DNA from: Luteibacter rhizovicinus
Lineage (GTDB): Bacteria; Pseudomonadota; Gammaproteobacteria; Xanthomonadales; Rhodanobacteraceae
Direction: 5' to 3'
Length of the DNA stretch: 64,000 nucleotides
NCBI RefSeq assembly: GCF_004342265.1
Contig: NZ_SMCS01000004.1
Coordinates: forward strand, 1 to 64,000
The notes beneath the pieces are model-generated. The model worked only from the letters and a program-made list of their open reading frames with translations. It was not told the origin of the DNA and ran no database searches. How positions within the stretch are numbered: the stretch's first letter is position 1; each line of letters opens with the position of its first letter. The translations under genes were made by a program, and so were the position numbers. Positions 1 through 64,000 of this stretch are shown here, piece by piece.

Positions 1-306
1 GAGATCTACAACCACGTGCGCCCGCATCAGGCCATCGGGATGGTGCCGCCGGCAACACGCTATCGCCTCAGTCCGCGACCCTTCCCCGAACGGCTTGACC
101 CGATCACCGAGTACGGCCCCGACGACATCGTCATCGGGGTCGACCAGCGCGGCCGGATCACGCTATTCAAGCGGCCGCTCGTGGTCTCGACGGCGCTTAA
201 AGGCCGGCTCATCGCCGCCCGGCCCCGGCCCGGTCAGGAGGGCGTGTATGACCTCTATTTTGCTCACCACTGGCTCGATGTCGTCGACCTGCGACTACCG
301 CGATAA
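1..306 (+). CDS. IS481-type transposase, C-terminal fragment (cut by window start)
   Basis: The reading frame is open from base 1 and ends at TAA 304-306, so only about the last 101 residues are visible. The start EIYNHVRPHQAIGMVPPATRY is the typical end of an IS481/IS3-type DDE integrase core, where YN..RPH..L/I..PA.RY follows the last catalytic Glu. The catalytic residues would lie upstream of the window. The tail (IVIGVDQRGRITLF, then LKGRLIAARP and YDLYFAHHWL) resembles the small C-terminal beta domain of these transposases. I cannot tell whether the full element is intact. It sits directly beyond the 3' end of the convergent metal-efflux operon. Family call is from motif recognition. Confidence 0.75.
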   Translation, partial: EIYNHVRPHQAIGMVPPATRYRLSPRPFPERLDPITEYGPDDIVIGVDQRGRITLFKRPLVVSTALKGRLIAARPRPGQEGVYDLYFAHHWLDVVDLRLPR

Positions 307-357
307 AGTGTCCACCATGTCCTGGCACACCTGTCCACGATGTCTCCGGTCCATACA
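307..357. mobile_element. Probable terminal end of the IS481-type element
   Basis: Immediately after the transposase stop there are two near-identical 13-mers, TGTCCACCATGTC (309-321) and TGTCCACGATGTC (332-344), followed by TCCGGTCCATACAC. This arrangement is typical of the end of IS481-type elements in this group. The exact boundary and any target duplication cannot be defined because the other end is outside the window. Confidence 0.4.
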
Positions 358-497
358 CGCAGGCAGGGACCCAGTGCGGTGCAGTGGGTTTTCGCGATAT
401 CGGTGATTCAGCACATCCTGTGACCTCGAGGACATCCACAAGACCTGCGATGCGCTTGAGGTGCGGCTCTTCATCGACGTGTCTCCGCCAATCGGAA

Positions 498-538
498 GGA
501 GCCCGGCGGCACCCATGGCGTGGGTGCCGCCGGGCTCC
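498..538 (-). terminator. Strong hairpin downstream of czcA
   Basis: There is a perfect 18-bp inverted repeat (498-515 and 521-538) with a 5-nt loop, about 7 nt after the czcA stop. The stem is very GC-rich. In the czcA direction the sequence after it is TTCCGATTGG, so the U-tract is poor. It is probably a terminator or 3' stabilising hairpin for the efflux operon. Confidence 0.65.
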
Positions 539-544
539 GTTGCC

Positions 545-3500
545 TCACCGCCGCACACGCGCCTCCATCCACTCATAAACAACAGGCAACAACAGCAGCG
601 TCAACAGCGTCGACGTGAAGAGCCCCCCAACCACAACGGTAGCAAGCGGACGCTGTGTCTCAGCACCCACACCGCTGGAAAACAGCATCGGCACCAGCCC
701 AAGAATCGCGACAGTCGCGGTCATCAACACCGGACGCATGCGCAGCACAGCTCCCTGTACAACCGATTCGCGCAGGTCGAGACCGGACAGACGTTGTCTG
801 TCGAGAAAGCTGACCAGCACGATGCCGTTGAGCATTGCCACACCGAAAACAGCGATAAACCCAATCGCCGACGGTACCGACAGATACTGACCCGTAACGG
901 CGAGCGCGACGATGCCGCCGATGGTGGCGAAGGGAACGTTGGCAAGGATCAGCACGGCGCGTCGCAGCGAATTGAACGCCGTATACAGCAACACGAAGAT
1001 GAAGAAGATCGTCGCGGGAACGATGATCGCGAGTCGCTTCATCGCGCGTTGCTGATTGGCGAACGCACCACCCCATTCCGTGTAGTACCCGGTCGGAAGT
1101 TTCACTTCGCGTTCGATAGCCGCGCTGGCATCGCGAACGAAGCTATCGATGTCGCGTCCACGCACGTCCATCTGGATAACGGCATAACGCTGCAACTGCT
1201 CGCGGCGGATGAACGAATAGCCTTCCGCTGCGTCGATGGTCGCCAGCTGGTTCAACTGCACGATGGCTCCGGCAGGCGTACGCAGGGGAATGCGGCCAAT
1301 CGCGGTCAGCGATGCCGTTTCGCTGGCATCGAGACGCACGGCGATATCGAAACGCTTCACGCCGTCCAGAAGCACGGTGACGCCTTCGCCGCCGATGCCA
1401 TTGCGAACTACCGTGAGTACGTCCTCGGCGCTGAGCCCGTAACGCGCGAGCGCGGCACGGTCGACGTCGATGCGTAGCTGCGGCTTGCCGACGTTGGCTT
1501 CGATGGCCAGATCGGCGACGCCTGGAACGTTGGCGAGCGCGTTTTTTATGCGTTCGCCGAAGCGGTCGAGCTGACCCAGATCGTCGCCGTAAAGTTTCAG
1601 GGCAAGCGTGGCGCGTACACCGGAAATCAATTCCTCGATACGCATCTGGATCGGCTGCGTATAACCCACCACGGCGGTGGGCAGCGCGGCGCCGAGCGCT
1701 GCCTGCATATCGCGCTCGAGGGTTTCCAGCGTCTGTCCGCGACGCCATTCGCTCTTCGGTTTCAGTGGCGTATACACCTCCATATAGTTCACGTCCGCCG
1801 TTTCGCCTTTCTCGGCGCGACCGATCATGGCCAGCGTCGTCTCCACTTCGGGGAAATCCCGTGCGATGGTTTCCGACACGGTGCGCGATACCGCGATCGA
1901 TTCGTCGAGCGATGCCGAGGGGATCGACGTGACCCGCCACATCAGGGCGCCTTCTTTCAGATTCGGCATGAACTCCCGGCCAAGGAAAGGGAAGAGCGCG
2001 AGACTGCCGACCAGTGCGGCGACGGCGCCGACGATCACGGCGCGCCGATGCGACAACGCCCAGAGCAGCAAGCGTTCGTAACGACGTTTGAGAAACGCGA
2101 CCCAGCGCAGTTCGTTCTCGGCCTTCGCCCGCAACAACAGGGTCGAAAGCACCGGTACCAACGTCAGCGCAAGCACCAATGAGCCGGCCATGGCGAAGGC
2201 GATGTTGAACGCCATGGGACGGAACATCTTGCCTTCCAGTCCTTCGAGGCTGAACAGCGGAAGGAAGACGACGATGATGATGGCGATGGCGAACGAGATC
2301 GGTCCCGCGACTTCGCGCGCGGCTTCGAGTACCGCTGCGGGGCGATTGTCCGGCAGGCCGGCGGCATGGCGTTCGGCCATGATGCGGAACGTGTTTTCCA
2401 CCATGACTACCGCACCGTCGACCATCATGCCGATACCGATAGCCAGACCCGCCAGCGACATCAGGTTCGCGGACAATCCCGCCTGCTCCATGCCGATGAA
2501 GGCGATCAGCATCGCCAACGGCAGGGCAACAACCACGACGAGCGCGCTGCGCAGTTCGCCCAGAAACAGGAACAGCAGGACGGCGACCAGCAGCGAGCCT
2601 TCCACCAGCGCGCGCACGGCCGTGCCAACGGCGGCATCGACGAGATCGGTACGCTGGTAAACCGGCTTGACCACGACGCCCGGCGGTAACGTCCGGCTGA
2701 TCGCGTCGAGCTTCGTGCGTACCGCTTCGACCACGCTTCCTGCGTTCTCGCCGATGCGCGCCAGCGCCTGTCCGAGCACCACTTCCTTGCCGTCGCGCGT
2801 GACGGCACCGGTGCGCGGCGCGCCTCCCTCGATCACGACAGCGACGTCGCGTATGCGTACGGGCGTTCCGTCTTCGGACTTCAGCACCACGTTGCCGATA
2901 TCCGTGGCATCGCGCAGCAACGCCTGCCCACGCACGAGATATTGCTCGCGGCCGACATCGATAGCGTTGCCGCCCGCCTGTGCGTTATTCGTTTCCAGCG
3001 CTGTAATCAGGTCCCGAAAGCCGAGTCCGTGCGCGATCAGTTTCGTCGGGTCGACACGCACCTGGTACTGCTTCTCGCGCCCGCCCCATGAAGCGACATC
3101 GTCGACACCCGGAACGGTGCGGAGCAGGACGCGAAGATTCCAGTCCTGCAGCGAGCGCAGTTCCATATCGTCCGGCGCGGTGGCGTCGGGCGTTGCGCGT
3201 TCCACCGTGTACCAGAACACCTGGCCGAGACCGGACGTGTTCGGTCCCAGTTCGGGTTTGCCGTAACCCGCGGGGAGACGATCGCCCGCCTGTTGCAGTC
3301 GTTCGTTGACCAGCTGGCGCGCAAACCAGACATCCATGCTGTCCTCGAAATACACCGAGACATAGGACAGCCCGAACAGGCTGACCGAGCGGACCTCCTG
3401 CACGTTCGGCAATCCAGCCAGCGCCGATTCCACCGGCGTGGTGAGCAGGCGTTCGACATCCTCGGCCGCGAGGCCCGACGCTTCCGTATAGACGTTCACC

Positions 3501-3637
3501 TGTACCGGTGTGACATCCGGAAAGGCGTCGATGGGCAGGTTGCGTACGGCACGGTAGCCAAAGAGTGCGACGACCGCGAAGCCGATCAGCACGAGGAACC
3601 GGTAACGCAGGGAGATTTCAACGATCCGGGTAAGCAT
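545..3637 (-). CDS. czcA: HME-RND heavy-metal efflux pump, inner-membrane subunit (CzcA/CusA family)
   Basis: This 1030-aa proton-driven RND transporter would export divalent metal ions across the envelope with CzcB and CzcC. The N-terminus (ISLRYRFLVLIGFAVVALFG) is the first membrane helix, followed by LPIDAFPDVTPVQVNVYTEA, the family signature. In transmembrane helix 4 the run GIGMMVDGAVVMVEN carries Asp407 and Glu414. The extra acidic residue that CzcA itself has in DFG is Ala-Ile-Gly here (399-401). The periplasmic position that holds a copper-binding Met in CusA reads IPSASL, so Cu/Ag specificity is unlikely; Zn, Co, Cd or Ni is more plausible but unproven. The start codon overlaps the czcB stop by one base (TGATG), indicating translational coupling. 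Length is normal for the family. Confidence 0.92.
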   Translation of the reverse strand: MLTRIVEISLRYRFLVLIGFAVVALFGYRAVRNLPIDAFPDVTPVQVNVYTEASGLAAEDVERLLTTPVESALAGLPNVQEVRSVSLFGLSYVSVYFEDSMDVWFARQLVNERLQQAGDRLPAGYGKPELGPNTSGLGQVFWYTVERATPDATAPDDMELRSLQDWNLRVLLRTVPGVDDVASWGGREKQYQVRVDPTKLIAHGLGFRDLITALETNNAQAGGNAIDVGREQYLVRGQALLRDATDIGNVVLKSEDGTPVRIRDVAVVIEGGAPRTGAVTRDGKEVVLGQALARIGENAGSVVEAVRTKLDAISRTLPPGVVVKPVYQRTDLVDAAVGTAVRALVEGSLLVAVLLFLFLGELRSALVVVVALPLAMLIAFIGMEQAGLSANLMSLAGLAIGIGMMVDGAVVMVENTFRIMAERHAAGLPDNRPAAVLEAAREVAGPISFAIAIIIVVFLPLFSLEGLEGKMFRPMAFNIAFAMAGSLVLALTLVPVLSTLLLRAKAENELRWVAFLKRRYERLLLWALSHRRAVIVGAVAALVGSLALFPFLGREFMPNLKEGALMWRVTSIPSASLDESIAVSRTVSETIARDFPEVETTLAMIGRAEKGETADVNYMEVYTPLKPKSEWRRGQTLETLERDMQAALGAALPTAVVGYTQPIQMRIEELISGVRATLALKLYGDDLGQLDRFGERIKNALANVPGVADLAIEANVGKPQLRIDVDRAALARYGLSAEDVLTVVRNGIGGEGVTVLLDGVKRFDIAVRLDASETASLTAIGRIPLRTPAGAIVQLNQLATIDAAEGYSFIRREQLQRYAVIQMDVRGRDIDSFVRDASAAIEREVKLPTGYYTEWGGAFANQQRAMKRLAIIVPATIFFIFVLLYTAFNSLRRAVLILANVPFATIGGIVALAVTGQYLSVPSAIGFIAVFGVAMLNGIVLVSFLDRQRLSGLDLRESVVQGAVLRMRPVLMTATVAILGLVPMLFSSGVGAETQRPLATVVVGGLFTSTLLTLLLLPVVYEWMEARVRR

Positions 3638-4725
3638 CAGTCGTCTCCCAGCTCGGAGCGGAGCAGGCGCGCCTTGAGCGCGAATGCACCCTTGCGCACA
3701 TATGCGTCGCCGGCCGCGATGCCCTGCGTGACGACGGTCCAGCCGTCGCGCGTTTCGCCGGTAGTGACCGGCACGGGTTCGAATCGGCCTTCGCTGCGAA
3801 CGACGAAGACGGTCGGCTGGTTGCGCAGGAGCACGATGGATTCCGCGGGAACGGCCAGACTCGGCCTGGCGTCGCCGGCATCGATGCGCACGTCGACCAG
3901 TTCGCCGGGATGCAGCTGATCGTCGCGGTTGTCGACCTGGAGGCGGACGGCCACCGTTCGCGTGCGCTCGTCGGTCTGGTGCCCACGCCGGAGAACGACG
4001 GCGGGCAAGGTCACGCCGTGAGCGACGACTTCGGCAGCGGCATCCGTGGTGACGCGCGCGGCATCGGCGGGAGGCATACGGGCTTCGACCCAGATGTGGT
4101 TTTCCTGCACGACGGTGAATAGCGTGCGGCCGGCGGCGACGCGTTCGCCCACGAGGAAGTCGTCGGTGGTGACCCGACCGCCGACCGGAGAGAGCAGGGC
4201 GTAGCTGCCGTCCGCACGGGCGGAGCCGCCACGGATGACCTGCGTGACCTGGGCTTCGGACAGGCCATAAGCGCGCAGTCTAGCAACGGCCTGATCCCGC
4301 GCGACGCGCGCTTCGTTATAGCGTCGTGCCGAGACCGCCTGTTCGCCCAGCGCGGCGACGCGACGCCAGTCGGCGTCGGCGACGATAAGCGCGCCTTGTG
4401 TCTGGGCGACCTCGACGCTTGAAAGCGTCACGAGCGGTTGTCCGGCTTTCACGATGTCGCCGAGGCGAGCGTTGCGCGTGACGACGTGCGAGTCGATACG
4501 TGGCGATACCAGCACGGTGGAATAGGCGTCGGCGCGCACTTCGCCCGGCGCGGCGAGGCGTTCGCTGAGCGTGCGTGTACCGGCTGTGTCGACGACGATG
4601 CCGGCGGCGGCGATCGCGGCCTTGTCCATCGCAAGTGGCGACGATGCCGGTTCGGCGGCTTGCAGCGACGTCGCGATGGCGAGGGCTATCGCCGCGACAA
4701 GGAGGCGTGGGTTCGGGGTTTTCAT
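3637..4725 (-). CDS. czcB: Metal efflux periplasmic adaptor (membrane fusion protein, CzcB-like)
   Basis: A 362-aa HlyD-type adaptor that should bridge CzcA and CzcC in the periplasm. MKTPNPRLLVAAIALAIATS followed by LQAAEP is a signal peptide. A lipoyl/barrel-sandwich region (VVTRNARLGDIVKAGQPLVT), an alpha-hairpin with AQTQGALIVAD, a second half-barrel (LLSPVGGRVTTDDFLVGERV) and a C-terminal membrane-proximal region follow in normal order. I start at the ATG at 4725 rather than ten codons upstream, because this ATG overlaps the czcC stop as ATGA and begins the signal peptide. It lacks the His-rich N-terminal metal-binding extension of classical CzcB. Confidence 0.9.
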   Translation of the reverse strand: MKTPNPRLLVAAIALAIATSLQAAEPASSPLAMDKAAIAAAGIVVDTAGTRTLSERLAAPGEVRADAYSTVLVSPRIDSHVVTRNARLGDIVKAGQPLVTLSSVEVAQTQGALIVADADWRRVAALGEQAVSARRYNEARVARDQAVARLRAYGLSEAQVTQVIRGGSARADGSYALLSPVGGRVTTDDFLVGERVAAGRTLFTVVQENHIWVEARMPPADAARVTTDAAAEVVAHGVTLPAVVLRRGHQTDERTRTVAVRLQVDNRDDQLHPGELVDVRIDAGDARPSLAVPAESIVLLRNQPTVFVVRSEGRFEPVPVTTGETRDGWTVVTQGIAAGDAYVRKGAFALKARLLRSELGDD

Positions 4726-5963
4726 GGAGTGTCCTTGCCGGATCCGTCGATCCATTCGTTGAGACGGCCGGCGGCCGCGAGATAGTCGAACCAGGCTTGC
4801 CAGAGACGGCTTTCGAGCTCGATGCCCGCCAGCGCGGTGTCAAGGCTCTGTTTCAGCTGGACGAGATAGTCGGAGGTGCCGATTTCGCCGGCGCTCCAGA
4901 GTTTTTCGAGTAGCGCGGCACGCTCGTCGTAAGCGCCGGCGCGACCGCGCCGGAAGGCTTCGGCCGCCGTGCGCAGCGCGGCATAGCGCGCACGCGTTTC
5001 CCGCTGCCGGGCACCCAGCTGCATGGCGCTGGCGCGTGTGTTCGCCGACGCGGCCGCGCTATCCGCGCGACTGGCGTCGACATCGGCGCGACCGGTGTTC
5101 AGTACCGGCAAGGGGATCGAGAGGCTGAGTCCGATGACGCGATCGTTGATCGCGCCCGCTCGTACGCGCCCGCCCGTGAACCCGATAGTCGGGTCGGGAA
5201 TGCGCGCGCGCCGGGCGACGTCGACCGCTGCGTCGGCTTCGGCTTCGCGGCCGCGTGCCAGAAGGGATTCCGGCAGCGCGTCGATGGCCGTGTTCATCAC
5301 ACTATCGGAAGCCGGGGGCAGTGCCGTGGGAATCGCCGGGATATCGCTGGTGGCGGCGATGGCGCTGAGCGAGGCCTGAGCCGCGGCTTCGTCCGCGGTA
5401 AGCGTGGCCTGCTGGATTTCGGCTTCGCCGAGCGCGAGGCCGGCCAGGTCGCGCTCGGGACTGGCGATGTCGCCGACAGCCAGACGCTTGACCGCCAGCG
5501 CGTCGAACCGGCGCATCAGATCGACGCGATGCCGGCCCATCTCGCTTCGCCGGGTCGCTAGCGCGGTCGTGGTCCATGCGCTGAGCCAGCGGGTGGCGAG
5601 ATCCCGCTGGGTCAGCGCGTACGACAGGTCGCTGCTGGCGAACGCGGCCTGGCCCGCGCGCGTTCGCGCGGCGCGTTTGCCGGACACATCCAGGGCAAGA
5701 CTCAGTCCCGCCGTGCGCCGGTTGACGTCGGCGTTTTCGGCATCCAGCGACAGGGTGGGGTTGTAAAGCGGTTGCGCGGCGGCGTCGGCGCGCGCACGAG
5801 CGGCGTCACGGTTGGCGCGGGCGACATCGAGTTCCGGGCTGGCGGCCCAGACGCGACGCACCGCGTCGCGCAGTTCCGCCGGGGCAGCGGGGGGCGTCGC
5901 GTTCGCCAGGGCGGCGAACAGCAGACAGACGGCGCCGATGGGCACCGTACGTTTGGCGTACAT
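4722..5963 (-). CDS. czcC: Outer-membrane efflux channel of the metal pump (TolC/CzcC family)
   Basis: A 413-aa TolC-like outer-membrane factor. A signal peptide (MYAKRTVPIGAVCLLFAALANA) is followed by two long alpha-helical OEP repeats rich in Ala, Arg and Asp. The motif PLYNPTLSLDAEN, roughly 80 residues in, and the second-repeat motif IGLSLSIPLPVLNTGRADVD match the strand/hairpin segments of OEP domains. It is the first gene of the three-gene efflux operon and overlaps czcB by 4 nt (ATGA). It forms the exit duct; substrate choice is set by the RND subunit. Confidence 0.88.
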   Translation of the reverse strand: MYAKRTVPIGAVCLLFAALANATPPAAPAELRDAVRRVWAASPELDVARANRDAARARADAAAQPLYNPTLSLDAENADVNRRTAGLSLALDVSGKRAARTRAGQAAFASSDLSYALTQRDLATRWLSAWTTTALATRRSEMGRHRVDLMRRFDALAVKRLAVGDIASPERDLAGLALGEAEIQQATLTADEAAAQASLSAIAATSDIPAIPTALPPASDSVMNTAIDALPESLLARGREAEADAAVDVARRARIPDPTIGFTGGRVRAGAINDRVIGLSLSIPLPVLNTGRADVDASRADSAAASANTRASAMQLGARQRETRARYAALRTAAEAFRRGRAGAYDERAALLEKLWSAGEIGTSDYLVQLKQSLDTALAGIELESRLWQAWFDYLAAAGRLNEWIDGSGKDTP

Positions 5964-6022
5964 GGGTATTTCTCCTGAAGACAGTCACGAGCGACGCGAA
6001 GGCGTCGCAATGGCGGATGTCG

Positions 6023-6394
6023 TCAGGCGATGGGAGGGCGAAAGAGCGAGCCGGTGGCGCGCTGCCGTGTGTCGGGATGCGACACCGTTTCGACGAAGCT
6101 GGTGTCGATAGGCGTCAGTCGGGCGATAGCGGTCGCGGGCATGGGCGAGGCGTGGGCACAGGCACAGTGGCAGCCCCCCTGTTCGCCCAGCAGGCAGTCG
6201 CCGTCCGGCAGGTCGCTGGGTGCGCTTACGGTCACGCCGCCATCGAACCCCGTACGCACGCCCGGGCCGTCCTCGATGCACACCGTCGCGGCGGCAAGCC
6301 GGACGAAGAACACCATCAGCGCCAACACCATGAAGCCGCGATGGCGGCGCAGGTACTGGAGCAGGGAGGAGGAGGGGCGATGCATCCGCGTCAT
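6023..6394 (-). CDS. Small membrane-anchored Cys/His-rich protein upstream of czcCBA
   Basis: This 123-aa protein has a basic N-terminus, one hydrophobic segment (FMVLALMVFFVRLAAATV, about 21-38) and a periplasmic tail containing the cluster CLLGEQGGCHCACAHAS (about 67-83), which could bind metal. It ends in LFRPPIA, like other small proteins found beside metal-resistance operons. It reads in the same direction as czcCBA with a 59-nt gap, so it is likely cotranscribed. A role in metal binding or sensing is inferred only from residue content and position; I do not recognise a characterised family. An ATG three codons in is an equally possible start. Confidence 0.6.
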   Translation of the reverse strand: MTRMHRPSSSLLQYLRRHRGFMVLALMVFFVRLAAATVCIEDGPGVRTGFDGGVTVSAPSDLPDGDCLLGEQGGCHCACAHASPMPATAIARLTPIDTSFVETVSHPDTRQRATGSLFRPPIA

Positions 6395-6453
6395 GCTAGG
6401 TGAACCCGTCGGTCACGGCAATGCATGCTTCGGGCCGAACGCTCGCCAGGCCT

Positions 6454-6592
6454 TGTAGGAGCCCGCTTGCGGGCGAAAGCCAACGGGGCGGCGATGCCAT
6501 GAGTGACATCCGCAGCCCGTAGCTCGGGCTCGCGGAGGTGAGTATCCGTCTTCCTCGCCCCGTTGGCTTTCGCCCGCAAGCGGGCTCCTACA
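6454..6592. repeat. 139-bp palindromic repeat (REP doublet), copy A
   Basis: Perfect 37-bp terminal inverted repeats, beginning TGTAGGAGCCCGCTTGCGGG, flank a core that has its own hairpin (GCAGCCCG...CGGGCTCGC). The same unit occurs near 8894, 26186, 30839, 31908 and 49491. Copy A lies between the divergent efflux and sensor-kinase genes. In layout it resembles a BIME: two REP sequences facing each other. Confidence 0.85.
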
Positions 6593-6609
6593 GAGGTATT
6601 TATGCGTTT

Positions 6610-6621
6610 GTAAACGTTTAC
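6610..6621. promoter_or_regulatory. Perfect 12-bp palindrome GTAAACGTTTAC, candidate LacI-family operator
   Basis: GTAAACGTTTAC sits 75 nt upstream of the hybrid kinase start. A palindrome centred on CG with this sequence is the classic shape of LacI/GalR-family operators (and CcpA/PurR-like sites). No LacI-type regulator is encoded in the window, so the cognate protein is unknown. Confidence 0.4.
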
Positions 6622-6695
6622 GTGCCTAGGAGGGTATCGGCCGGGGAGCCAGTTCGCTCTAGACTGGCCCCCTGAAGAGCACAGGGGCAGTTGGA

Positions 6696-8873
6696 ATGGG
6701 GATCGATCGGGGAAACGCGGGCGAGGTGGCTGAGTCCGCCCTGCTCGTGGATGTGGCGACGCGCCTCCGGCACCCGCGTATCGACCGCATCGTTGCCTCG
6801 TTCCGCGAGCACCATGTGTCCGTGATGCGCGCGGTCCTGCTCGGCCTGACCACGATCTGGACGGCCTACTGGCTCAATGGAAGTCAGTTGCCCATGAAGG
6901 CCGACGCGCACTCGGCGTTCCCCCTTGCCATGGCGCTGTTCGTGCTGAGCGTCGTCTGGATGCTGTGCATCCGCGCGGCCTGGCTGCGCGACAGCACCCG
7001 GGTGGACGCCGTGGGCGTCATCGCCAACTTCGTCATGACCGGCGCGCTGCTGAAGGCCGGCTTCATGCTGGTCATTACGCTGAGCGCCGTGCTGCCGTTC
7101 CTTTCGGTGGCCGTGGGGGCCCGGTACGGACGGCGCCCCTTCATCGCCAGCATCGGGGCATCCCTGATCATCCTGGGCGTGAGTGCTCCGGCCGGTTACT
7201 GGATCAGCCGGCCCGCTTACGCGCTGTATGCGCTGGCGCTGGTCATCATCCTGCCGATCACGATCTTCCGCATGATGGACGCGTTGCGCGTGGTATCGGT
7301 GGAAGCCATCGCATCGCGCGAGGCCCAGCACCGGTTCATTTCGATGATGAGCCACGAGATGCGCACGCCGCTCAATACCGTCATTCATTCCGCGGCGCTG
7401 ATCGATACCGGCGCGATGGCCGAGGACCAGCGCCGGCTGGTGGCGCTGCTGGCCTCGAACGCGAACGCGTTGCTCCATCGGGTCAATGCGGTACTCGACG
7501 TCGCGTCGTTCAACGGAGGCCGTCTGACGTTGCGGCACCAGTCGTTTACTTTCGACGAAGTGCTGGCCACGGTGCGCGATGTCTGCCGTTCCCATGCCGT
7601 GGAAAAGAATATTTCCCTTTCGCTGGTCTGCGCACCGGTCGCGAACGGCGTGTTCAAGGGCGATCCGGGTCGCATCGAGCAGGTGCTGAGCAACCTGGTA
7701 TCCAATGCCGTGAAGTTCACGCCAACGGGCGGTCGCGTCGAGGTGGCCATCACGCTGTCCGCGTCGCCGGGGGGCATGGGCGACTCGATTCTGTGCACCG
7801 TTGCCGATACGGGCGTCGGCATCGCCGACGAGGACAAGGCGCGCATCTTCCGTCCTTTCCATCAGGTCAGCGGAGGCGCGGCAAGAACCAACGACGGCGT
7901 CGGCCTCGGGCTTTATATCGTGCGCAGCGTGTCCGATCAGATGAACGGCGCGCTCGATGTTGCCGACCGGGCCGGCGGTGGCAGTATTTTCTCGTGGCGT
8001 TTTCCGCTGGTGCGGGCGCCGGTCGGTACGAAAGCGTCCTCGGAATTGTCCGTGGCCGATCGTCTCGACGAGCATCGCGCTCGCGTGCCGGCACTCGAGT
8101 GCCTGGTGGTGGACGACAATGCTTCCAATTGCGAAATCATCGGCCGCATTCTTCATCGAGCGGGACACATCGCCACGTTCAGTACGAACGGGAACCAGGC
8201 GGTCGAATGCATCGCGGCGCATAGCTTCGATGTGGTCTTCATGGATTTGCATATGCCCGGCGGCTCGGGCTGGGACGTGATCCGGCGCATCGAGCATGCG
8301 GCCAGTGCCAGCCGCATGCCGCCCATCGTGATGCTCAGTGCCGATTCCAGCCAGGATGCGATCCGCATGGCATTCAAAGGCGGCGCCCGCGCTTATCTGA
8401 CCAAACCGATCCCGACGGCGCGTCTGCTCGACGTACTCGAATCCATCGCCGAGGAACGTCGTCTCGAACGCTTCTCGCGGACGTGGCAGCCGGCAATCGA
8501 TCCGCCCGTGGGCAGGCGGGGCGACGCCGTTCCCCTGGAGGATATGCGCGAACTGGTCTCGCCACGGGAGCTTCGCCAGTTCGTGGACCTTTGCGACGAT
8601 GCAATGCGCACGCACGGCAAGTCCCTGCGCGATGCATTGACGCGCGGCGAATATCCGGATGCGTCCGAAGCGCTGCATTCGTTGAAGAATGTCGTCGGCA
8701 ACCTGGGAGTGCCGGGTGCGACCCGTGTCTGCGACGACCTGGGTGTGCTGATCGACGCCGGCACCGGCATGGCCGGTGCGATCTTCGAACTCGACAGCCT
8801 GCTGCGTTCGGCGCATCGCTTCGTCGAGGAGCAACGTCTGCGTTTGAATGAGGCGAGCCGGGCCGACGCGTAG
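6696..8873 (+). CDS. RpfC-like hybrid sensor histidine kinase (TM - HisKA - HATPase - REC - HPt)
   Basis: A 725-aa inner-membrane hybrid kinase. Six predicted membrane helices lie at about 43-61, 75-93, 104-119, 122-140, 147-165 and 175-194. They are followed by HisKA with SHEMRTPLN (His220), an ATPase domain (N-box LSNLVSNAVKF, G1 DTGVGIAD, G2 GVGLGLYIV), a receiver with FMDLHMP (Asp517) and Lys570, and a C-terminal HPt with ALHSLKNVVGNLG (His661). Length and domain order match RpfC, the DSF quorum sensor of xanthomonads (about 726 aa). No rpfF or rpfG is adjacent, so the signal and output partner are unknown. All phospho-relay residues are present. It stands alone between two palindromic repeats. 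Confidence 0.85.
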   Translation: MGIDRGNAGEVAESALLVDVATRLRHPRIDRIVASFREHHVSVMRAVLLGLTTIWTAYWLNGSQLPMKADAHSAFPLAMALFVLSVVWMLCIRAAWLRDSTRVDAVGVIANFVMTGALLKAGFMLVITLSAVLPFLSVAVGARYGRRPFIASIGASLIILGVSAPAGYWISRPAYALYALALVIILPITIFRMMDALRVVSVEAIASREAQHRFISMMSHEMRTPLNTVIHSAALIDTGAMAEDQRRLVALLASNANALLHRVNAVLDVASFNGGRLTLRHQSFTFDEVLATVRDVCRSHAVEKNISLSLVCAPVANGVFKGDPGRIEQVLSNLVSNAVKFTPTGGRVEVAITLSASPGGMGDSILCTVADTGVGIADEDKARIFRPFHQVSGGAARTNDGVGLGLYIVRSVSDQMNGALDVADRAGGGSIFSWRFPLVRAPVGTKASSELSVADRLDEHRARVPALECLVVDDNASNCEIIGRILHRAGHIATFSTNGNQAVECIAAHSFDVVFMDLHMPGGSGWDVIRRIEHAASASRMPPIVMLSADSSQDAIRMAFKGGARAYLTKPIPTARLLDVLESIAEERRLERFSRTWQPAIDPPVGRRGDAVPLEDMRELVSPRELRQFVDLCDDAMRTHGKSLRDALTRGEYPDASEALHSLKNVVGNLGVPGATRVCDDLGVLIDAGTGMAGAIFELDSLLRSAHRFVEEQRLRLNEASRADA

Positions 8874-8893
8874 AGCGGAAGCTGACCTCAATC

Positions 8894-9031
8894 CTGTGGG
8901 AGCGTGCCTGCGCGCGAAAGCCACGGAGCGTAGAGGACGAGTCCCGATTTCGCAGCCCGAAATCCACGCTCGCGATGCAATGCCCGGCATCGCCGCTTCG
9001 TTGGTTTTTGCGCGCAGGCGCGCTCCCACAG
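8894..9031. repeat. 138-bp palindromic repeat (REP doublet), copy F (diverged)
   Basis: The ends read CTGTGGGAGCGTGCCTGCGCGC and its near-complement ending GCGCGCTCCCACAG, with the inner arm CGAAAGCCACGGAGCG. Length and plan match copy A, but the tip of the REP is the CGCGC variant also seen in the 26186 copy. It lies between the two sensor-kinase genes. Confidence 0.75.
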
Positions 9032-9111
9032 AGAGCCCTTCATATCCATAGGCGTCGTCGTAACCCTCCTCCATTGGGGTATCGTCACGACATGGGTTGA
9101 CGAGGTGACGA

Positions 9112-12100
9112 GTGCGGTTCGACCGGGGTGGGGCGTGGATAAGTGTGTTGGTTGCGTGGCTGATAGCCACGGCTTGCGCGTGGGCGGATGCGCCGGACAG
9201 TCGCGAAGAGGGTATCGGCCAGTTCTATCACACCGCCTGGACCGTGCGCGAAGGCGCGCCCGGACAGATCACCGCGCTGGCGCAGAGCAGCGACGGATAC
9301 CTCTGGCTGGGTACGCAGACGGGTCTGTACCGGTTCGACGGCGTGTCGTTCGAACGCTTCCGGCCCCGCGCGGACCGTGACTTTCCCGCATCGAGCGTAT
9401 CGGCGCTTCACGCGACGCCCGAGGGTCTCTGGGTAGGCTTCCGTTACGGTTTCGCCAGTCTGGTCACCCGCGACAGGACGATCCATTTCGACGCGCGCGA
9501 TGGCCTTCCCACAAGCACGATCTTCGCTTTCGCGCAGACGCGCGACGGCACGGTATGGGCGGCGACGTTTCGTGGACTGGCACGCTATCGGGGCCATCGC
9601 TGGGAAATGATCGGCCCCGAATGGAAGTTACCCGGCTCGCAGGCGCGAACCGTGTACGTCGATCCTGGCGGCACGCTCTGGGTAGCGACCGATACGACAC
9701 TGGCGTGCCTGCCGCCCGGCGAAACGAGTTTTCGCGTGGCGTCGGACAAGGTCGCGCGGGTCAACCGGATTCTGCAGGACCCGGCGGGCGCGATCTGGGT
9801 GGCTGAGACCGATGGCGCGGTACGGCCCGTATTCGCCGCGACGGGCGATGCGGCGGCCAACGGTCCCGAACTGAAGATTCCGGCCGCCGACTTGTTGTTC
9901 GATGCGGATGGCGCGCTGTGGGTGCCGACGATGGGAGACGGCATCCGCCGGGTGCCGAAAGTCCGGGCCATGGCCGGCAAACATATCGATAGCGAAAGCG
10001 CCGACGCCGAGCCATTCGTGGAGCGCGATGGCCTTACCTCCGACTACGTCTCGGCCGTACTGCAGGATCGCGAAGGCAATATCTGGTTCGGCAGCAGCCG
10101 GGGTCTGGACCGTTTCAGGCAAAGCAAACTGTTGCCGGCCGAATTTCCCGCCGGTTCGTTCGACTTCGCACTCGCAGCGGGCGACAACGGCGGCATCTGG
10201 GCGGGGACGAAGAACCGTGCGCTGATGAAGCTGGATGGCCAGACGGTGACCTTCGAGGATCTCCGCGTACCCGTGTCGGCCGCGTATCGCGATCCGGACG
10301 GCGTGGTGTGGCTGGGCGGTCCCGACGGGATATGGCGCATCGTCAAAGGCAAGCTGTCCCGTTTCGCCGACCTGCCCAGCGAAGGCGGTTATTCCGGCGT
10401 ACAGGCCATCGTGCGCGACAACGCCGGCGCGCTCTGGGTTTCGATCAACCGGCCGGGGATTTACCGGCTGGCCGACGGTCAGTGGACCCACGTCGAAACC
10501 TTTCCCGAATTTCCCAAAGGCTCTTCTCCGCTGTCGTTGATGACGGACCGGGCGGGGCGCGTGTGGATGGGCTTCGCGCGTAACCAGATCACGCGCAGGA
10601 ACGGCGACAAGGTCATCGTCATCACCGCCACGGAGGGTCTGGACACTGGCAATGTCACGGCTTTGCACGAGGACGGCCAGACCGTATGGGTCGGCGGCGA
10701 ACGCGGTCTCGGTTACGCCGTGGGCGATCGGATCGCGATGATTCAGTCCCTCGGCGAACCGTTGCGTGGCATTTCCGGCATCGTCCACGACAGCCATGGC
10801 GATCTGTGGCTCAACGCGGCATCGGGCATCGCGCGGATTTCGGCGAACGATATCGCGCGTGCGCAGCACGAGCCGGACTATCGCGTGCGAACGGATATCT
10901 TCGACTCGCTCGACGGAATGCCCGGTACGCCCGCCCAGTTCCGCCCGATTCCCTCGGCCATCGCGGGCACGGACGGCCGCCTGTGGTTTGCGACGACCAG
11001 CGGCGTCGTCTCCATCGATCCGGCTCACGTGCGCCATAACGCGACGCCGCCGCCCGTCGATATCGTCTCGGTGAGTACCGAAGCGGGTACCTGGGAAATA
11101 GCGGGTCCGGTGAATCTTCCGGCGCATACGCAGCGTCTGCGCATCGGTTACACCGCAGCCAGCCTCACGATGCCCGAGCGGGTACGGTTCCGCTACCGTC
11201 TGGACGGACTGGACGATCGCTGGCGCGATGCGGGCACGGACCGCGAGGCGGTGTATACGAATCCGGGGCCCGGGCGGTACACCTTCCATGTCCTGGCCCG
11301 GAACGAAGACGGCGTGTGGAACGAGCAGGGCGCGACCCTGGATATACGCATCGCGCCCGCGTTCTATCAAACGGTATGGTTTGCGCTGTTATGCGTCGTG
11401 CTGGCATTGCTGGTGCTTCGCGTCATCTTCCTTTTGCGCATGCGCCAGATGGAATCGCAGTTGCGCGCCCGGCTGCATGAGCGTCACGCGGAACGCGAGC
11501 GCATCGCCCGCGAACTGCACGACACGTTGCTGCAAAGTATCCAGGGCCTGACGATGCGCTTTCAGGCGATCGCCAATCGGGTGCCTGCCGGCACTCCGCT
11601 TCGCACGGAAATGGAGAGTGCGCTCGATCGTGCGGACGAAGCATTGGTCGAGGCGCGCGACCGTGTCAAAGACCTTCGTACTTATGTCGTCGATCTGTCC
11701 GACCTTGGCGGCGCGCTGGAAGACGTTGCGCGGGATCTCGGCCACGACCATCCGATGGCTATGCGCTGCACGATCGGTCTGGACACGGAAATCATGGACC
11801 CGATCGTCCGCGACGAGATCTACCAGATCGCGCGCGAGGCGATGCAGAACGCCTATTCGCATGCCCATGCCGATCACCTGGACATCGATATCGAAGCGAT
11901 CGACAACTTCGTGCTGTCGATCCGCGACGACGGCTGCGGCATCGATCCCGCCTTCCTCACTGCCGGTGGAAAACCGGGCCACTGGGGTTTGCGTGGCATG
12001 CGCGAACGCGCGGAGCGCATCGGCGCATCGATGACCATCGATTCGATACCCGGCTCAGGCACTCGAATCGTGCTGCACCTGCCATTGATCGAGGCCTGTC

Positions 12101-12168
12101 CTCGCACGGCGACGCGGTCCGCGCGATGGTGGCGAAGGGTGCGGCAGATGTTGGTGGGTATGCCTTAG
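9112..12168 (+). CDS. Two-component sensor with periplasmic beta-propeller (Reg_prop/Y_Y_Y) and HisKA_3 kinase
   Basis: A 1018-aa membrane kinase. A signal peptide (ending ATACAWADAP) leads into many Reg_prop propeller blades (repeated units such as DGYLWLGTQTGLYRFDG, GNIWFGSSRGLDRF, GTVWAATFRGLARY). A Y_Y_Y domain (VRFRYRLDGLDDRWRDAG) comes next, then one membrane helix at about 753-776, a HisKA_3 dimerisation domain with ERIARELHDTLLQ (His803), and an ATPase with DDGCGIDP and GHWGLRGMRERA. These sensors often respond to glycans, and a GH31 glucosidase follows directly, which makes sugar sensing a fair guess. No LuxR-type response regulator is adjacent. The GTG start at 9112 is chosen because GAGGTGA precedes it and the signal peptide follows. 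Confidence 0.88.
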   Translation: MRFDRGGAWISVLVAWLIATACAWADAPDSREEGIGQFYHTAWTVREGAPGQITALAQSSDGYLWLGTQTGLYRFDGVSFERFRPRADRDFPASSVSALHATPEGLWVGFRYGFASLVTRDRTIHFDARDGLPTSTIFAFAQTRDGTVWAATFRGLARYRGHRWEMIGPEWKLPGSQARTVYVDPGGTLWVATDTTLACLPPGETSFRVASDKVARVNRILQDPAGAIWVAETDGAVRPVFAATGDAAANGPELKIPAADLLFDADGALWVPTMGDGIRRVPKVRAMAGKHIDSESADAEPFVERDGLTSDYVSAVLQDREGNIWFGSSRGLDRFRQSKLLPAEFPAGSFDFALAAGDNGGIWAGTKNRALMKLDGQTVTFEDLRVPVSAAYRDPDGVVWLGGPDGIWRIVKGKLSRFADLPSEGGYSGVQAIVRDNAGALWVSINRPGIYRLADGQWTHVETFPEFPKGSSPLSLMTDRAGRVWMGFARNQITRRNGDKVIVITATEGLDTGNVTALHEDGQTVWVGGERGLGYAVGDRIAMIQSLGEPLRGISGIVHDSHGDLWLNAASGIARISANDIARAQHEPDYRVRTDIFDSLDGMPGTPAQFRPIPSAIAGTDGRLWFATTSGVVSIDPAHVRHNATPPPVDIVSVSTEAGTWEIAGPVNLPAHTQRLRIGYTAASLTMPERVRFRYRLDGLDDRWRDAGTDREAVYTNPGPGRYTFHVLARNEDGVWNEQGATLDIRIAPAFYQTVWFALLCVVLALLVLRVIFLLRMRQMESQLRARLHERHAERERIARELHDTLLQSIQGLTMRFQAIANRVPAGTPLRTEMESALDRADEALVEARDRVKDLRTYVVDLSDLGGALEDVARDLGHDHPMAMRCTIGLDTEIMDPIVRDEIYQIAREAMQNAYSHAHADHLDIDIEAIDNFVLSIRDDGCGIDPAFLTAGGKPGHWGLRGMRERAERIGASMTIDSIPGSGTRIVLHLPLIEACPRTATRSARWWRRVRQMLVGMP

Positions 12169-12222
12169 GGATTGCGTTTGAGATAGTTCTTGCAGGGATA
12201 GGGCTACGCGATCTCATTGTTT

Positions 12223-12260
12223 CCCCGTTTTTTCGGGGCATAATCGATCAATCTATCGAT
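12223..12260 (+). promoter_or_regulatory. Hairpin plus ATCGAT dyad in front of the GH31 gene
   Basis: A CCCCG-T6-CGGGG hairpin is followed by CATAAT, a plausible -10 element, and then by the inverted repeat ATCGAT-caatct-ATCGAT (12243-12260), about 15 nt before the start codon. It may be a promoter/operator for the glucosidase gene. No -35 element is convincing. Confidence 0.3.
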
Positions 12261-12274
12261 ACCAGGGGGCGCCC

Positions 12275-14857
12275 ATGCCAAGCCCACGGGACTGCGCTAT
12301 CGCGCACGAAGGTGCGACGGTCGTATGCGGGAATGTTCGCTTCACGGTGCTGACGCCGCGGGTTATCCGTCTGGAGTGGAGTGCTATCGGCGTGTTCGAC
12401 GACGAGCGGACGCAGTTCGCCGTGTATCGGGCGCTGCCGGTGCCACCGTTTCGTCTGGACGAGGACGAACGGACGTTGACGATCGACACGGGCTCGCTGG
12501 TGCTGCGTTATACGAAGGGCGATGGTCCCTTCGATGCCGTCAACCTGGCCATTGACGTGATCGATGGCGATCGCAGGACGACCTGGGTGCCGGGGACGGT
12601 TCAGCGGGAAAACCTTGGCGGCACATACCGCACGCTGGATCGCTACGACGGCGATACCTGGCAGGATGGCAGCAAGCTGCCTCTGGAGGACGGTCTGCTC
12701 GCCCGCGACGGCTGGCATGTGATCGACGATTCGGCGAGCTTCCGTATCGACGACGACGGTTGGGTATTGCCGCGCAAGGGCGAGGGCGACCAGGATTTCT
12801 ATTTCTTCGGTTACGGCCGCGCGTTCCATACGGCGATTGCGGACTTCGCCGCCATTTCCGGTCCGCAGCCCATGCCGCCGCGCTTCGTGTTCGGTTACTG
12901 GTGGTCGCGTTACTGGAACTATTCCGACGAGGAGCTGCGCATTCTCGTCGCGCGCTTCGACAAGGAACGTATCCCGCTGGACGTGCTGGTGCTGGACATG
13001 GACTGGCATACGACGCCGGGACTTTCGTTGCGCGAAGGGCACGAGCACACCGATGTCTTCGGTGAAAAATCCGGCTGGACAGGCTATACGTTCAACCGCA
13101 GCCTGTTTCCCGATCCGGTGGCCTTCATGCGCTGGGCGCATGGCGAGCAGCTCCACGTTACCCTCAACCTGCATCCGGCCTCCGGGGTGATGCCGCATGA
13201 GGAAAAGTACGAGGCGATGGCCCGGCAGTTGTCGTGGAATACGTCGACAAAGGCGCCGATTCCCTACGAGGGCACATCCCGGCCGTATATGCGCGCGTTG
13301 TTCGATACGATCCTGCATCCGCTCGAAAAGCAGGGTGTGGATTTCTGGTGGCTCGACTGGCAGCAGTGGGCCGATTCGAAAGCGATGCCCGGCCTTAGCA
13401 ACACCTGGTGGCTCAACCATGTGTTCTTTACCGAAATGCAGCGCCACGACGACGCGCGCGGCCTGATTTACCATCGCTGGGGCGGGCTGGGCAATCATCG
13501 CTATCCGATCGGTTTCTCGGGCGACAGCGTGATCACGTGGACATCGCTGGCGTATCAGCCGCACTTCACCGCCATGGCGTCCAACGTGCTGTATGGCTAC
13601 TGGAGCCACGATATCGGTGGCCATACCTTCGATAAGAGCATTCCGCGCGAGGACCGGCACCTCGACCCGGAACTCTATGCGCGCTGGATGCAGTACGGCG
13701 TATTCAGTCCCGTGTTCCGTACGCATTCGGCGAAGGAAGCCAGTCTGCACAAGGAGCCATGGCATTTCGGTCCGCCGTATGGCGACGCCATTTTCGACGC
13801 GATCCGTTTGCGCTACCGCCTGGCGCCGTATATCTATGGCGCGTCGCGCGATGCCTACGACACTGGCGTATCGATCGTCCGGCCGATGTATTACGACTGG
13901 CCCGAACACGACATGGCTTACAACGTCCCCGGGCAATACATGTTCGGAAACGACTTGCTGGTCGCGCCCGTTACCGTGCCGTTGAAGGATGGCGCGGCGC
14001 CGTTTCCGGTCTGGCTGCCGCCGGGCCTCTGGTACAGCCGTGGCGGCGCGGAATCGTTCGAAGGCGGCCAGGTGTTCGAACGCAGTTACGGGCTCCACGA
14101 AATTCCGATTTTCGTACGGCCGGGCAGCGTGATTCCACTCTATCCGGAGGGATTGCGGCATCTTTCGACGGTTCCTTCCACGCTTACGCTGCAGGTGTTT
14201 CCGGGAGCGGAAGGCGATGCGTCGTTATACGACGACGATGGCGCGACGCAGGGATACCAGCGCGGCGAATATGCGCGGACAAAGGTACGAAGCAGGCACG
14301 GAACGAAGACGCATCGCGTGCATATCGATGCGATGGAGGGTTCGTACCGGGGCAAGCCGGCGATGCGCGCATATACCGTGGAACTGCTCGACTCCGACGT
14401 GCCCGACGCTGTCGAAGTCAACGGCCGCGAATTGCCGTACTGCGCGACGCCGGCGCCGGGTACCTGGCTGTTCGATACGATGTGGTTATGCATACGCGTG
14501 GAGCTGGAACCGGCATCCGTCGACGAGGCGCATGACATCGTCGCACGGTTCGATCCCGTGTATGCGAAGCCTCCTGGCTTGCTGCACCGGATGCGGCGCG
14601 CGCGGGATGCGGTGGGATATCTGAAGCAGGTGTGGAACGATATTTCGGCACTCCCCGATGACATCGATCTGGCGGGACAGGCGGCGCGCGTGCTTGCCTA
14701 TACGGTCGACGAGGGGGATAACGCGGGTCGCGCCGCGCGCTTTGCCGAGGCGGTGCGGGAGTTCGAGCGGCGGTTCGCGGCGTTGCCGGACAGTGTGGCG
14801 GCGACGCCGATCGACGATGAGTTGAAGCGTGGGTTTGTGGAGCGGTTGGGGTGGTGA
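12275..14857 (+). CDS. Glycoside hydrolase family 31 alpha-glucosidase
   Basis: An 860-aa GH31 enzyme that should hydrolyse terminal alpha-linked glucose (or a related alpha-glycoside) by a retaining mechanism. An N-terminal beta-sandwich precedes the (beta/alpha)8 barrel, which starts near MPPRFVFGYWWSRYWNYSD. The nucleophile is Asp361 in FWWLDWQQW and the acid/base is Asp417 in GFSGDSV. GYWSHDIGGH and the C-terminal beta domains with the DDDGATQGY motif follow. There is no signal peptide, so it is probably cytoplasmic. AGGGGG precedes the ATG. Exact substrate is unknown; the neighbouring propeller sensor may be functionally linked. Confidence 0.9.
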   Translation: MPSPRDCAIAHEGATVVCGNVRFTVLTPRVIRLEWSAIGVFDDERTQFAVYRALPVPPFRLDEDERTLTIDTGSLVLRYTKGDGPFDAVNLAIDVIDGDRRTTWVPGTVQRENLGGTYRTLDRYDGDTWQDGSKLPLEDGLLARDGWHVIDDSASFRIDDDGWVLPRKGEGDQDFYFFGYGRAFHTAIADFAAISGPQPMPPRFVFGYWWSRYWNYSDEELRILVARFDKERIPLDVLVLDMDWHTTPGLSLREGHEHTDVFGEKSGWTGYTFNRSLFPDPVAFMRWAHGEQLHVTLNLHPASGVMPHEEKYEAMARQLSWNTSTKAPIPYEGTSRPYMRALFDTILHPLEKQGVDFWWLDWQQWADSKAMPGLSNTWWLNHVFFTEMQRHDDARGLIYHRWGGLGNHRYPIGFSGDSVITWTSLAYQPHFTAMASNVLYGYWSHDIGGHTFDKSIPREDRHLDPELYARWMQYGVFSPVFRTHSAKEASLHKEPWHFGPPYGDAIFDAIRLRYRLAPYIYGASRDAYDTGVSIVRPMYYDWPEHDMAYNVPGQYMFGNDLLVAPVTVPLKDGAAPFPVWLPPGLWYSRGGAESFEGGQVFERSYGLHEIPIFVRPGSVIPLYPEGLRHLSTVPSTLTLQVFPGAEGDASLYDDDGATQGYQRGEYARTKVRSRHGTKTHRVHIDAMEGSYRGKPAMRAYTVELLDSDVPDAVEVNGRELPYCATPAPGTWLFDTMWLCIRVELEPASVDEAHDIVARFDPVYAKPPGLLHRMRRARDAVGYLKQVWNDISALPDDIDLAGQAARVLAYTVDEGDNAGRAARFAEAVREFERRFAALPDSVAATPIDDELKRGFVERLGW

Positions 14858-14880
14858 TCGGAGCAAACGTCACTTACCCC

Positions 14881-15037
14881 TCGCCGTCATTCCGGGGCAC
14901 GCCGGAATCCACGGCGAGGCGTTCGGTTGTCGCGATATGCCAACGTAGGCGCTCTTTCCAAAGAGCTACATTGTGCTACGCGCTCGCTTGCCCCACGCGG
15001 TCGCCGCGGATTCCGGCGTGCGCCGGAATGACGGTGA
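14881..15037. repeat. Second REP family: inverted pair of CATTCCGG...CCGGAAT palindromes
   Basis: Two 37-nt units (14881-14917 and 15001-15037) face each other. Each has a CATTCCGG...CCGGAATC dyad between TCGCCG and CGGCGA or GGTGA arms. The 83 nt between them contain nothing recognisable. CATTCCGGC...GCCGGAATC palindromes are common extragenic repeats in xanthomonads. This pair fills the gap between the GH31 gene and the osmoprotectant operon. Confidence 0.7.
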
Positions 15038-15062
15038 GGATGGTCTTGGTGGTGAGGGTGCC

Positions 15063-15974
15063 ATGATGCATCGTGTGTTTGCCTTCCTCGTACTGTTGGC
15101 TCTTTCTTTCGGCATCGCCCAGGCCCAGACCGCCGTGCGCGTCGGCTCCAAAGCCGACAACGAAGGAGCGCTGCTCGGACAGATCGTGCTGCAGGTATTG
15201 CGCCACGAAGGCATTCCCGTCGAAGACCGCACGCAGCTAGGCCCCACGTCGATCGTGCGACGCGCTTTGCTACATGGCGATCTGGATATCTATCCCGAGT
15301 ACACCGGCAACGCGGCTTTCTTCTTCCATCGCGAAGGCGATCCCGCGTTCCGCGATGCAAAACAGGCGTACGCCCTCGCAGCATCGCTCGACGAAAAGGC
15401 GAACCGGCTGATCTGGCTCGATCCCGCGCCCGCCGACAATCACTGGGCCATCGGCGTGCGTCGCGACGTGGCCACCCCGGCGCATCTGGCGACGCTGGAC
15501 GACTTTGCTCGCTGGGTGAATACGGGTGGCCGCGTGCTATTGGCCGGCTCCGCCGAATTCGTCGAAAGCGACGCGGCATTGCCCGCGTTCCAGCAGGCGT
15601 ACGGCTTCCGGCTGCGTGGCTCGCAGTTGCTGGTGCTGGCGGGTGGCGACACGTCGGCCACGATCAAGGCTGCCGCCGAGGGTACGTCGGGAGTGAATGC
15701 GAGCATGGTGTATATGACCGACGGTGCGCTGGCTGTCACGGGGCTGGTCGTACTCGACGATACGCGTCGCGTGGAACCCGTCTACCAGCCCGCGCCGGTG
15801 GTGCGGGCCGACGTGCTGGCCCGATATCCGCGAATTCGGGCCGCGCTCGCGGCGGCATTCGCGCCATTGACGGTGGATACCTTGCGTCGCCTGAATGCGC
15901 GTACGCAGATCGACGGAGAGGATGCGGCGCGCGTTGCCGCGGACTATCTTCGCTCCCGGCATCTTTCGGACTGA
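15063..15974 (+). CDS. osmF: Osmoprotectant ABC transporter substrate-binding protein (YehZ/OsmF, OpuC-type)
   Basis: A 303-aa periplasmic binding protein of the OpuAC/ProX-like family for quaternary amines. A signal peptide (MMHRVFAFLVLLALSFGIAQAQ) precedes VRVGSKADNEGALLGQIVLQ, then QLGPTSIVRRALLHGDLDIYPEYTGNA. That run is diagnostic of the glycine-betaine/choline-binding fold. The start is set at 15063 (GAGGGTG upstream, signal peptide directly after); a longer frame would run into the repeat. It is the first gene of a four-gene operon in the same order as E. coli yehZYXW. In E. coli this system is a low-affinity betaine importer with a weak osmotic role; the ligand here is inferred. Confidence 0.85.
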   Translation: MMHRVFAFLVLLALSFGIAQAQTAVRVGSKADNEGALLGQIVLQVLRHEGIPVEDRTQLGPTSIVRRALLHGDLDIYPEYTGNAAFFFHREGDPAFRDAKQAYALAASLDEKANRLIWLDPAPADNHWAIGVRRDVATPAHLATLDDFARWVNTGGRVLLAGSAEFVESDAALPAFQQAYGFRLRGSQLLVLAGGDTSATIKAAAEGTSGVNASMVYMTDGALAVTGLVVLDDTRRVEPVYQPAPVVRADVLARYPRIRAALAAAFAPLTVDTLRRLNARTQIDGEDAARVAADYLRSRHLSD

Positions 15975-15977
15975 CGC

Positions 15978-17117
15978 GTGAGTACACGTACCGACCTTCC
16001 TCTTGCGCTGCTATCCGCTGTCGGCCTGCTTGCCGCGACGACGGGTACGTTTCTCGAGGTCGCACCGAACCGGCTTCTGTCGGGCAGCGCGCTCGCGCTC
16101 TGGCATGTGCCGCCGGCGATGGGCGGATGGGTCGTGCTGGCATTGTGGTGCTGGGGATTGGCGTGCTCGTTGCTGGCGACGAAGCGTGGACTGTCGATAG
16201 CGTGCGCGCTCCTCGTCGGACTTCCGCTTCTGGCGGGCGCGGGCGCGCATCGGCTGCTCGCGGATGCGGCGGTTCACACAACGCGGATCCAGCTGGGCGC
16301 GGGATTCTGGATCATGTGGCTGGCAGCGGCGCTGCTGTTGCTCGATCGTCTACGTGGGGCGCGTCGTGTCGTGCAGTTGGCGATATGGACCGGCGTTGTC
16401 GTCGCGTTTGTCGTGGCGGGCTGGAGCGGTGCATTCGCCGATCTGGCTCTCGTGCGCGAATACGCCGCGCAGCGCGACGTCTTCGCCACCGCGCTGCGGA
16501 TCCATCTCCTGCTGACACTGGGCACGCTGGGACTCGCGCTGGCGATCGGTCTGCCGCTCGGCTGGATCGCATGGCGGCGCCGGCGGGCAGGCAACGGCAT
16601 CCTGGGTGTGCTGTCGCTGGTGCAGACGGTGCCTTCGATCGCGCTGTTCGCGCTGCTGATCGGCCCGTTGGCCTGGCTCGCGCAACACATGCCCTCGCTT
16701 CAGGCCCTGGGATTCGGTGGCACGGGCGCGGCACCGGCGGTCATCGCGCTATGTCTTTACGCCTTGCTGCCGGTGGTGCGTTACACCCTCGCGGGCCTGG
16801 ATGGCGTGCCGCGCGATGCGGTCGAGGCCGCGCGCGGTATGGGTATGACGCGCTGGCAGGTGCTGGCACGCGTGCAATGGCCGCTGGCGTGGCCCGTTCT
16901 GCTGGCGGGTCTGCGTATCGTCAGCGTGCAGGCGATCGGCATGGTTGCCGTGGCCGCGCTGATCGGCGCGGGCGGTCTGGGGCGATTCGTATTCCTCGGC
17001 GTGGGCCAGGGTGCCATCGATATGGTGTTGCTCGGTACGCTGGCGATCATTGCGCTGGCCTTGCTGGCGGACCTCGTGTTTCAGGCGGCACTGATGTTGA
17101 CGGAGCGACGCGGATGA
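15978..17117 (+). CDS. yehY: Osmoprotectant ABC transporter permease (YehY-like)
   Basis: A 379-aa inner-membrane permease. About five hydrophobic segments form an N-terminal extension, as in E. coli YehY, and the standard BPD_transp_1 domain follows from about residue 165. The EAA loop is DAVEAARGMGMTRWQVLARVQWPLA, near the C-terminal third. It starts with GTG three nucleotides after the binding-protein stop and overlaps the ATPase start by ATGA. It pairs with the second permease (YehW-like) to form the channel. Confidence 0.85.
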   Translation: MSTRTDLPLALLSAVGLLAATTGTFLEVAPNRLLSGSALALWHVPPAMGGWVVLALWCWGLACSLLATKRGLSIACALLVGLPLLAGAGAHRLLADAAVHTTRIQLGAGFWIMWLAAALLLLDRLRGARRVVQLAIWTGVVVAFVVAGWSGAFADLALVREYAAQRDVFATALRIHLLLTLGTLGLALAIGLPLGWIAWRRRRAGNGILGVLSLVQTVPSIALFALLIGPLAWLAQHMPSLQALGFGGTGAAPAVIALCLYALLPVVRYTLAGLDGVPRDAVEAARGMGMTRWQVLARVQWPLAWPVLLAGLRIVSVQAIGMVAVAALIGAGGLGRFVFLGVGQGAIDMVLLGTLAIIALALLADLVFQAALMLTERRG

Positions 17118-18046
17118 TCGAACTCGACCATGTGACCAGGCGCTACGGCGAGACGGCGGTTATCGACGATCTTTCGCTGCGCATCGAAGGCGGCGAACTC
17201 TTCGTGCTGGTGGGGCCGTCGGGGTCTGGCAAGTCGACCCTGTTGCGCACGATCAACCGGCTGATTTCCATCGACGACGGGGCGATCCGCATCGACGGAC
17301 GCGATGTGCGCGAGGTTCCGGTGGCATCGCTTCGTCGCGGGATCGGGTACGCCATCCAGTCGGTCGGACTGTTTCCGCATCGAACAGTGGCGGAGAACAT
17401 CGCGACGGTACCGCGCTTGCTCGGCTGGCCGGCGGCGCGTATCCGTGCGCGGGTGGACGAACTGATTGCGATGCTCCAGCTCGATGGGGAAAACGTTCTC
17501 GACCGTTATCCGCATGCCTTGTCGGGAGGTCAGCAGCAGCGTGTCGGGGTGGCGCGCGCGTTGGCGGCCGAGCCGGCGATCATGTTGATGGACGAACCTT
17601 TCGGCGCGCTGGACCCGCTGACCCGCGATGCCTTGCAGTCCAGCATCCAGGCGATCCATGCGCAGACGGGAACGACGATCGTCTTCGTCACCCACGACAT
17701 GGACGAAGCGCTTCGTCTGGGCGAGCGCATCGGCCTGATGGAAAGCGGCCGGTTGCTCCAGGTCGGTACGCCGCTGGAGCTGCTGCGCGATCCCGCCTGC
17801 GAGCGCGTGCGCGCTTTTGTGGGTGGCGAAAATCCGGGGTTGCGCGAGCTTTCCGTGCGCCGTGTTCGTTCGGTGCTGCGTGATGGTGAAGCATCCTCGG
17901 CTCCCGCGGTCGATGCCGATGCGACATTGCAGCAGGCTCTGGCAACGATGCTGGAGCACGGAAGCGATGTGCTTCGTGTGCGCGACGCGAAGGGCACAAC
18001 GCTGGGCGTGCTGCATCTCACCGATTTGCTGGCGCGCAAACCGTGA
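17114..18046 (+). CDS. yehX: Osmoprotectant ABC transporter ATPase (YehX-like)
   Basis: A 310-aa ABC ATPase. Walker A is GPSGSGKST, the Q-loop is AIQSVGLFPH, the signature is ALSGGQQQRVGVARAL, Walker B is IMLMDEPFGALD and the H-loop is FVTHDMDEAL. The C-terminus (VDADATLQQALATMLEHGSD and GVLHLTDLL) looks like a single, reduced CBS-type segment, as in OpuCA/YehX proteins, where CBS domains sense ionic strength. The start ATG at 17114 overlaps the yehY stop (ATGA), and the gene overlaps the next permease by GTGA. Confidence 0.88.
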   Translation: MIELDHVTRRYGETAVIDDLSLRIEGGELFVLVGPSGSGKSTLLRTINRLISIDDGAIRIDGRDVREVPVASLRRGIGYAIQSVGLFPHRTVAENIATVPRLLGWPAARIRARVDELIAMLQLDGENVLDRYPHALSGGQQQRVGVARALAAEPAIMLMDEPFGALDPLTRDALQSSIQAIHAQTGTTIVFVTHDMDEALRLGERIGLMESGRLLQVGTPLELLRDPACERVRAFVGGENPGLRELSVRRVRSVLRDGEASSAPAVDADATLQQALATMLEHGSDVLRVRDAKGTTLGVLHLTDLLARKP

Positions 18047-18783
18047 CGATCGCCGGACGCGGCGCATGGCGTATCGCGTGGCCCTGTCTCGCGCTTGCGT
18101 TGTTGCTTATCGCACTGCCGCGGATGGGGCCGGTCTTCCATGCCTGGATGCCCGAACTGCGCGCGCCGGTTTATACGCGTACGAGTTTCGTTGCGTTGAC
18201 GGCCGCGCATATTGGCCTGGTCGGTATGGCTACGCTGATCGCGGTGGTGCTTGGACTGGGTATCGGGATTCTCGCGACGCGTCCGGCCACGCGGTCGCTG
18301 TTGCCGACGGTGCGCGCGGTCGCGGTGATCGGGCAGACGTTTCCGCCGGTGGCCGTTCTGGCGATCGCGGTGCCGCTGCTTGGCTTCGGTGCGGCGCCGA
18401 CGTTGCTCGCTTTATGTCTGTACGGAGTGCTCCCGGTACTGGGTCAGACGGTGGCGGGGATCGAGAATGTCTCGCGTCCCGCGCTGGATGCCGCCGACGG
18501 CATGGGCTACGGACGATGGCGGAAATTGTGGGAGGTCGAGCTGCCTCTGGCCGCTGGGCCGATCATGGCGGGTGTCAGGCTTTCGGCGATCGTCAGCGTC
18601 GGCACGGCGACCATCGGCTCGGCGGTCGGCGCATCGACGCTGGGCGCGCCGATTATCGAGGGACTGGTTTCCAACAACACCGCGTATGTCGTGCAGGGTG
18701 CGCTGCTTGTCGCCGCGCTGGCCATGTCGATCGATGCCGTGCTGGCATGGATCGAGCGGTACGTGCGCAGAGGGCTTGTGTAG
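18043..18783 (+). CDS. yehW: Osmoprotectant ABC transporter permease (YehW-like)
   Basis: A 246-aa permease with a typical BPD_transp_1 fold (TAAHIGLVGMATLIAVVLGLG; EAA-like DAADGMGYGRWRKLWEVELPLA). It is shorter than YehY, matching E. coli YehW. The GTG start overlaps the ATPase stop. Its TAG stop (18781-18783) lies inside a perfect 20-bp palindrome that also holds the stop of the convergent small gene. Confidence 0.87.
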   Translation: MTIAGRGAWRIAWPCLALALLLIALPRMGPVFHAWMPELRAPVYTRTSFVALTAAHIGLVGMATLIAVVLGLGIGILATRPATRSLLPTVRAVAVIGQTFPPVAVLAIAVPLLGFGAAPTLLALCLYGVLPVLGQTVAGIENVSRPALDAADGMGYGRWRKLWEVELPLAAGPIMAGVRLSAIVSVGTATIGSAVGASTLGAPIIEGLVSNNTAYVVQGALLVAALAMSIDAVLAWIERYVRRGLV

Positions 18784-18798
18784 GAGCGCGCTCCTACA
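18779..18798. repeat. Solo 20-bp palindrome carrying the stop codons of both convergent genes
   Basis: TGTAGGAGCGCGCTCCTACA is a perfect palindrome made of two outer tips of the REP family joined head to head. The TAG in its left arm ends yehW and the mirrored TAG in its right arm ends the minus-strand 58-aa gene. It can form a hairpin in both transcripts and may act as a bidirectional terminator, although no T-tract follows. Confidence 0.7.
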
Positions 18799-18970
18799 GC
18801 GGTGGGGCAGGCGACCCGTGCCGGCTTTTCCATGCCGCCAGCCGCTCGCGATAGCGCTCCATGGCCTCGTCGTAGACGTCGTAAACGCAGCGCACGCAGC
18901 CTTCGCCGCAGCACTCCTCCGCGTCGGGTTCCGGCGGCGGCTGGGGTTCGGGATCGTCGGTCGAAGTCAT
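18794..18970 (-). CDS. Small oxidoreductase-like domain protein (CC-x3-C-x2-C)
   Basis: A 58-aa protein read from ATG 18970 to TAG 18794. After a Pro/Glu-rich start (TDDPEPQPPPEPD) it carries EECCGEGCVRCVYDVYDEAMERY (residues 18-40; the four Cys are 20, 21, 25 and 28). This fits the oxidoreductase-like N-terminal family (PF09791), whose core is PP.PP..CC.sGC..CVwD.Y.eel. The four Cys probably bind a metal or a cluster; the biochemical role is unknown. It is convergent with the osmoprotectant operon and divergent from the GH18 gene. Confidence 0.75.
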   Translation of the reverse strand: MTSTDDPEPQPPPEPDAEECCGEGCVRCVYDVYDEAMERYRERLAAWKSRHGSPAPPL

Positions 18971-19026
18971 GGCGATATAGCTTACGTCCTGCGAAGATCG
19001 GTGGTTTCACCGGAAGGGGCTGGAAC

Positions 19027-20142
19027 ATGCGTCGTCGTTGGATTTACCTGCGCATTGTCGCGCTTTCGCTGGTTGCCGTGCTGCTTGCCGCATGCGCGAG
19101 CGCGCCGCCGCAACCGGCGGCTTCTTATCGCATCGTGGGCTATATCGCGCGTTTCGATGGGCTGGAAACGCTGGACGTGAGCCATATCGACACGTTGATT
19201 TTCGCCTTCGCCAAGGTGCAGGACGGCGCCGTCACGCTCGACGACGCGGCGCGCGCCAATCTGGCGAAAGTCGTCACCCTGAAGCGCCGGCAGCCACGGC
19301 TTGGCGTGGTGGTGTCCGTCGGTGGCTGGACCGCCGGCGGTTTCTCGGAGGCGGCGATGACGCCCGCGACGCGGCAGCGCTTTGCCGACAGTGCCGCGGC
19401 GCTGATCGTTGCGAACGGTGCCGATGGCCTGGACGTGGATTGGGAATACCCGGGGCATAACGAAGGCGGTATCGCGTCGAGTCCGCTCGATCGTCCGAAC
19501 TTCACCGAGCTGCTGCGCGCGGTACGTTCCAGCCTCGATCGTGCGGGTGGCGGAAAGCACTACACGCTCAGCATCGCGGCGGCGGACGGTCCCTTCGTCG
19601 ACGGTATCGACATTGCCGCGGTGAATCCGTTGCTGGACTGGTTCAACCTGATGACCTACGACTTCCACAACAGCATGACGCCTACCAGCGGACATCATTC
19701 CGGTCTGCATGCGTCGGCGCTTGCCGCAGCCGATTCGCGTACGACCGATCGCGCGGTACGTCAGTTCGAAGCCGCCGGTGTGCCGGCGCGCAAGCTGTTT
19801 GTCGGTGCGGCGTTCTATGGCCGCGAGTTCGCGGATGTGCGCGACGCGCATAACGGTCTGTACCAGACCTATGGCCACTATCAGGGCGAGCACGACTGGC
19901 CGGAACTGAAGCGCGACTTCATCGGCCGCAACGGGTACATCCGCTACTGGGATGCGGAGGCGAAAGCGCCGTACCTGTGGAACCCCACGACGCATCGGTT
20001 CGTCAGTTACGACGATCCGGAGTCGCTTGCCGCGAAGGCGGCCTATGTGAAGGCCGAGAAGCTGGGTGGGGTGATGTATTGGGAGCAGAGCCATGACGAG
20101 CATGGCGAGCTGGTGGATGCGATCTGGAATGGGCTGAAGTAA
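19027..20142 (+). CDS. Glycoside hydrolase family 18 lipoprotein (chitinase-like)
   Basis: A 371-aa GH18 protein. The N-terminus (RIVALSLVAVLLAACASAPP) has a lipobox LLAAC, so it should be lipidated and membrane-anchored. The catalytic motif DGLDVDWEYPG has Asp133, Asp136, Asp138 and the proton donor Glu140, all intact. SVGGW and YDFHN motifs and the terminal YWEQSHD strand complete a (beta/alpha)8 barrel. It should cleave beta-1,4 GlcNAc polymers (chitin or peptidoglycan-like glycans) with substrate assistance. The start is set at 19027 because the AAGGGG ribosome-binding site and the lipoprotein signal follow each other there. Confidence 0.87.
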   Translation: MRRRWIYLRIVALSLVAVLLAACASAPPQPAASYRIVGYIARFDGLETLDVSHIDTLIFAFAKVQDGAVTLDDAARANLAKVVTLKRRQPRLGVVVSVGGWTAGGFSEAAMTPATRQRFADSAAALIVANGADGLDVDWEYPGHNEGGIASSPLDRPNFTELLRAVRSSLDRAGGGKHYTLSIAAADGPFVDGIDIAAVNPLLDWFNLMTYDFHNSMTPTSGHHSGLHASALAAADSRTTDRAVRQFEAAGVPARKLFVGAAFYGREFADVRDAHNGLYQTYGHYQGEHDWPELKRDFIGRNGYIRYWDAEAKAPYLWNPTTHRFVSYDDPESLAAKAAYVKAEKLGGVMYWEQSHDEHGELVDAIWNGLK

Positions 20143-20160
20143 TCAGCCGTTCCGCGTCGC

Positions 20161-20206
20161 CGCTTCGTTGGCCTTCGCCCGCAAGCGGGCGAAGGCCAAC
20201 GAAGCG
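20161..20206. repeat. 46-bp near-perfect palindrome, joined inner arms of the REP doublet
   Basis: Two 22-bp perfect arms (20161-20182 and 20185-20206) surround AA. The arms contain GTTGGCCTTCGCCCGC, the inner arm of the 139-bp element, but the outer GGAGC tips and core are absent. It lies between the convergent GH18 and M13 genes and probably works as a bidirectional hairpin terminator. Confidence 0.75.
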
Positions 20207-20237
20207 ATGAAGCCGAACGCTTCATCGCCCCGACGAC

Positions 20238-22301
20238 TTACCAGATCTTCACCCGCTGCTTCGGATCGAGATAAAGCTTCTGCCCGGCCTTGGGCGAAAA
20301 TGCCTCATACCACGCATCGATATTGCGCACGGTCTGGGCGCGGAAGCGACCCGGCGCATGCCCATCGCCGATGATCTGCGCACGGAGCGCCGCGTCGCGG
20401 GTCTTCGAACGCCAGGACTGCGCGAAGGCCAGGAAGAAGCGCTGGTCGCCGCTCAGGCCGTCGATCACCGGCGCTTCCTTGCCGCCCAGCGACTTGCGAT
20501 AGGCCGCATAAGCGATGGCCAGGCCCGATACGTCCGCGATGTTCTCGCCCAGCGTCTGCTGGCCGTTGACGTGCAGACCCGGCAGGGCTTCGTACTGGTT
20601 GTACTGCTCGACCAGACGCTGCCCCGCGGCCTTGAAATGCTGCTGATCGGCGTCGGTCCACCAGTTGGCCAGACGGCCCTGGGCATCGAATTCGGCACCC
20701 GTGTTGTCGAAGCTGTGGCTGATCTCGTGACCGATGACGGCGCCGATCGATCCGTAGTTCGCGGCGGCATCGGCCTTCGGGTCGAAGAACGGCGCTTCGA
20801 GAATGGCCGCCGGGAAGTTCAGCGCGTTCTGTAGCGGCAGGTTCACCGCGTTGACCGTCTGCGGCGTCATCCACCATTCGTTGCGATCCACCGGCTGGCC
20901 GAGCTTGGCGACCTGGTGGTGGTATTCGAATGCCTCGGCGCGCAGGTGATTGCCGAGTGCGTCGTCCGGACGGATATCCAGTGAACCGTAATCGCGCCAC
21001 GTATCGGGATAGCCCACACCGACCTTGACGGTCGCGATCTTGGCCTTGGCCTTCTGCTTGGTCGCGGGAGTCATCCAGTCGATCGTGTCGACGCGGTCAT
21101 CGAACGCTTTGAGGATGTTGTCCACCATCGTCTGGACTTCCGCGCGGGACGATGCCGGGAAGTACTTCTTGACGTAGATCTGGCCTACCGCGTCGCCGAG
21201 GTCGTTATTGGTGCGGGCAAGACCGCGCTTCCAGCGATCGCGTTGCTTCGGCGTGCCTTGCAGCGTGTGGCCGAAGAAGTCGAACGAAAGATCGTCGTAA
21301 GCCTTGGGCAGCAGTCCGGCGTTTTCGCTGATCGCGTGGAAACGCAGGTAAGCCTTCCAGGTGGCGACTGGCTCGCTGGCGACGAGGGCGGAAAGCTTGG
21401 TCACCGTGTCCGGCTGCCAGACGATGAAGGTTTTCTGGGTATCGAGGCCAGCGGCCTTGAAGTAAGCGGACCAGTCGATGCCGGGGGCCTTCGTGGCGAA
21501 TGCGCCAATCGGCCACGGGTTGTTCGCCTTATGGATGTCCTCGCTTTCGACGATGCTCTGCTGTGCTTTAGCGATCTTCGTTTCCAGCGCGAAGATGTCG
21601 CGTGCCTTGCCTTCCGGGTCGGGCGTGCCGGCCTGCTTCAGGATCGCGACGATATAGGCCTGGTACTTCTCGCGCGCCGCGACCATGTCCTTGCCGCTTT
21701 CGAGGTAGTAGTCGCGATTGGGCATGCCGAGGCCGCCCTGCAGCAGGTAGGGCAGGTTGTGCGACGGGTCTTCCAGGCCCTGCGCGACGAACAGGCCGAA
21801 CAGATGATCGGTGTGCAGGTTGGTGGCGTTGATCGGATCGACGTCGGCGCGCAACTGGCCGCCGAGTACGCGCGAGAGGTCGGCCGGCGTGCCGATGGCA
21901 TCGATGGCGCCCAGCTCCGCGGACAGCGGCTTCAGGCCGGCCTTCTCGATGGTGGCGTCGTCCATGAAGGCCTTGTAGTAGTCGGCGATCAGTCGTGCCT
22001 GGCTGCCCTTGGCCGGATTGCCTTCGCCCGCGGCTTTCACCAGTTCGGCGTTGCGCTTCTCGGCCTTCTCGAACACCTGCAGAAAGATGCCGGTGCTGGA
22101 GCGGTCGGCGGGGATGACCGCCGTTTTCTGCCAGTGGCCGTTGGCGTAGCCGTCGAAGTCGTCGCCGGGCTGGACGGCGCGGTCGATACCGGCCAGATCG
22201 ACGCCGCCGGGCTCGGGAGCCGGCGAGGGCGCGGGACTGGCCGCGAGGGCGGACGCGCCGCAGGCGACGGCGGTAGCGAAGATCCAGCGATAACGGGCCA
22301 T
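20238..22301 (-). CDS. pepO: M13 family zinc metallopeptidase (PepO/neprilysin type)
   Basis: A 687-aa secreted endopeptidase. The N-terminus ending CGASALAASPAPSP is a signal peptide, so it is periplasmic or outer-membrane associated. The Peptidase_M13_N domain begins at GDDFDGYANGHWQ. The catalytic domain carries VIGHEISHSFD (HExxH, first His about 525), the third zinc ligand in GENIADVSGL, and the end motif FSPKAGQKLYLDPKQRVKIW. All catalytic residues are present. These enzymes degrade oligopeptides; the physiological substrate is unknown. The ATG has AAGGTGCGC upstream. Confidence 0.9.
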   Translation of the reverse strand: MARYRWIFATAVACGASALAASPAPSPAPEPGGVDLAGIDRAVQPGDDFDGYANGHWQKTAVIPADRSSTGIFLQVFEKAEKRNAELVKAAGEGNPAKGSQARLIADYYKAFMDDATIEKAGLKPLSAELGAIDAIGTPADLSRVLGGQLRADVDPINATNLHTDHLFGLFVAQGLEDPSHNLPYLLQGGLGMPNRDYYLESGKDMVAAREKYQAYIVAILKQAGTPDPEGKARDIFALETKIAKAQQSIVESEDIHKANNPWPIGAFATKAPGIDWSAYFKAAGLDTQKTFIVWQPDTVTKLSALVASEPVATWKAYLRFHAISENAGLLPKAYDDLSFDFFGHTLQGTPKQRDRWKRGLARTNNDLGDAVGQIYVKKYFPASSRAEVQTMVDNILKAFDDRVDTIDWMTPATKQKAKAKIATVKVGVGYPDTWRDYGSLDIRPDDALGNHLRAEAFEYHHQVAKLGQPVDRNEWWMTPQTVNAVNLPLQNALNFPAAILEAPFFDPKADAAANYGSIGAVIGHEISHSFDNTGAEFDAQGRLANWWTDADQQHFKAAGQRLVEQYNQYEALPGLHVNGQQTLGENIADVSGLAIAYAAYRKSLGGKEAPVIDGLSGDQRFFLAFAQSWRSKTRDAALRAQIIGDGHAPGRFRAQTVRNIDAWYEAFSPKAGQKLYLDPKQRVKIW

Positions 22302-22570
22302 GGGCGCGCACCTTCTTAAAGGACGGATTGGGCGCCCACGATAGTCCCCGCCGGGGCCGTTGTGACTATGACCAATGGCCCAGAAGCGATTTTCGGCACG
22401 ATTTTTCTGAAAAACGCGCCATTAACCCCGTCGCGCCGCCCGTTGGCGAGCTGTTGTGCAGTAATGACCATCCGGCGCCCATCCCGCGCCGGAAGGGGGC
22501 CGGCCACGGGTCGCCCGGGCCGGCTTCCGCGTCAAATCTCACTAAGCAGATAACAGACCTGGAGATCTAT

Positions 22571-23347
22571 ATGAACGCTCGTTTCGAACTTACCGGCCCC
22601 CTGATGGACATTTCAAGCTATCCCATCTGGGCACAGGATATGGTGTCGTCCTGTTCGGATGCGCGGCACGGCATCGTGGAACACGAGATGTGGGACGCCA
22701 TGCGCGCCGCTCGTCTCGACCCGGTATCGACCCGCAACTTCATGGTGGGCGTGTGGCCCGTCATCGAACGTTTTCCCGCCTATATGTCGCATAGTCTGCT
22801 GAAAACCCGTTATGGCCGCAGTCAGGGCGATGACATGGCCCGCCGCTGGCTGGTCCGTAATATCCGCGTCGAGCAGAACCACGCCGATTACTGGCTCAAC
22901 TGGGCCGAAGGCGCGGGCGTCGCGCGCGAGGAAGTGCTCAATGGAGTGGCACCGACGGGGTCCCAGGCGCTGGCCAGCTGGTGCGAGGAGGTCAGCAGCC
23001 GCGACTCGCTGGCTGCGAGCATCGCCGCGACCAACTATGCCGTGGAAGGGGCGACCGGGGACTGGTCCCAGCTGATCTGGGAAAGCAAGGCCTACGCCGA
23101 AAGTTTGCCGATTATCGGCCGTAAAGCCAGCCTGCGGTGGCTACAGTTACATGCAGCTTATGACGATACCCATCCGTGGGAGGCTCTGGAAATCGTCTGC
23201 GCGTTGCTTGGAAACAATCCGCCGATCGACGAAGTGGAGCACATTCAGGAGTGCGTCCGCCGCAGTTACGTCAGTATGAGCATTACCCTCGACAGGTGCA
23301 TGGACGCAGCGGCAACGTTCGACAATATGAACGAAGTTGCGGCATAA
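22571..23347 (+). CDS. Haem-oxygenase-like di-iron protein (TenA/PqqC/CADD-like fold)
   Basis: A 258-aa helical protein. VEQNHADYWLNWAEG gives Glu101-x2-His104, NYAVEGATGDWS gives Glu159, and LHAAYDDTHPWEAL gives His194, Asp198 and His201. This pattern fits the metal-binding set of haem-oxygenase-like di-iron oxidases and CADD/TenA-like proteins rather than thiaminase TenA, which uses a Cys. The reaction is unknown; relatives perform oxidative cleavage or N-oxygenation. GGAG precedes the ATG by about 8 nt. A longer frame exists upstream but has no supporting ribosome-binding site. It is a single-gene unit between M13 and a GGDEF/EAL gene. Confidence 0.7.
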   Translation: MNARFELTGPLMDISSYPIWAQDMVSSCSDARHGIVEHEMWDAMRAARLDPVSTRNFMVGVWPVIERFPAYMSHSLLKTRYGRSQGDDMARRWLVRNIRVEQNHADYWLNWAEGAGVAREEVLNGVAPTGSQALASWCEEVSSRDSLAASIAATNYAVEGATGDWSQLIWESKAYAESLPIIGRKASLRWLQLHAAYDDTHPWEALEIVCALLGNNPPIDEVEHIQECVRRSYVSMSITLDRCMDAAATFDNMNEVAA

Positions 23348-23410
23348 CGGGGCGTCGCCGTAGCAAAGTGGCGCATTATTGACGTGAGCTTTGGTTGAAC
23401 GAGGGCCGCG

Positions 23411-26152
23411 ATGCGCAGAACCCATGCTGGCATGCAACAGCCTCTGTTGCGGCGCCTGAGGCCCCTGGCCTATGCGCTCGTGGCCGTCGTTGCCCTGATT
23501 CTCCTGCTCACGTGGGGAGCTTTGCAGACTCAGGTCATTCTCGCCGGTTTTCTCAACGGCGAGAGTGTCTGGGCCAAGGCGCAGAAGCAGGCTGTGATCG
23601 ATCTGGACGATTACGCTTCCACCGGGGACGCGGTGCATCTCCAGGGCTTCCACACCAATTACTCCATTCTGATAGCCGACCGTTGGGCGCGCGACGCCAT
23701 CGCCGCCGGCAATTTCGACCAGAAGGAAGTAGAAGATTCCTTCGCGCGGGGCGATGTCATCCCCGTGGCTATTCCCGGCATGGTGTTCATGTTCGAACAC
23801 TTTTCCAGTCTTCCTTACATGAAGGAAGCCAATGTCGCGTGGCGTTCCGTCGACGGCAGTCTGGAAGAACTGAACCAGATCGCCGACCGGCTTCAGCACG
23901 ACTATGCGAAGGGGACGCCGCCGCCAGCGGATATTCGCGCCGTACGCGCGAGGATCTCCGCGCTCAACCGTTATATCGAACCGCGAGCGAAGCTGTTTTC
24001 CCTGCAGATCGCCAATGGCGCCGTATGGCTGGGACAGGTGTTGTTCTTCGCCGTCCTTGGCGTGGCCGCGCTGGCATCGTTGCTGTGGCTGCGCATGGCC
24101 GGACGAATTCTTTCCAGCATTCGCGGTACGGAAGAGCGTTACAGCCTGCTCTTCGACAGTGCGGCGGACGCGATCTTCATCGCGGACGAGGCCACGGGGC
24201 GCATTCTCGACGTCAATCAGCGCGCCGCATCGTGGATCGGCTGCACCCGTGCGGAATTATTGGGGATCGACCTCGGCAGTCTGTTCGCCGAAGGATCGCC
24301 GCAATCGGGCGTCGGCTCGCTGCGCATGCCCGAGGGCGGCACACTACCCGTGGAAACGCAGAGCAGTCTGGTCGTATGGGGCGATCGTCGCGTCTGTCAG
24401 GCGATCGTGCGCGATATCTCCGAGCGCGTGGCGATCGAACAGGAACGCCGCATCGCCGCCGAGGCTTTGGCGAGCATCGCCGAGGGCGTCATCATCGCCG
24501 ACGCCGACCGTCGTGTGACGACCGCCAACGAGGCCCATACACGTCTGACCGGCATCCCGGCCGAGGCGCTCCGGCATACGCGTTTCGATGCCACGCGCAC
24601 GCTACCCGATGGACGTCCGTTGCCGCAGATCATCTGGGACGATGTCGCCGAAGGCGCGAACTGGGTAGGCGAAGTGGAAAGCCGTCGTTCCGACGGTACG
24701 ACTTATCCGGAAATGCTCAGCATCAGCGCCATCCGCGATGGCATGGGGCGGCCGCAACACTACGTCGCCGTGTTCACCGACGTCACCGCACGCAAGGCGG
24801 ACCGGCAACGTCTGCAACACCTGGCGACACACGATCCGCTGACCGGTCTGGTTACCCGGTCGGAATTCGAGCGTCTGTGCAGCGAAGCGATAACGCGCGC
24901 CACGCACAGCCGGGGCGCGATCGCCGTGATGTTCGTCGACCTCGATGCCTTTAAGGTCGTCAACGACAGTTATAGCCATGCGATCGGCGATACGTTGCTG
25001 GTCCGCGTGGCCGACCGCATCCGTGCGCAGCTGGCGCGCAAGGATGTCGCGGGACGTATCGGCGGCGACGAGTTCACCATCCTGCTTCCCGATCTGCGTT
25101 CCCGCGAGGAAGCGTCGGAGGTGGCGCAGGCATTGCTGGGTGCGCTGGCCCGTCCGTTCGATCTGGGCGACTACGAAATTTTCCTCAGCGCGAGCATCGG
25201 CATCGCGGGTTTTCCGCTGGATGGTGGCGATCCCGTAACGCTGATCGCGAACGCCGACGCGGCGATGTATACGGCCAAGTCCGAAGAGCGCAACGCGCTC
25301 AGGTTCTACACGCCGAAGATGCATGCCGATGCCCGCAGGCGTTTGCAACTGGCGGCGGATCTTCGCCAGGCGCTGGTACGCAACGAGTTCCATCTGGTGT
25401 ATCAACCCAGCGTCGAGCTGCGCACCGGCCGGATCGTCGCCGTCGAGGCGCTGATCCGCTGGAAACATCCCGATCGCGGCAACGTGACGCCGGACGAGTT
25501 CATTCCTATCGCCGAAAGTCTCGGGCTGATCCGGCTGATCGACCGCTGGGTACTGGAAACCGCCTGCGCGCAGGTATGCCGTTGGGACGAAGCCCATCTG
25601 CCGCCCATCCGCATCGCGGTGAATGTCTCGGCGGGGTCGCTGGGTCATCCCGATTTCGTTGCCGGCATCAGTGCGGTGCTTACGTCTACCGGTTTGCCGG
25701 CCAAACGTTTGCTGCTGGAAATTACCGAAAGCGCGATTCTTCACCTGGGCGAAGACACGCAGCGCACGATGCTCGCGTTGCATGGACTGGGTATCGGTGT
25801 CGCGATCGACGATTTCGGTACGGGTTATTCGTCGCTGGCGTATCTGAAGCTGCCTTCCGTCAAATTCCTGAAGATCGACCGTTCGTTCATTACCGGATTG
25901 CCCAATAGTTCCAACGACGCCGCCATCACCGAAGCGATGGTGGCCATCGCGCGCAGCCTCGATCTGAACACCATTGCCGAAGGTATCGAAACCGAGGGAC
26001 AGCATGAATTCCTGCTGCGCGCGGGATGCGCCGAGGGACAGGGGTTCCTCTATTCGCGCCCGCTGCCCACGGAAGAGATCGAGCGGCTGCTCGCGCCGAA
26101 TGCGAAACAGCCGGCGAAGAAACTGACGCTGGTGCCGCCGAAGAGGGCGTGA
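23411..26152 (+). CDS. Membrane PAS-GGDEF-EAL cyclic-di-GMP enzyme
   Basis: A 913-aa protein with an N-terminal helix (about 19-38), a periplasmic loop of about 170 residues, a second helix (about 207-230), two PAS regions (about 237-345 and 350-460), GGDEF and EAL. The GGDEF active site is intact (RIGGDEF near 553-557), and so is EAL (VEALIRWKH with Glu679, DDFGTGYSSL, AEGIET, QGFLYSRPL). It could therefore make and degrade c-di-GMP, with PAS or periplasmic input setting the balance. GAGGG precedes the ATG. Downstream lies a palindromic repeat. The periplasmic loop matches no domain I recognise. Confidence 0.9.
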   Translation: MRRTHAGMQQPLLRRLRPLAYALVAVVALILLLTWGALQTQVILAGFLNGESVWAKAQKQAVIDLDDYASTGDAVHLQGFHTNYSILIADRWARDAIAAGNFDQKEVEDSFARGDVIPVAIPGMVFMFEHFSSLPYMKEANVAWRSVDGSLEELNQIADRLQHDYAKGTPPPADIRAVRARISALNRYIEPRAKLFSLQIANGAVWLGQVLFFAVLGVAALASLLWLRMAGRILSSIRGTEERYSLLFDSAADAIFIADEATGRILDVNQRAASWIGCTRAELLGIDLGSLFAEGSPQSGVGSLRMPEGGTLPVETQSSLVVWGDRRVCQAIVRDISERVAIEQERRIAAEALASIAEGVIIADADRRVTTANEAHTRLTGIPAEALRHTRFDATRTLPDGRPLPQIIWDDVAEGANWVGEVESRRSDGTTYPEMLSISAIRDGMGRPQHYVAVFTDVTARKADRQRLQHLATHDPLTGLVTRSEFERLCSEAITRATHSRGAIAVMFVDLDAFKVVNDSYSHAIGDTLLVRVADRIRAQLARKDVAGRIGGDEFTILLPDLRSREEASEVAQALLGALARPFDLGDYEIFLSASIGIAGFPLDGGDPVTLIANADAAMYTAKSEERNALRFYTPKMHADARRRLQLAADLRQALVRNEFHLVYQPSVELRTGRIVAVEALIRWKHPDRGNVTPDEFIPIAESLGLIRLIDRWVLETACAQVCRWDEAHLPPIRIAVNVSAGSLGHPDFVAGISAVLTSTGLPAKRLLLEITESAILHLGEDTQRTMLALHGLGIGVAIDDFGTGYSSLAYLKLPSVKFLKIDRSFITGLPNSSNDAAITEAMVAIARSLDLNTIAEGIETEGQHEFLLRAGCAEGQGFLYSRPLPTEEIERLLAPNAKQPAKKLTLVPPKRA

Positions 26153-26185
26153 GGCCCTCTCGGTTCCCGTGGAACTCAACAACTC

Positions 26186-26325
26186 CTGTGGGAGCGCGCC
26201 CGCGCGCGAAAGCCAACGGAGCGAGGATGCCGTGGGTGGTATCCGCAGCCAGGACGGCGGGCTCGCGATGTGAGCGCGGACCTTCCTCGCTCCGTTGGCT
26301 TTCGCGCGCAGGCGCGCTCCCGCAG
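26186..26325. repeat. 140-bp palindromic repeat (REP doublet), copy B
   Basis: Arms run from CTGTGGGAGCGCGCCCGCGCGC to the mirrored GCGCGCTCCCGCAG, with inner arms CGAAAGCCAACGGAGCG and CGCTCCGTTGGCTTTCG. The core GATGCCGTGGGTGGTATCCG is alignable to copy A. It has the CGCGC tip variant, like the 8894 copy. It lies between the GGDEF/EAL gene and the HAD gene. Confidence 0.82.
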
Positions 26326-26429
26326 AAATCGGAAATCGGAATTTGGGGACCTTGTGGGCGGAATGAACAAGCCTGTCGCAAGCCCGGGCGTTAGAATAGT
26401 CGGCAGTCACCCATCGTCAGGCCCCCACC

Positions 26430-27116
26430 GTGTCGAATACCGACTCCATCGTTTTCCTCCTCGACGTCGACAACACCTTGCTCGACAACGACCGCTTCAG
26501 CGCCGACCTTGCCGCACGTCTCGAACGCGATTTCGGCCCCGAAGGCCGCGACGCCTATAACGCCATCGATCACGACCTGCGCGACCAGTACGGTTATGCG
26601 GATTACCTCACCACGCTGCAGCGCTTCCGTATCGGACGCGAGACACATCCGAAGCTGGCGGAAATGTCGTTCTTCCTGCTCGACTACCCGTTCGACGAGC
26701 GCGTATTTCCGGGCACGCTCGACGCCATCGCCCACCTGCGTAGCATGGGACGGCCGGTCATTCTTTCCGATGGCGACGTCGTGTTCCAGCCGCGCAAAGT
26801 GCGCCGTGCGGGGCTGTGGGATGCGTTTGCCGGCGACGTGCTCATCTATGTGCACAAGGAAGACATGCTGGACAATATGCGCGCCCGGTATCCCGCGACG
26901 CACTACGTCATGATCGACGACAAGCCACGCATCCTGGTCGCGCTGAAGAAAATCATGGGCGACAGCGTCACTACGGTTTTCGTGCGTCAGGGGCACTACG
27001 CCGCTGCGGCGGGCAAGGAACTGGAAGAGACGCCGCCCGATATCGTGCTCGATTCCATCGCCGATCTGCGCGGACTGGACGCCAGCGCCTTCGGGCCGCG
27101 CAACGCTACGGCCTAG
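26430..27116 (+). CDS. HAD-superfamily hydrolase
   Basis: A 228-aa phosphatase-like protein. HAD motif I is FLLDVDNTLLD (nucleophile Asp followed by Asp+2), motif II is ILSDGD, and the motif III/IV region is YVMIDDKPRILVAL. A helical cap lies between motifs I and II. It should hydrolyse a small phosphorylated metabolite; the substrate cannot be deduced. It starts with GTG 26430. Its 3' end overlaps the convergent FAD-oxidase gene by 11 bp. Confidence 0.8.
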   Translation: MSNTDSIVFLLDVDNTLLDNDRFSADLAARLERDFGPEGRDAYNAIDHDLRDQYGYADYLTTLQRFRIGRETHPKLAEMSFFLLDYPFDERVFPGTLDAIAHLRSMGRPVILSDGDVVFQPRKVRRAGLWDAFAGDVLIYVHKEDMLDNMRARYPATHYVMIDDKPRILVALKKIMGDSVTTVFVRQGHYAAAAGKELEETPPDIVLDSIADLRGLDASAFGPRNATA

Positions 27117-28488
27117 GCGGAAGCAGTTTTCCGGGATTGAGGATGCCGTCGGGATCGAAGGCATCCTTCACGTTGTGCATCAGGTGCAGCGTGGCGGGCG
27201 ACAGTGCCAGTGGCATGAATTCGCGTTTGGCGATGCCGATGCCATGCTCGCCCGACAAGGTGCCGTCGAGCGAAATGACGAGCGCGAAGACATCGTGCAG
27301 GCAAGCCTCGGCCCGTGTGCGTTCGGCATCGTTGCGCGGCAGCAGGTTCACGTGCAGGTTGCCGTTGCCGGCATGACCGAAGCATACGATCAGGACATCG
27401 TGCGCGGCGGCCAGTCGCTTCACACCGTCGACCAGCTCGGGCAGGCGACTGACGGGTACCACGACGTCCTCATTGATCTTGTGCGGCGAAATCGTGCGTT
27501 GCGCGGGAGACAGCGCTTTGCGCGCGGACCATAGCAATGCGGTTTCCTCGTCGGTGCGCGCAACGCTGAGTTCTATCAGGCCGTCGCCCCGCGCCGCCGC
27601 GGCCACCGCATCGGCGGCCGCGGGCAGGGCGTCGGGTTCGCCGTCGACCTCGATCATCAACATGGCGCCGGCGACGGGCACGGTGTCGCCACCATGTGCA
27701 CGCGCAAGTCCGAGTGCGACATCGTCGATGAACTCCAGCGCACACGGCGTCACCGGTTGCGCCATGATGCGCGCGACGGCGCGCGCGGCCGATCCGACGT
27801 CTTTATAGGTCGCACGCATCGTGCGCAGTGCCGACGGTTTCGGGGTGAGCTTGAGCGTAGCCTCCGTCACCAGTGCCAGCGTGCCTTCCGAGCCGATCAG
27901 TAAGCGGGTGAGGTCGTAGCCTGTAGCGCCTTTCGTCGTATAGGTGCCGCAGCGGAAACCTTCGCCGCTGCCGGCCACCGCGCGCAAGCCCAGTGTGTTG
28001 TCGCGCGGGCTGCCGTATTTCACGGCGCGCGGACCAGCCGAGTTGCACGCCAGATTCCCGCCGATGCTGCACCAGGGCGACGAGGTCGGATCGGGTGGCC
28101 AGAAGAATCCCAGCGGCGCCAGCGCTTTCTGCAGATCGCCGTTCAGTACGCCGGGTTCGACGATGGCGAGGCGATTGTCCGGATCGATCCTGACGATGCG
28201 GTTCATGCGCTCGAAACTGACGACCACGCCACCTTCGACGGGCACCGTGGCCCCCGTGGTGTTCGTGCCACGACCCCGGGCGATCACCGGCACGCGATGG
28301 CGCCGGCAGGCACGTACAAGCGATTCGACCTGCTCGTGGCTACGGACGAATGCAACGGCGTCGGGCAGCGCCTGCCGCCGCGAATTGTCGTAGGAGTAGC
28401 TGAGGCGCTCGGCCTCGGCCATCGAGAAATCGTCGCCAAGGAGATCGCGTAGCTCGGCGCCCAGCGAGGTGGGGAAGGGGGTGGTCAT
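27106..28488 (-). CDS. FAD-binding oxidase, GlcD/D-lactate or D-2-hydroxyglutarate dehydrogenase type
   Basis: A 460-aa flavoprotein with a PCMH-type FAD domain (PVIARGRGTNTTGATVPVEGG; SIGGNLACNSAGPRAVKYGS; GSEGTLALVTEATLKLTP) and a C-terminal FAD-oxidase domain (FGHAGNGNLHVN and SGEHGIGIAKR, which hold the metal- and substrate-binding His residues). It should oxidise a D-2-hydroxyacid. Glycolate, D-lactate and D-2-hydroxyglutarate cannot be told apart here; no glcE or glcF neighbours are present, which argues against a glycolate oxidase complex. It is 42 nt downstream of yraN on the same strand. Confidence 0.85.
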   Translation of the reverse strand: MTTPFPTSLGAELRDLLGDDFSMAEAERLSYSYDNSRRQALPDAVAFVRSHEQVESLVRACRRHRVPVIARGRGTNTTGATVPVEGGVVVSFERMNRIVRIDPDNRLAIVEPGVLNGDLQKALAPLGFFWPPDPTSSPWCSIGGNLACNSAGPRAVKYGSPRDNTLGLRAVAGSGEGFRCGTYTTKGATGYDLTRLLIGSEGTLALVTEATLKLTPKPSALRTMRATYKDVGSAARAVARIMAQPVTPCALEFIDDVALGLARAHGGDTVPVAGAMLMIEVDGEPDALPAAADAVAAAARGDGLIELSVARTDEETALLWSARKALSPAQRTISPHKINEDVVVPVSRLPELVDGVKRLAAAHDVLIVCFGHAGNGNLHVNLLPRNDAERTRAEACLHDVFALVISLDGTLSGEHGIGIAKREFMPLALSPATLHLMHNVKDAFDPDGILNPGKLLPPRP

Positions 28489-28530
28489 GGTGTGGATGAT
28501 AGCGCTGCGGTATCGCGGGATGTTTCGCGG

Positions 28531-28905
28531 TTACACCGCGTCGAACGCGCCGCGGTGCCAGTCGGGCGGGGCGTCCCCTTCGAAGGCCACCACATCGAAT
28601 CGGCACGGGCGCTGCGCGTCGCGTGGGTATCTGAGCAGATAAAACGATGCGGCGCGGATAAGTTTTTGCTGTTTCGACGCTGTCACCGAAGCGGCGGCGC
28701 CGCCAAAGGCCCGGCCGCTTCGATAACGCACTTCGACGAAGACCAGCGTGTCGCCTTCGCGCATCACCAGATCGATTTCGCCGCAGCGCGTCTGGTAGTT
28801 GGCTTCCACGAAGGTCAGGCCCTGGCCTTCGAGAAAAGTCCGGGCGCGTGCCTCGCAGCGGTCGCCGGCGGCACGTCGCGGCGTGACGGATGGTTTCTGT
28901 TTCAC
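28531..28905 (-). CDS. yraN: YraN (UPF0102) nuclease-fold protein
   Basis: A 124-aa protein of the UPF0102 family with a restriction-endonuclease-like fold. The conserved core is CGEIDLVMREGDTLVFVEVRYR (Glu-x-Asp...Glu-x-Arg/Lys), preceded by FLEGQGLTFVEANYQTR. The cellular role is unsettled; it may act on DNA or in recombination. It reads from GTG 28905, 29 nt after lpoA on the same strand. The lpoA-yraN pairing, next to rsmI, matches the E. coli arrangement. Confidence 0.88.
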   Translation of the reverse strand: MKQKPSVTPRRAAGDRCEARARTFLEGQGLTFVEANYQTRCGEIDLVMREGDTLVFVEVRYRSGRAFGGAAASVTASKQQKLIRAASFYLLRYPRDAQRPCRFDVVAFEGDAPPDWHRGAFDAV

Positions 28906-28934
28906 GCGGACGTCCCTGTCTGCGATGGATGGGA

Positions 28935-30740
28935 TCAGCCTTCGCCGGTGTCCACGGTGGGCGATGCGGCGGGAGCTTCGAGTTCGAGGCTGCCCGCGAT
29001 CGGATGGGCCATGCCATCCTGGAAACGGGCCCAGATCAGCACGCGCCGCACGCGGCCGAACTCATCCGCGACCAGTTGTCCGGTGGCGCCGGGAAAATAG
29101 CTGCCGGGATGCGCGCGCAACCATTCCAGATAGGGCACCAGGCCCCAGGCGTCCATGCCGAACGCGAAGAGCCGCGCCGACACGCCGCGCGTGGGCGGCA
29201 TGCTGCCCGTAAGATCGCTGCGGCGGGGCAGGCCGGGCTGGGCATCGAACAGCCACGGCGCGTCGCAGAATTCCACGCCGTCCAGATCGCGATCGGATGC
29301 CGCATCGTCGACGCCGCCGTACACGTGCGAGGTGGCGAAGATCGGCAGGGTGTTCTTCGCAAGCCGCAACTGGGGCACGAGCAGGCGTGCCTGCTGCGGC
29401 TTCATGCTGATGAAGATGCCGTTGGTGACCGGGTCCTTGTCGGTGGACTCGTGCAGTTGGGACGCATAGTCGACGGTGGCGGTGTTCAGCGTGATCTGGC
29501 TGTCGAGAACGCCGCCGCGTGCTTGCCACTCCGCTTTGAATGCGTTGCCCGCGCGCCGCGCGAAGTCGTCCGTGGACACGATGACGCTCGCGTTCTTGAT
29601 GCCGCGATCCGCCATGTGATCGGCGACCTGCGCGCCCTCGGTTTCGGGAAGCAGGCCGAATTCGTTGGCGCCGGCAGGGGGCAGGTTGCGATTGTCGTTC
29701 GGGTAGTTGAGCGTGAGGATCGGAGCCGGCAGTGCGCCTTTGGCGAAAATCGCCGAGACGCCGTCGCGGTTCAGTGGGCCGACCACCAGCCGTGCGCCTT
29801 CGGCAACGGCCTTGTCGTAAGCAGCGACGGCGTGCTGGGCGTCGTTGCCCGAGTCGTAGACGGCGACGGCCGGACGCGGGGCGTCGTTGCGGCCAGCGTC
29901 GATGTAGGACGTGAAGAAGCCGTCGCGGATGGTGGTGCCCGCGGAGGCAAGGGGGCCGCTCAGCGGCAGCAGCAGGGCGACCTTGGTCGGCACCTTATAG
30001 CCTTCGCGTACACCCTTTTCGCCGCCGGTGACCGTGCCGACCGCCTGATCGAGAACGGCGGGCGGACGCGACACGCTGACGCCCAGCTGGGTCTGCGCTT
30101 CGTTGATCCACGGCAGCATGCGATCGCCGGGAGGCAGGCCAGCCGCGCGACCGGAGAGATCGGCGGCACCGAGGCCCGATAGCAGGGTGACGATCTGCCG
30201 GCGGTTCTGCTCGCGGTCGAGGCCTTGCAGCTGAGCGTCCATGTCCACGCGCGTACCCGCCGCCTTCCAGGGATCGCCCGCGGCAGCCTGCGCACGGGCG
30301 CGAAGTTCCGTCAGGCGCAGCATCAGGGCGGGCGATACGCGGGACGTGGGCTGGCCCGTCAGGGAGAGCGCGGTGGCGGGATCGTTGTTCTTGAGGGCGA
30401 TTTCGGCACGCAACGCGTCGAAGTGCAGGGCGTCCTCGCCTTCCAGTTTCGAGCGCCGGATGTCGGCGAGCAGCGGGGCGCCGCGTTCGATCGTGCCTTC
30501 CTGCCGGTAGGACTCCGCCGCAAGCAGCTTGTAGTAGTCGCGGTGGCTGGGGTCCTGACTGGCCAGATCGAGATAAGCCTGCGCCGCCTCGCCGAACTGA
30601 CCCCGGGTATACAGCGCCTGCGCCGCCTGTGTCGCCGCGCCGGAAGGCGCGCTCGTGGTGCGCTGGGCGCCCGGCGTGACGCAGCCGGCGAGTCCGGCGG
30701 TGAGCAGAAGGCCACAGGCCATGGTGCGAAACGGACGCAT
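28935..30740 (-). CDS. lpoA: Outer-membrane lipoprotein activator of PBP1A (LpoA/YraM)
   Basis: A 601-aa lipoprotein. LLLTAGLAGC is a lipobox. An N-terminal TPR-like helical region (about 35-240) and a C-terminal periplasmic-binding-protein-like domain (from about VALLLPLSGPLASAGTTIRDGF) form the LppC/LpoA layout. LpoA spans the periplasm to stimulate the class A penicillin-binding protein PBP1A. It is divergent from rsmI across a palindromic repeat. Confidence 0.87.
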   Translation of the reverse strand: MRPFRTMACGLLLTAGLAGCVTPGAQRTTSAPSGAATQAAQALYTRGQFGEAAQAYLDLASQDPSHRDYYKLLAAESYRQEGTIERGAPLLADIRRSKLEGEDALHFDALRAEIALKNNDPATALSLTGQPTSRVSPALMLRLTELRARAQAAAGDPWKAAGTRVDMDAQLQGLDREQNRRQIVTLLSGLGAADLSGRAAGLPPGDRMLPWINEAQTQLGVSVSRPPAVLDQAVGTVTGGEKGVREGYKVPTKVALLLPLSGPLASAGTTIRDGFFTSYIDAGRNDAPRPAVAVYDSGNDAQHAVAAYDKAVAEGARLVVGPLNRDGVSAIFAKGALPAPILTLNYPNDNRNLPPAGANEFGLLPETEGAQVADHMADRGIKNASVIVSTDDFARRAGNAFKAEWQARGGVLDSQITLNTATVDYASQLHESTDKDPVTNGIFISMKPQQARLLVPQLRLAKNTLPIFATSHVYGGVDDAASDRDLDGVEFCDAPWLFDAQPGLPRRSDLTGSMPPTRGVSARLFAFGMDAWGLVPYLEWLRAHPGSYFPGATGQLVADEFGRVRRVLIWARFQDGMAHPIAGSLELEAPAASPTVDTGEG

Positions 30741-30838
30741 GGGGGAATTCCATTGAAGGCAGCGCCCGGGATCATAGCCGATCAGTTTGAATGGTCGCTG
30801 TGAGGTACGCCCGCTACGGCTGAAGGCGCTGATTGTGG

Positions 30839-30976
30839 GTAGGAGCCCGCTTGCGGGCGAAGGCCAACGGGGCGAGGAAGACGGATGCTCACATCCGCGA
30901 GCCCGATGGTCTGGCTGCGGATGCCACGTACAGCATCTCCGCTCCGTTGGCTTTCGCCCGCAAGCGGGCTCCTACA
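30839..30976. repeat. 138-bp palindromic repeat (REP doublet), copy C, inverted orientation
   Basis: The same terminal arms as copy A (GTAGGAGCCCGCTTGCGGGC...), but the core reads as the reverse complement of copies A, D and E: GAAGACGGATGCTCACATCC here matches the complement of the 31908 core. It lies in the lpoA-rsmI divergent gap (30741-31056), which holds no other recognisable element. Confidence 0.85.
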
Positions 30977-31056
30977 CACAACCAGGTGGCTCCCGCTGGG
31001 GGGGTGCATCGCTGGCGTGCCCGTACAATGACGAGTCGCTTTAAAGGAACTACCCC

Positions 31057-31887
31057 ATGTCCACGCCCAAGCAAGGCACTCTCTTTGTCGTCGCCACGCC
31101 TATCGGCCATCGCGACGACATCACGGTGAGGGCTATCGAGACGCTGAAGCGTGCCGATGTCGTTGCCGCCGAGGACACCCGGCATACGCGGCCGCTTCTA
31201 CAGCATTACGCCATCGACACCCCGTTGGTGGCCCTGCACGATCACAACGAACGAACCGCTGTCGATGGCCTCGTGACCCGGATGCTTGGCGGGGAAAGCG
31301 TGGCGCTGGTGTCCGACGCCGGTACGCCGCTGATCAGCGATCCTGGTTTCCGTCTCGTTCGTGCGGCTCGTGCGGCGGGTATCCGTGTCAGTCCGATCCC
31401 CGGCGCGTGTGCGGCGATCGCCGCCCTGTCGGTGGCGGGCCTGCCCAGCGACCGGTTCGTGTTCGAGGGATTTCTTTCCGCGAAAGCGGGCGCGCGTCGG
31501 TCGCGCTTGCAGGAACTCGTCGGCGAGACGCGCACCGTTATCTATTACGAGTCGTCGCATCGCGTCCTCGAATGCCTGGAAGACATGCGCGAGATTTTCG
31601 GTGCGGAGCGTGAGGTCGTGCTGGCACGCGAGCTGACGAAAATGTTCGAGACGGTACTGGGCGAGCCGCTGGGTACGCTGGTGGAGCGCGTCGCCGCCGA
31701 TCCCAATCAGCAGAAGGGCGAGTTCGTGCTGATGGCGGCGGGGCACACGATGGACGAAGACGCCCGCGTGGGCGAAGGCCTGCGGGTATTCGCGATTCTC
31801 CGCGAGGACATGCCGCCGGCGAAGGCGGCCAAGCTGGCGGCGGCGATCACGGGTGCGCCGAGGAAGGCGCTGTACGGGGCAGGTTGA
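31057..31887 (+). CDS. rsmI: 16S rRNA (cytidine-1402 2'-O) methyltransferase RsmI
   Basis: A 276-aa SAM-dependent tetrapyrrole-methylase-fold enzyme that 2'-O-methylates C1402 of 16S rRNA in the decoding centre. Family motifs are FVVATPIGHRDDITVRA, AAEDTRHTR, ALVSDAGTPLISDPGF and IPGACAAIAALSVAGLPSDRF. The C-terminus (PPAKAAKLAAAITGAPRKALY) is the usual small helical domain. AAAGGAAC precedes the ATG. In E. coli, rsmI is also divergent from lpoA-yraN. Confidence 0.93.
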   Translation: MSTPKQGTLFVVATPIGHRDDITVRAIETLKRADVVAAEDTRHTRPLLQHYAIDTPLVALHDHNERTAVDGLVTRMLGGESVALVSDAGTPLISDPGFRLVRAARAAGIRVSPIPGACAAIAALSVAGLPSDRFVFEGFLSAKAGARRSRLQELVGETRTVIYYESSHRVLECLEDMREIFGAEREVVLARELTKMFETVLGEPLGTLVERVAADPNQQKGEFVLMAAGHTMDEDARVGEGLRVFAILREDMPPAKAAKLAAAITGAPRKALYGAG

Positions 31888-31907
31888 TCAAAATGCGGCC
31901 GCGGTGG

Positions 31908-32046
31908 TGTAGGAGCCCGCTTGCGGGCGAAGGCCAACGGGGCGGAGATGCTGTGCGTGACATCCGCAGCCCGTAGACCGGGCTCGCGGAGGTGGGCATC
32001 CGTCTTCCTCGCCCTGTTGGCCTTCGCCCGCAAGCGGGCTCCTACA
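31908..32046. repeat. 139-bp palindromic repeat (REP doublet), copy D
   Basis: The 37-bp ends match with one mismatch (TGTAGGAGCCCGCTTGCGGG...). The core GAGATGCTGTGCGTGACATCC is nearly identical to the cores of copies A and E. It sits between rsmI and rnpB, and its right end is 29 nt before the rnpB -10 element. Confidence 0.86.
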
Positions 32047-32074
32047 AATATCCGTGGGACCGTCTCGCGACGTG

Positions 32075-32080
32075 TACAAT
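32075..32080 (+). promoter_or_regulatory. rnpB -10 element (TACAAT)
   Basis: TACAAT ends 7 nt before the predicted 5' end of RNase P RNA, the right place for a sigma-70 -10 box. The -35 region (around TCCGTG, 32051) is weak. Confidence 0.5.
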
Positions 32081-32087
32081 TCGCGGT

Positions 32088-32450
<363 letters not shown>

Positions 32451-32470
32451 TCATTCGCAACAACGGGATG

Positions 32471-32503
32471 CGCCCGACGTCGACCATGACGTCGGGCGTT
32501 CTT
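32471..32503 (+). terminator. Intrinsic terminator of rnpB
   Basis: The inverted repeat CGCCCGACGTC (32471-32481) and GACGTCGGGCG (32488-32498) has a 6-nt loop and is followed by TTCTT. It lies 21 nt past the mature 3' end. Confidence 0.75.
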
Positions 32504-32679
32504 GCGTTCGGACGTTGCGATTGCCTGAACACCCGCTTCAGTTCCACCCGATTCTGCCTGAGACGCAGCTCACAGTTCGTCGTCGGCGCGCACAAAAAAA
32601 CCCACTGATTCAAGCACCTTGCGGCCCTTCCTCATAAACGGCTGGAAATACGCATGAACCGCAGCTTTCTCTTTGATTC

Positions 32680-32697
32680 TCAAGAAAAATTTCTTGA
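32680..32697. promoter_or_regulatory. Dyad TCAAGAAA-AA-TTTCTTGA overlapping the mraZ -35 element
   Basis: Two 8-bp perfect arms around an AA centre. The right arm shares TTGA with the TTGACA -35 box (32694-32699). A protein bound here would cover the -35 element. The regulator is unknown. Confidence 0.4.
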
Positions 32698-32722
32698 CAG
32701 TCTCAGGGGGCGAGACTATCGT
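32694..32722 (+). promoter_or_regulatory. Sigma-70 promoter of the dcw cluster (Pmra)
   Basis: TTGACA (32694-32699), a 17-nt spacer and TATCGT (32717-32722). This is the best promoter in the region and lies 45 nt before the mraZ start, so it probably drives mraZ and the division genes. Confidence 0.7.
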
Positions 32723-32756
32723 GGGCTCCGGTGTCAAATCGTGGGATTTGGTGGGG
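32721..32756 (+). promoter_or_regulatory. MraZ-binding repeats (GTGGG units, 10-bp spacing)
   Basis: GTGGGC (32721), GTGTCA (32731), GTGGGA (32741) and GTGGGG (32751) recur exactly every 10 bp. MraZ is known to autoregulate by binding TGGGN repeats separated by 5-nt spacers upstream of its own gene, which is this arrangement. Three units are perfect and one is degenerate. Confidence 0.65.
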
Positions 32757-32766
32757 TAATCAGCGA

Positions 32767-33213
32767 ATGTTCCAAGGCGAAACAGCCATCACGGTCGACG
32801 ACAAAGGTCGTCTGACGATTCCGACTTCATATCGGGATCTGGTCGTGGGTGCTTGCGCCAATCGTCTGGTCATTGCCTACAACCCCTTTGAAATCGGTTG
32901 CCTGTGGATCTTCCCTCACGACGAGTGGGAAAAGGTCCGGGATCAGGTGAACGCATTGCCCAGTGTAAAAGCCGTCCACCGCGCCCTGCAGATGAAGCTG
33001 GTGGGTGCCGCGGCGATGGTCGAACCCGACGGTGCCGCGCGAGTCCTTCTTCCCGCAAGTCAACGCGCGGCGGCGGGCATAGAGAAAAAAGCGGTACTGC
33101 TGGGCATGGGTAACAAATTCGAACTCTGGAGCGAGCAGGCCCACCTCGCGAAGATTCGCCAGACCATCGGCGAAGACGATATCAGCGACGACATGACCGA
33201 ACTGCGTTTGTAA
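32767..33213 (+). CDS. mraZ: Transcriptional regulator MraZ
   Basis: A 148-aa protein with two SpoVT/AbrB-like DNA-binding repeats. [24 protein letters not shown] is the family N-terminus, and [26 protein letters not shown] is the second repeat with its own DxxGRxxLP-like motif. MraZ forms ring oligomers and represses the dcw promoter. The start is placed at 32767; an in-frame GTG 36 nt upstream lies within the operator repeats and would add an unusual extension. First gene of the dcw cluster. Confidence 0.93.
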
Positions 33214-33252
33214 TGACTTGAGGTGACGGTGAAACGGGAGCGGGGTGCAGCG

Positions 33253-34182
33253 ATGGCGGGGCGCGAATTGCGGCACATCCCGGTGATGCTCGATGAAGTA
33301 CTGGAGGGACTCGCCTTGCAGTCTTGCGGGCGCTATCTGGATGGGACCTTCGGTCGTGGCGGGCATGCCCGCGCGATTCTTTCCCATCTCTCCGAGTCGG
33401 GCCGCCTGTTCCTGATGGACCGCGATCCCACGGCTATCGCCGAGGCCGAAGCCAGCTTCGCCGCCGATCCGCGCGTCGCCATCCGTCACGACAACTTCGC
33501 CACCATGGGCGACTGGCCCGAGCTTGCCGACGGCCTCGACGGCATTCTGCTCGACCTGGGCGTGTCCTCGCCCCAGCTCGACGACACCACGCGCGGCTTC
33601 AGCTTCATGGGCGATGCTCCGCTCGACATGCGGATGGACACGACGCGTGGCGAAAGTGCCGCCGACTTCCTCGCGACCGCCGAAGAGCGCGAGATCGCGG
33701 ACGTCCTGTGGCAGTACGGCGAAGAGCGCTTCAGCCGCCGCATCGCGAAAGCGATCGTCGAACGCCGTGCCGAGCAGCCGATCACCCGTACCTCCGAACT
33801 CGCGGACCTGGTCGCCCGTTGCGTGGGCCGTCGCGAGCCGGGCAAGAATCCGGCGACGCGCAGCTTTCAGGCGCTGCGTATCCGCGTGAATGCCGAACTC
33901 GAATCCGTCGAGCATGGGCTCAACGCCGCGCTCGAACTGCTGAAGCCTGGCGGTCGCCTTGCCGTGATCAGCTTCCATTCGCTGGAAGACCGCGCGGTGA
34001 AGCAATTCATCCGCAAACACGAAGGTCGCGTGCAGGGCAGCCGTCGCGCGCCGCCGCCGACCGAGATCCGGGTTGCCGCGCTGGCGCCCGTCGGCAAGGC
34101 ACGCTTTCCTTCCGATGCCGAGATCGCGGCCAATCCGCGTTCGCGTTCCGCCGTGCTGCGCATCGCGGAGAAGCTCGGATGA
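33253..34182 (+). CDS. rsmH: 16S rRNA (cytosine-1402 N4) methyltransferase RsmH (MraW)
   Basis: A 309-aa SAM-dependent methyltransferase for N4 of C1402, the same nucleotide that RsmI methylates. Motifs are HIPVMLDEVLEGL, GTFGRGGHARAIL (SAM loop), LDLGVSSPQLDDTTRGFSF, PLDMRMD, and the C-terminal SFHSLEDRAVKQFIR. The ATG at 33253 is chosen because the family motif follows within seven residues and GGGAGCGGGG precedes it; GTG codons at 33223 and 33229 are alternatives. It overlaps ftsL by ATGA. Confidence 0.92.
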   Translation: MAGRELRHIPVMLDEVLEGLALQSCGRYLDGTFGRGGHARAILSHLSESGRLFLMDRDPTAIAEAEASFAADPRVAIRHDNFATMGDWPELADGLDGILLDLGVSSPQLDDTTRGFSFMGDAPLDMRMDTTRGESAADFLATAEEREIADVLWQYGEERFSRRIAKAIVERRAEQPITRTSELADLVARCVGRREPGKNPATRSFQALRIRVNAELESVEHGLNAALELLKPGGRLAVISFHSLEDRAVKQFIRKHEGRVQGSRRAPPPTEIRVAALAPVGKARFPSDAEIAANPRSRSAVLRIAEKLG

Positions 34183-34451
34183 AGACGTTCGGCGCCATCT
34201 GCCTCACGCTGCTCCTCCTCGCCGTGCTCGGTAGCGCGATCGGCGTGGTGTGGACGCGGCACGAGAGCCGGGTGCTGTTCATGGAAATGTCCCGCCTGCA
34301 GAACCAGAAGGACGAACTGGGCGTCGAATACGGCCGCCTCGAGCTGGAGCAGGCGACCTACGCCGAACCGGCCCGCATCGATGCGGATGCGCGCGGCAAG
34401 CTCGGCATGCTCAATCCGCGTCCGCAGGATATCCAGTTGGTGCGTCGATGA
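34179..34451 (+). CDS. ftsL: Cell division protein FtsL
   Basis: A 90-aa bitopic division protein: short cytoplasmic N-terminus, one membrane helix (FGAICLTLLLLAVLGSAIGVVW), then a periplasmic coiled coil (RHESRVLFMEMSRLQNQKDEL). It forms the FtsQLB complex and with FtsW-FtsI activates septal synthesis. Its start and stop overlap rsmH and ftsI by ATGA, so expression is coupled. The gene lies within longer frames, so it is easily missed. Confidence 0.9.
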   Translation: MKTFGAICLTLLLLAVLGSAIGVVWTRHESRVLFMEMSRLQNQKDELGVEYGRLELEQATYAEPARIDADARGKLGMLNPRPQDIQLVRR

Positions 34452-36253
34452 AGGGCCGCTTCGCGAACACCACCGTGCCCAGTCGCCGTCGCGGCCAGGG
34501 CCCCAGCCCGCGCAAGCGCATGACCGTCGTGGTCGTGCTGTTGGGCGTGTGCTCGATGGGACTGGTGGTGCGTGCGTTCGATCTTCAGGTCGTGCGCAAG
34601 CAGTTCTATCAGGATCAGGGCGACGCGCGCTTCCTGCGCGAAATGCCGATCGCCGTGTCGCGCGGCACGATTTTCGATCGCAATGGCGAGCCGCTGGCCG
34701 TATCGACGCCTGTCGCGTCGATCTGGGCCAACCCGCCGGAACTGCTGGAAAACGAAGACCGCATTCCCGAACTGGCGAAGGCGCTGCACGTCGACGCCGA
34801 AGACCTGAAGCAGAAGATCGTCCAGCGCAGCGACAAGGAATTCATGTACATCACGCGCCAGATGCGTCCGGAAGACGCGCAGGCGATCATGGACCTGAAA
34901 ATTCCGGGCATCAATTCGCAGCGCGAATACCGTCGTTACTATCCGTCGGGCGCGGTGAACAGCCACATCCTCGGCTTCACCAGCATCGACGACCGCGGTC
35001 AGGAAGGTCTGGAACTCGCTTTCGACGAATGGCTGGCCGGCAAGCCGGGCGCCAAGCGCGTGATCCGCGACCGCATGGGCCATGTCGTCGAAGACGTCGA
35101 GCTGGTGCGCGAACCGCAGGCCGGTCGCGACATCACGCTCAGCATCGATCGCCGCATTCAGTACCTGGCCTATAGCGCACTCAGTCAGGCGCTGGAAAAG
35201 AACAAAGCCGATTCCGGTTCCATCGTCGTGATGGACGTGCACTCGGGCGAAGTGCTGGCGATGGCGAACCTGCCGTCGTTCAACCCGAACGCCGTGCGCG
35301 GCAGCACGCCGCAGGAGCGCCGCAACCGTGCGCTGACCGACGTCGTCGAGCCAGGCTCGACGATGAAGGCGTTCACCATGGCCGCGGCGCTTACCAGCGG
35401 CAAATACACGCCGACCAGCCCGCTGATCGAAACCTCGCCCGGCACGTGGATGATGGGCGGTCACCCGGTGCGCGATACGCATAACTGGGGCACGCTGACG
35501 CCGACGGGTGTGATCACCAAGTCGAGCAACGTCGGTGCGGCGAAGATCGCCATGACGCTGGACACCGATTTTCTCTACGGCATGTTCAAGTCGTTCGGTA
35601 TCGGCAACAGCACGGGTAGCGGCTTTCCCGGCGAGGCCGCCGGCTATCTGCCGGTCGGCCGCACCTGGAAGCCGATCGAAAAGTCGCGCATGGCGTATGG
35701 ATATAACCTCAACGTCACGCCGTTGCAGCTGGCCGTAGGTTATTCCGCGATCGCCAATGGCGGTCAGCTGCGTGCGCCGAGCTTCATCAAGGGAGCCGAC
35801 AATCCGCCGACCCAGGTCATTACCCCGGACGTCGCGCATGAGCTCGTACGCATGCTCGAAACCGTGGTGAGCCCCGGCGGTACCGGTTTCGGTTTTGCTT
35901 CGGTCGCCAACTACAGCGTTGCCGGCAAGACCGGTACGTCGCACAAAGCGTCGGTCGGCGGTTACTCCGCGAAGAACTACATCTCCCTGTTCGTTGGCAT
36001 GATTCCGGCGAGCGACCCGCGCCTCGTAACCGTCGTTGTCATTAACGACCCACAGAATGGGCGCTACTACGGCGGTTCGGTGGCCGGTCCGGCTTTCGTC
36101 CAGGTCATGGAGGGAGCGGTGCGGCTGCTGGATATCGCACCGGACAATGTCGGCCGCTGGTATGCGGGCGGTCCGAGCCAGGGTGGTCTGATCGGTACCA
36201 CCAGCGCGCCGCCACAGGTCGACGACAGCGCCGCCGAAGAGGTGGTGCCGTGA
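34448..36253 (+). CDS. ftsI: Septal peptidoglycan transpeptidase FtsI (PBP3)
   Basis: A 601-aa class B penicillin-binding protein. N-terminal helix KRMTVVVVLLGVCSMGLVV, dimer domain with AVSRGTIFDRNGEPLAVST, and transpeptidase domain with the serine motif EPGSTMKAF (Ser304), KSSN and KTGTSHK. It cross-links septal peptidoglycan with FtsW. The start overlaps the ftsL stop (ATGA). Length is close to E. coli PBP3. Confidence 0.95.
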   Translation: MKGRFANTTVPSRRRGQGPSPRKRMTVVVVLLGVCSMGLVVRAFDLQVVRKQFYQDQGDARFLREMPIAVSRGTIFDRNGEPLAVSTPVASIWANPPELLENEDRIPELAKALHVDAEDLKQKIVQRSDKEFMYITRQMRPEDAQAIMDLKIPGINSQREYRRYYPSGAVNSHILGFTSIDDRGQEGLELAFDEWLAGKPGAKRVIRDRMGHVVEDVELVREPQAGRDITLSIDRRIQYLAYSALSQALEKNKADSGSIVVMDVHSGEVLAMANLPSFNPNAVRGSTPQERRNRALTDVVEPGSTMKAFTMAAALTSGKYTPTSPLIETSPGTWMMGGHPVRDTHNWGTLTPTGVITKSSNVGAAKIAMTLDTDFLYGMFKSFGIGNSTGSGFPGEAAGYLPVGRTWKPIEKSRMAYGYNLNVTPLQLAVGYSAIANGGQLRAPSFIKGADNPPTQVITPDVAHELVRMLETVVSPGGTGFGFASVANYSVAGKTGTSHKASVGGYSAKNYISLFVGMIPASDPRLVTVVVINDPQNGRYYGGSVAGPAFVQVMEGAVRLLDIAPDNVGRWYAGGPSQGGLIGTTSAPPQVDDSAAEEVVP

Positions 36254-37740
36254 CGCGCAGCATGACGCTCGACACGTTGCTCGACGGATTCGCCGGTGCC
36301 CAGGGCTCCGGCGATATCGTCGTTTCGGGCCTCGGGCTCGACTCGCGTGCCGTCGCTGCGGGCGATGCGTTCGTGGCGCTGCGTGGCGGCAAGAATCACG
36401 GTCTCGAATTCGCCGCGTCCGCCATCGAGCATGGCGCGATCGTCGTGCTGGCCGAGACGCCGTTCGACGCCGTGGAGCTGGCCGTGCCGACGGTCGCCGT
36501 CGACAAGCTGCGCGACAGGGTTGGCGACATCGCCGCACGCTTTTACGGCAATCCGTCCGAAGCGCTCGACGTGATTGGGGTCACCGGCACCAACGGCAAG
36601 ACCTCCATCGTGCAGCTTATCGCGCAGGCACTGGCCTTCCTCGGCAAGCGCCCGGCCACGGTCGGCACGTTGGGTACCGGCATGCATGGCGCCGTTGTCG
36701 AAGGCGAGCGCACCACGCCCGATGCCATCAGCATGCAGGCGGTCCTCGCGGATTTTCGCGAAGCGGGCGCCACGCATGTCGCGATGGAAGTGTCTTCGCA
36801 TGCCCTCGACCAGGGTCGCGTCAACGCGATTGCGTTCGACGTGGCGGTGTTCACCAATCTCACCCGCGACCATCTGGACTATCACGGCACGATGGAAGCC
36901 TACGGCGAGGCCAAGGCGCGCCTGTTCGCATGGCCGGGCCTGAAGAGCGCGATCGTCAACATCGACGATCCGTTCGGCGCGAAGCTGTCCAAGCATCTCG
37001 GCGAAGGCATCAAGCGCTTCCGTACCAGCATGGTCGCGGACAACGATGCCGACATCAAAGCGGATATCGTCGTGACGTCGGCCAGGGGCCTCTCGTTCAA
37101 CCTCGTGACGCCGTGGGGTATGCGCACGGTGCGCAGCCACCTGATCGGCCGCTTCAACATCGCCAATCTCCTGGCCGTGGCCGCGACGCTGGGCGCGCTG
37201 GGCGAGTCGTTCGACCGCATCCATTCGGCGCTCGAAGCGCTGGAGCCGGTCAACGGTCGCATGAGCCGGCTGGGCGGCGAAGGCAAGAAACCGCTCGTTG
37301 TCGTCGACTATGCGCATACGCCCGACGCGCTGAAGCAGGCGCTGCTCTCGGTGCGTTCGCACACGAAGGGGCGGCTGATCTGCGTCTTCGGCTGCGGCGG
37401 CGAACGCGATCAGGGTAAGCGCCCATTGATGGCGCAGATTGCCGAGCGTCTCGCCGATATCGTCATCGTGACCGACGACAATCCGCGCGGCGAAGACGGC
37501 GACCTGATCGTCAACCAGATTCTCGAAGGCTTCGCGCACCGCGACACGGTGATCGTCGAACGCGACCGCGCGCAGGCCATCGCACTTGCCATTGCCGACG
37601 CGAAGGCCGACGACGTCGTCCTCGTGGCCGGCAAGGGCCACGAAACTTATCAGGAAGGTCCGGAGGGCAAGCGTCCCTTCGACGACCTCGCCATCGCCCG
37701 CGAGGCGATGGGCACCGGCACTAAAGGAGTGCGCGCATGA
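36250..37740 (+). CDS. murE: UDP-MurNAc-tripeptide synthetase MurE (meso-DAP adding)
   Basis: A 496-aa Mur ligase that adds the third stem-peptide residue in the cytoplasm. The ATP loop is GVTGTNGKTSIVQL. The substrate-selecting motif is VTDDNPRGED; DNPR is the signature of meso-diaminopimelate-adding MurE, as opposed to lysine enzymes. It starts with GTG overlapping the ftsI stop (GTGA). Confidence 0.95.
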   Translation: MTRSMTLDTLLDGFAGAQGSGDIVVSGLGLDSRAVAAGDAFVALRGGKNHGLEFAASAIEHGAIVVLAETPFDAVELAVPTVAVDKLRDRVGDIAARFYGNPSEALDVIGVTGTNGKTSIVQLIAQALAFLGKRPATVGTLGTGMHGAVVEGERTTPDAISMQAVLADFREAGATHVAMEVSSHALDQGRVNAIAFDVAVFTNLTRDHLDYHGTMEAYGEAKARLFAWPGLKSAIVNIDDPFGAKLSKHLGEGIKRFRTSMVADNDADIKADIVVTSARGLSFNLVTPWGMRTVRSHLIGRFNIANLLAVAATLGALGESFDRIHSALEALEPVNGRMSRLGGEGKKPLVVVDYAHTPDALKQALLSVRSHTKGRLICVFGCGGERDQGKRPLMAQIAERLADIVIVTDDNPRGEDGDLIVNQILEGFAHRDTVIVERDRAQAIALAIADAKADDVVLVAGKGHETYQEGPEGKRPFDDLAIAREAMGTGTKGVRA

Positions 37741-39098
37741 TGCGCCTGTCCGCCGTTGCGCTCTGGACCCGCGGCCGCCTTGTTGGCGCCGACGTCGAGA
37801 TCGCCGGCTTTTCCATCGATACCCGGATATTGCAGGCCGGCGATCTGTTCGTCGCGTTGCCCGGCGAGCGTCACGACGCGCACGATTTCGTCGCCGATGC
37901 CGCCGCGCGCGGTGCGGTTGCCGCGCTGGTTACCCGTCCCGTCGACGTATCGATCCCGCAGGTCGTCGTGGACGATACGCAGCTGGCGCTGGGCGATCTG
38001 GCCAGCGCCGTCCGCGCCCAGGGCACCGTTCGCGTGATCGGCATCACCGGTTCCAACGGCAAGACGACGGTAAAGACGCTGACCGCGTCGATTCTGTCGC
38101 GCCACGGCCGCACGCACGTCAATTCGGGCAACTACAACAACGAGATCGGCATGCCGCTGACGGTGTTGGCGATGCCCGAATTCACGGAGTACGCGGTACT
38201 CGAAATGGGCGCCGGCAAGCCGGGCGACATCGACTATCTTGCCGCCATCGCGCGGCCCGATATCGGCCTCGTGAATTCCATCGCCCCCGCTCATCTTGAG
38301 CGGATGGGCAGCGTGGAAGGCGTGGCGGAAACGAAGGGTGCGCTCTACCAGTCGCTGCCGCCCGACGGTATCGCCATCATCAACGCCGACGATGCGTTCG
38401 CCGGATACTTCGCCAATCTGGCCGGCGCGCGTCGCGTGCTTCGCTATGCCCTCGACCATAAAGCGGACATCGGCGCGGATATCGTCGAACTGCGCATGGA
38501 CGGTACGCACTTCGTACTGAGCACGCCGCATGGCGATGCGGATGTCGAACTTCCGTTGGCCGGTCGTCACAACGTGTCGAACGCTCTCGCCGCCGCCGCG
38601 ATCGCCTGCGCGCTGGACGTGCCGATGGAGACCATCGTCGCGGGCCTGGAAAACGTTCCCCGCGTGACGGGACGCCTGAACCCGGAACGCATGGCGGGCG
38701 GCTGGACGCTGATCGACGACAGCTACAACGCGAATCCCGGTTCGACCGCCGCGGCGATCGACACGCTGTCGCTGGCGCGCGGCGAGCGCTGGCTCGTGAT
38801 GGGCGATATGGCCGAACTCGGGCCGGATGCCGCCACGCTGCATTCCGCTATCGGAGAAATGGCCCGCGAGCGCGGCATCGATCGACTGCTGGCAACGGGG
38901 CCGCTCAGTGCGGCGGCTGTCGCGGCGTTCGGTCATGGCGGACAGCATTTCGCCAATCAGGCCGAATTGATCGGCGCGGTGTGCGCACAGATCCACGAAG
39001 GGGTGACCTGCCTGGTCAAGGGCTCGCGTTCGGCGGGTATGGAAAGGGTGGTTGCCGCGATTAAGAAACACGCTGAAGGAGCATCCGATGCTGCTTGA
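37737..39098 (+). CDS. murF: UDP-MurNAc-pentapeptide synthetase MurF
   Basis: A 453-aa Mur ligase that adds D-Ala-D-Ala to the tripeptide. The ATP loop is [39 protein letters not shown] and [14 protein letters not shown] are MurF signatures. The ATG at 37737 overlaps the murE stop; the next codon is also ATG. Its end overlaps mraY by 11 nt, with the mraY ribosome-binding site (GAAGGAG) inside murF. Confidence 0.95.
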
Positions 39099-40170
39099 AC
39101 TGGCGGAATGGATGGGCCGGCACTTCACGTCGCTGCATCTTTTCCAGTACATCACGTTCCGCGCGATCATGGCCGCCCTGACGGCGCTGGCTGTGTCGCT
39201 GCTGCTCGGTCCGGCGCTTATCCGCAAGCTTGCCGCCCTGAAGGCGGGGCAGGTCGTGCGCAGCGACGGCCCGCAGACGCATCTGTCCAAGGCGGGCACG
39301 CCGACGATGGGCGGTACGCTGATCCTGTTCGCCATCGGCGTTTCCACGCTGCTCTGGGCCGATCTCGGCAACCGTTATGTCTGGGTCGTATTGCTGGTGA
39401 CCTTCGCGTTCGGCGTCATCGGTTTCTACGACGACTACCGCAAGCTGGTACTCAAGGACAGCCGCGGGCTGGCCAGCCGCTGGAAGTATTTCTGGCAGTC
39501 GGTATTCGGTCTCGTCGCCGCGTTGTTCCTGTACTACACGCACCAGCTGCCGGCCGAGACGGCGCTGTACGTACCGCTGTTCAAGCAGGTCGCCCTGCCG
39601 TTGGGCGGGTTCTTCGTCGTGATCGGTTATTTCATCATCGTCGGCTTCTCCAACGCGGTGAACCTGACCGATGGCCTGGATGGACTGGCGATCATGCCGA
39701 GCGTGCTGGTGTCGGGCGCACTGGGCATCTTCGCTTACCTCGCGGGCAACAAGCTGTTCTCCGAATACCTCGGCATCCCGGCGATTCCGGGCGCCGGCGA
39801 ACTGGCGATCTTCTGTAGTGCGCTGGCCGGCGCGGGCCTCGGCTTCCTCTGGTTCAACACGTATCCGGCGCAGGTTTTCATGGGCGATGTCGGCGCGCTG
39901 GCCATCGGCGCCGCGCTGGGCTGCGTCGCGCTGATCGTGCGCCAGGAAATCGTGCTGCTGGTGATGGGCGGCGTGTTCGTGATGGAAACGGCATCGGTGA
40001 TGTTGCAGGTCGCGAGCTTCAAGCTGCGCGGCAAGCGCATTTTCCGCATGGCGCCGATCCACCATCACTTCGAATTGAAAGGCTGGCCCGAACCGCGGGT
40101 CATCGTGCGCTTCTGGATCATCAGCGTCGTGCTGGTGCTTATCGGTCTTGCAACGTTGAAGGTGCGCTGA
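39088..40170 (+). CDS. mraY: Phospho-MurNAc-pentapeptide translocase MraY
   Basis: A 360-aa polytopic enzyme that makes lipid I by transferring phospho-MurNAc-pentapeptide to undecaprenyl phosphate. Motifs are [34 protein letters not shown] (catalytic Asp residues) and [11 protein letters not shown]. The length is identical to that of E. coli MraY. The start is set at 39088, where GAAGGAG is correctly spaced and homology begins; an earlier ATG in frame lies deep in murF. Confidence 0.95.
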
Positions 40171-40175
40171 GAATC

Positions 40176-41399
40176 ATGTTCGGCTTCGGTAACAGCCAGG
40201 CAAAACGTCGGCAAGGGCCGCGGGGGAGTTTCGACCTCCTTCTGCTGCTGGCCGCGTTGTCGCTTGCGAGTCTGGGCGTCGTGATGGTCGCTTCCAGCTC
40301 GATTGCCGTGGCCGACGGTCAGCACATCGGTCCGTTCTATTTCCTGAAGCGTCATCTGGTTTTCCTCGTGCTGGGCAGTTGCCTCGCCGGTGCCGCGATG
40401 CGCACGGAACTGAAGACGCTGGAGAAGTACAGCGTGCCGTTGCTGCTCTTCGGTATCGCCATGCTGCTTGCTGTTTTCCTGCCGGTGTTCGGCATGCGCA
40501 TCAATGGTGCGCGCCGCTGGCTCAACCTGATCGTGACCAGCTTCCAGCCCGTCGAGGCGGTGAAGCTGATCCTCGTTATCTATCTGTCGAGCTATCTGGT
40601 CCGCCATCGCGAAGGCGTCGAATACCACCTGTTCGGTGTCGTGAAGCCGGTGGCGGTCGCGGGCATGATCGTGCTGTTGCTGCTCGCGCAGCCCGACTTC
40701 GGTTCCGCCGCGTTGGTCGTCGCCACGACGGTCGGCATGGTCTGGCTGGCCGGCGCGCGCATGCGCAACCTGCTTCTGCTGGGTACGCCGCTGGTCCCGC
40801 TGCTGATCTACGCGGCGACCGCCGAGGACTACCGCATCAAGCGCCTGACCTCGTTCCTCGATCCCTGGAAAGATCCGTTCAACGACGGCTTCCAGCTGAC
40901 CCAGGCATTGATCGCCGTGGGTCGCGGCGAATGGCTGGGCGTGGGTCTGGGTTCCAGCGTGCAGAAGCTGTTCTACCTGCCCGAGGCGCATACCGACTTC
41001 ATCCTGGCCGTGCTTGCCGAGGAACTGGGTCTGGCCGGCATCTGTCTGGTCATCGGTCTTTATACGTTGCTGGTCGGTCGCGGCCTTTACCTGGGTCTGA
41101 AGGGCGTGGAACTGGGGCAGCGTTTCTCCGGCTACGTCGCCTTCGGTATCTCGCTGATGCTGGGATTCCAGGCGATGGTGTCCATCGGCGTGAATCTCGG
41201 TGTGCTGCCGACGAAGGGCCTGACCCTTCCGCTGATCAGCTCGGGTGGTTCGAGCGTGTTGCTGACATGCGCGATGGTTGGCGTGCTGCTGCGCGCGACG
41301 TTCGAAATCAACCGCGCCGAGGATGCCCGCCAGATGGCGACGCGCATGCCGGCGATGGGCGTTCCCAATGCCGCGGCTCCGATGGAGGCCACCGTATGA
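40176..41399 (+). CDS. ftsW: Septal peptidoglycan polymerase FtsW (SEDS family)
   Basis: A 407-aa SEDS glycosyltransferase with about ten membrane helices. Signatures are FGMRINGARRWLNL (loop with the RRW motif), SFQPVEAVKLILVIYL, FLDPWKDPFNDGFQLTQALIAVGRGEWLG (the catalytic Asp loop) and LPLISSGGSS. It polymerises lipid II with FtsI as partner. murD, which lies between mraY and ftsW in E. coli, is absent: only 5 nt separate these genes here. Confidence 0.94.
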   Translation: MFGFGNSQAKRRQGPRGSFDLLLLLAALSLASLGVVMVASSSIAVADGQHIGPFYFLKRHLVFLVLGSCLAGAAMRTELKTLEKYSVPLLLFGIAMLLAVFLPVFGMRINGARRWLNLIVTSFQPVEAVKLILVIYLSSYLVRHREGVEYHLFGVVKPVAVAGMIVLLLLAQPDFGSAALVVATTVGMVWLAGARMRNLLLLGTPLVPLLIYAATAEDYRIKRLTSFLDPWKDPFNDGFQLTQALIAVGRGEWLGVGLGSSVQKLFYLPEAHTDFILAVLAEELGLAGICLVIGLYTLLVGRGLYLGLKGVELGQRFSGYVAFGISLMLGFQAMVSIGVNLGVLPTKGLTLPLISSGGSSVLLTCAMVGVLLRATFEINRAEDARQMATRMPAMGVPNAAAPMEATV

Positions 41400-42463
41400 G
41401 CGCCCCTGTCCTCATCATGGCTGGCGGTACCGGCGGTCACATTTTTCCGGGGCTTGCCGTGGCCGATGTGCTGCGCGCGCAGTACGTGCCGGTCGTCTGG
41501 CTCGGTGCCGATGGCGGTATGGAAACGCGCGTGGTGCCGGAACACGGCATCGAACTGCATACGATCGCCGTGGGTGGTCTGCGTGGGAAGGGCTTGAAGA
41601 CGCGCGCGCTTGCGCCGCTGATGCTCGCCCGTTCGCTCGGCGAGTCCATGGCGCTGTTGCGCCGGGTGCGGCCGCGCTGCGTTCTGTCGATGGGCGGCTA
41701 TGTCGCCGGTCCGGCGGGCGTCGCCGCATGGATCGGTCGCGTACCGCTGCTCGTGCACGAACAGAATGGCGTGGCCGGCTTCACCAATCGCATGCTCGCC
41801 AGGATTGCGGGGACGGTGCTGACCGGTTTCGCCGGTACTCTTCCTCACGCCGAGTGGGTCGGCAATCCGGTGCGTGCAAGTATCGCCGGACTGCCCGCAC
41901 CCGCCGAGCGCTTTGCCGGCCGCGACGGCAAGCCGCGCGTGCTGGTGCTGGGCGGCAGTCTGGGCGCACGCGCGCTCAATCTTCGGTTGCCCGAAGCGCT
42001 GGCCGTCCTGCCGACCGACCTGCGGCCCGATGTGCTGCACCAGTGCGGCGCCCGTGGTGTCGACGAAGCGCGTAAAGCGTATGCAGACGCGGGTGTCGAG
42101 GCGCGCATCGAGCCATTCATCGACGACATGGCCGCGGCGTATGCGTGGGCCGACCTCGTGGTCTGCCGTGCTGGCGCGTTGACGATCGCCGAACTGACCG
42201 CCGCGGGTATCGGCGCGATCCTCGTGCCGTTTCCGCACGCGGTCGACGATCACCAGACACGCAACGCGCAGACGTTGCTTGCCGCGGGTGCCGCCGAACT
42301 GATCCAGGAACGCGATCTGGACGCCAGTGCGCTGGCGGGCCGAATCCGCGAACTCACCGGCGACCGCGGTCGCCTTCTTTCCATGGCCAATGCGTCCCGC
42401 ACGCTGGCCAAGCCCGACGCCGCAGCAACGATTGCACGTCATTGCATGGAGGTTTCCGCATGA
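41396..42463 (+). CDS. murG: UDP-GlcNAc:lipid I GlcNAc-transferase MurG
   Basis: A 355-aa GT28 peripheral membrane enzyme that converts lipid I to lipid [19 protein letters not shown] is the N-terminal glycine-rich loop, followed by [39 protein letters not shown] and [15 protein letters not shown] (UDP-GlcNAc site). The ATG at 41396 overlaps the ftsW stop by ATGA. Confidence 0.95.
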
Positions 42464-43899
42464 CACCCAGTCGTTTGCGTGCCCACGATGATTTCATGAC
42501 CACGTTCCGCCGTGTCCACTTCATCGGCGTCGGCGGCGTCGGTATGAGTGGTATCGCCGAAGTGCTGAACAACCTCGGCTATAGCGTGTCCGGTTCGGAT
42601 CGCGCGCCGTCGCCGACCACGCAGCGCCTCGCGCAGCTGGGTATCGCCGTGCATATCGGTCACGATGCGGCGAACGTCGTCGATGTGGATGTCGTGGTCA
42701 CGTCCAGCGCGATTCGTCAGGACAACCCGGAACTGGTCGCCGCGCGTGCCGGTCGCATTCCCGTGGTCCCGCGTGCCGAAATGCTCGGCGAACTGATGCG
42801 CTTCCGTCGCGGTATCGCGATCGCAGGAACGCATGGCAAGACAACGACGACGAGCCTCGTCGCGAGCGTGCTGGCCGAGGCCGACTACGATCCGACCTTC
42901 GTCATCGGTGGACAGTTGAATGCCGCTGGTGCGAACGCGCGTCTTGGTACGGGTCAGTACCTGGTGGCCGAGGCGGATGAATCGGATGGTTCGTTCCTCA
43001 TGTTGTCGCCGGTCATGGCTGTTGTAACCAATATCGACGCCGACCATCTTGAGAATTACAACGGCGATTTCGCGCAGGTGAAGAAAGCCTTCGGCGATTT
43101 CCTGCATCGTCTGCCGTTCTACGGTATGGCGGTGCTGTGCATCGACGACGAGGAAGTGGCGAAGCTGGCGCAGGACACGTCGCGCAGCATGCTGACCTAC
43201 GGCATCGATGCGCAGGATGCCGACGTGCGCGCGACCAACGTTCGTCAGCTTGGCTTCGAAATGCATTTCGACCTGCACCTGCCGGGCATGGATGGAACGT
43301 TGCCGGTGACGCTGAATCTGCCGGGACGGCACAACGTGCAGAACGCGCTTGCGGCGGCTGCGGTCGGTTGGCAGCTGGGTGTCGAAGCCGAAGCCATCGC
43401 GACGGCGCTCCAGCGTTTCGAGGGCGTGGGTCGTCGCTTCCATCGTCGTGGCGAAATCGCGCTGGACAAAGGCAGTGTGCTGCTGGTCGACGACTACGGT
43501 CATCATCCCCGCGAGCTGGCCGCCGTGTTCGCCGCCGCGCGTGGCGGCTGGCCCGAGCGCCGTCTGGTCGTGGCGTTCCAGCCGCACCGTTACAGCCGTA
43601 CCCGCGATCTGCTCGACGACTTCGCGAACGTGCTCGCCGAAGTGGACGTGCTGGTGCTGACCGAAATTTATCCGGCCGGCGAAGCGCCGATCCCGGGTGC
43701 GGACGGTCGCGCGTTGGCGCGGGCGATTCGTGCACGCGGCAAGACCGACCCGGTACTGATCGACCATCCGCGCGACCTGCGCGATGCGTTGCCGTCGCTG
43801 CTGCGCGATGGCGACCTCCTGATGCTGCTGGGCGCGGGCGATATCGGCACGGCCGCTATCGACCTGGCGACCGCTGGAAACCTGAGGACCCATAAGTAA
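42460..43899 (+). CDS. murC: UDP-MurNAc:L-alanine ligase MurC
   Basis: A 479-aa Mur ligase that adds the first L-Ala to UDP-MurNAc. [16 protein letters not shown] is the N-terminal nucleotide loop, [14 protein letters not shown] the ATP loop, and DESDGSF and [10 protein letters not shown] are MurC-specific. The start at 42460 overlaps murG by ATGA; a second ATG 12 codons in ([11 protein letters not shown]) is possible. The stop overlaps ddl by one base (TAATG). Confidence 0.95.
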
Positions 43900-44900
43900 T
43901 GAGCACGCAACTCACCGGCCACAACACGTTCGGCCGTACGGTGACCGATCCCGCGCAGTTCGGCCGCGTCGCGGTCGTCATGGGCGGCAGCTCGGCGGAG
44001 CGCGAGGTGTCGCTGGACTCCGGTCGCAATGTGCTGGAGGCTTTGCGCTCGAGTGGTGTGGACGCACATGTGATCGATGGCATTCCCGCGTTGCTCGATG
44101 CGGTGCGCGCCGGTCACTTCGCGCGTGTGTTCAACATCCTGCACGGTGGCGGTGGCGAGAACGGCGAGCTTCAGGGCGCTTTGCAATCGCTGGGCGTTCC
44201 CTTCACCGGTTCGGGCGTACTTGGCTCGGCTCTATCGCTGGACAAGATCCGCGCCAAGCAGGTGTGGACCGCCCTCGGCCTGCCGACCCCGCGATTCAAA
44301 GCGTTGCCGCGCGGCGCCGACGTGCATGCGGCCGCACGGGAGATCGGCTTCCCGCTGATCGTCAAGCCGGCTTGGGAAGGTTCCAGCGTCGGTATCACCC
44401 GGGTTTTCTCGGAGAGCGAACTGGACGCCGCCGTCGAACTGGCGCTGCGCTATCCGGGCGACCTGCTGATGGAAACCCTGATCGAAGGCGATGCTTCCGA
44501 GGGTGGCGAGTTCACCGTGGGCATCCTCGGTCGCGAAGTGCTGCCGACGATCAAGATCGTGCCGAAGGGCGAGTACTACGACTACAACGCCAAGTACGTC
44601 GCCGAGGATACGCAGTACATCGTGCCCGGTTTGTCCGGCGAGGCGGAGAGCGAAATGCGCGCGCTGGCACTGGCGGCATTCGACGCACTGGCCTGCTCGG
44701 GCTGGGGTCGCGTCGACGTGATGCGCGATCGTCACGGGCGCAACTGGCTCCTGGAAGTGAATACCGCGCCGGGCATGACCTCGCATTCGCTGGTGCCGAA
44801 AGCGGCAACCATCGCCGGCCTCGATTTCGCGGCCGTCTGCTGGCGCGTACTCGAATCGTCGTTCCATCCGGACGTCCGTACGAACGGAGGGCAAGCATGA
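43899..44900 (+). CDS. ddlB: D-alanine--D-alanine ligase (DdlB)
   Basis: A 333-aa ATP-grasp ligase that makes the D-Ala-D-Ala dipeptide used by Mur[47 protein letters not shown], the omega-loop region [18 protein letters not shown] with Tyr, and [16 protein letters not shown] are typical. The EYYDYNAKY motif suggests D-Ala-D-Ala rather than D-Lac specificity. MurB, often between murC and ddl, is absent. Confidence 0.94.
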
Positions 44901-45649
44901 AGGGAGCCGCCGCCACGCGGATCGTCGCCTGGGCTATCGCCATTACGTTGGTGGTGTTGCCCGTGGTCGGCGTGATGCAGGGCTGGTTCGCCGCCACACG
45001 GTGGCCGGTGACGCAGCTGAAGGTCGAAGCGGAGTTCGCGCACATCAGTGCCGAACAGCTCCGCGGCGCCGTGCTGCCTCACCTGGGTAAAGGTTTCTTC
45101 GCCACGAATCTGGAAGACGTTCGTCACGCCATCGGCGGCCTGCCGTGGGTGGAATCGGTGGAAGTGCGCAAGCGCTGGCCCGATACGCTGCTGGTGCGCA
45201 TCTACGAACGGCAGCCTTTCGCGCGCTGGAACGACGACAAACTGATCAGCCGCCAGGGTCTGGTGTTCGTGGCGGCTGGCGCCGACCAGATGGAAGGGCT
45301 GCCGCAGTTGCGCGGTCCCGATGCGCGGCTGGCCGAAGTAGTGAGTTTTTACGCGCAGGCACAGAAAGCCTTCGCGGGTCGCGCGCAGCTGCAGGTGACC
45401 GGTGTGTCGCTCAGCGACCGCGGCAGCTGGAGCGTCACCACGGAAAGCGGGGCGGACATCGTGATCGGCGATCGCGATCAGGCCGACCGCCGTCTGGCGC
45501 GCTTCCTCGATGTATATCCGCAACTGATCGCCGGTCGGCAGGGCTCGTTCGCTTACGCCGATCTTCGCTACACCAATGGATTCGCCGTCAAGTGGCCGCA
45601 GCCGGATGCGCCGGTCGCCGCCAAGTCGGGAGCTAGGGCCGGAACATGA
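44897..45649 (+). CDS. ftsQ: Cell division protein FtsQ
   Basis: A 250-aa bitopic protein: one helix ([20 protein letters not shown]), a POTRA domain ([20 protein letters not shown]) and a beta domain ([30 protein letters not shown] is the conserved core). It bridges early and late divisome proteins through FtsB and FtsL. ATG 44897 overlaps ddlB, and its stop overlaps ftsA (ATGA). Confidence 0.93.
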
Positions 45650-46881
45650 GAAATAAGAGCGATAAACAACTCGTCGTCGGCCTCGATATCGGCACCTCGA
45701 AGGTGGTCGCGATTGTCGGTGAATACGAGCCGGGCGAACCGATCGAGATTATCGGCATCGGCACGCATGTGTCGCGCGGCATGAAGCGCGGTTCGGTGGT
45801 GGACATCGAATCGACCGTGCATTCGATCCAGCGCGCCGTCGAAGAAGCCGAGCTGATGGCCGGGTGCGATATCCGCTCGGTCTACGCGTCGATTTCGGGT
45901 AGCCACCTGGAGACCAAGAACTCGCACGGTACCGCCGCGATCCGCGACCGCGAAGTGATGGCCGCCGATCTGGAGCAGGTGCTGGAAGCGGCGAGCGCCG
46001 TCGCGATCCCCGCCGATCGCAAGGTGCTCTACAAGGAATCGCAGGAATACCGCATCGACGGCCAGGACGGCATCCGCCACCCGGTCGGCATGAGCGGCGT
46101 GCGTCTGGAAGCGAGCGTGCATCTGGTGACCGGCGCGGCCAGCGCGGTGCAGAACATCAGCAAGTGCATCCAGCGTTGCGGCCTGTCGGTCGACGAACTC
46201 GTGCCCGCCGCGGTGGCCAGCGCGAAAGCGGTGTTGACCGAAGACGAGCTCGAACTCGGCGTATGCCTTGTCGACATCGGCGCGGGCACGACGGATATCG
46301 CTATCTATACGCAGGGTTCGATCCGTTATACGAAGTCGCTGCCGGTCGGCGGCGATCAGGTGACGAACGACATTGCTTATGGCGTGCATACGCCGACGGC
46401 CCACGCGGAAGAAATCAAGATCAAGTACGCATGCGCACTTGCCCAGCTGGCTCATGCCGAGGAAACGATCCAGGTGCCCAGCGTCGGCGATCGTCCGCCG
46501 CGCCGTCTGGCGCGTCAGGCTCTGGCGCAGTCGGTGCAGGCGCGTTACGAAGAAATCTTCGAGATGGTGCAGGACGAGCTGCGCCGTTCCGGTTACGAGA
46601 GTCTGGTCGCGGCGGGCATCGTCCTGACCGGCGGCGCGTCGCGCATGGAAGGCGCGCTCGAACTGGCCGAGGAAATTTTCCACAAGATGGTTCGTATCGG
46701 CGTGCCCCAGCACGTTTCCGGTCTGGGCGATGTCGTGTCCAGCGAGCTGCATTCGACGGGCGTCGGCCTGTTGCTGCATGGCTCGCGTTCGGGCGGCGGC
46801 ATGCGCAGCGCGGGAACGTCCGGTGGCAGCGTCGGCGGCATGGTCGAGAAGTTCCGTAGCTGGTTTACGAAGAACTTCTGA
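45646..46881 (+). CDS. ftsA: Cell division protein FtsA
   Basis: A 411-aa actin-like protein that tethers FtsZ to the membrane. VGLDIGTSKVVAIVGE (phosphate 1), the 1C subdomain (THVSRGMKRGSVVDIESTVHSI), VDIGAGTTDIAIY (phosphate 2) and VLTGGASRMEGALELAE (adenosine) are in order. The C-terminal amphipathic helix is VEKFRSWFTKNF. The gap to ftsZ (130 nt) holds two AGGA-loop hairpins. Confidence 0.95.
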   Translation: MRNKSDKQLVVGLDIGTSKVVAIVGEYEPGEPIEIIGIGTHVSRGMKRGSVVDIESTVHSIQRAVEEAELMAGCDIRSVYASISGSHLETKNSHGTAAIRDREVMAADLEQVLEAASAVAIPADRKVLYKESQEYRIDGQDGIRHPVGMSGVRLEASVHLVTGAASAVQNISKCIQRCGLSVDELVPAAVASAKAVLTEDELELGVCLVDIGAGTTDIAIYTQGSIRYTKSLPVGGDQVTNDIAYGVHTPTAHAEEIKIKYACALAQLAHAEETIQVPSVGDRPPRRLARQALAQSVQARYEEIFEMVQDELRRSGYESLVAAGIVLTGGASRMEGALELAEEIFHKMVRIGVPQHVSGLGDVVSSELHSTGVGLLLHGSRSGGGMRSAGTSGGSVGGMVEKFRSWFTKNF

Positions 46882-46898
46882 CCGGAAAAGTTTTTATC

Positions 46899-46921
46899 GG
46901 CGCCCGAAGGAGTTGGGCGCC
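46899..46921 (+). promoter_or_regulatory. ftsZ leader hairpin 1, GGA in loop (candidate CsrA/RsmA site)
   Basis: GGCGCCC and GGGCGCC form a 7-bp stem; the loop GAAGGAGTT displays AAGGAG. It lies 18 nt after the ftsA stop and about 90 nt before ftsZ. CsrA/RsmA proteins bind ANGGA in hairpin loops, so this fits their sites. Function is inferred. Confidence 0.4.
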
Positions 46922-46949
46922 GGGGCGATAGGAATGCCCGCAACCCGCG

Positions 46950-46965
46950 CCCGACAGGAGTCGGG
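46950..46965 (+). promoter_or_regulatory. ftsZ leader hairpin 2, ACAGGAGT (candidate CsrA/RsmA site)
   Basis: CCCGAC-AGGA-GTCGGG is a perfect 6-bp stem with an AGGA tetraloop. ACAGGA closely matches the CsrA core. It lies 46 nt before the ftsZ start and about 30 nt upstream of the ribosome-binding site GCGGAGGACGG, itself a third GGA-containing stretch. Confidence 0.45.
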
Positions 46966-47011
46966 AACGGGACATAACTAAAAATCACAAAAGTTCTGCG
47001 GAGGACGGGAA

Positions 47012-48193
47012 ATGTTTGAACTCATCGAAAAACTGGCACCGAATGCGGTCATCAAAGTCATCGGCGTGGGCGGCGGCGGCGGTAACGCCGTGGCGCACAT
47101 GGTCAACTCCAGCATCGAAGGCGTGGAATTCGTCGTTGCGAATACCGACGCGCAGGCGATGAAGAGCTGCAACTCGCGTACGCACCTCCAGCTCGGCAGC
47201 AATGTCACCAAGGGCCTGGGCGCTGGCGCGAATCCTGAAGTGGGCCGTCAGGCCGCTCTGGAAGATCGCGAGCGCATCGAGGAAATGCTCGAAGGCGCGG
47301 ACATGGTCTTCATCACCGCCGGTATGGGCGGCGGTACGGGTACGGGTGCGGCTCCGGTCGTTGCCCAGCTGGCGAAAGAGAAGGGCATCCTCACGGTGGC
47401 CGTGGTCACCAAGCCGTTCCCGTTCGAAGGCCGTCGCCGCATGCAGGTTGCCCTGAAGGGTATCGAAGACCTGTCGCAGCACGTCGATTCGCTGATCACC
47501 GTGCCGAACGAGAAGCTGCTTTCGGTGCTGGGTCGCGAAGTGACACTGCTTAATGCGTTCAAGGCAGCCAACGACGTCCTCCAGGGCGCCGTGCAGGGTA
47601 TTGCCGACCTCATCACCAGTCCCGGCCTGATCAACGTCGACTTTGCCGACGTTCGTACGGTCATGAGCGAAATGGGCATGGCCATGATGGGTTCGGGCAC
47701 CGCCCGTGGCGACGATCGTGCCCAGGCAGCCGCCGAAGCCGCGATCAACAACCCGTTGCTCGAAGACGTCAACCTCAACGGCGCGTGCGGCATCCTGGTC
47801 AACGTGACCGCGGGTCCGAACCTGACGATGCGCGAGTTCGACGAGATCGGCCGCGTGATCCACGACTTCGCCAGCGAAGACGCCACGGTGGTCATCGGCA
47901 CCTCGCTCGACCCGGAAATGCAGGACGACGTCCGCGTGACGGTCGTGGCCACGGGCCTGAACCGTGCCGCCGCCGCCAAGCAGCCGGTCCGTCAGGCGGT
48001 CCAGCAGCACGTCGAAATGCGTCAGCGTCCGCGTCCGGTCGTGCTGCGCACGGGTACCGGCAACGAAGTCGTCGACTACGCCCAGCCGGAAACCATCGCG
48101 ACGACGCGTTCGGAACCGATGCAGGCCAAGTCGGCCGAGCCCGCGATCGATTACCTGGACATCCCGGCGTTCCTGCGCCGCCAGGCCGATTGA
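47012..48193 (+). CDS. ftsZ: Cell division GTPase FtsZ
   Basis: A 393-aa tubulin homologue that forms the Z ring. [19 protein letters not shown] and the tubulin signature [12 protein letters not shown] bind GTP; the synergy loop is [11 protein letters not shown]. The linker is followed by the conserved C-terminal peptide [14 protein letters not shown], which binds FtsA and other partners. GCGGAGGACGG is a strong ribosome-binding site. The upstream leader contains GGA-loop hairpins. Confidence 0.97.
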
Positions 48194-48219
48194 TCGTCCG
48201 GACCGGCAACATCCCATGA

Positions 48220-48237
48220 CACGTCACGGATGACGTG
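48220..48237 (+). promoter_or_regulatory. Hairpin CACGTCA-cgga-TGACGTG after ftsZ
   Basis: A perfect 7-bp stem with loop CGGA, 26 nt past the ftsZ stop. Without a T-tract it is unlikely to be a full terminator; it may stabilise the ftsZ 3' end or take part in regulation together with the next hairpins. Confidence 0.35.
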
Positions 48238-48245
48238 AGGCGACG

Positions 48246-48261
48246 CCGGGCAGGAGTCCGG
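48246..48261 (+). promoter_or_regulatory. AGGA-loop hairpin 3, between ftsZ and lpxC (candidate CsrA/RsmA site)
   Basis: CCGGGC-AGGA-GTCCGG forms a 6-bp stem (one G-T pair) around the same AGGA tetraloop as hairpin 2 of the ftsZ leader; GCAGGAGTCCGG parallels ACAGGAGTCGGG. It is 235 nt before lpxC. Confidence 0.35.
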
Positions 48262-48267
48262 ACGCCG

Positions 48268-48307
48268 CCGCGCTCCGCCGCCGACCCGTCCGGGCGGCGG
48301 AGCGCGG
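48268..48307 (+). terminator. 15-bp stem hairpin between ftsZ and lpxC (terminator or attenuator)
   Basis: 48268-48282 pairs perfectly with 48293-48307 around a 10-nt loop. The stem is almost all G and C and is followed by TTCGCTG, a poor U-tract. It probably lowers read-through from ftsZ into lpxC. The rest of the gap (48308-48495) is a less GC-rich leader with no clear promoter. Confidence 0.5.
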
Positions 48308-48495
48308 TTCGCTGTCGCCAGGTTACTGATTCGTAATAACTTTCGATGTGGACGCGGACGAGAATGACTCGCAATAATTGCTGAAGGAACAGTGAAGGAT
48401 ATCTAGACTGTACCGTCTGGTTTGTTTATTCCGAGGTTAAGACTGTGTTAGCATTTCCGCCACTTCAGGCTGCTGCCAGACAGGTTTGACCAAAA

Positions 48496-49407
48496 ATGAT
48501 TAAGCAGCGCACGCTCAAGAACATCATTCGCGCCACTGGCGTCGGTCTTCATACCGGCGACAAGGTGTACATGACGCTTCGTCCCGCGGCGCCGAACACC
48601 GGCATCGTGTTTCGACGCACCGACCTCAACCCGCCTGTCGATCTTCGGTCGCATCCGGAAAACGTCGGCGACACGCGTCTCTCCACGACCCTGGTCAACG
48701 GCGACGTACGCGTATCCACGGTCGAGCATCTGCTCTCGGCCATGGCCGGTCTTGGCATCGACAACGCTTATGTCGACCTGTCCGCACCGGAAGTGCCGAT
48801 CATGGACGGCAGCGCCGGTCCGTTCGTCTTCCTGATCCAGTCCGCTGGTATCGAGGAACAGGACGCACCGAAGCGCTTTATCCGTATCAAGAAGCCGGTC
48901 AAGGTACAGGACGGCGACAAGTGGGCCCGCTTCGAGCCGTTCGACGGCTTCAAGGTCGGCTTCTCCGTCGAGTTCAACCATCCGCTCTTCAACAAGCGCA
49001 ATTCGCAGGCCGAGATGGATTTCTCGACGACGTCGTTCGTCAAGGAAGTCAGCCGCGCCCGCACGTTCGGTTTCATGCGCGACATCGAAATGCTGCGCGA
49101 GCGTAACCTCACGCTCGGCGGTTCGATGGACAACGCCGTGGTGCTCGACGATTACCGCGTTCTCAACGAAGACGGTCTGCGCTACGACGACGAGTTCGTG
49201 AAGCACAAGATCCTCGACGCGATCGGCGACATCTATATGCTGGGCCATAGCCTGATCGGTGCGTACTACGCGCATAAGTCCGGCCACGAGCTCAACAACA
49301 AGCTGCTGCGCACGCTGATGGCCGACGCCACCGCGTGGGAAGAAGTCAGCTTCAAGGATCCGGCCCAAGCGCCGATTTCCTACGCCCATCCCGCTGCGGC
49401 GGTCTGA
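48496..49407 (+). CDS. lpxC: UDP-3-O-acyl-GlcNAc deacetylase LpxC
   Basis: A 303-aa zinc amidase for the committed step of lipid A synthesis. [21 protein letters not shown] is the start. Zinc ligands are His78 ([17 protein letters not shown]), His237 and Asp241 ([10 protein letters not shown]); the catalytic His is His264 ([12 protein letters not shown]). Standard length. It follows ftsZ as in E. coli and has its own terminator downstream. Confidence 0.96.
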
Positions 49408-49445
49408 TCGGGGCGGGCGCCGCGAGGCGCTGTCGGGTAACGAAG

Positions 49446-49473
49446 AAGCCGCGGCCATGCCGCGGCTTTTTTG
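49446..49473 (+). terminator. Intrinsic terminator of lpxC / end of the dcw cluster
   Basis: AAGCCGCGG and CCGCGGCTT (9-bp perfect stem, 5-nt loop) are followed by TTTTTTG. This is a classic Rho-independent terminator, 39 nt after the lpxC stop. Confidence 0.9.
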
Positions 49474-49490
49474 TTTCCCGGCGCGGCCAT

Positions 49491-49629
49491 TGTAGGAGCC
49501 CGCTTGCGGGCGAAAGCCAACGGAGCGGTGAAGATGTGCGTGACATCCGCAGCCCGTAGATCGGGCTCGCGGATGTGGGCATCCATCTTCCTCGCCCTGT
49601 TGGCTTTCGCCCGCAAGCGGGCTCCTACA
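49491..49629. repeat. 139-bp palindromic repeat (REP doublet), copy E
   Basis: Ends as in copies A and D, with two mismatches between the arms; core GATGTGCGTGACATCCGCAGCCCG. It lies in the 405-nt gap between lpxC and dciA. After it, 49630-49769 holds a short GC palindrome (GCCGCGaacGCGGCTC) and nothing else I recognise. Confidence 0.86.
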
Positions 49630-49769
49630 AGCCGCGAACGCGGCTCCTAGCACGCCGGCACCAGCGATGTTTGCCCTTGGCGATATCCCTGCCACCCCCA
49701 TCACAAAACGGTGAAGCTATCGTGCAGGTCTTGTGTTCGCACTTACGGATCGTGCTATAAATCTGGCCA

Positions 49770-49786
49770 CCCCGGTTTCGCCGGGG
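49770..49786 (-). terminator. Hairpin downstream of dciA
   Basis: CCCCGG-tttcg-CCGGGG lies 26 nt past the dciA stop; on the minus strand it is followed by TGGCCAGATTTATAG. The stem is short and the T-tract weak, so this is a plausible but unproven terminator. On the plus strand TGCTATAAAT just before it resembles an extended -10. Confidence 0.4.
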
Positions 49787-49812
49787 GCAGGGAACGGGGG
49801 TTCTCGTGCGCG

Positions 49813-50283
49813 TTAAGTGTCGGATTCGCCTGGATTTTCGGCGTGGGACGCCAGTTCGAGGAACAGACTCTTCAATACGGGGTCTGAGAGTGAGGCCGCG
49901 GCGGCCTTGAGATGTCTGGCTGCCGAGGTCGAAAGCGGTTTGTGCCGGTCGGGGATGATTTCCTCGGGCGGCAAGGGGGCCACTTTCACGGTTACCGAAC
50001 CTGCCGGCGCGCCGAGGGCGCGAGCGGACGAGAGGATTTGCGCCTGGTACATGCGCAGCTTCGCGGCCCAGGCGGAGGAGGGCGCCAGAAAAACGAGGCG
50101 GCCATCGCGCAGATCGGCAAAACGGACCTGATCGCGCAATGGTGTCGGCAGCGTTTGGCGCAGTTTGCGGTCCAGCTCGTCGAGCTCGCGCGCCTTTTTG
50201 GCGAGCGAGGCGACAGGCCCGGCCTCGGCGACGGACGTCAGTCCGCGCGTCGTGCGGCGAGGTGGCTGGATCGGAGATTGCAT
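49813..50283 (-). CDS. dciA: DciA-family replicative helicase loader (DUF721)
   Basis: A 156-aa protein. The DUF721 region is LRQTLPTPLRDQVRFADLRDGRLVFLAPSSAWAAKLRMYQAQIL (about 40-83), with the conserved SSAWAAKLR. DciA loads DnaB in bacteria lacking DnaC. I start at ATG 50283; the frame continues 61 codons further, but that part runs antisense into the neighbouring gene. Its start lies in CATG, and the divergent LytM gene begins 32 nt away. Location between lpxC and secA is typical for gammaproteobacteria. Confidence 0.82.
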   Translation of the reverse strand: MQSPIQPPRRTTRGLTSVAEAGPVASLAKKARELDELDRKLRQTLPTPLRDQVRFADLRDGRLVFLAPSSAWAAKLRMYQAQILSSARALGAPAGSVTVKVAPLPPEEIIPDRHKPLSTSAARHLKAAAASLSDPVLKSLFLELASHAENPGESDT

Positions 50284-50314
50284 GGGCCGGTACAAAGTCT
50301 TCGATGTGGATGTT

Positions 50315-51247
50315 ATGCAAATCATACTCGTGTCACGCGGCCAGAAAGGGCCGAAAACGCTGGACCTTTCCTGCAGGCGCATGCGCCGCAAGATCGTGGT
50401 CTGCGCCGCGGCAGCCGTTCTGGGCGTCGCCGCGCTGGGCGGGGCGCTAGCCCTGTCGCTGGCCAACCCGCACGACCGGGCGTTGTCGGATATCCGTACG
50501 CTCCGACAGCAGGTCGCCAGCCAGAACGATCAGCTTGCCGGGGTCCGTAAGAGCGCGCAGCGCGATCTCGACGCACTGGCCGTGAAGCTAGGTCAGCTGC
50601 AAGCCCAGTCCATCCGGCTGAACGCGCTGGGCGAACGCCTGACCCAGGTCGGCAAACTGGACGATGGCGAGTTCGACTTCGACGAAACGCCGCCGGTCGG
50701 CGGTCCCGAAGGCGGTTCCAGCGACACGGCTTACGCGCTTCCGCAGACGCTGGATCGCAGCATCGACGACCTCGCCGGTCAGTTCGACAGCCAGCAGGCG
50801 CAGCTCCAGGCCCTGCAGAGCATGCTGCTCGACCGCAGCATCGAGTCCAGCCTGCGCCCGACCGGCATGCCGGTCCAGGGCTATATCTCATCCTATTTCG
50901 GCGGTCGCCCCGACCCGTTCAGCGGTCACAGCGCACGGCATACCGGTATCGACATCGCCGCCCCCACGGGCACGCCCGTTACCGCCGTGGCCGAAGGCAT
51001 GATCACGTTCGCCGGGGTCCGTAGCGGCTATGGCGACGTGGTGGAAATCGACCACGGCAACGGCTATATGACCCGCTACGCCCATAACAGCAGCATCCTG
51101 GCCCATCCCGGCCAGCGCGTGCATGTCGGCGACGTTATCGCCAAGGCCGGCTCCACCGGTCGTTCGACGGGTTCGCACGTTCATTTCGAGGTCTGGTACC
51201 ACGACCGGGTCGTCAACCCGCTGGCATTCGCTCGTAGCCACCGCTGA
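50315..51247 (+). CDS. M23 (LytM/DipM-type) peptidoglycan endopeptidase with coiled coil
   Basis: A 310-aa membrane-anchored murein hydrolase. Short N-terminus (MQIILVSRGQKGPKTLDLS), one helix (KIVVCAAAAVLGVAALGGALALSL), a coiled coil (about 55-170, e.g. DIRTLRQQVASQNDQLAGV) and a LytM domain. Zinc ligands are present: HTGIDIAAP (HxxxD) and SHVHFEV (HxH), so unlike EnvC/NlpD it should be catalytically active. GYISSYFGGRPDPFSGH opens the domain. An ATG at 50282 would add 11 residues and share CATG with the dciA start; I prefer 50315 because family members begin MQII. It is next to secA. Confidence 0.85.
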   Translation: MQIILVSRGQKGPKTLDLSCRRMRRKIVVCAAAAVLGVAALGGALALSLANPHDRALSDIRTLRQQVASQNDQLAGVRKSAQRDLDALAVKLGQLQAQSIRLNALGERLTQVGKLDDGEFDFDETPPVGGPEGGSSDTAYALPQTLDRSIDDLAGQFDSQQAQLQALQSMLLDRSIESSLRPTGMPVQGYISSYFGGRPDPFSGHSARHTGIDIAAPTGTPVTAVAEGMITFAGVRSGYGDVVEIDHGNGYMTRYAHNSSILAHPGQRVHVGDVIAKAGSTGRSTGSHVHFEVWYHDRVVNPLAFARSHR

Positions 51248-51382
51248 CACCGCCACGGGGTTGAATCCTGCCCCGACCGCCGCCAATCCGAGGAAAGCGC
51301 GGGCGCCCCGTAGTATCATCGCCCTTCTGTCCCGTCCGGTTATGCCGGATGGGAACCCTTAAGTCTCAGATCCGGATGATCG

Positions 51383-54094
<2,712 letters not shown>

Positions 54095-54095
54095 G

Positions 54096-54125
54096 AAAAA
54101 ACCCGCCGAAAGGCGGGTTTTTTTA
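54096..54125. terminator. Intrinsic terminator of secA (bidirectional with apaH)
   Basis: A5-rich run, CCCGCC-GAAA-GGCGGG and T7. The stem has a stable GAAA tetraloop, T-tract on the plus strand and A-tract complement on the minus strand, so it can end both secA and the convergent apaH operon. Confidence 0.9.
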
Positions 54126-54153
54126 TAGAAGCGCGCTTGAGCGCGCTCCTGCA
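54126..54153. repeat. Degenerate solo REP
   Basis: TAGAAGCGCGCTTGAGCGCG followed by CTCCTGCA: a GCGCGC-ttga-GCGCGC hairpin with remnants of the GTAGGAGC...GCTCCTAC tips. Only a fragment of the REP family. Confidence 0.5.
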
Positions 54154-54187
54154 ACGGCGCCCCTATAGGCGCAGGCCCAACCGGAAC

Positions 54188-55039
54188 TCAGTCCCCGCCG
54201 CCTTTCGGCTTCTGCCTGTACGGCTCCGCTTCGACCGTCACGTACTCCGGCTCCGGCGTATCGAGCCGCATCGCCGTGAGCTGTCCGCCCCACACGCAGC
54301 CCGTGTCGATGGCGTACACGCCAAGTCCGGCAAAGCGGCCCAGCGCCGACCAGTGACCGCAAACGATCTTCGTTTCGCGACGGCGCATGCCAGGCACTTC
54401 GAACCACGGATACATACCGGGCTTCTGCGTGCCGGGCGTTCCCTTGCCTTCGAAGTCGATGCGGCCGTTGACGTCGCAATAGCGCATGCGGGTAAGCGTA
54501 TTGATCGTGGCGCGATGACGCTCGACGCCTTGCAGGCGATTGGTCCAGCCCGGCGGCCGATTTCCGAACAGGTTCTTCAGCAGCCGCGGATGGCGCGGAC
54601 CGCCAAGCTCCCGCTCGACTTCCAGTGCGGCGCGCTGTGCCTGGCGCAGCGTCCACGAGGGAGCCATGCCGGCATGGATCATCGTCCAACCAAGGGCTTC
54701 GTCGGTGTGCAGCAGCTTCTGGTTGCGCAGCCATTCGATCAGTACGGGAGCGTCGTCGGCGAACAGGACTTCCCGCAGCTCGGCGTTGACGCGCGATTGC
54801 GCGTCCTCACGCCGCTGCGAAATAGCCAGCAGGCTGAGATCGTGGTTGCCGAGCGTGATGATGCAGTTGTCGCGCAACGAATGAATCAGGCGCAGCGTGT
54901 CGAGCGACTGACCGCCGCGGTTGACGAGATCGCCGCAGAACCACAGCCGGTCGGCGGCGGGATCGAAACGAATTTTTTCGAGCAGACGCTGAAGCTCGGG
55001 GAGGCAGCCCTGGACGTCGCCGATCGCATAGACGGCCAT
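54188..55039 (-). CDS. apaH: Diadenosine tetraphosphatase ApaH
   Basis: A 283-aa metallophosphatase that splits Ap4A into two ADP and can remove Np4 caps from RNA. Motifs are YAIGDVQGC, WFCGDLVNRGG, TLGNHD, HAGMAPSW and CGHWSALG. Last gene of the lptD-surA-pdxA-rsmA-apaG-apaH group; 57 nt after apaG, with no terminator between them. Confidence 0.95.
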   Translation of the reverse strand: MAVYAIGDVQGCLPELQRLLEKIRFDPAADRLWFCGDLVNRGGQSLDTLRLIHSLRDNCIITLGNHDLSLLAISQRREDAQSRVNAELREVLFADDAPVLIEWLRNQKLLHTDEALGWTMIHAGMAPSWTLRQAQRAALEVERELGGPRHPRLLKNLFGNRPPGWTNRLQGVERHRATINTLTRMRYCDVNGRIDFEGKGTPGTQKPGMYPWFEVPGMRRRETKIVCGHWSALGRFAGLGVYAIDTGCVWGGQLTAMRLDTPEPEYVTVEAEPYRQKPKGGGD

Positions 55040-55096
55040 CAGTCGGGTCGCTTCGCCGCGCCACGGTCGGCGTGCACGCTATCCATGTGTTGCTTC

Positions 55097-55480
55097 CTAA
55101 TGCAGCGTGCGGGGAATGGAGAGAACAAAGGCAGGAATCGGCGCATCGAAATGCGTGCCGTCATCCGCGACCATGCTGTAGCTGCCCTGCATGGTTCCGA
55201 CCGCGGTCTCAAGTACCGCGCCCGATGTGTATTCGTACGATTCGCCAGGTCGCATCCACGGCTGTTCACCTACCACGCCTTCGCCACGCACTTCCTCGAC
55301 TTTGCCATTGGCGTCCGTGATGACCCAGTGACGGGTCATCAGTTGCGCACCCGTGGTGCCCGCGTTGCGCAGGGTGATGGTGTAAGCGAAGACGTAGCGA
55401 TTGTCGGCCGGTTGCGATTGATCGGTAACGAAGCGGCTTTCAACCTCCACGGCGATCGTGTAAGGAGATTTCTCGGTCAT
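55097..55480 (-). CDS. apaG: ApaG (Co2+/Mg2+ efflux-associated, FN3-like fold)
   Basis: A 127-aa beta-sandwich protein. [52 protein letters not shown] and the [10 protein letters not shown] strand are the family core. The gene is linked to divalent cation resistance in Salmonella; the molecular role is not settled. 53 nt downstream of rsmA. Confidence 0.93.
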
Positions 55481-55533
55481 GCGGGGATTGTCGGGGACAG
55501 GGAGGGGTGGGGCAAGTACGAGGTGCGCTGAAG

Positions 55534-56325
55534 TTACCCTGCGCTGGCCAATGTCTGCGCGAGACGAACGAAATCGCCCGGAGACAGCGTCTCGGCGCGG
55601 GCCCGTGGATCGATGTCCAGCGAGCGTATGGTCGCCTCGTCGATCAGTCCTTTCAGGGTATTCGACAGCGTTTTGCGGCGCATGGCAAAGGCTGCCTTGA
55701 CCACGGCGTGGATTTTCGCCGGATCGCCCTTGGGAAGCTGGTCGGGCGTCAACGGTACCAGTCTCACGACCGCCGAATCCACCTTCGGCGGTGGACGGAA
55801 CGCCCCGGGCGGTACGTTGAACAGCGGAATCACCTTGCAGGCCAGCTGCAGCATGACGCTGAGGCGCCCGTAGACCTTGCTGCCGGGTTCGGCCGCCATG
55901 CGGTCGACGACTTCCTTCTGCAGCATGAAGTGCATATCCGCGATAGCGGCGGCATGGTCCACGCAGTGAAAAAGGATGGGGCTGGAAATGTAGTACGGCA
56001 GATTGCCGGCGATGCGCAGCTTTTCCACGCCGAGATCGCGTGCGAGCTGGGTGAAATCCACCTTGAGCACATCCGCGTGAATGACGGTGAGTTCGCCGAC
56101 CGCCGCCGCGCGTTCGCGCAGGCCGGGAATGAGGTCGGTGTCCAGTTCGATGGCGGTCATGCGCTTCGCGGCGGCCAGCAGCGGCAGCGTCAGTGCGCCT
56201 TCGCCGGGGCCGATCTCCACGACGACGTCGCCATCGCGCGGCGATATGGAAGAAACGATGCGTTCGATGTAGCGCTTCTCGTGCAGGAAGTGCTGGCCGA
56301 AACTTTTCTTGGGACGTGCGTTCAT
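55534..56325 (-). CDS. rsmA: 16S rRNA (adenine-1518/1519 N6,N6) dimethyltransferase RsmA (KsgA)
   Basis: A 263-aa SAM-dependent enzyme that dimethylates A1518 and A1519 late in 30S assembly. [25 protein letters not shown] (motif I), AIELDTDL, and the catalytic [15 protein letters not shown] (NLPY). The start ATG at 56325 overlaps the pdxA stop by ATGA; the open frame continues upstream but that part is the shadow of pdxA. Confidence 0.95.
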
Positions 56326-57317
56326 GCGGAAGCTCGGCGGGAGGCCAGTTCGATGGCCATGCGCGCGGCCGCGATCAGGCTCGACGGGTCGGCGCGGCCG
56401 GTACCGGCCAGGTCGAGCGCCGTACCGTGATCGACCGACGTGCGGATGAAGGGCAGGCCCAGGGTAACGTTGACGGTACGGTCGAATGCTTCGCTCTTGA
56501 GCACCGGCAGCGCCTGATCGTGATACATGGCCAGCACCGCGTCGTAGCGCCCGCGCATGGCCGGCACGAGCGCTGTGTCGGCGGGAAGGGGGCCAAGCAG
56601 GCTCATGCCGCTGTTGCGCAGGCGATCGAGCAACGGTTCGATCGTATCGATTTCCTCGCGTCCCAGATGCCCGGCTTCGCCCGCGTGGGGATTGAGTCCC
56701 AGCACGGCGATGCGCGGCTCGGCGATGCCGAACAGGTCGACGAGCGAGCGATGCACGATACGCAGGCAACGCTCGAGCAAGGGCGCGGTGATCGCGGCAG
56801 GGACGGCGGACAGCGGAAGGTGGGTGGTTGCCAGCGTGACGCGCAGATCGGGGCTGGCGAGCATCATCACGACATCGGCGCCCACGCGATCGGCGAAAAA
56901 TTCGGTGTGACCGCTGAAAGCGATGCCGCCTTCGTTGATCGTGGACTTCTGTACGGGCGCCGTCACCACGGCATCGAAGTCGCCGGCGATGCATCCATCG
57001 GCGGCCAGGGCGAGCGTCGCCAGCACGTGTGCGGCATTGCGCGGATCGGGCTGGCCGAAGACAGCCGGCGCGCCAAGCGGAACGTGGCGGATGCGTAGCT
57101 GACCGGGCGCGCGGCTGGCGACACGGCTACCGTCGTCGTCGACGAGGGTGAGCTGGACGCCGCAGGTATGGGCCGCACGCAGCAGGTGTTCGCGATCGGT
57201 AACGGCGATGAGGTCCGCCGCCAGATCGGTGGCGGCGAGACGTGCGATGAGCTCGGGCCCCACCCCTGCCGGTTCACCGGCGGTAACGGCGAGCCGCGGA
57301 AGGGTGGTGGCGGTCAC
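56322..57317 (-). CDS. pdxA: 4-hydroxythreonine-4-phosphate dehydrogenase PdxA
   Basis: A 331-aa NAD-dependent enzyme of pyridoxal-phosphate synthesis (DXP-dependent route). [15 protein letters not shown] at the start, metal ligands in [24 protein letters not shown] and [15 protein letters not shown], and [18 protein letters not shown] are typical. I start at GTG 57317, 7 nt after the surA stop. A longer frame adds 75 low-complexity residues that overlap surA. Confidence 0.94.
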
Positions 57318-57324
57318 GGGCGAC

Positions 57325-58719
57325 TCACTTCTCGGCGGAGGCCTGGCTATCGGGGGCCGTGTCGCGGAGTTCGGGCACGCGGATGTCCACGTAGGACGAC
57401 GAGCGCATTTCACGCAGATAGTCTTCGTACGCCTGGTCGGCCTTGCGGTTGCCAATGGACTGGCGTGCCTGATCGCGCTGGAGCTGGTTGGTGAGATCGC
57501 TGTCACGCGCGCCGAGGCGCTGCATGATGATCCAGCCGGCATCGGTCTGGATGGGGTGGGAGATTTCGTTGTCTTTCAGGCTGGCGATCTGCTGACCGAT
57601 GGCCGAACCCCAGGCTTCCTTCGGGAACCAACCCATATCGCCGCCGGCGTTGGCGGTGGTGTTGTCCTTCGACTCGTCCTTCGCGAGCTTCGAGAAGTCT
57701 TCTTTCTTGTCGACGAGACGGGTGTAGAGGTCCTGGGCTTTCTTTTCGGCCTGTTCCGGCGTCACGATTTCGGACGGCTTGATGAGGATCTGGCGGGCGT
57801 GATACTCGGTGACGATCTGCTTGCCCGGAGCGCGCGTGTCGACCAGCTTCAGGATGTGGAACCCGGTGGGGCCACGCAGTGCGGGAGTCGTTTCGCCCGG
57901 CTTGAGCGAGGTCACGGCATCGGCGAACGCCGGCGGGACTTCGTCCAGACGACGCCAGCCCAGGTCGCCGCCTTCGAGCGCGTCCGGCGCGTCGGAGAAA
58001 CGGATGGCCGCAGCGTTGAAGTCCATGCCGCCCTTGACGGCGTTGATCGCGTCTTCGGCTTTCTTCTGGGCCTGTGCGATGTCGTCGGCACCGCCGCCGC
58101 TGGGTGTGCTGATCTGGATGTGCGCCAGATGCACTTCGCCTGCCTTGTACGCAGGGCTGTTGAGCATGTTGTTCACTTCGGCGTCGGTCACCGTGACCGA
58201 GTCGCGCACCACGTTCTCGTGCAGCTTCTGGGCGGTGATCTGCTCCGACAGCTGCTGGCGGAAGGCGGCATAGCTGTAGCCGTCGTGTTCGACGGCGGCG
58301 CGCAGCTGGTCGGGCGTCATCTTGTTCTGCTGCGCGACGTTGGCGGCAGCGGCGTCGATGTCGGCGTCCGAAACGCGGATGCCCTGGTCGTTGGCTTTCG
58401 CGACCTGGAGCTTCATGAGGATCAGACGGTCGAGCACCTGGCGCGCCAGCACGTTCTGCGGCGGCAGCTGGCCCGGATTGCTGGCGTACTGACGGACGAT
58501 GGCGTTCATCGCGTTGTCGAGTTCGCTTTGCAGGATGACTTCTTCGTCGACGACAGCCACGATCCGGTCGAGCGAGCCGTTGCCGCCGGGTGTGCCGCTG
58601 GCAGCGACGCCGCCGGCGGCCGCGGGCGTTGCCGGCTGCATCAGCTGGGCACGGGCGGCGGGCGCAACGGCAGCCGCTAGGGCGGCGGCGAGCAGGGAGT
58701 AAGCGAGGATCTGCTTCAT
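57325..58719 (-). CDS. surA: Periplasmic chaperone/prolyl isomerase SurA
   Basis: A 464-aa outer-membrane protein chaperone. Signal peptide (MKQILAYSLLAAALAAAVAPA), SurA N domain (LDRIVAVVDEEVILQSEL), and two parvulin domains: first with VHLAHIQIST...DLGWRRLDEVPPAF, second with YHARQILIKPSEIVT...GDMGWFPKEAWGSAI. It helps fold outer-membrane proteins including LptD, encoded immediately upstream. The start is set at 58719; 14 codons upstream are excluded because the signal peptide begins here. Confidence 0.94.
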   Translation of the reverse strand: MKQILAYSLLAAALAAAVAPAARAQLMQPATPAAAGGVAASGTPGGNGSLDRIVAVVDEEVILQSELDNAMNAIVRQYASNPGQLPPQNVLARQVLDRLILMKLQVAKANDQGIRVSDADIDAAAANVAQQNKMTPDQLRAAVEHDGYSYAAFRQQLSEQITAQKLHENVVRDSVTVTDAEVNNMLNSPAYKAGEVHLAHIQISTPSGGGADDIAQAQKKAEDAINAVKGGMDFNAAAIRFSDAPDALEGGDLGWRRLDEVPPAFADAVTSLKPGETTPALRGPTGFHILKLVDTRAPGKQIVTEYHARQILIKPSEIVTPEQAEKKAQDLYTRLVDKKEDFSKLAKDESKDNTTANAGGDMGWFPKEAWGSAIGQQIASLKDNEISHPIQTDAGWIIMQRLGARDSDLTNQLQRDQARQSIGNRKADQAYEDYLREMRSSSYVDIRVPELRDTAPDSQASAEK

Positions 58720-58862
58720 CGAATCGAGCCTGGAGCCCAAGTGGGCGTGTCGGTGAGTCATCTTGGAGGCGCGATGCGCCGCCTCGTCGTGTCGAAAACC
58801 GGGCGGGCCGCCGCGGTTCGCGACGACCTTGTCCGGAGTCTCAAAGGGATGCGAAATCCCCT

Positions 58863-61397
58863 TTACTGATAGCCAAGGATAGCACGCCGCAGATAGGTCC
58901 CCGTCTGCGGGCTGAGCGAGCCCAAGCCCTTGAATTCAACCTCGAACATGATCGCGTTGGTGGTGCTCCGCGTGTAGTCGCGCACGTAGTGGCGACCCAG
59001 CAGGCGAAACGCCACGCAGCAGCTGTCGTACTCGACGCCCACGGCCGCTTCCAGCGTCCGGTTGGAGAATGTGAACACCTGGTTGCCAGCCACGTTTGGC
59101 ACGATATCCCGACGGGCGAAGACCCAGCGGGCCAGCGCGCGCCAGCGTTCCGAGACCGGATAGACCACGGACGTATCGAATTGTTCCATCACGTTGCGGC
59201 GATAGCGGTAGGAGAAATTGAGGATGCCGTCGCCCTTGATCCGGCGCTGGACCTGGACGGTCGCCAGATCGGTGTCGTGGCCTTCGTAGATGATCTGGTT
59301 CTGCTCGTTGAGGACGCCCTGTTTCGACGTATTCGGATTCCACTGGTACGAGCTGTTGACACGCCAGAGGTCGTTCAGCTGTACGGCGAACTGAGCGATG
59401 TAGTCGGATCCGCTGTAGTCGGTGGGAAGCACGCCGGGCATTTGCACGCGCTGGTTGGTCAGGTAGCGGATCTGGCCGATGCTGGCCGATACGCGCTCCA
59501 CGCCGCCGTCGTCGAGCAGGCGCGTGGTCAGCGCCGCGGTGATGTTGTTCGCGTCCATCTGGCGGTCGGCGCCCGAGAACCGGTTCGGGCTGAACAGCTG
59601 CCAGAAGTCGAACGACATCGCGTTCGTGTCGAAGATGGGCTGGTTCGACTGATCCCGGTAAGGCACGTACAGGTAGTACAGACGCGGCTCGAGCGTCTGC
59701 GTGTAGGTGGTGCCGAACAGGTTGGTTTGCTTGTCGAAGATCAGGCCCGCGTCGACGCTGGCGATAGGCACAGAACGGCTGGGTTTCCGCTCGTTGAAGC
59801 CGAACTGCTGGTAATCGCTCGTGAGCTGATAACCCGTGTAACGGTAGGCGAGCTTCGGGCGGACAAACCAGGACGCGCCCTGGAAATCGGCGGCCAGGAA
59901 GGGGTAGAGATCGAGGCGGTCGCCGTCGACCTGACGATCGGCGGCATCGCTCTTGCGGAAGGCTACGGCCTCGGTCGCGATACCCGTCGTCAGCCATCGG
60001 TTGATCGGATAGTCGACGTTGAAGGTGGCACGCGGCCAGCGCTTGTACGGCGCGACCGTATTGGGCAGACCCGCGTCCACGTTCTGGTAGGAATCGGCGC
60101 CGAAGGACGTGTTCCAGTATTTCCCGTTGCCGTAAATATAGGCGTTCGACGAAAGCAGGCCCGTCGCGGCACCGAAGATGTCGTTATTGAAGTCGCGGAA
60201 ATACTGATTGTCCGATGCGCGGTTGATGCTCGTTGCGAAGGTCCAACCCGGCGCGATTGAGGTCGAGTTGGCGAACTTGATCAGGTAGCGCTGCTTGCTG
60301 CCGCCGCGATCGCTGGTGCCGCTGATGTCGTCGTCGGGACCCTTGTCGTGCGGCATGTATTCCAGATTGATGGTGCCGTTGGTCCGCGCGAACAGATAAC
60401 GGAACTCGCCGGCGGCCATGAAGCCGCGATCGGAGTAGTAGCGCGGTTCGACCGTGGCATCGTAGTTCGGCGCCAGGTTCAGGTAATAAGGCACGCCCAG
60501 ATACAGGCCCGAATGGCTCGAGCTGCCGAAGGTCGGGTACAGGAAACCGCTCTTCCTGCGGTCGTCCAGCGGGAAGGTGAAGTAGGGCAGGTACATGAAG
60601 GGAATGTTCTTGAAGCGCATGGTCCCGCTTCGCGCGGTACCGACGCCCGTGTCCTTGTTGAGCGTAATTTCTTTCGCCCTGAACTCCCACATGTGGCTGC
60701 CGACATCGCACGTGGAATAGCTGGCCAGATGCATGCGGCTGTGCATCGGGTCCAGCAGCGTGCCGTGGGCCGCGACGCCGTTGCCGCGCGATTGCAGCAT
60801 CTGGTAGCGGACGTTGTCGGCTTCGCCCTGGTTCGGATTGGTGGTGCCGGTCAGGTGGTCGGCCGACATCAACATCCCGGCTTCCTGGTAACGCACGTTG
60901 CCCTGCGCGTCGTAAGCCGTGGTGTCCGCGTTGTAATGGACGTCGTCGGCGCGCAGCAACTGATCGGCGCGCTCGAGCCGTACGCCGCCCATCATGTGAT
61001 AGACGTTCGGTTCGGTGCTTTCGACCGAGATGGAGTTCGTGTTCGTGACCGCGGTATCGCGAAGCGTGGTGTCCTTCGTGATCGTCGGATCGTAGAAGTC
61101 CAGCATCGCGTTCGGGCGACACATGTTGTAGTTGATCGGCCGCGGCGTACACACGAAGGAACCCAGGGGGCAGTACGCGACGGGTGCTTCCCGCTTCGCC
61201 GCGGTGGGCGCGGGGGCGTCTTCGGCGCGAACCGCATCGGCGGCGATACCCGAGACGAAGAGGGCGGCGGCAACCGCGAGCAGGCGGCGTTGAGGCAGGA
61301 TGCTTTTGCGTGACGTCACTGGCGCGGTCTGTTCCGTTCGAAAGGCAGCTAACCTAGCAGAATCCTTGTCCCCACGGCGCGTCGAAACATTCCCCAT
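58863..61397 (-). CDS. lptD: LPS-assembly protein LptD
   Basis: An 844-aa outer-membrane beta-barrel that with LptE inserts LPS into the outer leaflet. Signal segment (RRLLAVAAALFVSGIAADAVRA), OstA jellyroll (VYHMMGGVRLERADQLLRAD; YDAQGNVRYQEAGMLMSAD), then a C-terminal barrel starting near TMRFKNIPFMYLPYFTFPLDDRRKSG. Cysteines occur near the N-terminus, in STCDVGSH and as a CC pair in YDSCCVAFR, matching the disulfide pattern needed for function. AAGGAA precedes the ATG. First gene of the lptD-surA-pdxA-rsmA-apaGH group. Confidence 0.95.
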   Translation of the reverse strand: MGNVSTRRGDKDSARLAAFRTEQTAPVTSRKSILPQRRLLAVAAALFVSGIAADAVRAEDAPAPTAAKREAPVAYCPLGSFVCTPRPINYNMCRPNAMLDFYDPTITKDTTLRDTAVTNTNSISVESTEPNVYHMMGGVRLERADQLLRADDVHYNADTTAYDAQGNVRYQEAGMLMSADHLTGTTNPNQGEADNVRYQMLQSRGNGVAAHGTLLDPMHSRMHLASYSTCDVGSHMWEFRAKEITLNKDTGVGTARSGTMRFKNIPFMYLPYFTFPLDDRRKSGFLYPTFGSSSHSGLYLGVPYYLNLAPNYDATVEPRYYSDRGFMAAGEFRYLFARTNGTINLEYMPHDKGPDDDISGTSDRGGSKQRYLIKFANSTSIAPGWTFATSINRASDNQYFRDFNNDIFGAATGLLSSNAYIYGNGKYWNTSFGADSYQNVDAGLPNTVAPYKRWPRATFNVDYPINRWLTTGIATEAVAFRKSDAADRQVDGDRLDLYPFLAADFQGASWFVRPKLAYRYTGYQLTSDYQQFGFNERKPSRSVPIASVDAGLIFDKQTNLFGTTYTQTLEPRLYYLYVPYRDQSNQPIFDTNAMSFDFWQLFSPNRFSGADRQMDANNITAALTTRLLDDGGVERVSASIGQIRYLTNQRVQMPGVLPTDYSGSDYIAQFAVQLNDLWRVNSSYQWNPNTSKQGVLNEQNQIIYEGHDTDLATVQVQRRIKGDGILNFSYRYRRNVMEQFDTSVVYPVSERWRALARWVFARRDIVPNVAGNQVFTFSNRTLEAAVGVEYDSCCVAFRLLGRHYVRDYTRSTTNAIMFEVEFKGLGSLSPQTGTYLRRAILGYQ

Positions 61398-61543
61398 GAC
61401 ACACGTTCCTTATAGATAAAGACGAATGCCCAGCGGCGGGCCGAGCTTACACCCGGGCAGTATGCCGTCTGTCGCCGTCCGGTTGCCGAACGGCCGTTCA
61501 TGGTTTCGCTTCGTGAAGCCGATCGAGCTGGCCCGGAGCCGGA

Positions 61544-62104
61544 TCAGGTGCGCGGGCGGCGCTCGTGCTGCCAGAGCACTTCGCCATGTCCACTGCGGCG
61601 GGCCAGTACCCGTGCGATGACGAAGAGCAGGTCCGACAGGCGGTTCAGGTAACGCTGGGCCTGCGGCCTGACCTCTTCCACGCGACCGAGCGCGACCACA
61701 TCGCGTTCGGCACGGCGACAGACGGTCCGGGCCAGATGGCAGCAGGATGCGGCCATGCCGCCGCCTGGCAGGATGAAGTCCTTGAGCGCCGGCAGGTCGG
61801 CATTGAAGCCGTCCAGCACGTTCTCCAGCCGGTCGATATCGGCGTCCTGCACCATGGCCATGCCGGGGATGCAGAGTTCGCCGCCCAGATCGAACAATTC
61901 ATGCTGGATCTGGGCAAGCGTCTCGCGGACGTCGTCGTCGACGCCATCGGCGGCCAGCACCATACCGATCGTGCTGTTCAGTTCGTCGACGGTGCCATAG
62001 GCCGCGACCCGCAAGGAGTCCTTGCCGGTCCGGCTGCCGTCGCCGAGGCCGGTGCTGCCGTCGTCCCCGGTCCGGGTGTATATCTTCGAAAGACGATTGC
62101 CCAC
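61544..62104 (-). CDS. ATP:cob(I)alamin adenosyltransferase (PduO type)
   Basis: A 186-aa enzyme that makes adenosylcobalamin from cob(I)alamin and ATP. GNRLSKIYTRTGDDGSTGLGDG is the P-loop-like ATP site; AYGTVDELNSTIG, LPGGGMAASCCHLARTVCRRAER (the catalytic PGG.....LH/CRRAER region) and YLNRLSDLLFV are typical. I start at GTG 62104, just before GNRLSK, leaving 10 nt to the upstream gene; an ATG at 62146 would give an extra 14 residues and overlap it. It is paired with a BtuM-like transporter gene. Confidence 0.9.
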   Translation of the reverse strand: MGNRLSKIYTRTGDDGSTGLGDGSRTGKDSLRVAAYGTVDELNSTIGMVLAADGVDDDVRETLAQIQHELFDLGGELCIPGMAMVQDADIDRLENVLDGFNADLPALKDFILPGGGMAASCCHLARTVCRRAERDVVALGRVEEVRPQAQRYLNRLSDLLFVIARVLARRSGHGEVLWQHERRPRT

Positions 62105-62114
62105 GGAATGCCCG

Positions 62115-62714
62115 TCAGTGGATCGGGCGGCCTGCGCCCTGGTCATGGCGCAGGGTGGCGGTGAGCTTCACGACCAGTACGTGCATGACGGCGCCGATGG
62201 CGACATAGATAGCGGAAGTGCGCAGGTAAGGCAGATACCAGTCGGCCAGGTTTTCCATCCAGGCGCCCATGCTGCGCGGCTGGGGAACGCTGTTGCTCAG
62301 CCAGTAGAAGCTGCCGTTGGAAATCAGGTAGCAGACACTGACGGTCGCCACCAGGCTGCCCACCAGCAGGCCGAAAGCCCTGGCGTCCAGCGCGCGAGCG
62401 TGGCGAGCGAGCCAGCCGCCCCCGAGCCACATGCTGAAATAGGCCGGAACCAGGAACCAATAGGCCGCGGAAACGCAGTAGTGGCTCCAGAAATCCATGC
62501 CCTGGTTCGTGATGACGATGAAGTCGACCAGCACGGCTTCGGCCATCAGTATCGGGAAAGCCCAGCGCGCGGAGCCGCGCAGCCAGAAACCGCCCAGGAA
62601 GAAGACGGCCCACGAGGCATCGGGCAACGCGCCGAAGTGGTTCATGCGCGTGGCGGCCATCACGGCGGCCAGCGCGAGGAAAATGCCGACGCGGTGCTTT
62701 TGCGTCAATGCCAT
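62115..62714 (-). CDS. btuM: BtuM-like cobalamin transporter
   Basis: A 199-aa inner-membrane protein with about six helices. It has TRMNHFGALPDASWAVFFLGGFWLR near the N-terminus and Cys80 in SHYCVSAAYWFLVPAYFSMWLGG. BtuM of Thiobacillus denitrificans, an ECF S-component-like solitary B12 transporter, uses a Cys at position 80 to coordinate cobalt and remove cyanide. The shared position, the length and the adjacent adenosyltransferase support the call, which rests on my memory of that family, not on a search. It precedes the adenosyltransferase in the same operon. No cobalamin riboswitch is visible in the 85 nt upstream. Confidence 0.72.
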   Translation of the reverse strand: MALTQKHRVGIFLALAAVMAATRMNHFGALPDASWAVFFLGGFWLRGSARWAFPILMAEAVLVDFIVITNQGMDFWSHYCVSAAYWFLVPAYFSMWLGGGWLARHARALDARAFGLLVGSLVATVSVCYLISNGSFYWLSNSVPQPRSMGAWMENLADWYLPYLRTSAIYVAIGAVMHVLVVKLTATLRHDQGAGRPIH

Positions 62715-62799
62715 GGGTCGAACTCCGGAAGCGACAGGCGCCTAGTCTACAGCGGCGAGCACTCCTACAGGCGCTCCGACAAGTCCTAGTGCCGGTATC

Positions 62800-64000
62800 A
62801 TGACGCCCATGACCGCGAACGATCCCATCATCATCGTCGGCGGCGGCCTCGTCGGCGCCAGTCTTGCCATCGCGCTGGATGCCGCGGGCCGCGAGGCCGT
62901 GCTTATCGAGGCGGCCGCGCCACGTACCGGCGCCCAGCCCAGCTACGACGAACGCAATCTCGCCCTTGCCCGTGCGACCGTGAACGGCCTGACCGCTATC
63001 GGCGTCTGGGAACTGGCGGCGCCACGGGCGACCCCCATCGTCGATATTCATGTCAGCCGCGCGGGCGATTTCGGTAGCGTCAGGATGAATGCCGCCGCGG
63101 AAGGCGTCGATGCGCTGGGCTGGACACTGCCCGCCCGCGAACTCGGCGAAGCCTTGCTTCGTCGGCTGGATACCTGCCGCCACCTGACGCGTATCGCTCC
63201 CGGGCGGGTCGGTGCCATCGAGGCCTTCGAGGGCGGATGGTCCGTTGCCGTGGAAACGCCCGATGGCCCACGCCGCCTTTCGACACCCCTGCTGGTCGCC
63301 GCCGATGGCACGCATTCCGAGGTACGGGCCCAGCTCGGCATCGGCACGCGTGTCCACGACTACGAGCAGACGCTGTTTGTCTGCACGATGACGCCGGAGC
63401 GCGATCATCGCGGGCGTGCCTTCGAACGATTCACGGATCGGGGACCCGTCGCCGTCCTCCCGCTGGCGGAGCGCAGGCTAGGGCTCGTCCTTACCGTGGA
63501 CGCGCACGAAGCCGCCGATGTCGCCGCGATGGACGACGCGGCTTTCAGCGCACTTGCCCAGGATCGTTTTGGCTGGCGCCTGGGCCGGCTTTCACGCCCG
63601 GGTAAGCGCCATCCGTACGAGATCCGCCGTGTCGCCGCCGAATCGCTGACCGGTCCGCGCGCCGTCGTGGTCGGCAACGCTGCACAAACAGTTCACCCGA
63701 TCGGGGCGCAGGGTTTCAACCTGGGCCTGCGCGATGCGCTGACGCTGTCCGAGCTGGTTGCCGGGGCGTCCGATCCGGGCGATGCGCGTCTGCTTGCAGA
63801 CTATGCGTCGCGTCGCGAGAGCGATCGCGAGGGCACTATGGCGATGAGTCACGGCCTGGTCCGGCTCGCCTGTCTCGAACAGCCGTTCCTCGGCCCCTTA
63901 CGTTCGCTCGCGATGCTGGCTTTCGACCGTGTGCCGCCCTTGCGTCGGGCCATGGCACGGCGCGGCATGGGTTTTCGCGAACACGCTCCCGCAGCGATCA
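62800..64000 (+). CDS. ubiH: UbiH-type FAD monooxygenase of ubiquinone synthesis (3' end outside window)
   Basis: The frame is open from ATG 62800 (or 62809) to the window end: 400 residues, with the C-terminus missing. IIIVGGGLVGASLAIALDAAG is the Rossmann FAD loop, YDERNLALARATVNGL a typical UbiH segment, LLVAADGTHSEVRAQLGI the DG motif, and GNAAQTVHPIGAQGFNLGLRD the UbiH/COQ6 signature. These enzymes hydroxylate the ubiquinone ring. UbiH versus UbiF or UbiI cannot be fully separated; overall fit is best to UbiH. It is divergent from btuM. Confidence 0.85.
   Translation, partial: MTPMTANDPIIIVGGGLVGASLAIALDAAGREAVLIEAAAPRTGAQPSYDERNLALARATVNGLTAIGVWELAAPRATPIVDIHVSRAGDFGSVRMNAAAEGVDALGWTLPARELGEALLRRLDTCRHLTRIAPGRVGAIEAFEGGWSVAVETPDGPRRLSTPLLVAADGTHSEVRAQLGIGTRVHDYEQTLFVCTMTPERDHRGRAFERFTDRGPVAVLPLAERRLGLVLTVDAHEAADVAAMDDAAFSALAQDRFGWRLGRLSRPGKRHPYEIRRVAAESLTGPRAVVVGNAAQTVHPIGAQGFNLGLRDALTLSELVAGASDPGDARLLADYASRRESDREGTMAMSHGLVRLACLEQPFLGPLRSLAMLAFDRVPPLRRAMARRGMGFREHAPAAI

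What the first reader, a model, noticed from the sequence alone, without database searches (positions are those of the whole stretch)
6454..49629. Six copies of a 138-140 bp inverted-repeat element, in both orientations
Copies lie at 6454-6592, 8894-9031, 26186-26325, 30839-30976, 31908-32046 and 49491-49629. All have terminal arms of about 37 bp (TGTAGGAGC...CGAAAGCCAACGG..CG), nearly constant length, and a core with its own hairpin. The 30839 copy has the core inverted, so the unit behaves as a discrete element and not just as two chance REPs. Two tip variants exist: CCCGCTTGCGGG and CGCGC..GCGCG. The constant size suggests spread as one unit, like a RAYT-mobilised BIME or MITE, and the full unit could fold into a long cruciform.
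Basis: partly seen in the sequence, partly recalled or inferred. Interest (0 to 1): 0.7.

Follow-up and report, generated by a model that had tools for sequence, protein, structure and literature searches.

The report
Species-specific REPIN family, Luteibacter-group bacterium
The six repeats are copies of a tiny hairpin-shaped DNA element that has spread through this bacterium's genome, most likely with the help of one transposase-like enzyme that the bacterium also carries; this is a known kind of element, newly seen here.

Summary
All six copies are real, 136-139 bp long, with inverted arms and a core; five cores align well and the 8895 copy is the most diverged. The "inverted core" copy at 30839 is the whole element on the other strand. 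Genome-wide there are 331 arm sites at up to 3 mismatches (control 1). On 444 kb of the window's contig, 38 of 54 arms sit in full-length head-to-head doublets and 33 of 34 repeat sites are intergenic.

This is a REPIN (REP doublet forming a hairpin). The one RAYT transposase gene found is flanked by REPs with the same two palindromes. Among 23 genomes of the genus, only this one gave full-length matches. The element is absent from all nine comparable sites in the closest relative.

The RAYT keeps one locus in 22 genomes; palindromes differ between RAYT lineages. Such co-evolution is already described. Mobilisation by the RAYT is inferred, not shown.

The least expected by-product is a 20-nt motif beside the REP palindrome, shared with other palindromes in the genus and a second genus. 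Verdict: a new member of a known kind.

The parts
6454..6592 (+). REPIN copy, type A tips, 139 bp; arms 6454-6490 and 6556-6592 (100% complementary), intergenic
8895..9030 (+). REPIN copy, type B tips, 136 bp, most diverged copy; the orientation is uncertain (core score 32 against 31)
20148..20219 (.). Fused hairpin: inner arms of two REPs joined over one palindrome, without GTRGGA ends; the only such site in the genome at 3 mismatches
   Evidence: (I24)
26187..26324 (+). REPIN copy, type B tips, 138 bp, intergenic; not present in G016
30838..30976 (-). REPIN copy, type A tips, whole unit in minus orientation; not present in G016
31908..32046 (+). REPIN copy, type A tips; ends 41 bp upstream of the RNase P RNA gene (32088-32452); not present in G016 (gap about 190 bp here, about 48 bp there)
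49491..49629 (+). REPIN copy, type A tips, used as the reference; downstream of a hairpin with T-run that is conserved in G016; not present in G016
49491..49513 (+). Left REP of the reference copy: TGTAGGA, palindrome GCCCGCTTGCGGGC, GA
49514..49533 (+). Tail motif beside the left REP (AAGCCAACGGAGCGGTGAAG), found beside other palindromes in relatives
49543..49576 (+). Central hairpin of the core (ACATCCGC A GCCCG ... CGGGC T C GCGGATGT)
49607..49629 (-). Right REP of the reference copy, inverted

Best explanation
The element is a REPIN: two inverted REP sequences (GTRGGA plus a short palindrome) around a conserved core, 136-139 bp in all, non-autonomous and carrying no gene. Shown: many copies of near-fixed length in both orientations, almost all between genes; one intact-looking RAYT gene flanked by REPs with the same two palindromes; no copy at the comparable sites of the nearest relative; no target duplication at the ends. 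Inferred: the RAYT (an HUH single-strand endonuclease) binds the folded REP arms when the DNA is single-stranded, cuts next to GTRG, perhaps at a C|T or T|T step (the first element base is T in 40 of 43 units and the base before it C or T in 35 of 43), and joins the strand elsewhere, so that the whole hairpin unit spreads. Most copies now probably act only passively, as intergenic hairpins that may stabilise 3' ends or help end transcripts.
For: Fixed unit: 38 of 54 arms on 444 kb in full HH doublets, lengths 139 (17), 138 (1), 136 (1). 331 arm sites genome-wide, control 1. Mean identity among 38 units of 139 bp is 87%, against 28% in their 40-bp flanks, so homology stops at the ends. 33 of 34 repeat sites intergenic where 15% of the sequence is. 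A direct repeat of 2 bp or more at the ends is seen in 0 of 41 units (shuffled mean 0.7-0.9), as expected of single-strand transposition. RAYT: PF01797 31 bits, NF047646 142.9 bits over a cut-off of 80, TnpA-REP structure 4er8 E 6e-11, HxH and Tyr present, type A palindrome upstream, type A and type B downstream. Lineage-specific spread: full-length matches in 1 of 23 genomes; 0 of 9 comparable sites occupied in G016 (eight of them aligned). Palindrome class differs between RAYT groups: 10 of 10 'same' genomes other than G000 have GCCG.. or GCCAGC, 10 of 10 'inv' genomes other than G016 have GC[GC]C... Structure: 91.3% of 2279 cells paired, 27 cells changed on both sides against 11.0 in shuffles, 0 of 500.
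Against: No movement was seen. Copies are not recent: the best pair of units is 97.8% identical and the mean 87%. No exact empty site could be read, because intergenic DNA of G016 is too diverged. 'Pairs with a change on both sides' is not above shuffles (9 against 7.2, 115 of 500). The aligned units were chosen by arm similarity or by similarity to the reference, so conserved arms are partly a selection effect. The nearest relative keeps a RAYT but shows no 18-mer five times or more in 400 kb, so a RAYT alone does not ensure spread. The two palindrome classes were drawn up after seeing the data; G000 itself has palindromes of the 'inv' class (GCCCGC, GCGCGC) but is outside the 'inv' RAYT clade, and G016 gave no palindrome (some in the looser scan). 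The RAYT's own REPs differ slightly from the dispersed ones (3-nt loop upstream, GTAGG before the B palindrome). Searches scored only 40 and 37 of 139 candidate places in G000, and one search scored 37 of more than 37 in eight relatives.
Confidence: 0.9

Rival explanations
1. The copies are kept mainly as transcription terminators or mRNA-stabilising hairpins, and were spread by selection and gene conversion and not by a transposase.
For: Very stable RNA hairpin (-119.4 kcal/mol); 9 of 19 HH units lie between convergent genes, against 41 of 265 gaps (16.4 of 65.9 kb of gap) on the same contig.
Against: Three of those nine are one tandem array, so the convergent excess is modest. Three HH units lie between divergent genes, and one sits upstream of the RNase P RNA gene. 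Nine of nine comparable units are missing in the nearest relative, and homology ends sharply at the arms.
Confidence: 0.07
2. A MITE of another (DDE) transposase, with terminal inverted repeats of about 37 bp.
For: Long terminal inverted repeats and constant size.
Against: The ends carry GTRG-tagged palindromes like those beside the RAYT. 0 of 41 units have a direct repeat of 2 bp or more at the ends. I did not search the genome for DDE transposases with such ends.
Confidence: 0.02
3. Chance pairs of single REPs.
For: 6 arms counted as single, 4 solo palindromes and 4 tail-to-tail pairs also exist on 444 kb.
Against: Near-fixed spacing, alignable core and matching tips.
Confidence: 0.01

Closest known systems
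REPINs of Pseudomonas fluorescens SBW25 (Bertels and Rainey 2011, PMC3116915; passages read)
   Same: Two inverted REPs forming one hairpin, intergenic, cognate RAYT, tandem clusters that include flanks, singlets read as remnants.
   Different: The paper says the spacer is less conserved than the REPs. That holds here too, but the core is still well conserved (85% among A units) and the unit is long (139 bp).
GTAG-type HH and TT REP dimers (Di Nocera et al. 2013, PMC3733652; passages read)
   Same: GTRG tag outside, HH dimers with conserved spacers and TT dimers with variable ones, homodimers, spacers with small stem-loops.
   Different: A 20-nt shared tail was not mentioned in the passages seen (a 3-bp tail of GTAG-1 and GTAG-2 is).
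RAYTs with flanking REPs of Xanthomonas and Stenotrophomonas (Nunvar et al. 2010, PMC2817692, and 2013, PMC3686654; passages read)
   Same: RAYT flanked by inverted REPs, orthologous loci with changing REPs, RAYT evolving faster than its neighbours; the X. campestris REP GTAGGAGCGCGCTCGCGCGCGA is close to type B.
   Different: Host group, palindrome, and the extended arm and core.
TnpA-REP / REPtron biochemistry (PMC8266576; passages read)
   Same: Family of the protein; GTAG plus hairpin recognition; cleavage at C|T beside the REP.
   Different: No biochemical data exist here.

Membership tests
REP (GTRG-tagged palindrome) | 5' GT(A/G)G followed by a short palindrome | tested here: met
   GTRGGA plus 6-bp palindrome in both arms; 98.9% of palindrome pair cells formed in each arm over 38 units
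REP (GTRG-tagged palindrome) | High copy number, intergenic | tested here: met
   331 arm sites; 33 of 34 sites intergenic on 444 kb
REPIN | Two inverted REPs at near-constant distance, folding into one hairpin | tested here: met
REPIN | Doublet, not singlet, is the main form | tested here: met
   38 of 54 arms in full HH doublets, 10 in other pairs, 6 counted as single
REPIN | Cognate RAYT flanked by matching REPs in the genome | tested here: met
REPIN | Excision or transposition intermediate in reads | not testable with these tools
   no reads available
RAYT (TnpA-REP) | Y1/HUH transposase domain with HxH and catalytic Tyr | tested here: met
   which Tyr is catalytic is recalled from the family and not tested
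RAYT (TnpA-REP) | Cuts cognate single-stranded REP | not testable with these tools
   needs the protein
MITE of a DDE transposase | Target-site duplication beside the ends | tested here: not met
   0 of 41 units with a direct repeat of 2 bp or more (two copies of the tandem array dropped)

The most novel reading that the evidence does not exclude
Some REPs of this group carry a third recognised module besides GTRG and the palindrome: a 20-nt tail (AAGCCWACGRAGCGRTGAAG) beside the palindrome that stays while the palindrome is rewritten together with the RAYT. It would be bound by the RAYT or a host protein and would mark one continuing element lineage through changes of specificity.
Probability: 0.2. 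Interest if true: 0.55.

Novelty: new member of a known kind. Interest (0 to 1): 0.3.

Why it matters
It adds a clean, uniform REPIN family from the Rhodanobacteraceae. It also gives a natural series: 22 genomes, each standing for one species, with the RAYT at one fixed locus but with several palindromes. That series could be used to map which RAYT residues set REP specificity. The shared tail motif may give a way to follow one REPIN lineage through palindrome changes.

Tried and rejected
Insertion into pre-existing hairpins: left and right flanks of 43 units were tested for complementarity. The summed score was 164 against a mean of 133.6 (largest of 300 shuffles 163), but units with score 6 or more were 6 against a mean of 2.8 (largest 9), so this is at most weak and carried by a few sites (C4:251285, with about 20 bp). 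Only a pyrimidine-left, purine-right preference is clear (41 units).

Exact empty sites: attempted against G016 and abandoned, since intergenic DNA is too diverged. Target duplications: 0 of 41.

Excision-scar idea: solo palindromes (both GTRGGA ends, no core) number 26 in the genome at 2 mismatches, 12 of them exact; 5 of the 26 have another palindrome (GCGCTC). The reciprocal core-to-core junction exists once. This fits deletion of the core between the two palindromes but equally fits plain terminator hairpins; not pursued.

Core inversion within fixed arms: rejected. Clover fold against long hairpin: the tips covary in both, so the alignment cannot choose. Plasmids and phages: no blastn match at E 1e-5 in 72,556 plasmid and 50,697 phage records. 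Replacement of the RAYT by another lineage: not needed for G000 and G016, which are sisters in both trees.

Not in print, as far as searched: three sequence strings (two papers, unrelated by title and abstract start) and Luteibacter with REPIN/RAYT or REP terms (listings only, the two papers were not opened) showed no description of this family in the open-access library. Searches were general searches on RAYTs. Subscription papers are not covered.
Full report
What was checked. They share arms of about 37 bp and a length of 136-139 bp. Cores align well for the 139-bp units (38 units, which leaves out the 136- and 138-bp copies at 8895 and 26187 and three others of unlike length); the 8895 core is the most diverged in the window. 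The copy at 30839 is the whole unit in the minus orientation and not a unit with a flipped core.

Host. The genome (G000, 4.47 Mb, 22 contigs) belongs to a genus code of 23 genomes. The closest genome by the RNase P gene (98%) and lpd (96%), G016, has a contig of 509180 bases with its RAYT at the same place as NZ_JACHYH010000003.1 of Luteibacter sp. Sphag1AF. I therefore take the genus as Luteibacter (Rhodanobacteraceae). That is an inference; the species is not known.

Census. The arm pattern with 3 mismatches gives 165 + 166 sites in the genome against 0 + 1 for the reversed pattern (only the first places were listed). A homology search scored 40 of 139 candidate places, and all 40 are near-full-length copies at 89-100% identity. 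On 444 of 452 kb of contig C4 there are 58 arm hits at 4 mismatches: 4 are solo palindromes and 54 are arms. Of the 54, 38 are in 19 full head-to-head units (12 with A tips, 7 with B), 2 in one shortened unit, 8 in four tail-to-tail pairs (all B), and 6 were counted as single. Two of the 6 are ends of one diverged unit of about 167 bp beyond my limit, and two look like other hairpins. C4 holds 57 of the 331 sites at 3 mismatches, so about 110 full units may exist in the genome; this is an extrapolation. Three of the 19 lie in one tandem array of about 275 bp spacing. 33 of 34 sites are intergenic by a simple home-made coding model.

Anatomy. Unit ends are T-GTRGG and CCYAC-A. First comes the REP palindrome (GCCCGCTTGCGGGC or GCGCGCCTGCGCGC), then GA, then a tail beginning AAGCCAACGRAGCG, then a core with its own hairpin. 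Homology stops at the ends: flanks of 38 units are 28% identical on average, the units 87%. The base before the first T is C or T in 35 of 43 units and the base after the last A is A or G in 36 of 41. No unit of 41 has a direct repeat of 2 bp or more at its ends. As single-stranded DNA the unit folds into one long hairpin, z -16.5. Over 38 units 91.3% of pair cells are standard pairs, and cells changed on both sides are 27 against 11.0 in shuffles (0 of 500), though the number of pairs with such a change is not above shuffles. The separate REP hairpins covary too, so the alignment does not tell the long hairpin from a three-hairpin clover.

The transposase. The genome has one match to PF01797 and one to NF047646, the same gene: 151 aa, 142.9 bits against a cut-off of 80. 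It is related to the TnpA-REP of structure 4er8 (that this is the E. coli protein is recalled). It lies between lpd and a permease gene (names by my reading of the proteins). Upstream is a type A palindrome with a 3-nt loop; downstream are an inverted type A REP and a type B palindrome with GTAGG. The two palindromes that built the dispersed family are thus the two beside the only RAYT found.

Relatives. The A-type arm with 2 mismatches occurs 114 times in G000 and 0-25 times in the others, most often in G022. Of the sites on C4 with alignable surroundings in G016, 0 of 9 full units is present there (window: 8895, 26187, 30838, 31908, 49491; outside: 112978, 131297, 148522, 215876, all but 8895 also). 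Only C4 up to about 241 kb aligned. No 18-mer occurs five times in 400 kb of G016. RAYT is found in 22 of 23 genus genomes (missing in G011, 80% complete): one in 20, two in G020, three in G022. In 22 of 22 one RAYT lies beside the permease gene, and in 20 lpd was also seen on the fetched piece; identity to G000 is 89-96% for lpd, 81-91% for the permease, but 55-68% for RAYT. Its orientation against these neighbours is the same in 11 and inverted in 11, with two changes on the RAYT tree and three on the neighbour-gene tree of 19 genomes. Palindromes go with the RAYT groups in 20 of 20 genomes other than G000 and G016. G000 has palindromes of the 'inv' class without lying in that clade, and G016 gave none in that call, so the rule is not perfect, and it was drawn up after the fact. 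Fast RAYT evolution, fixed loci and RAYT-REP co-evolution are already reported (PMC2817692, passages read).

The tail. AAGCCWACGRAGCGRTGAAG with 3 mismatches occurs 213 times in G000, 209 in G005, 189 in G021 and 52-88 times in G008, G010, G012 and G013, against 0-4 per genome for the reversed pattern; several relatives, G016 among them, are near background. It directly follows a REP palindrome in 25 of the 30 loci fetched (the best one or two per genome; about nine different half-stems; one with a worn GTRG tag; the five others look like chance hits; my reading), and in 26 of 30 loci from four genomes of another genus, g13, chosen because they had many hits. Against a general rule: in the RAYT loci of named Luteibacter most REPs lack it (0 of 15, 0 of 10, 0 of 18, 1 of 15, 0 of 14, 2 of 18, 0 of 5 and 1 of 3), and most of the 197 family genomes have few hits. 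It is a recurrent spacer module of some REPINs, not part of every REP.

Comparison with what is known. The element meets every feature of REP and REPIN that could be tested: inverted doublets, hairpin, intergenic, cognate RAYT (PMC3116915, PMC3733652 and PMC3686654, passages read). The conserved spacer fits the published remark that HH dimers tend to have conserved spacers (PMC3733652). C|T cleavage beside the REP is published for TnpA-REP (PMC8266576, passages read) and fits the boundary seen here only loosely. I file it as a new REPIN family. What is not shown is movement itself.

Noticed in passing
window 31908-32088, and L090, L095, L098, L101, L102, L104, L105: The short gap just upstream of the RNase P RNA gene is a repeated landing place: REPs with their own palindromes sit there in at least 7 of 22 relatives as well as in the window; G016 has none there (my reading).
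   Followed up: partly
G000:C10 26160-26615 and L188-L209: The RAYT cassette lies in either orientation at one fixed locus across the genus; sister genomes G000 and G016 differ, which suggests inversion in place between the flanking inverted REPs.
   Followed up: partly
L211, L212 (G022): Two extra RAYT copies near contig starts have F or L where the other RAYTs have the conserved Tyr after 'AR', so they may be inactive.
   Followed up: no
window 14879-15039: A different inverted repeat (GTCATTCCGG...CCGGAATGAC) with 39-nt arms, 92% complementary; a related 18-mer occurs 8 times on C4.
   Followed up: no
C4:251285-251423 (L042:7285-7423): This unit sits in the middle of a nearly perfect 20-bp inverted repeat of the flanking DNA.
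   Followed up: no
C4:95705, 263304, 339446, 375799: Type B REPs also form tail-to-tail pairs of 71-75 bp; type A does not on this contig.
   Followed up: partly
26 places in the genome, e.g. C4:66106-66131: Solo palindromes with GTRGGA at both ends and no core, possible deletion scars or plain terminators.
   Followed up: partly
G005:C1 1919102-1922781: Long cluster of the tail motif, mostly at about 118-bp spacing, in a relative.
   Followed up: no
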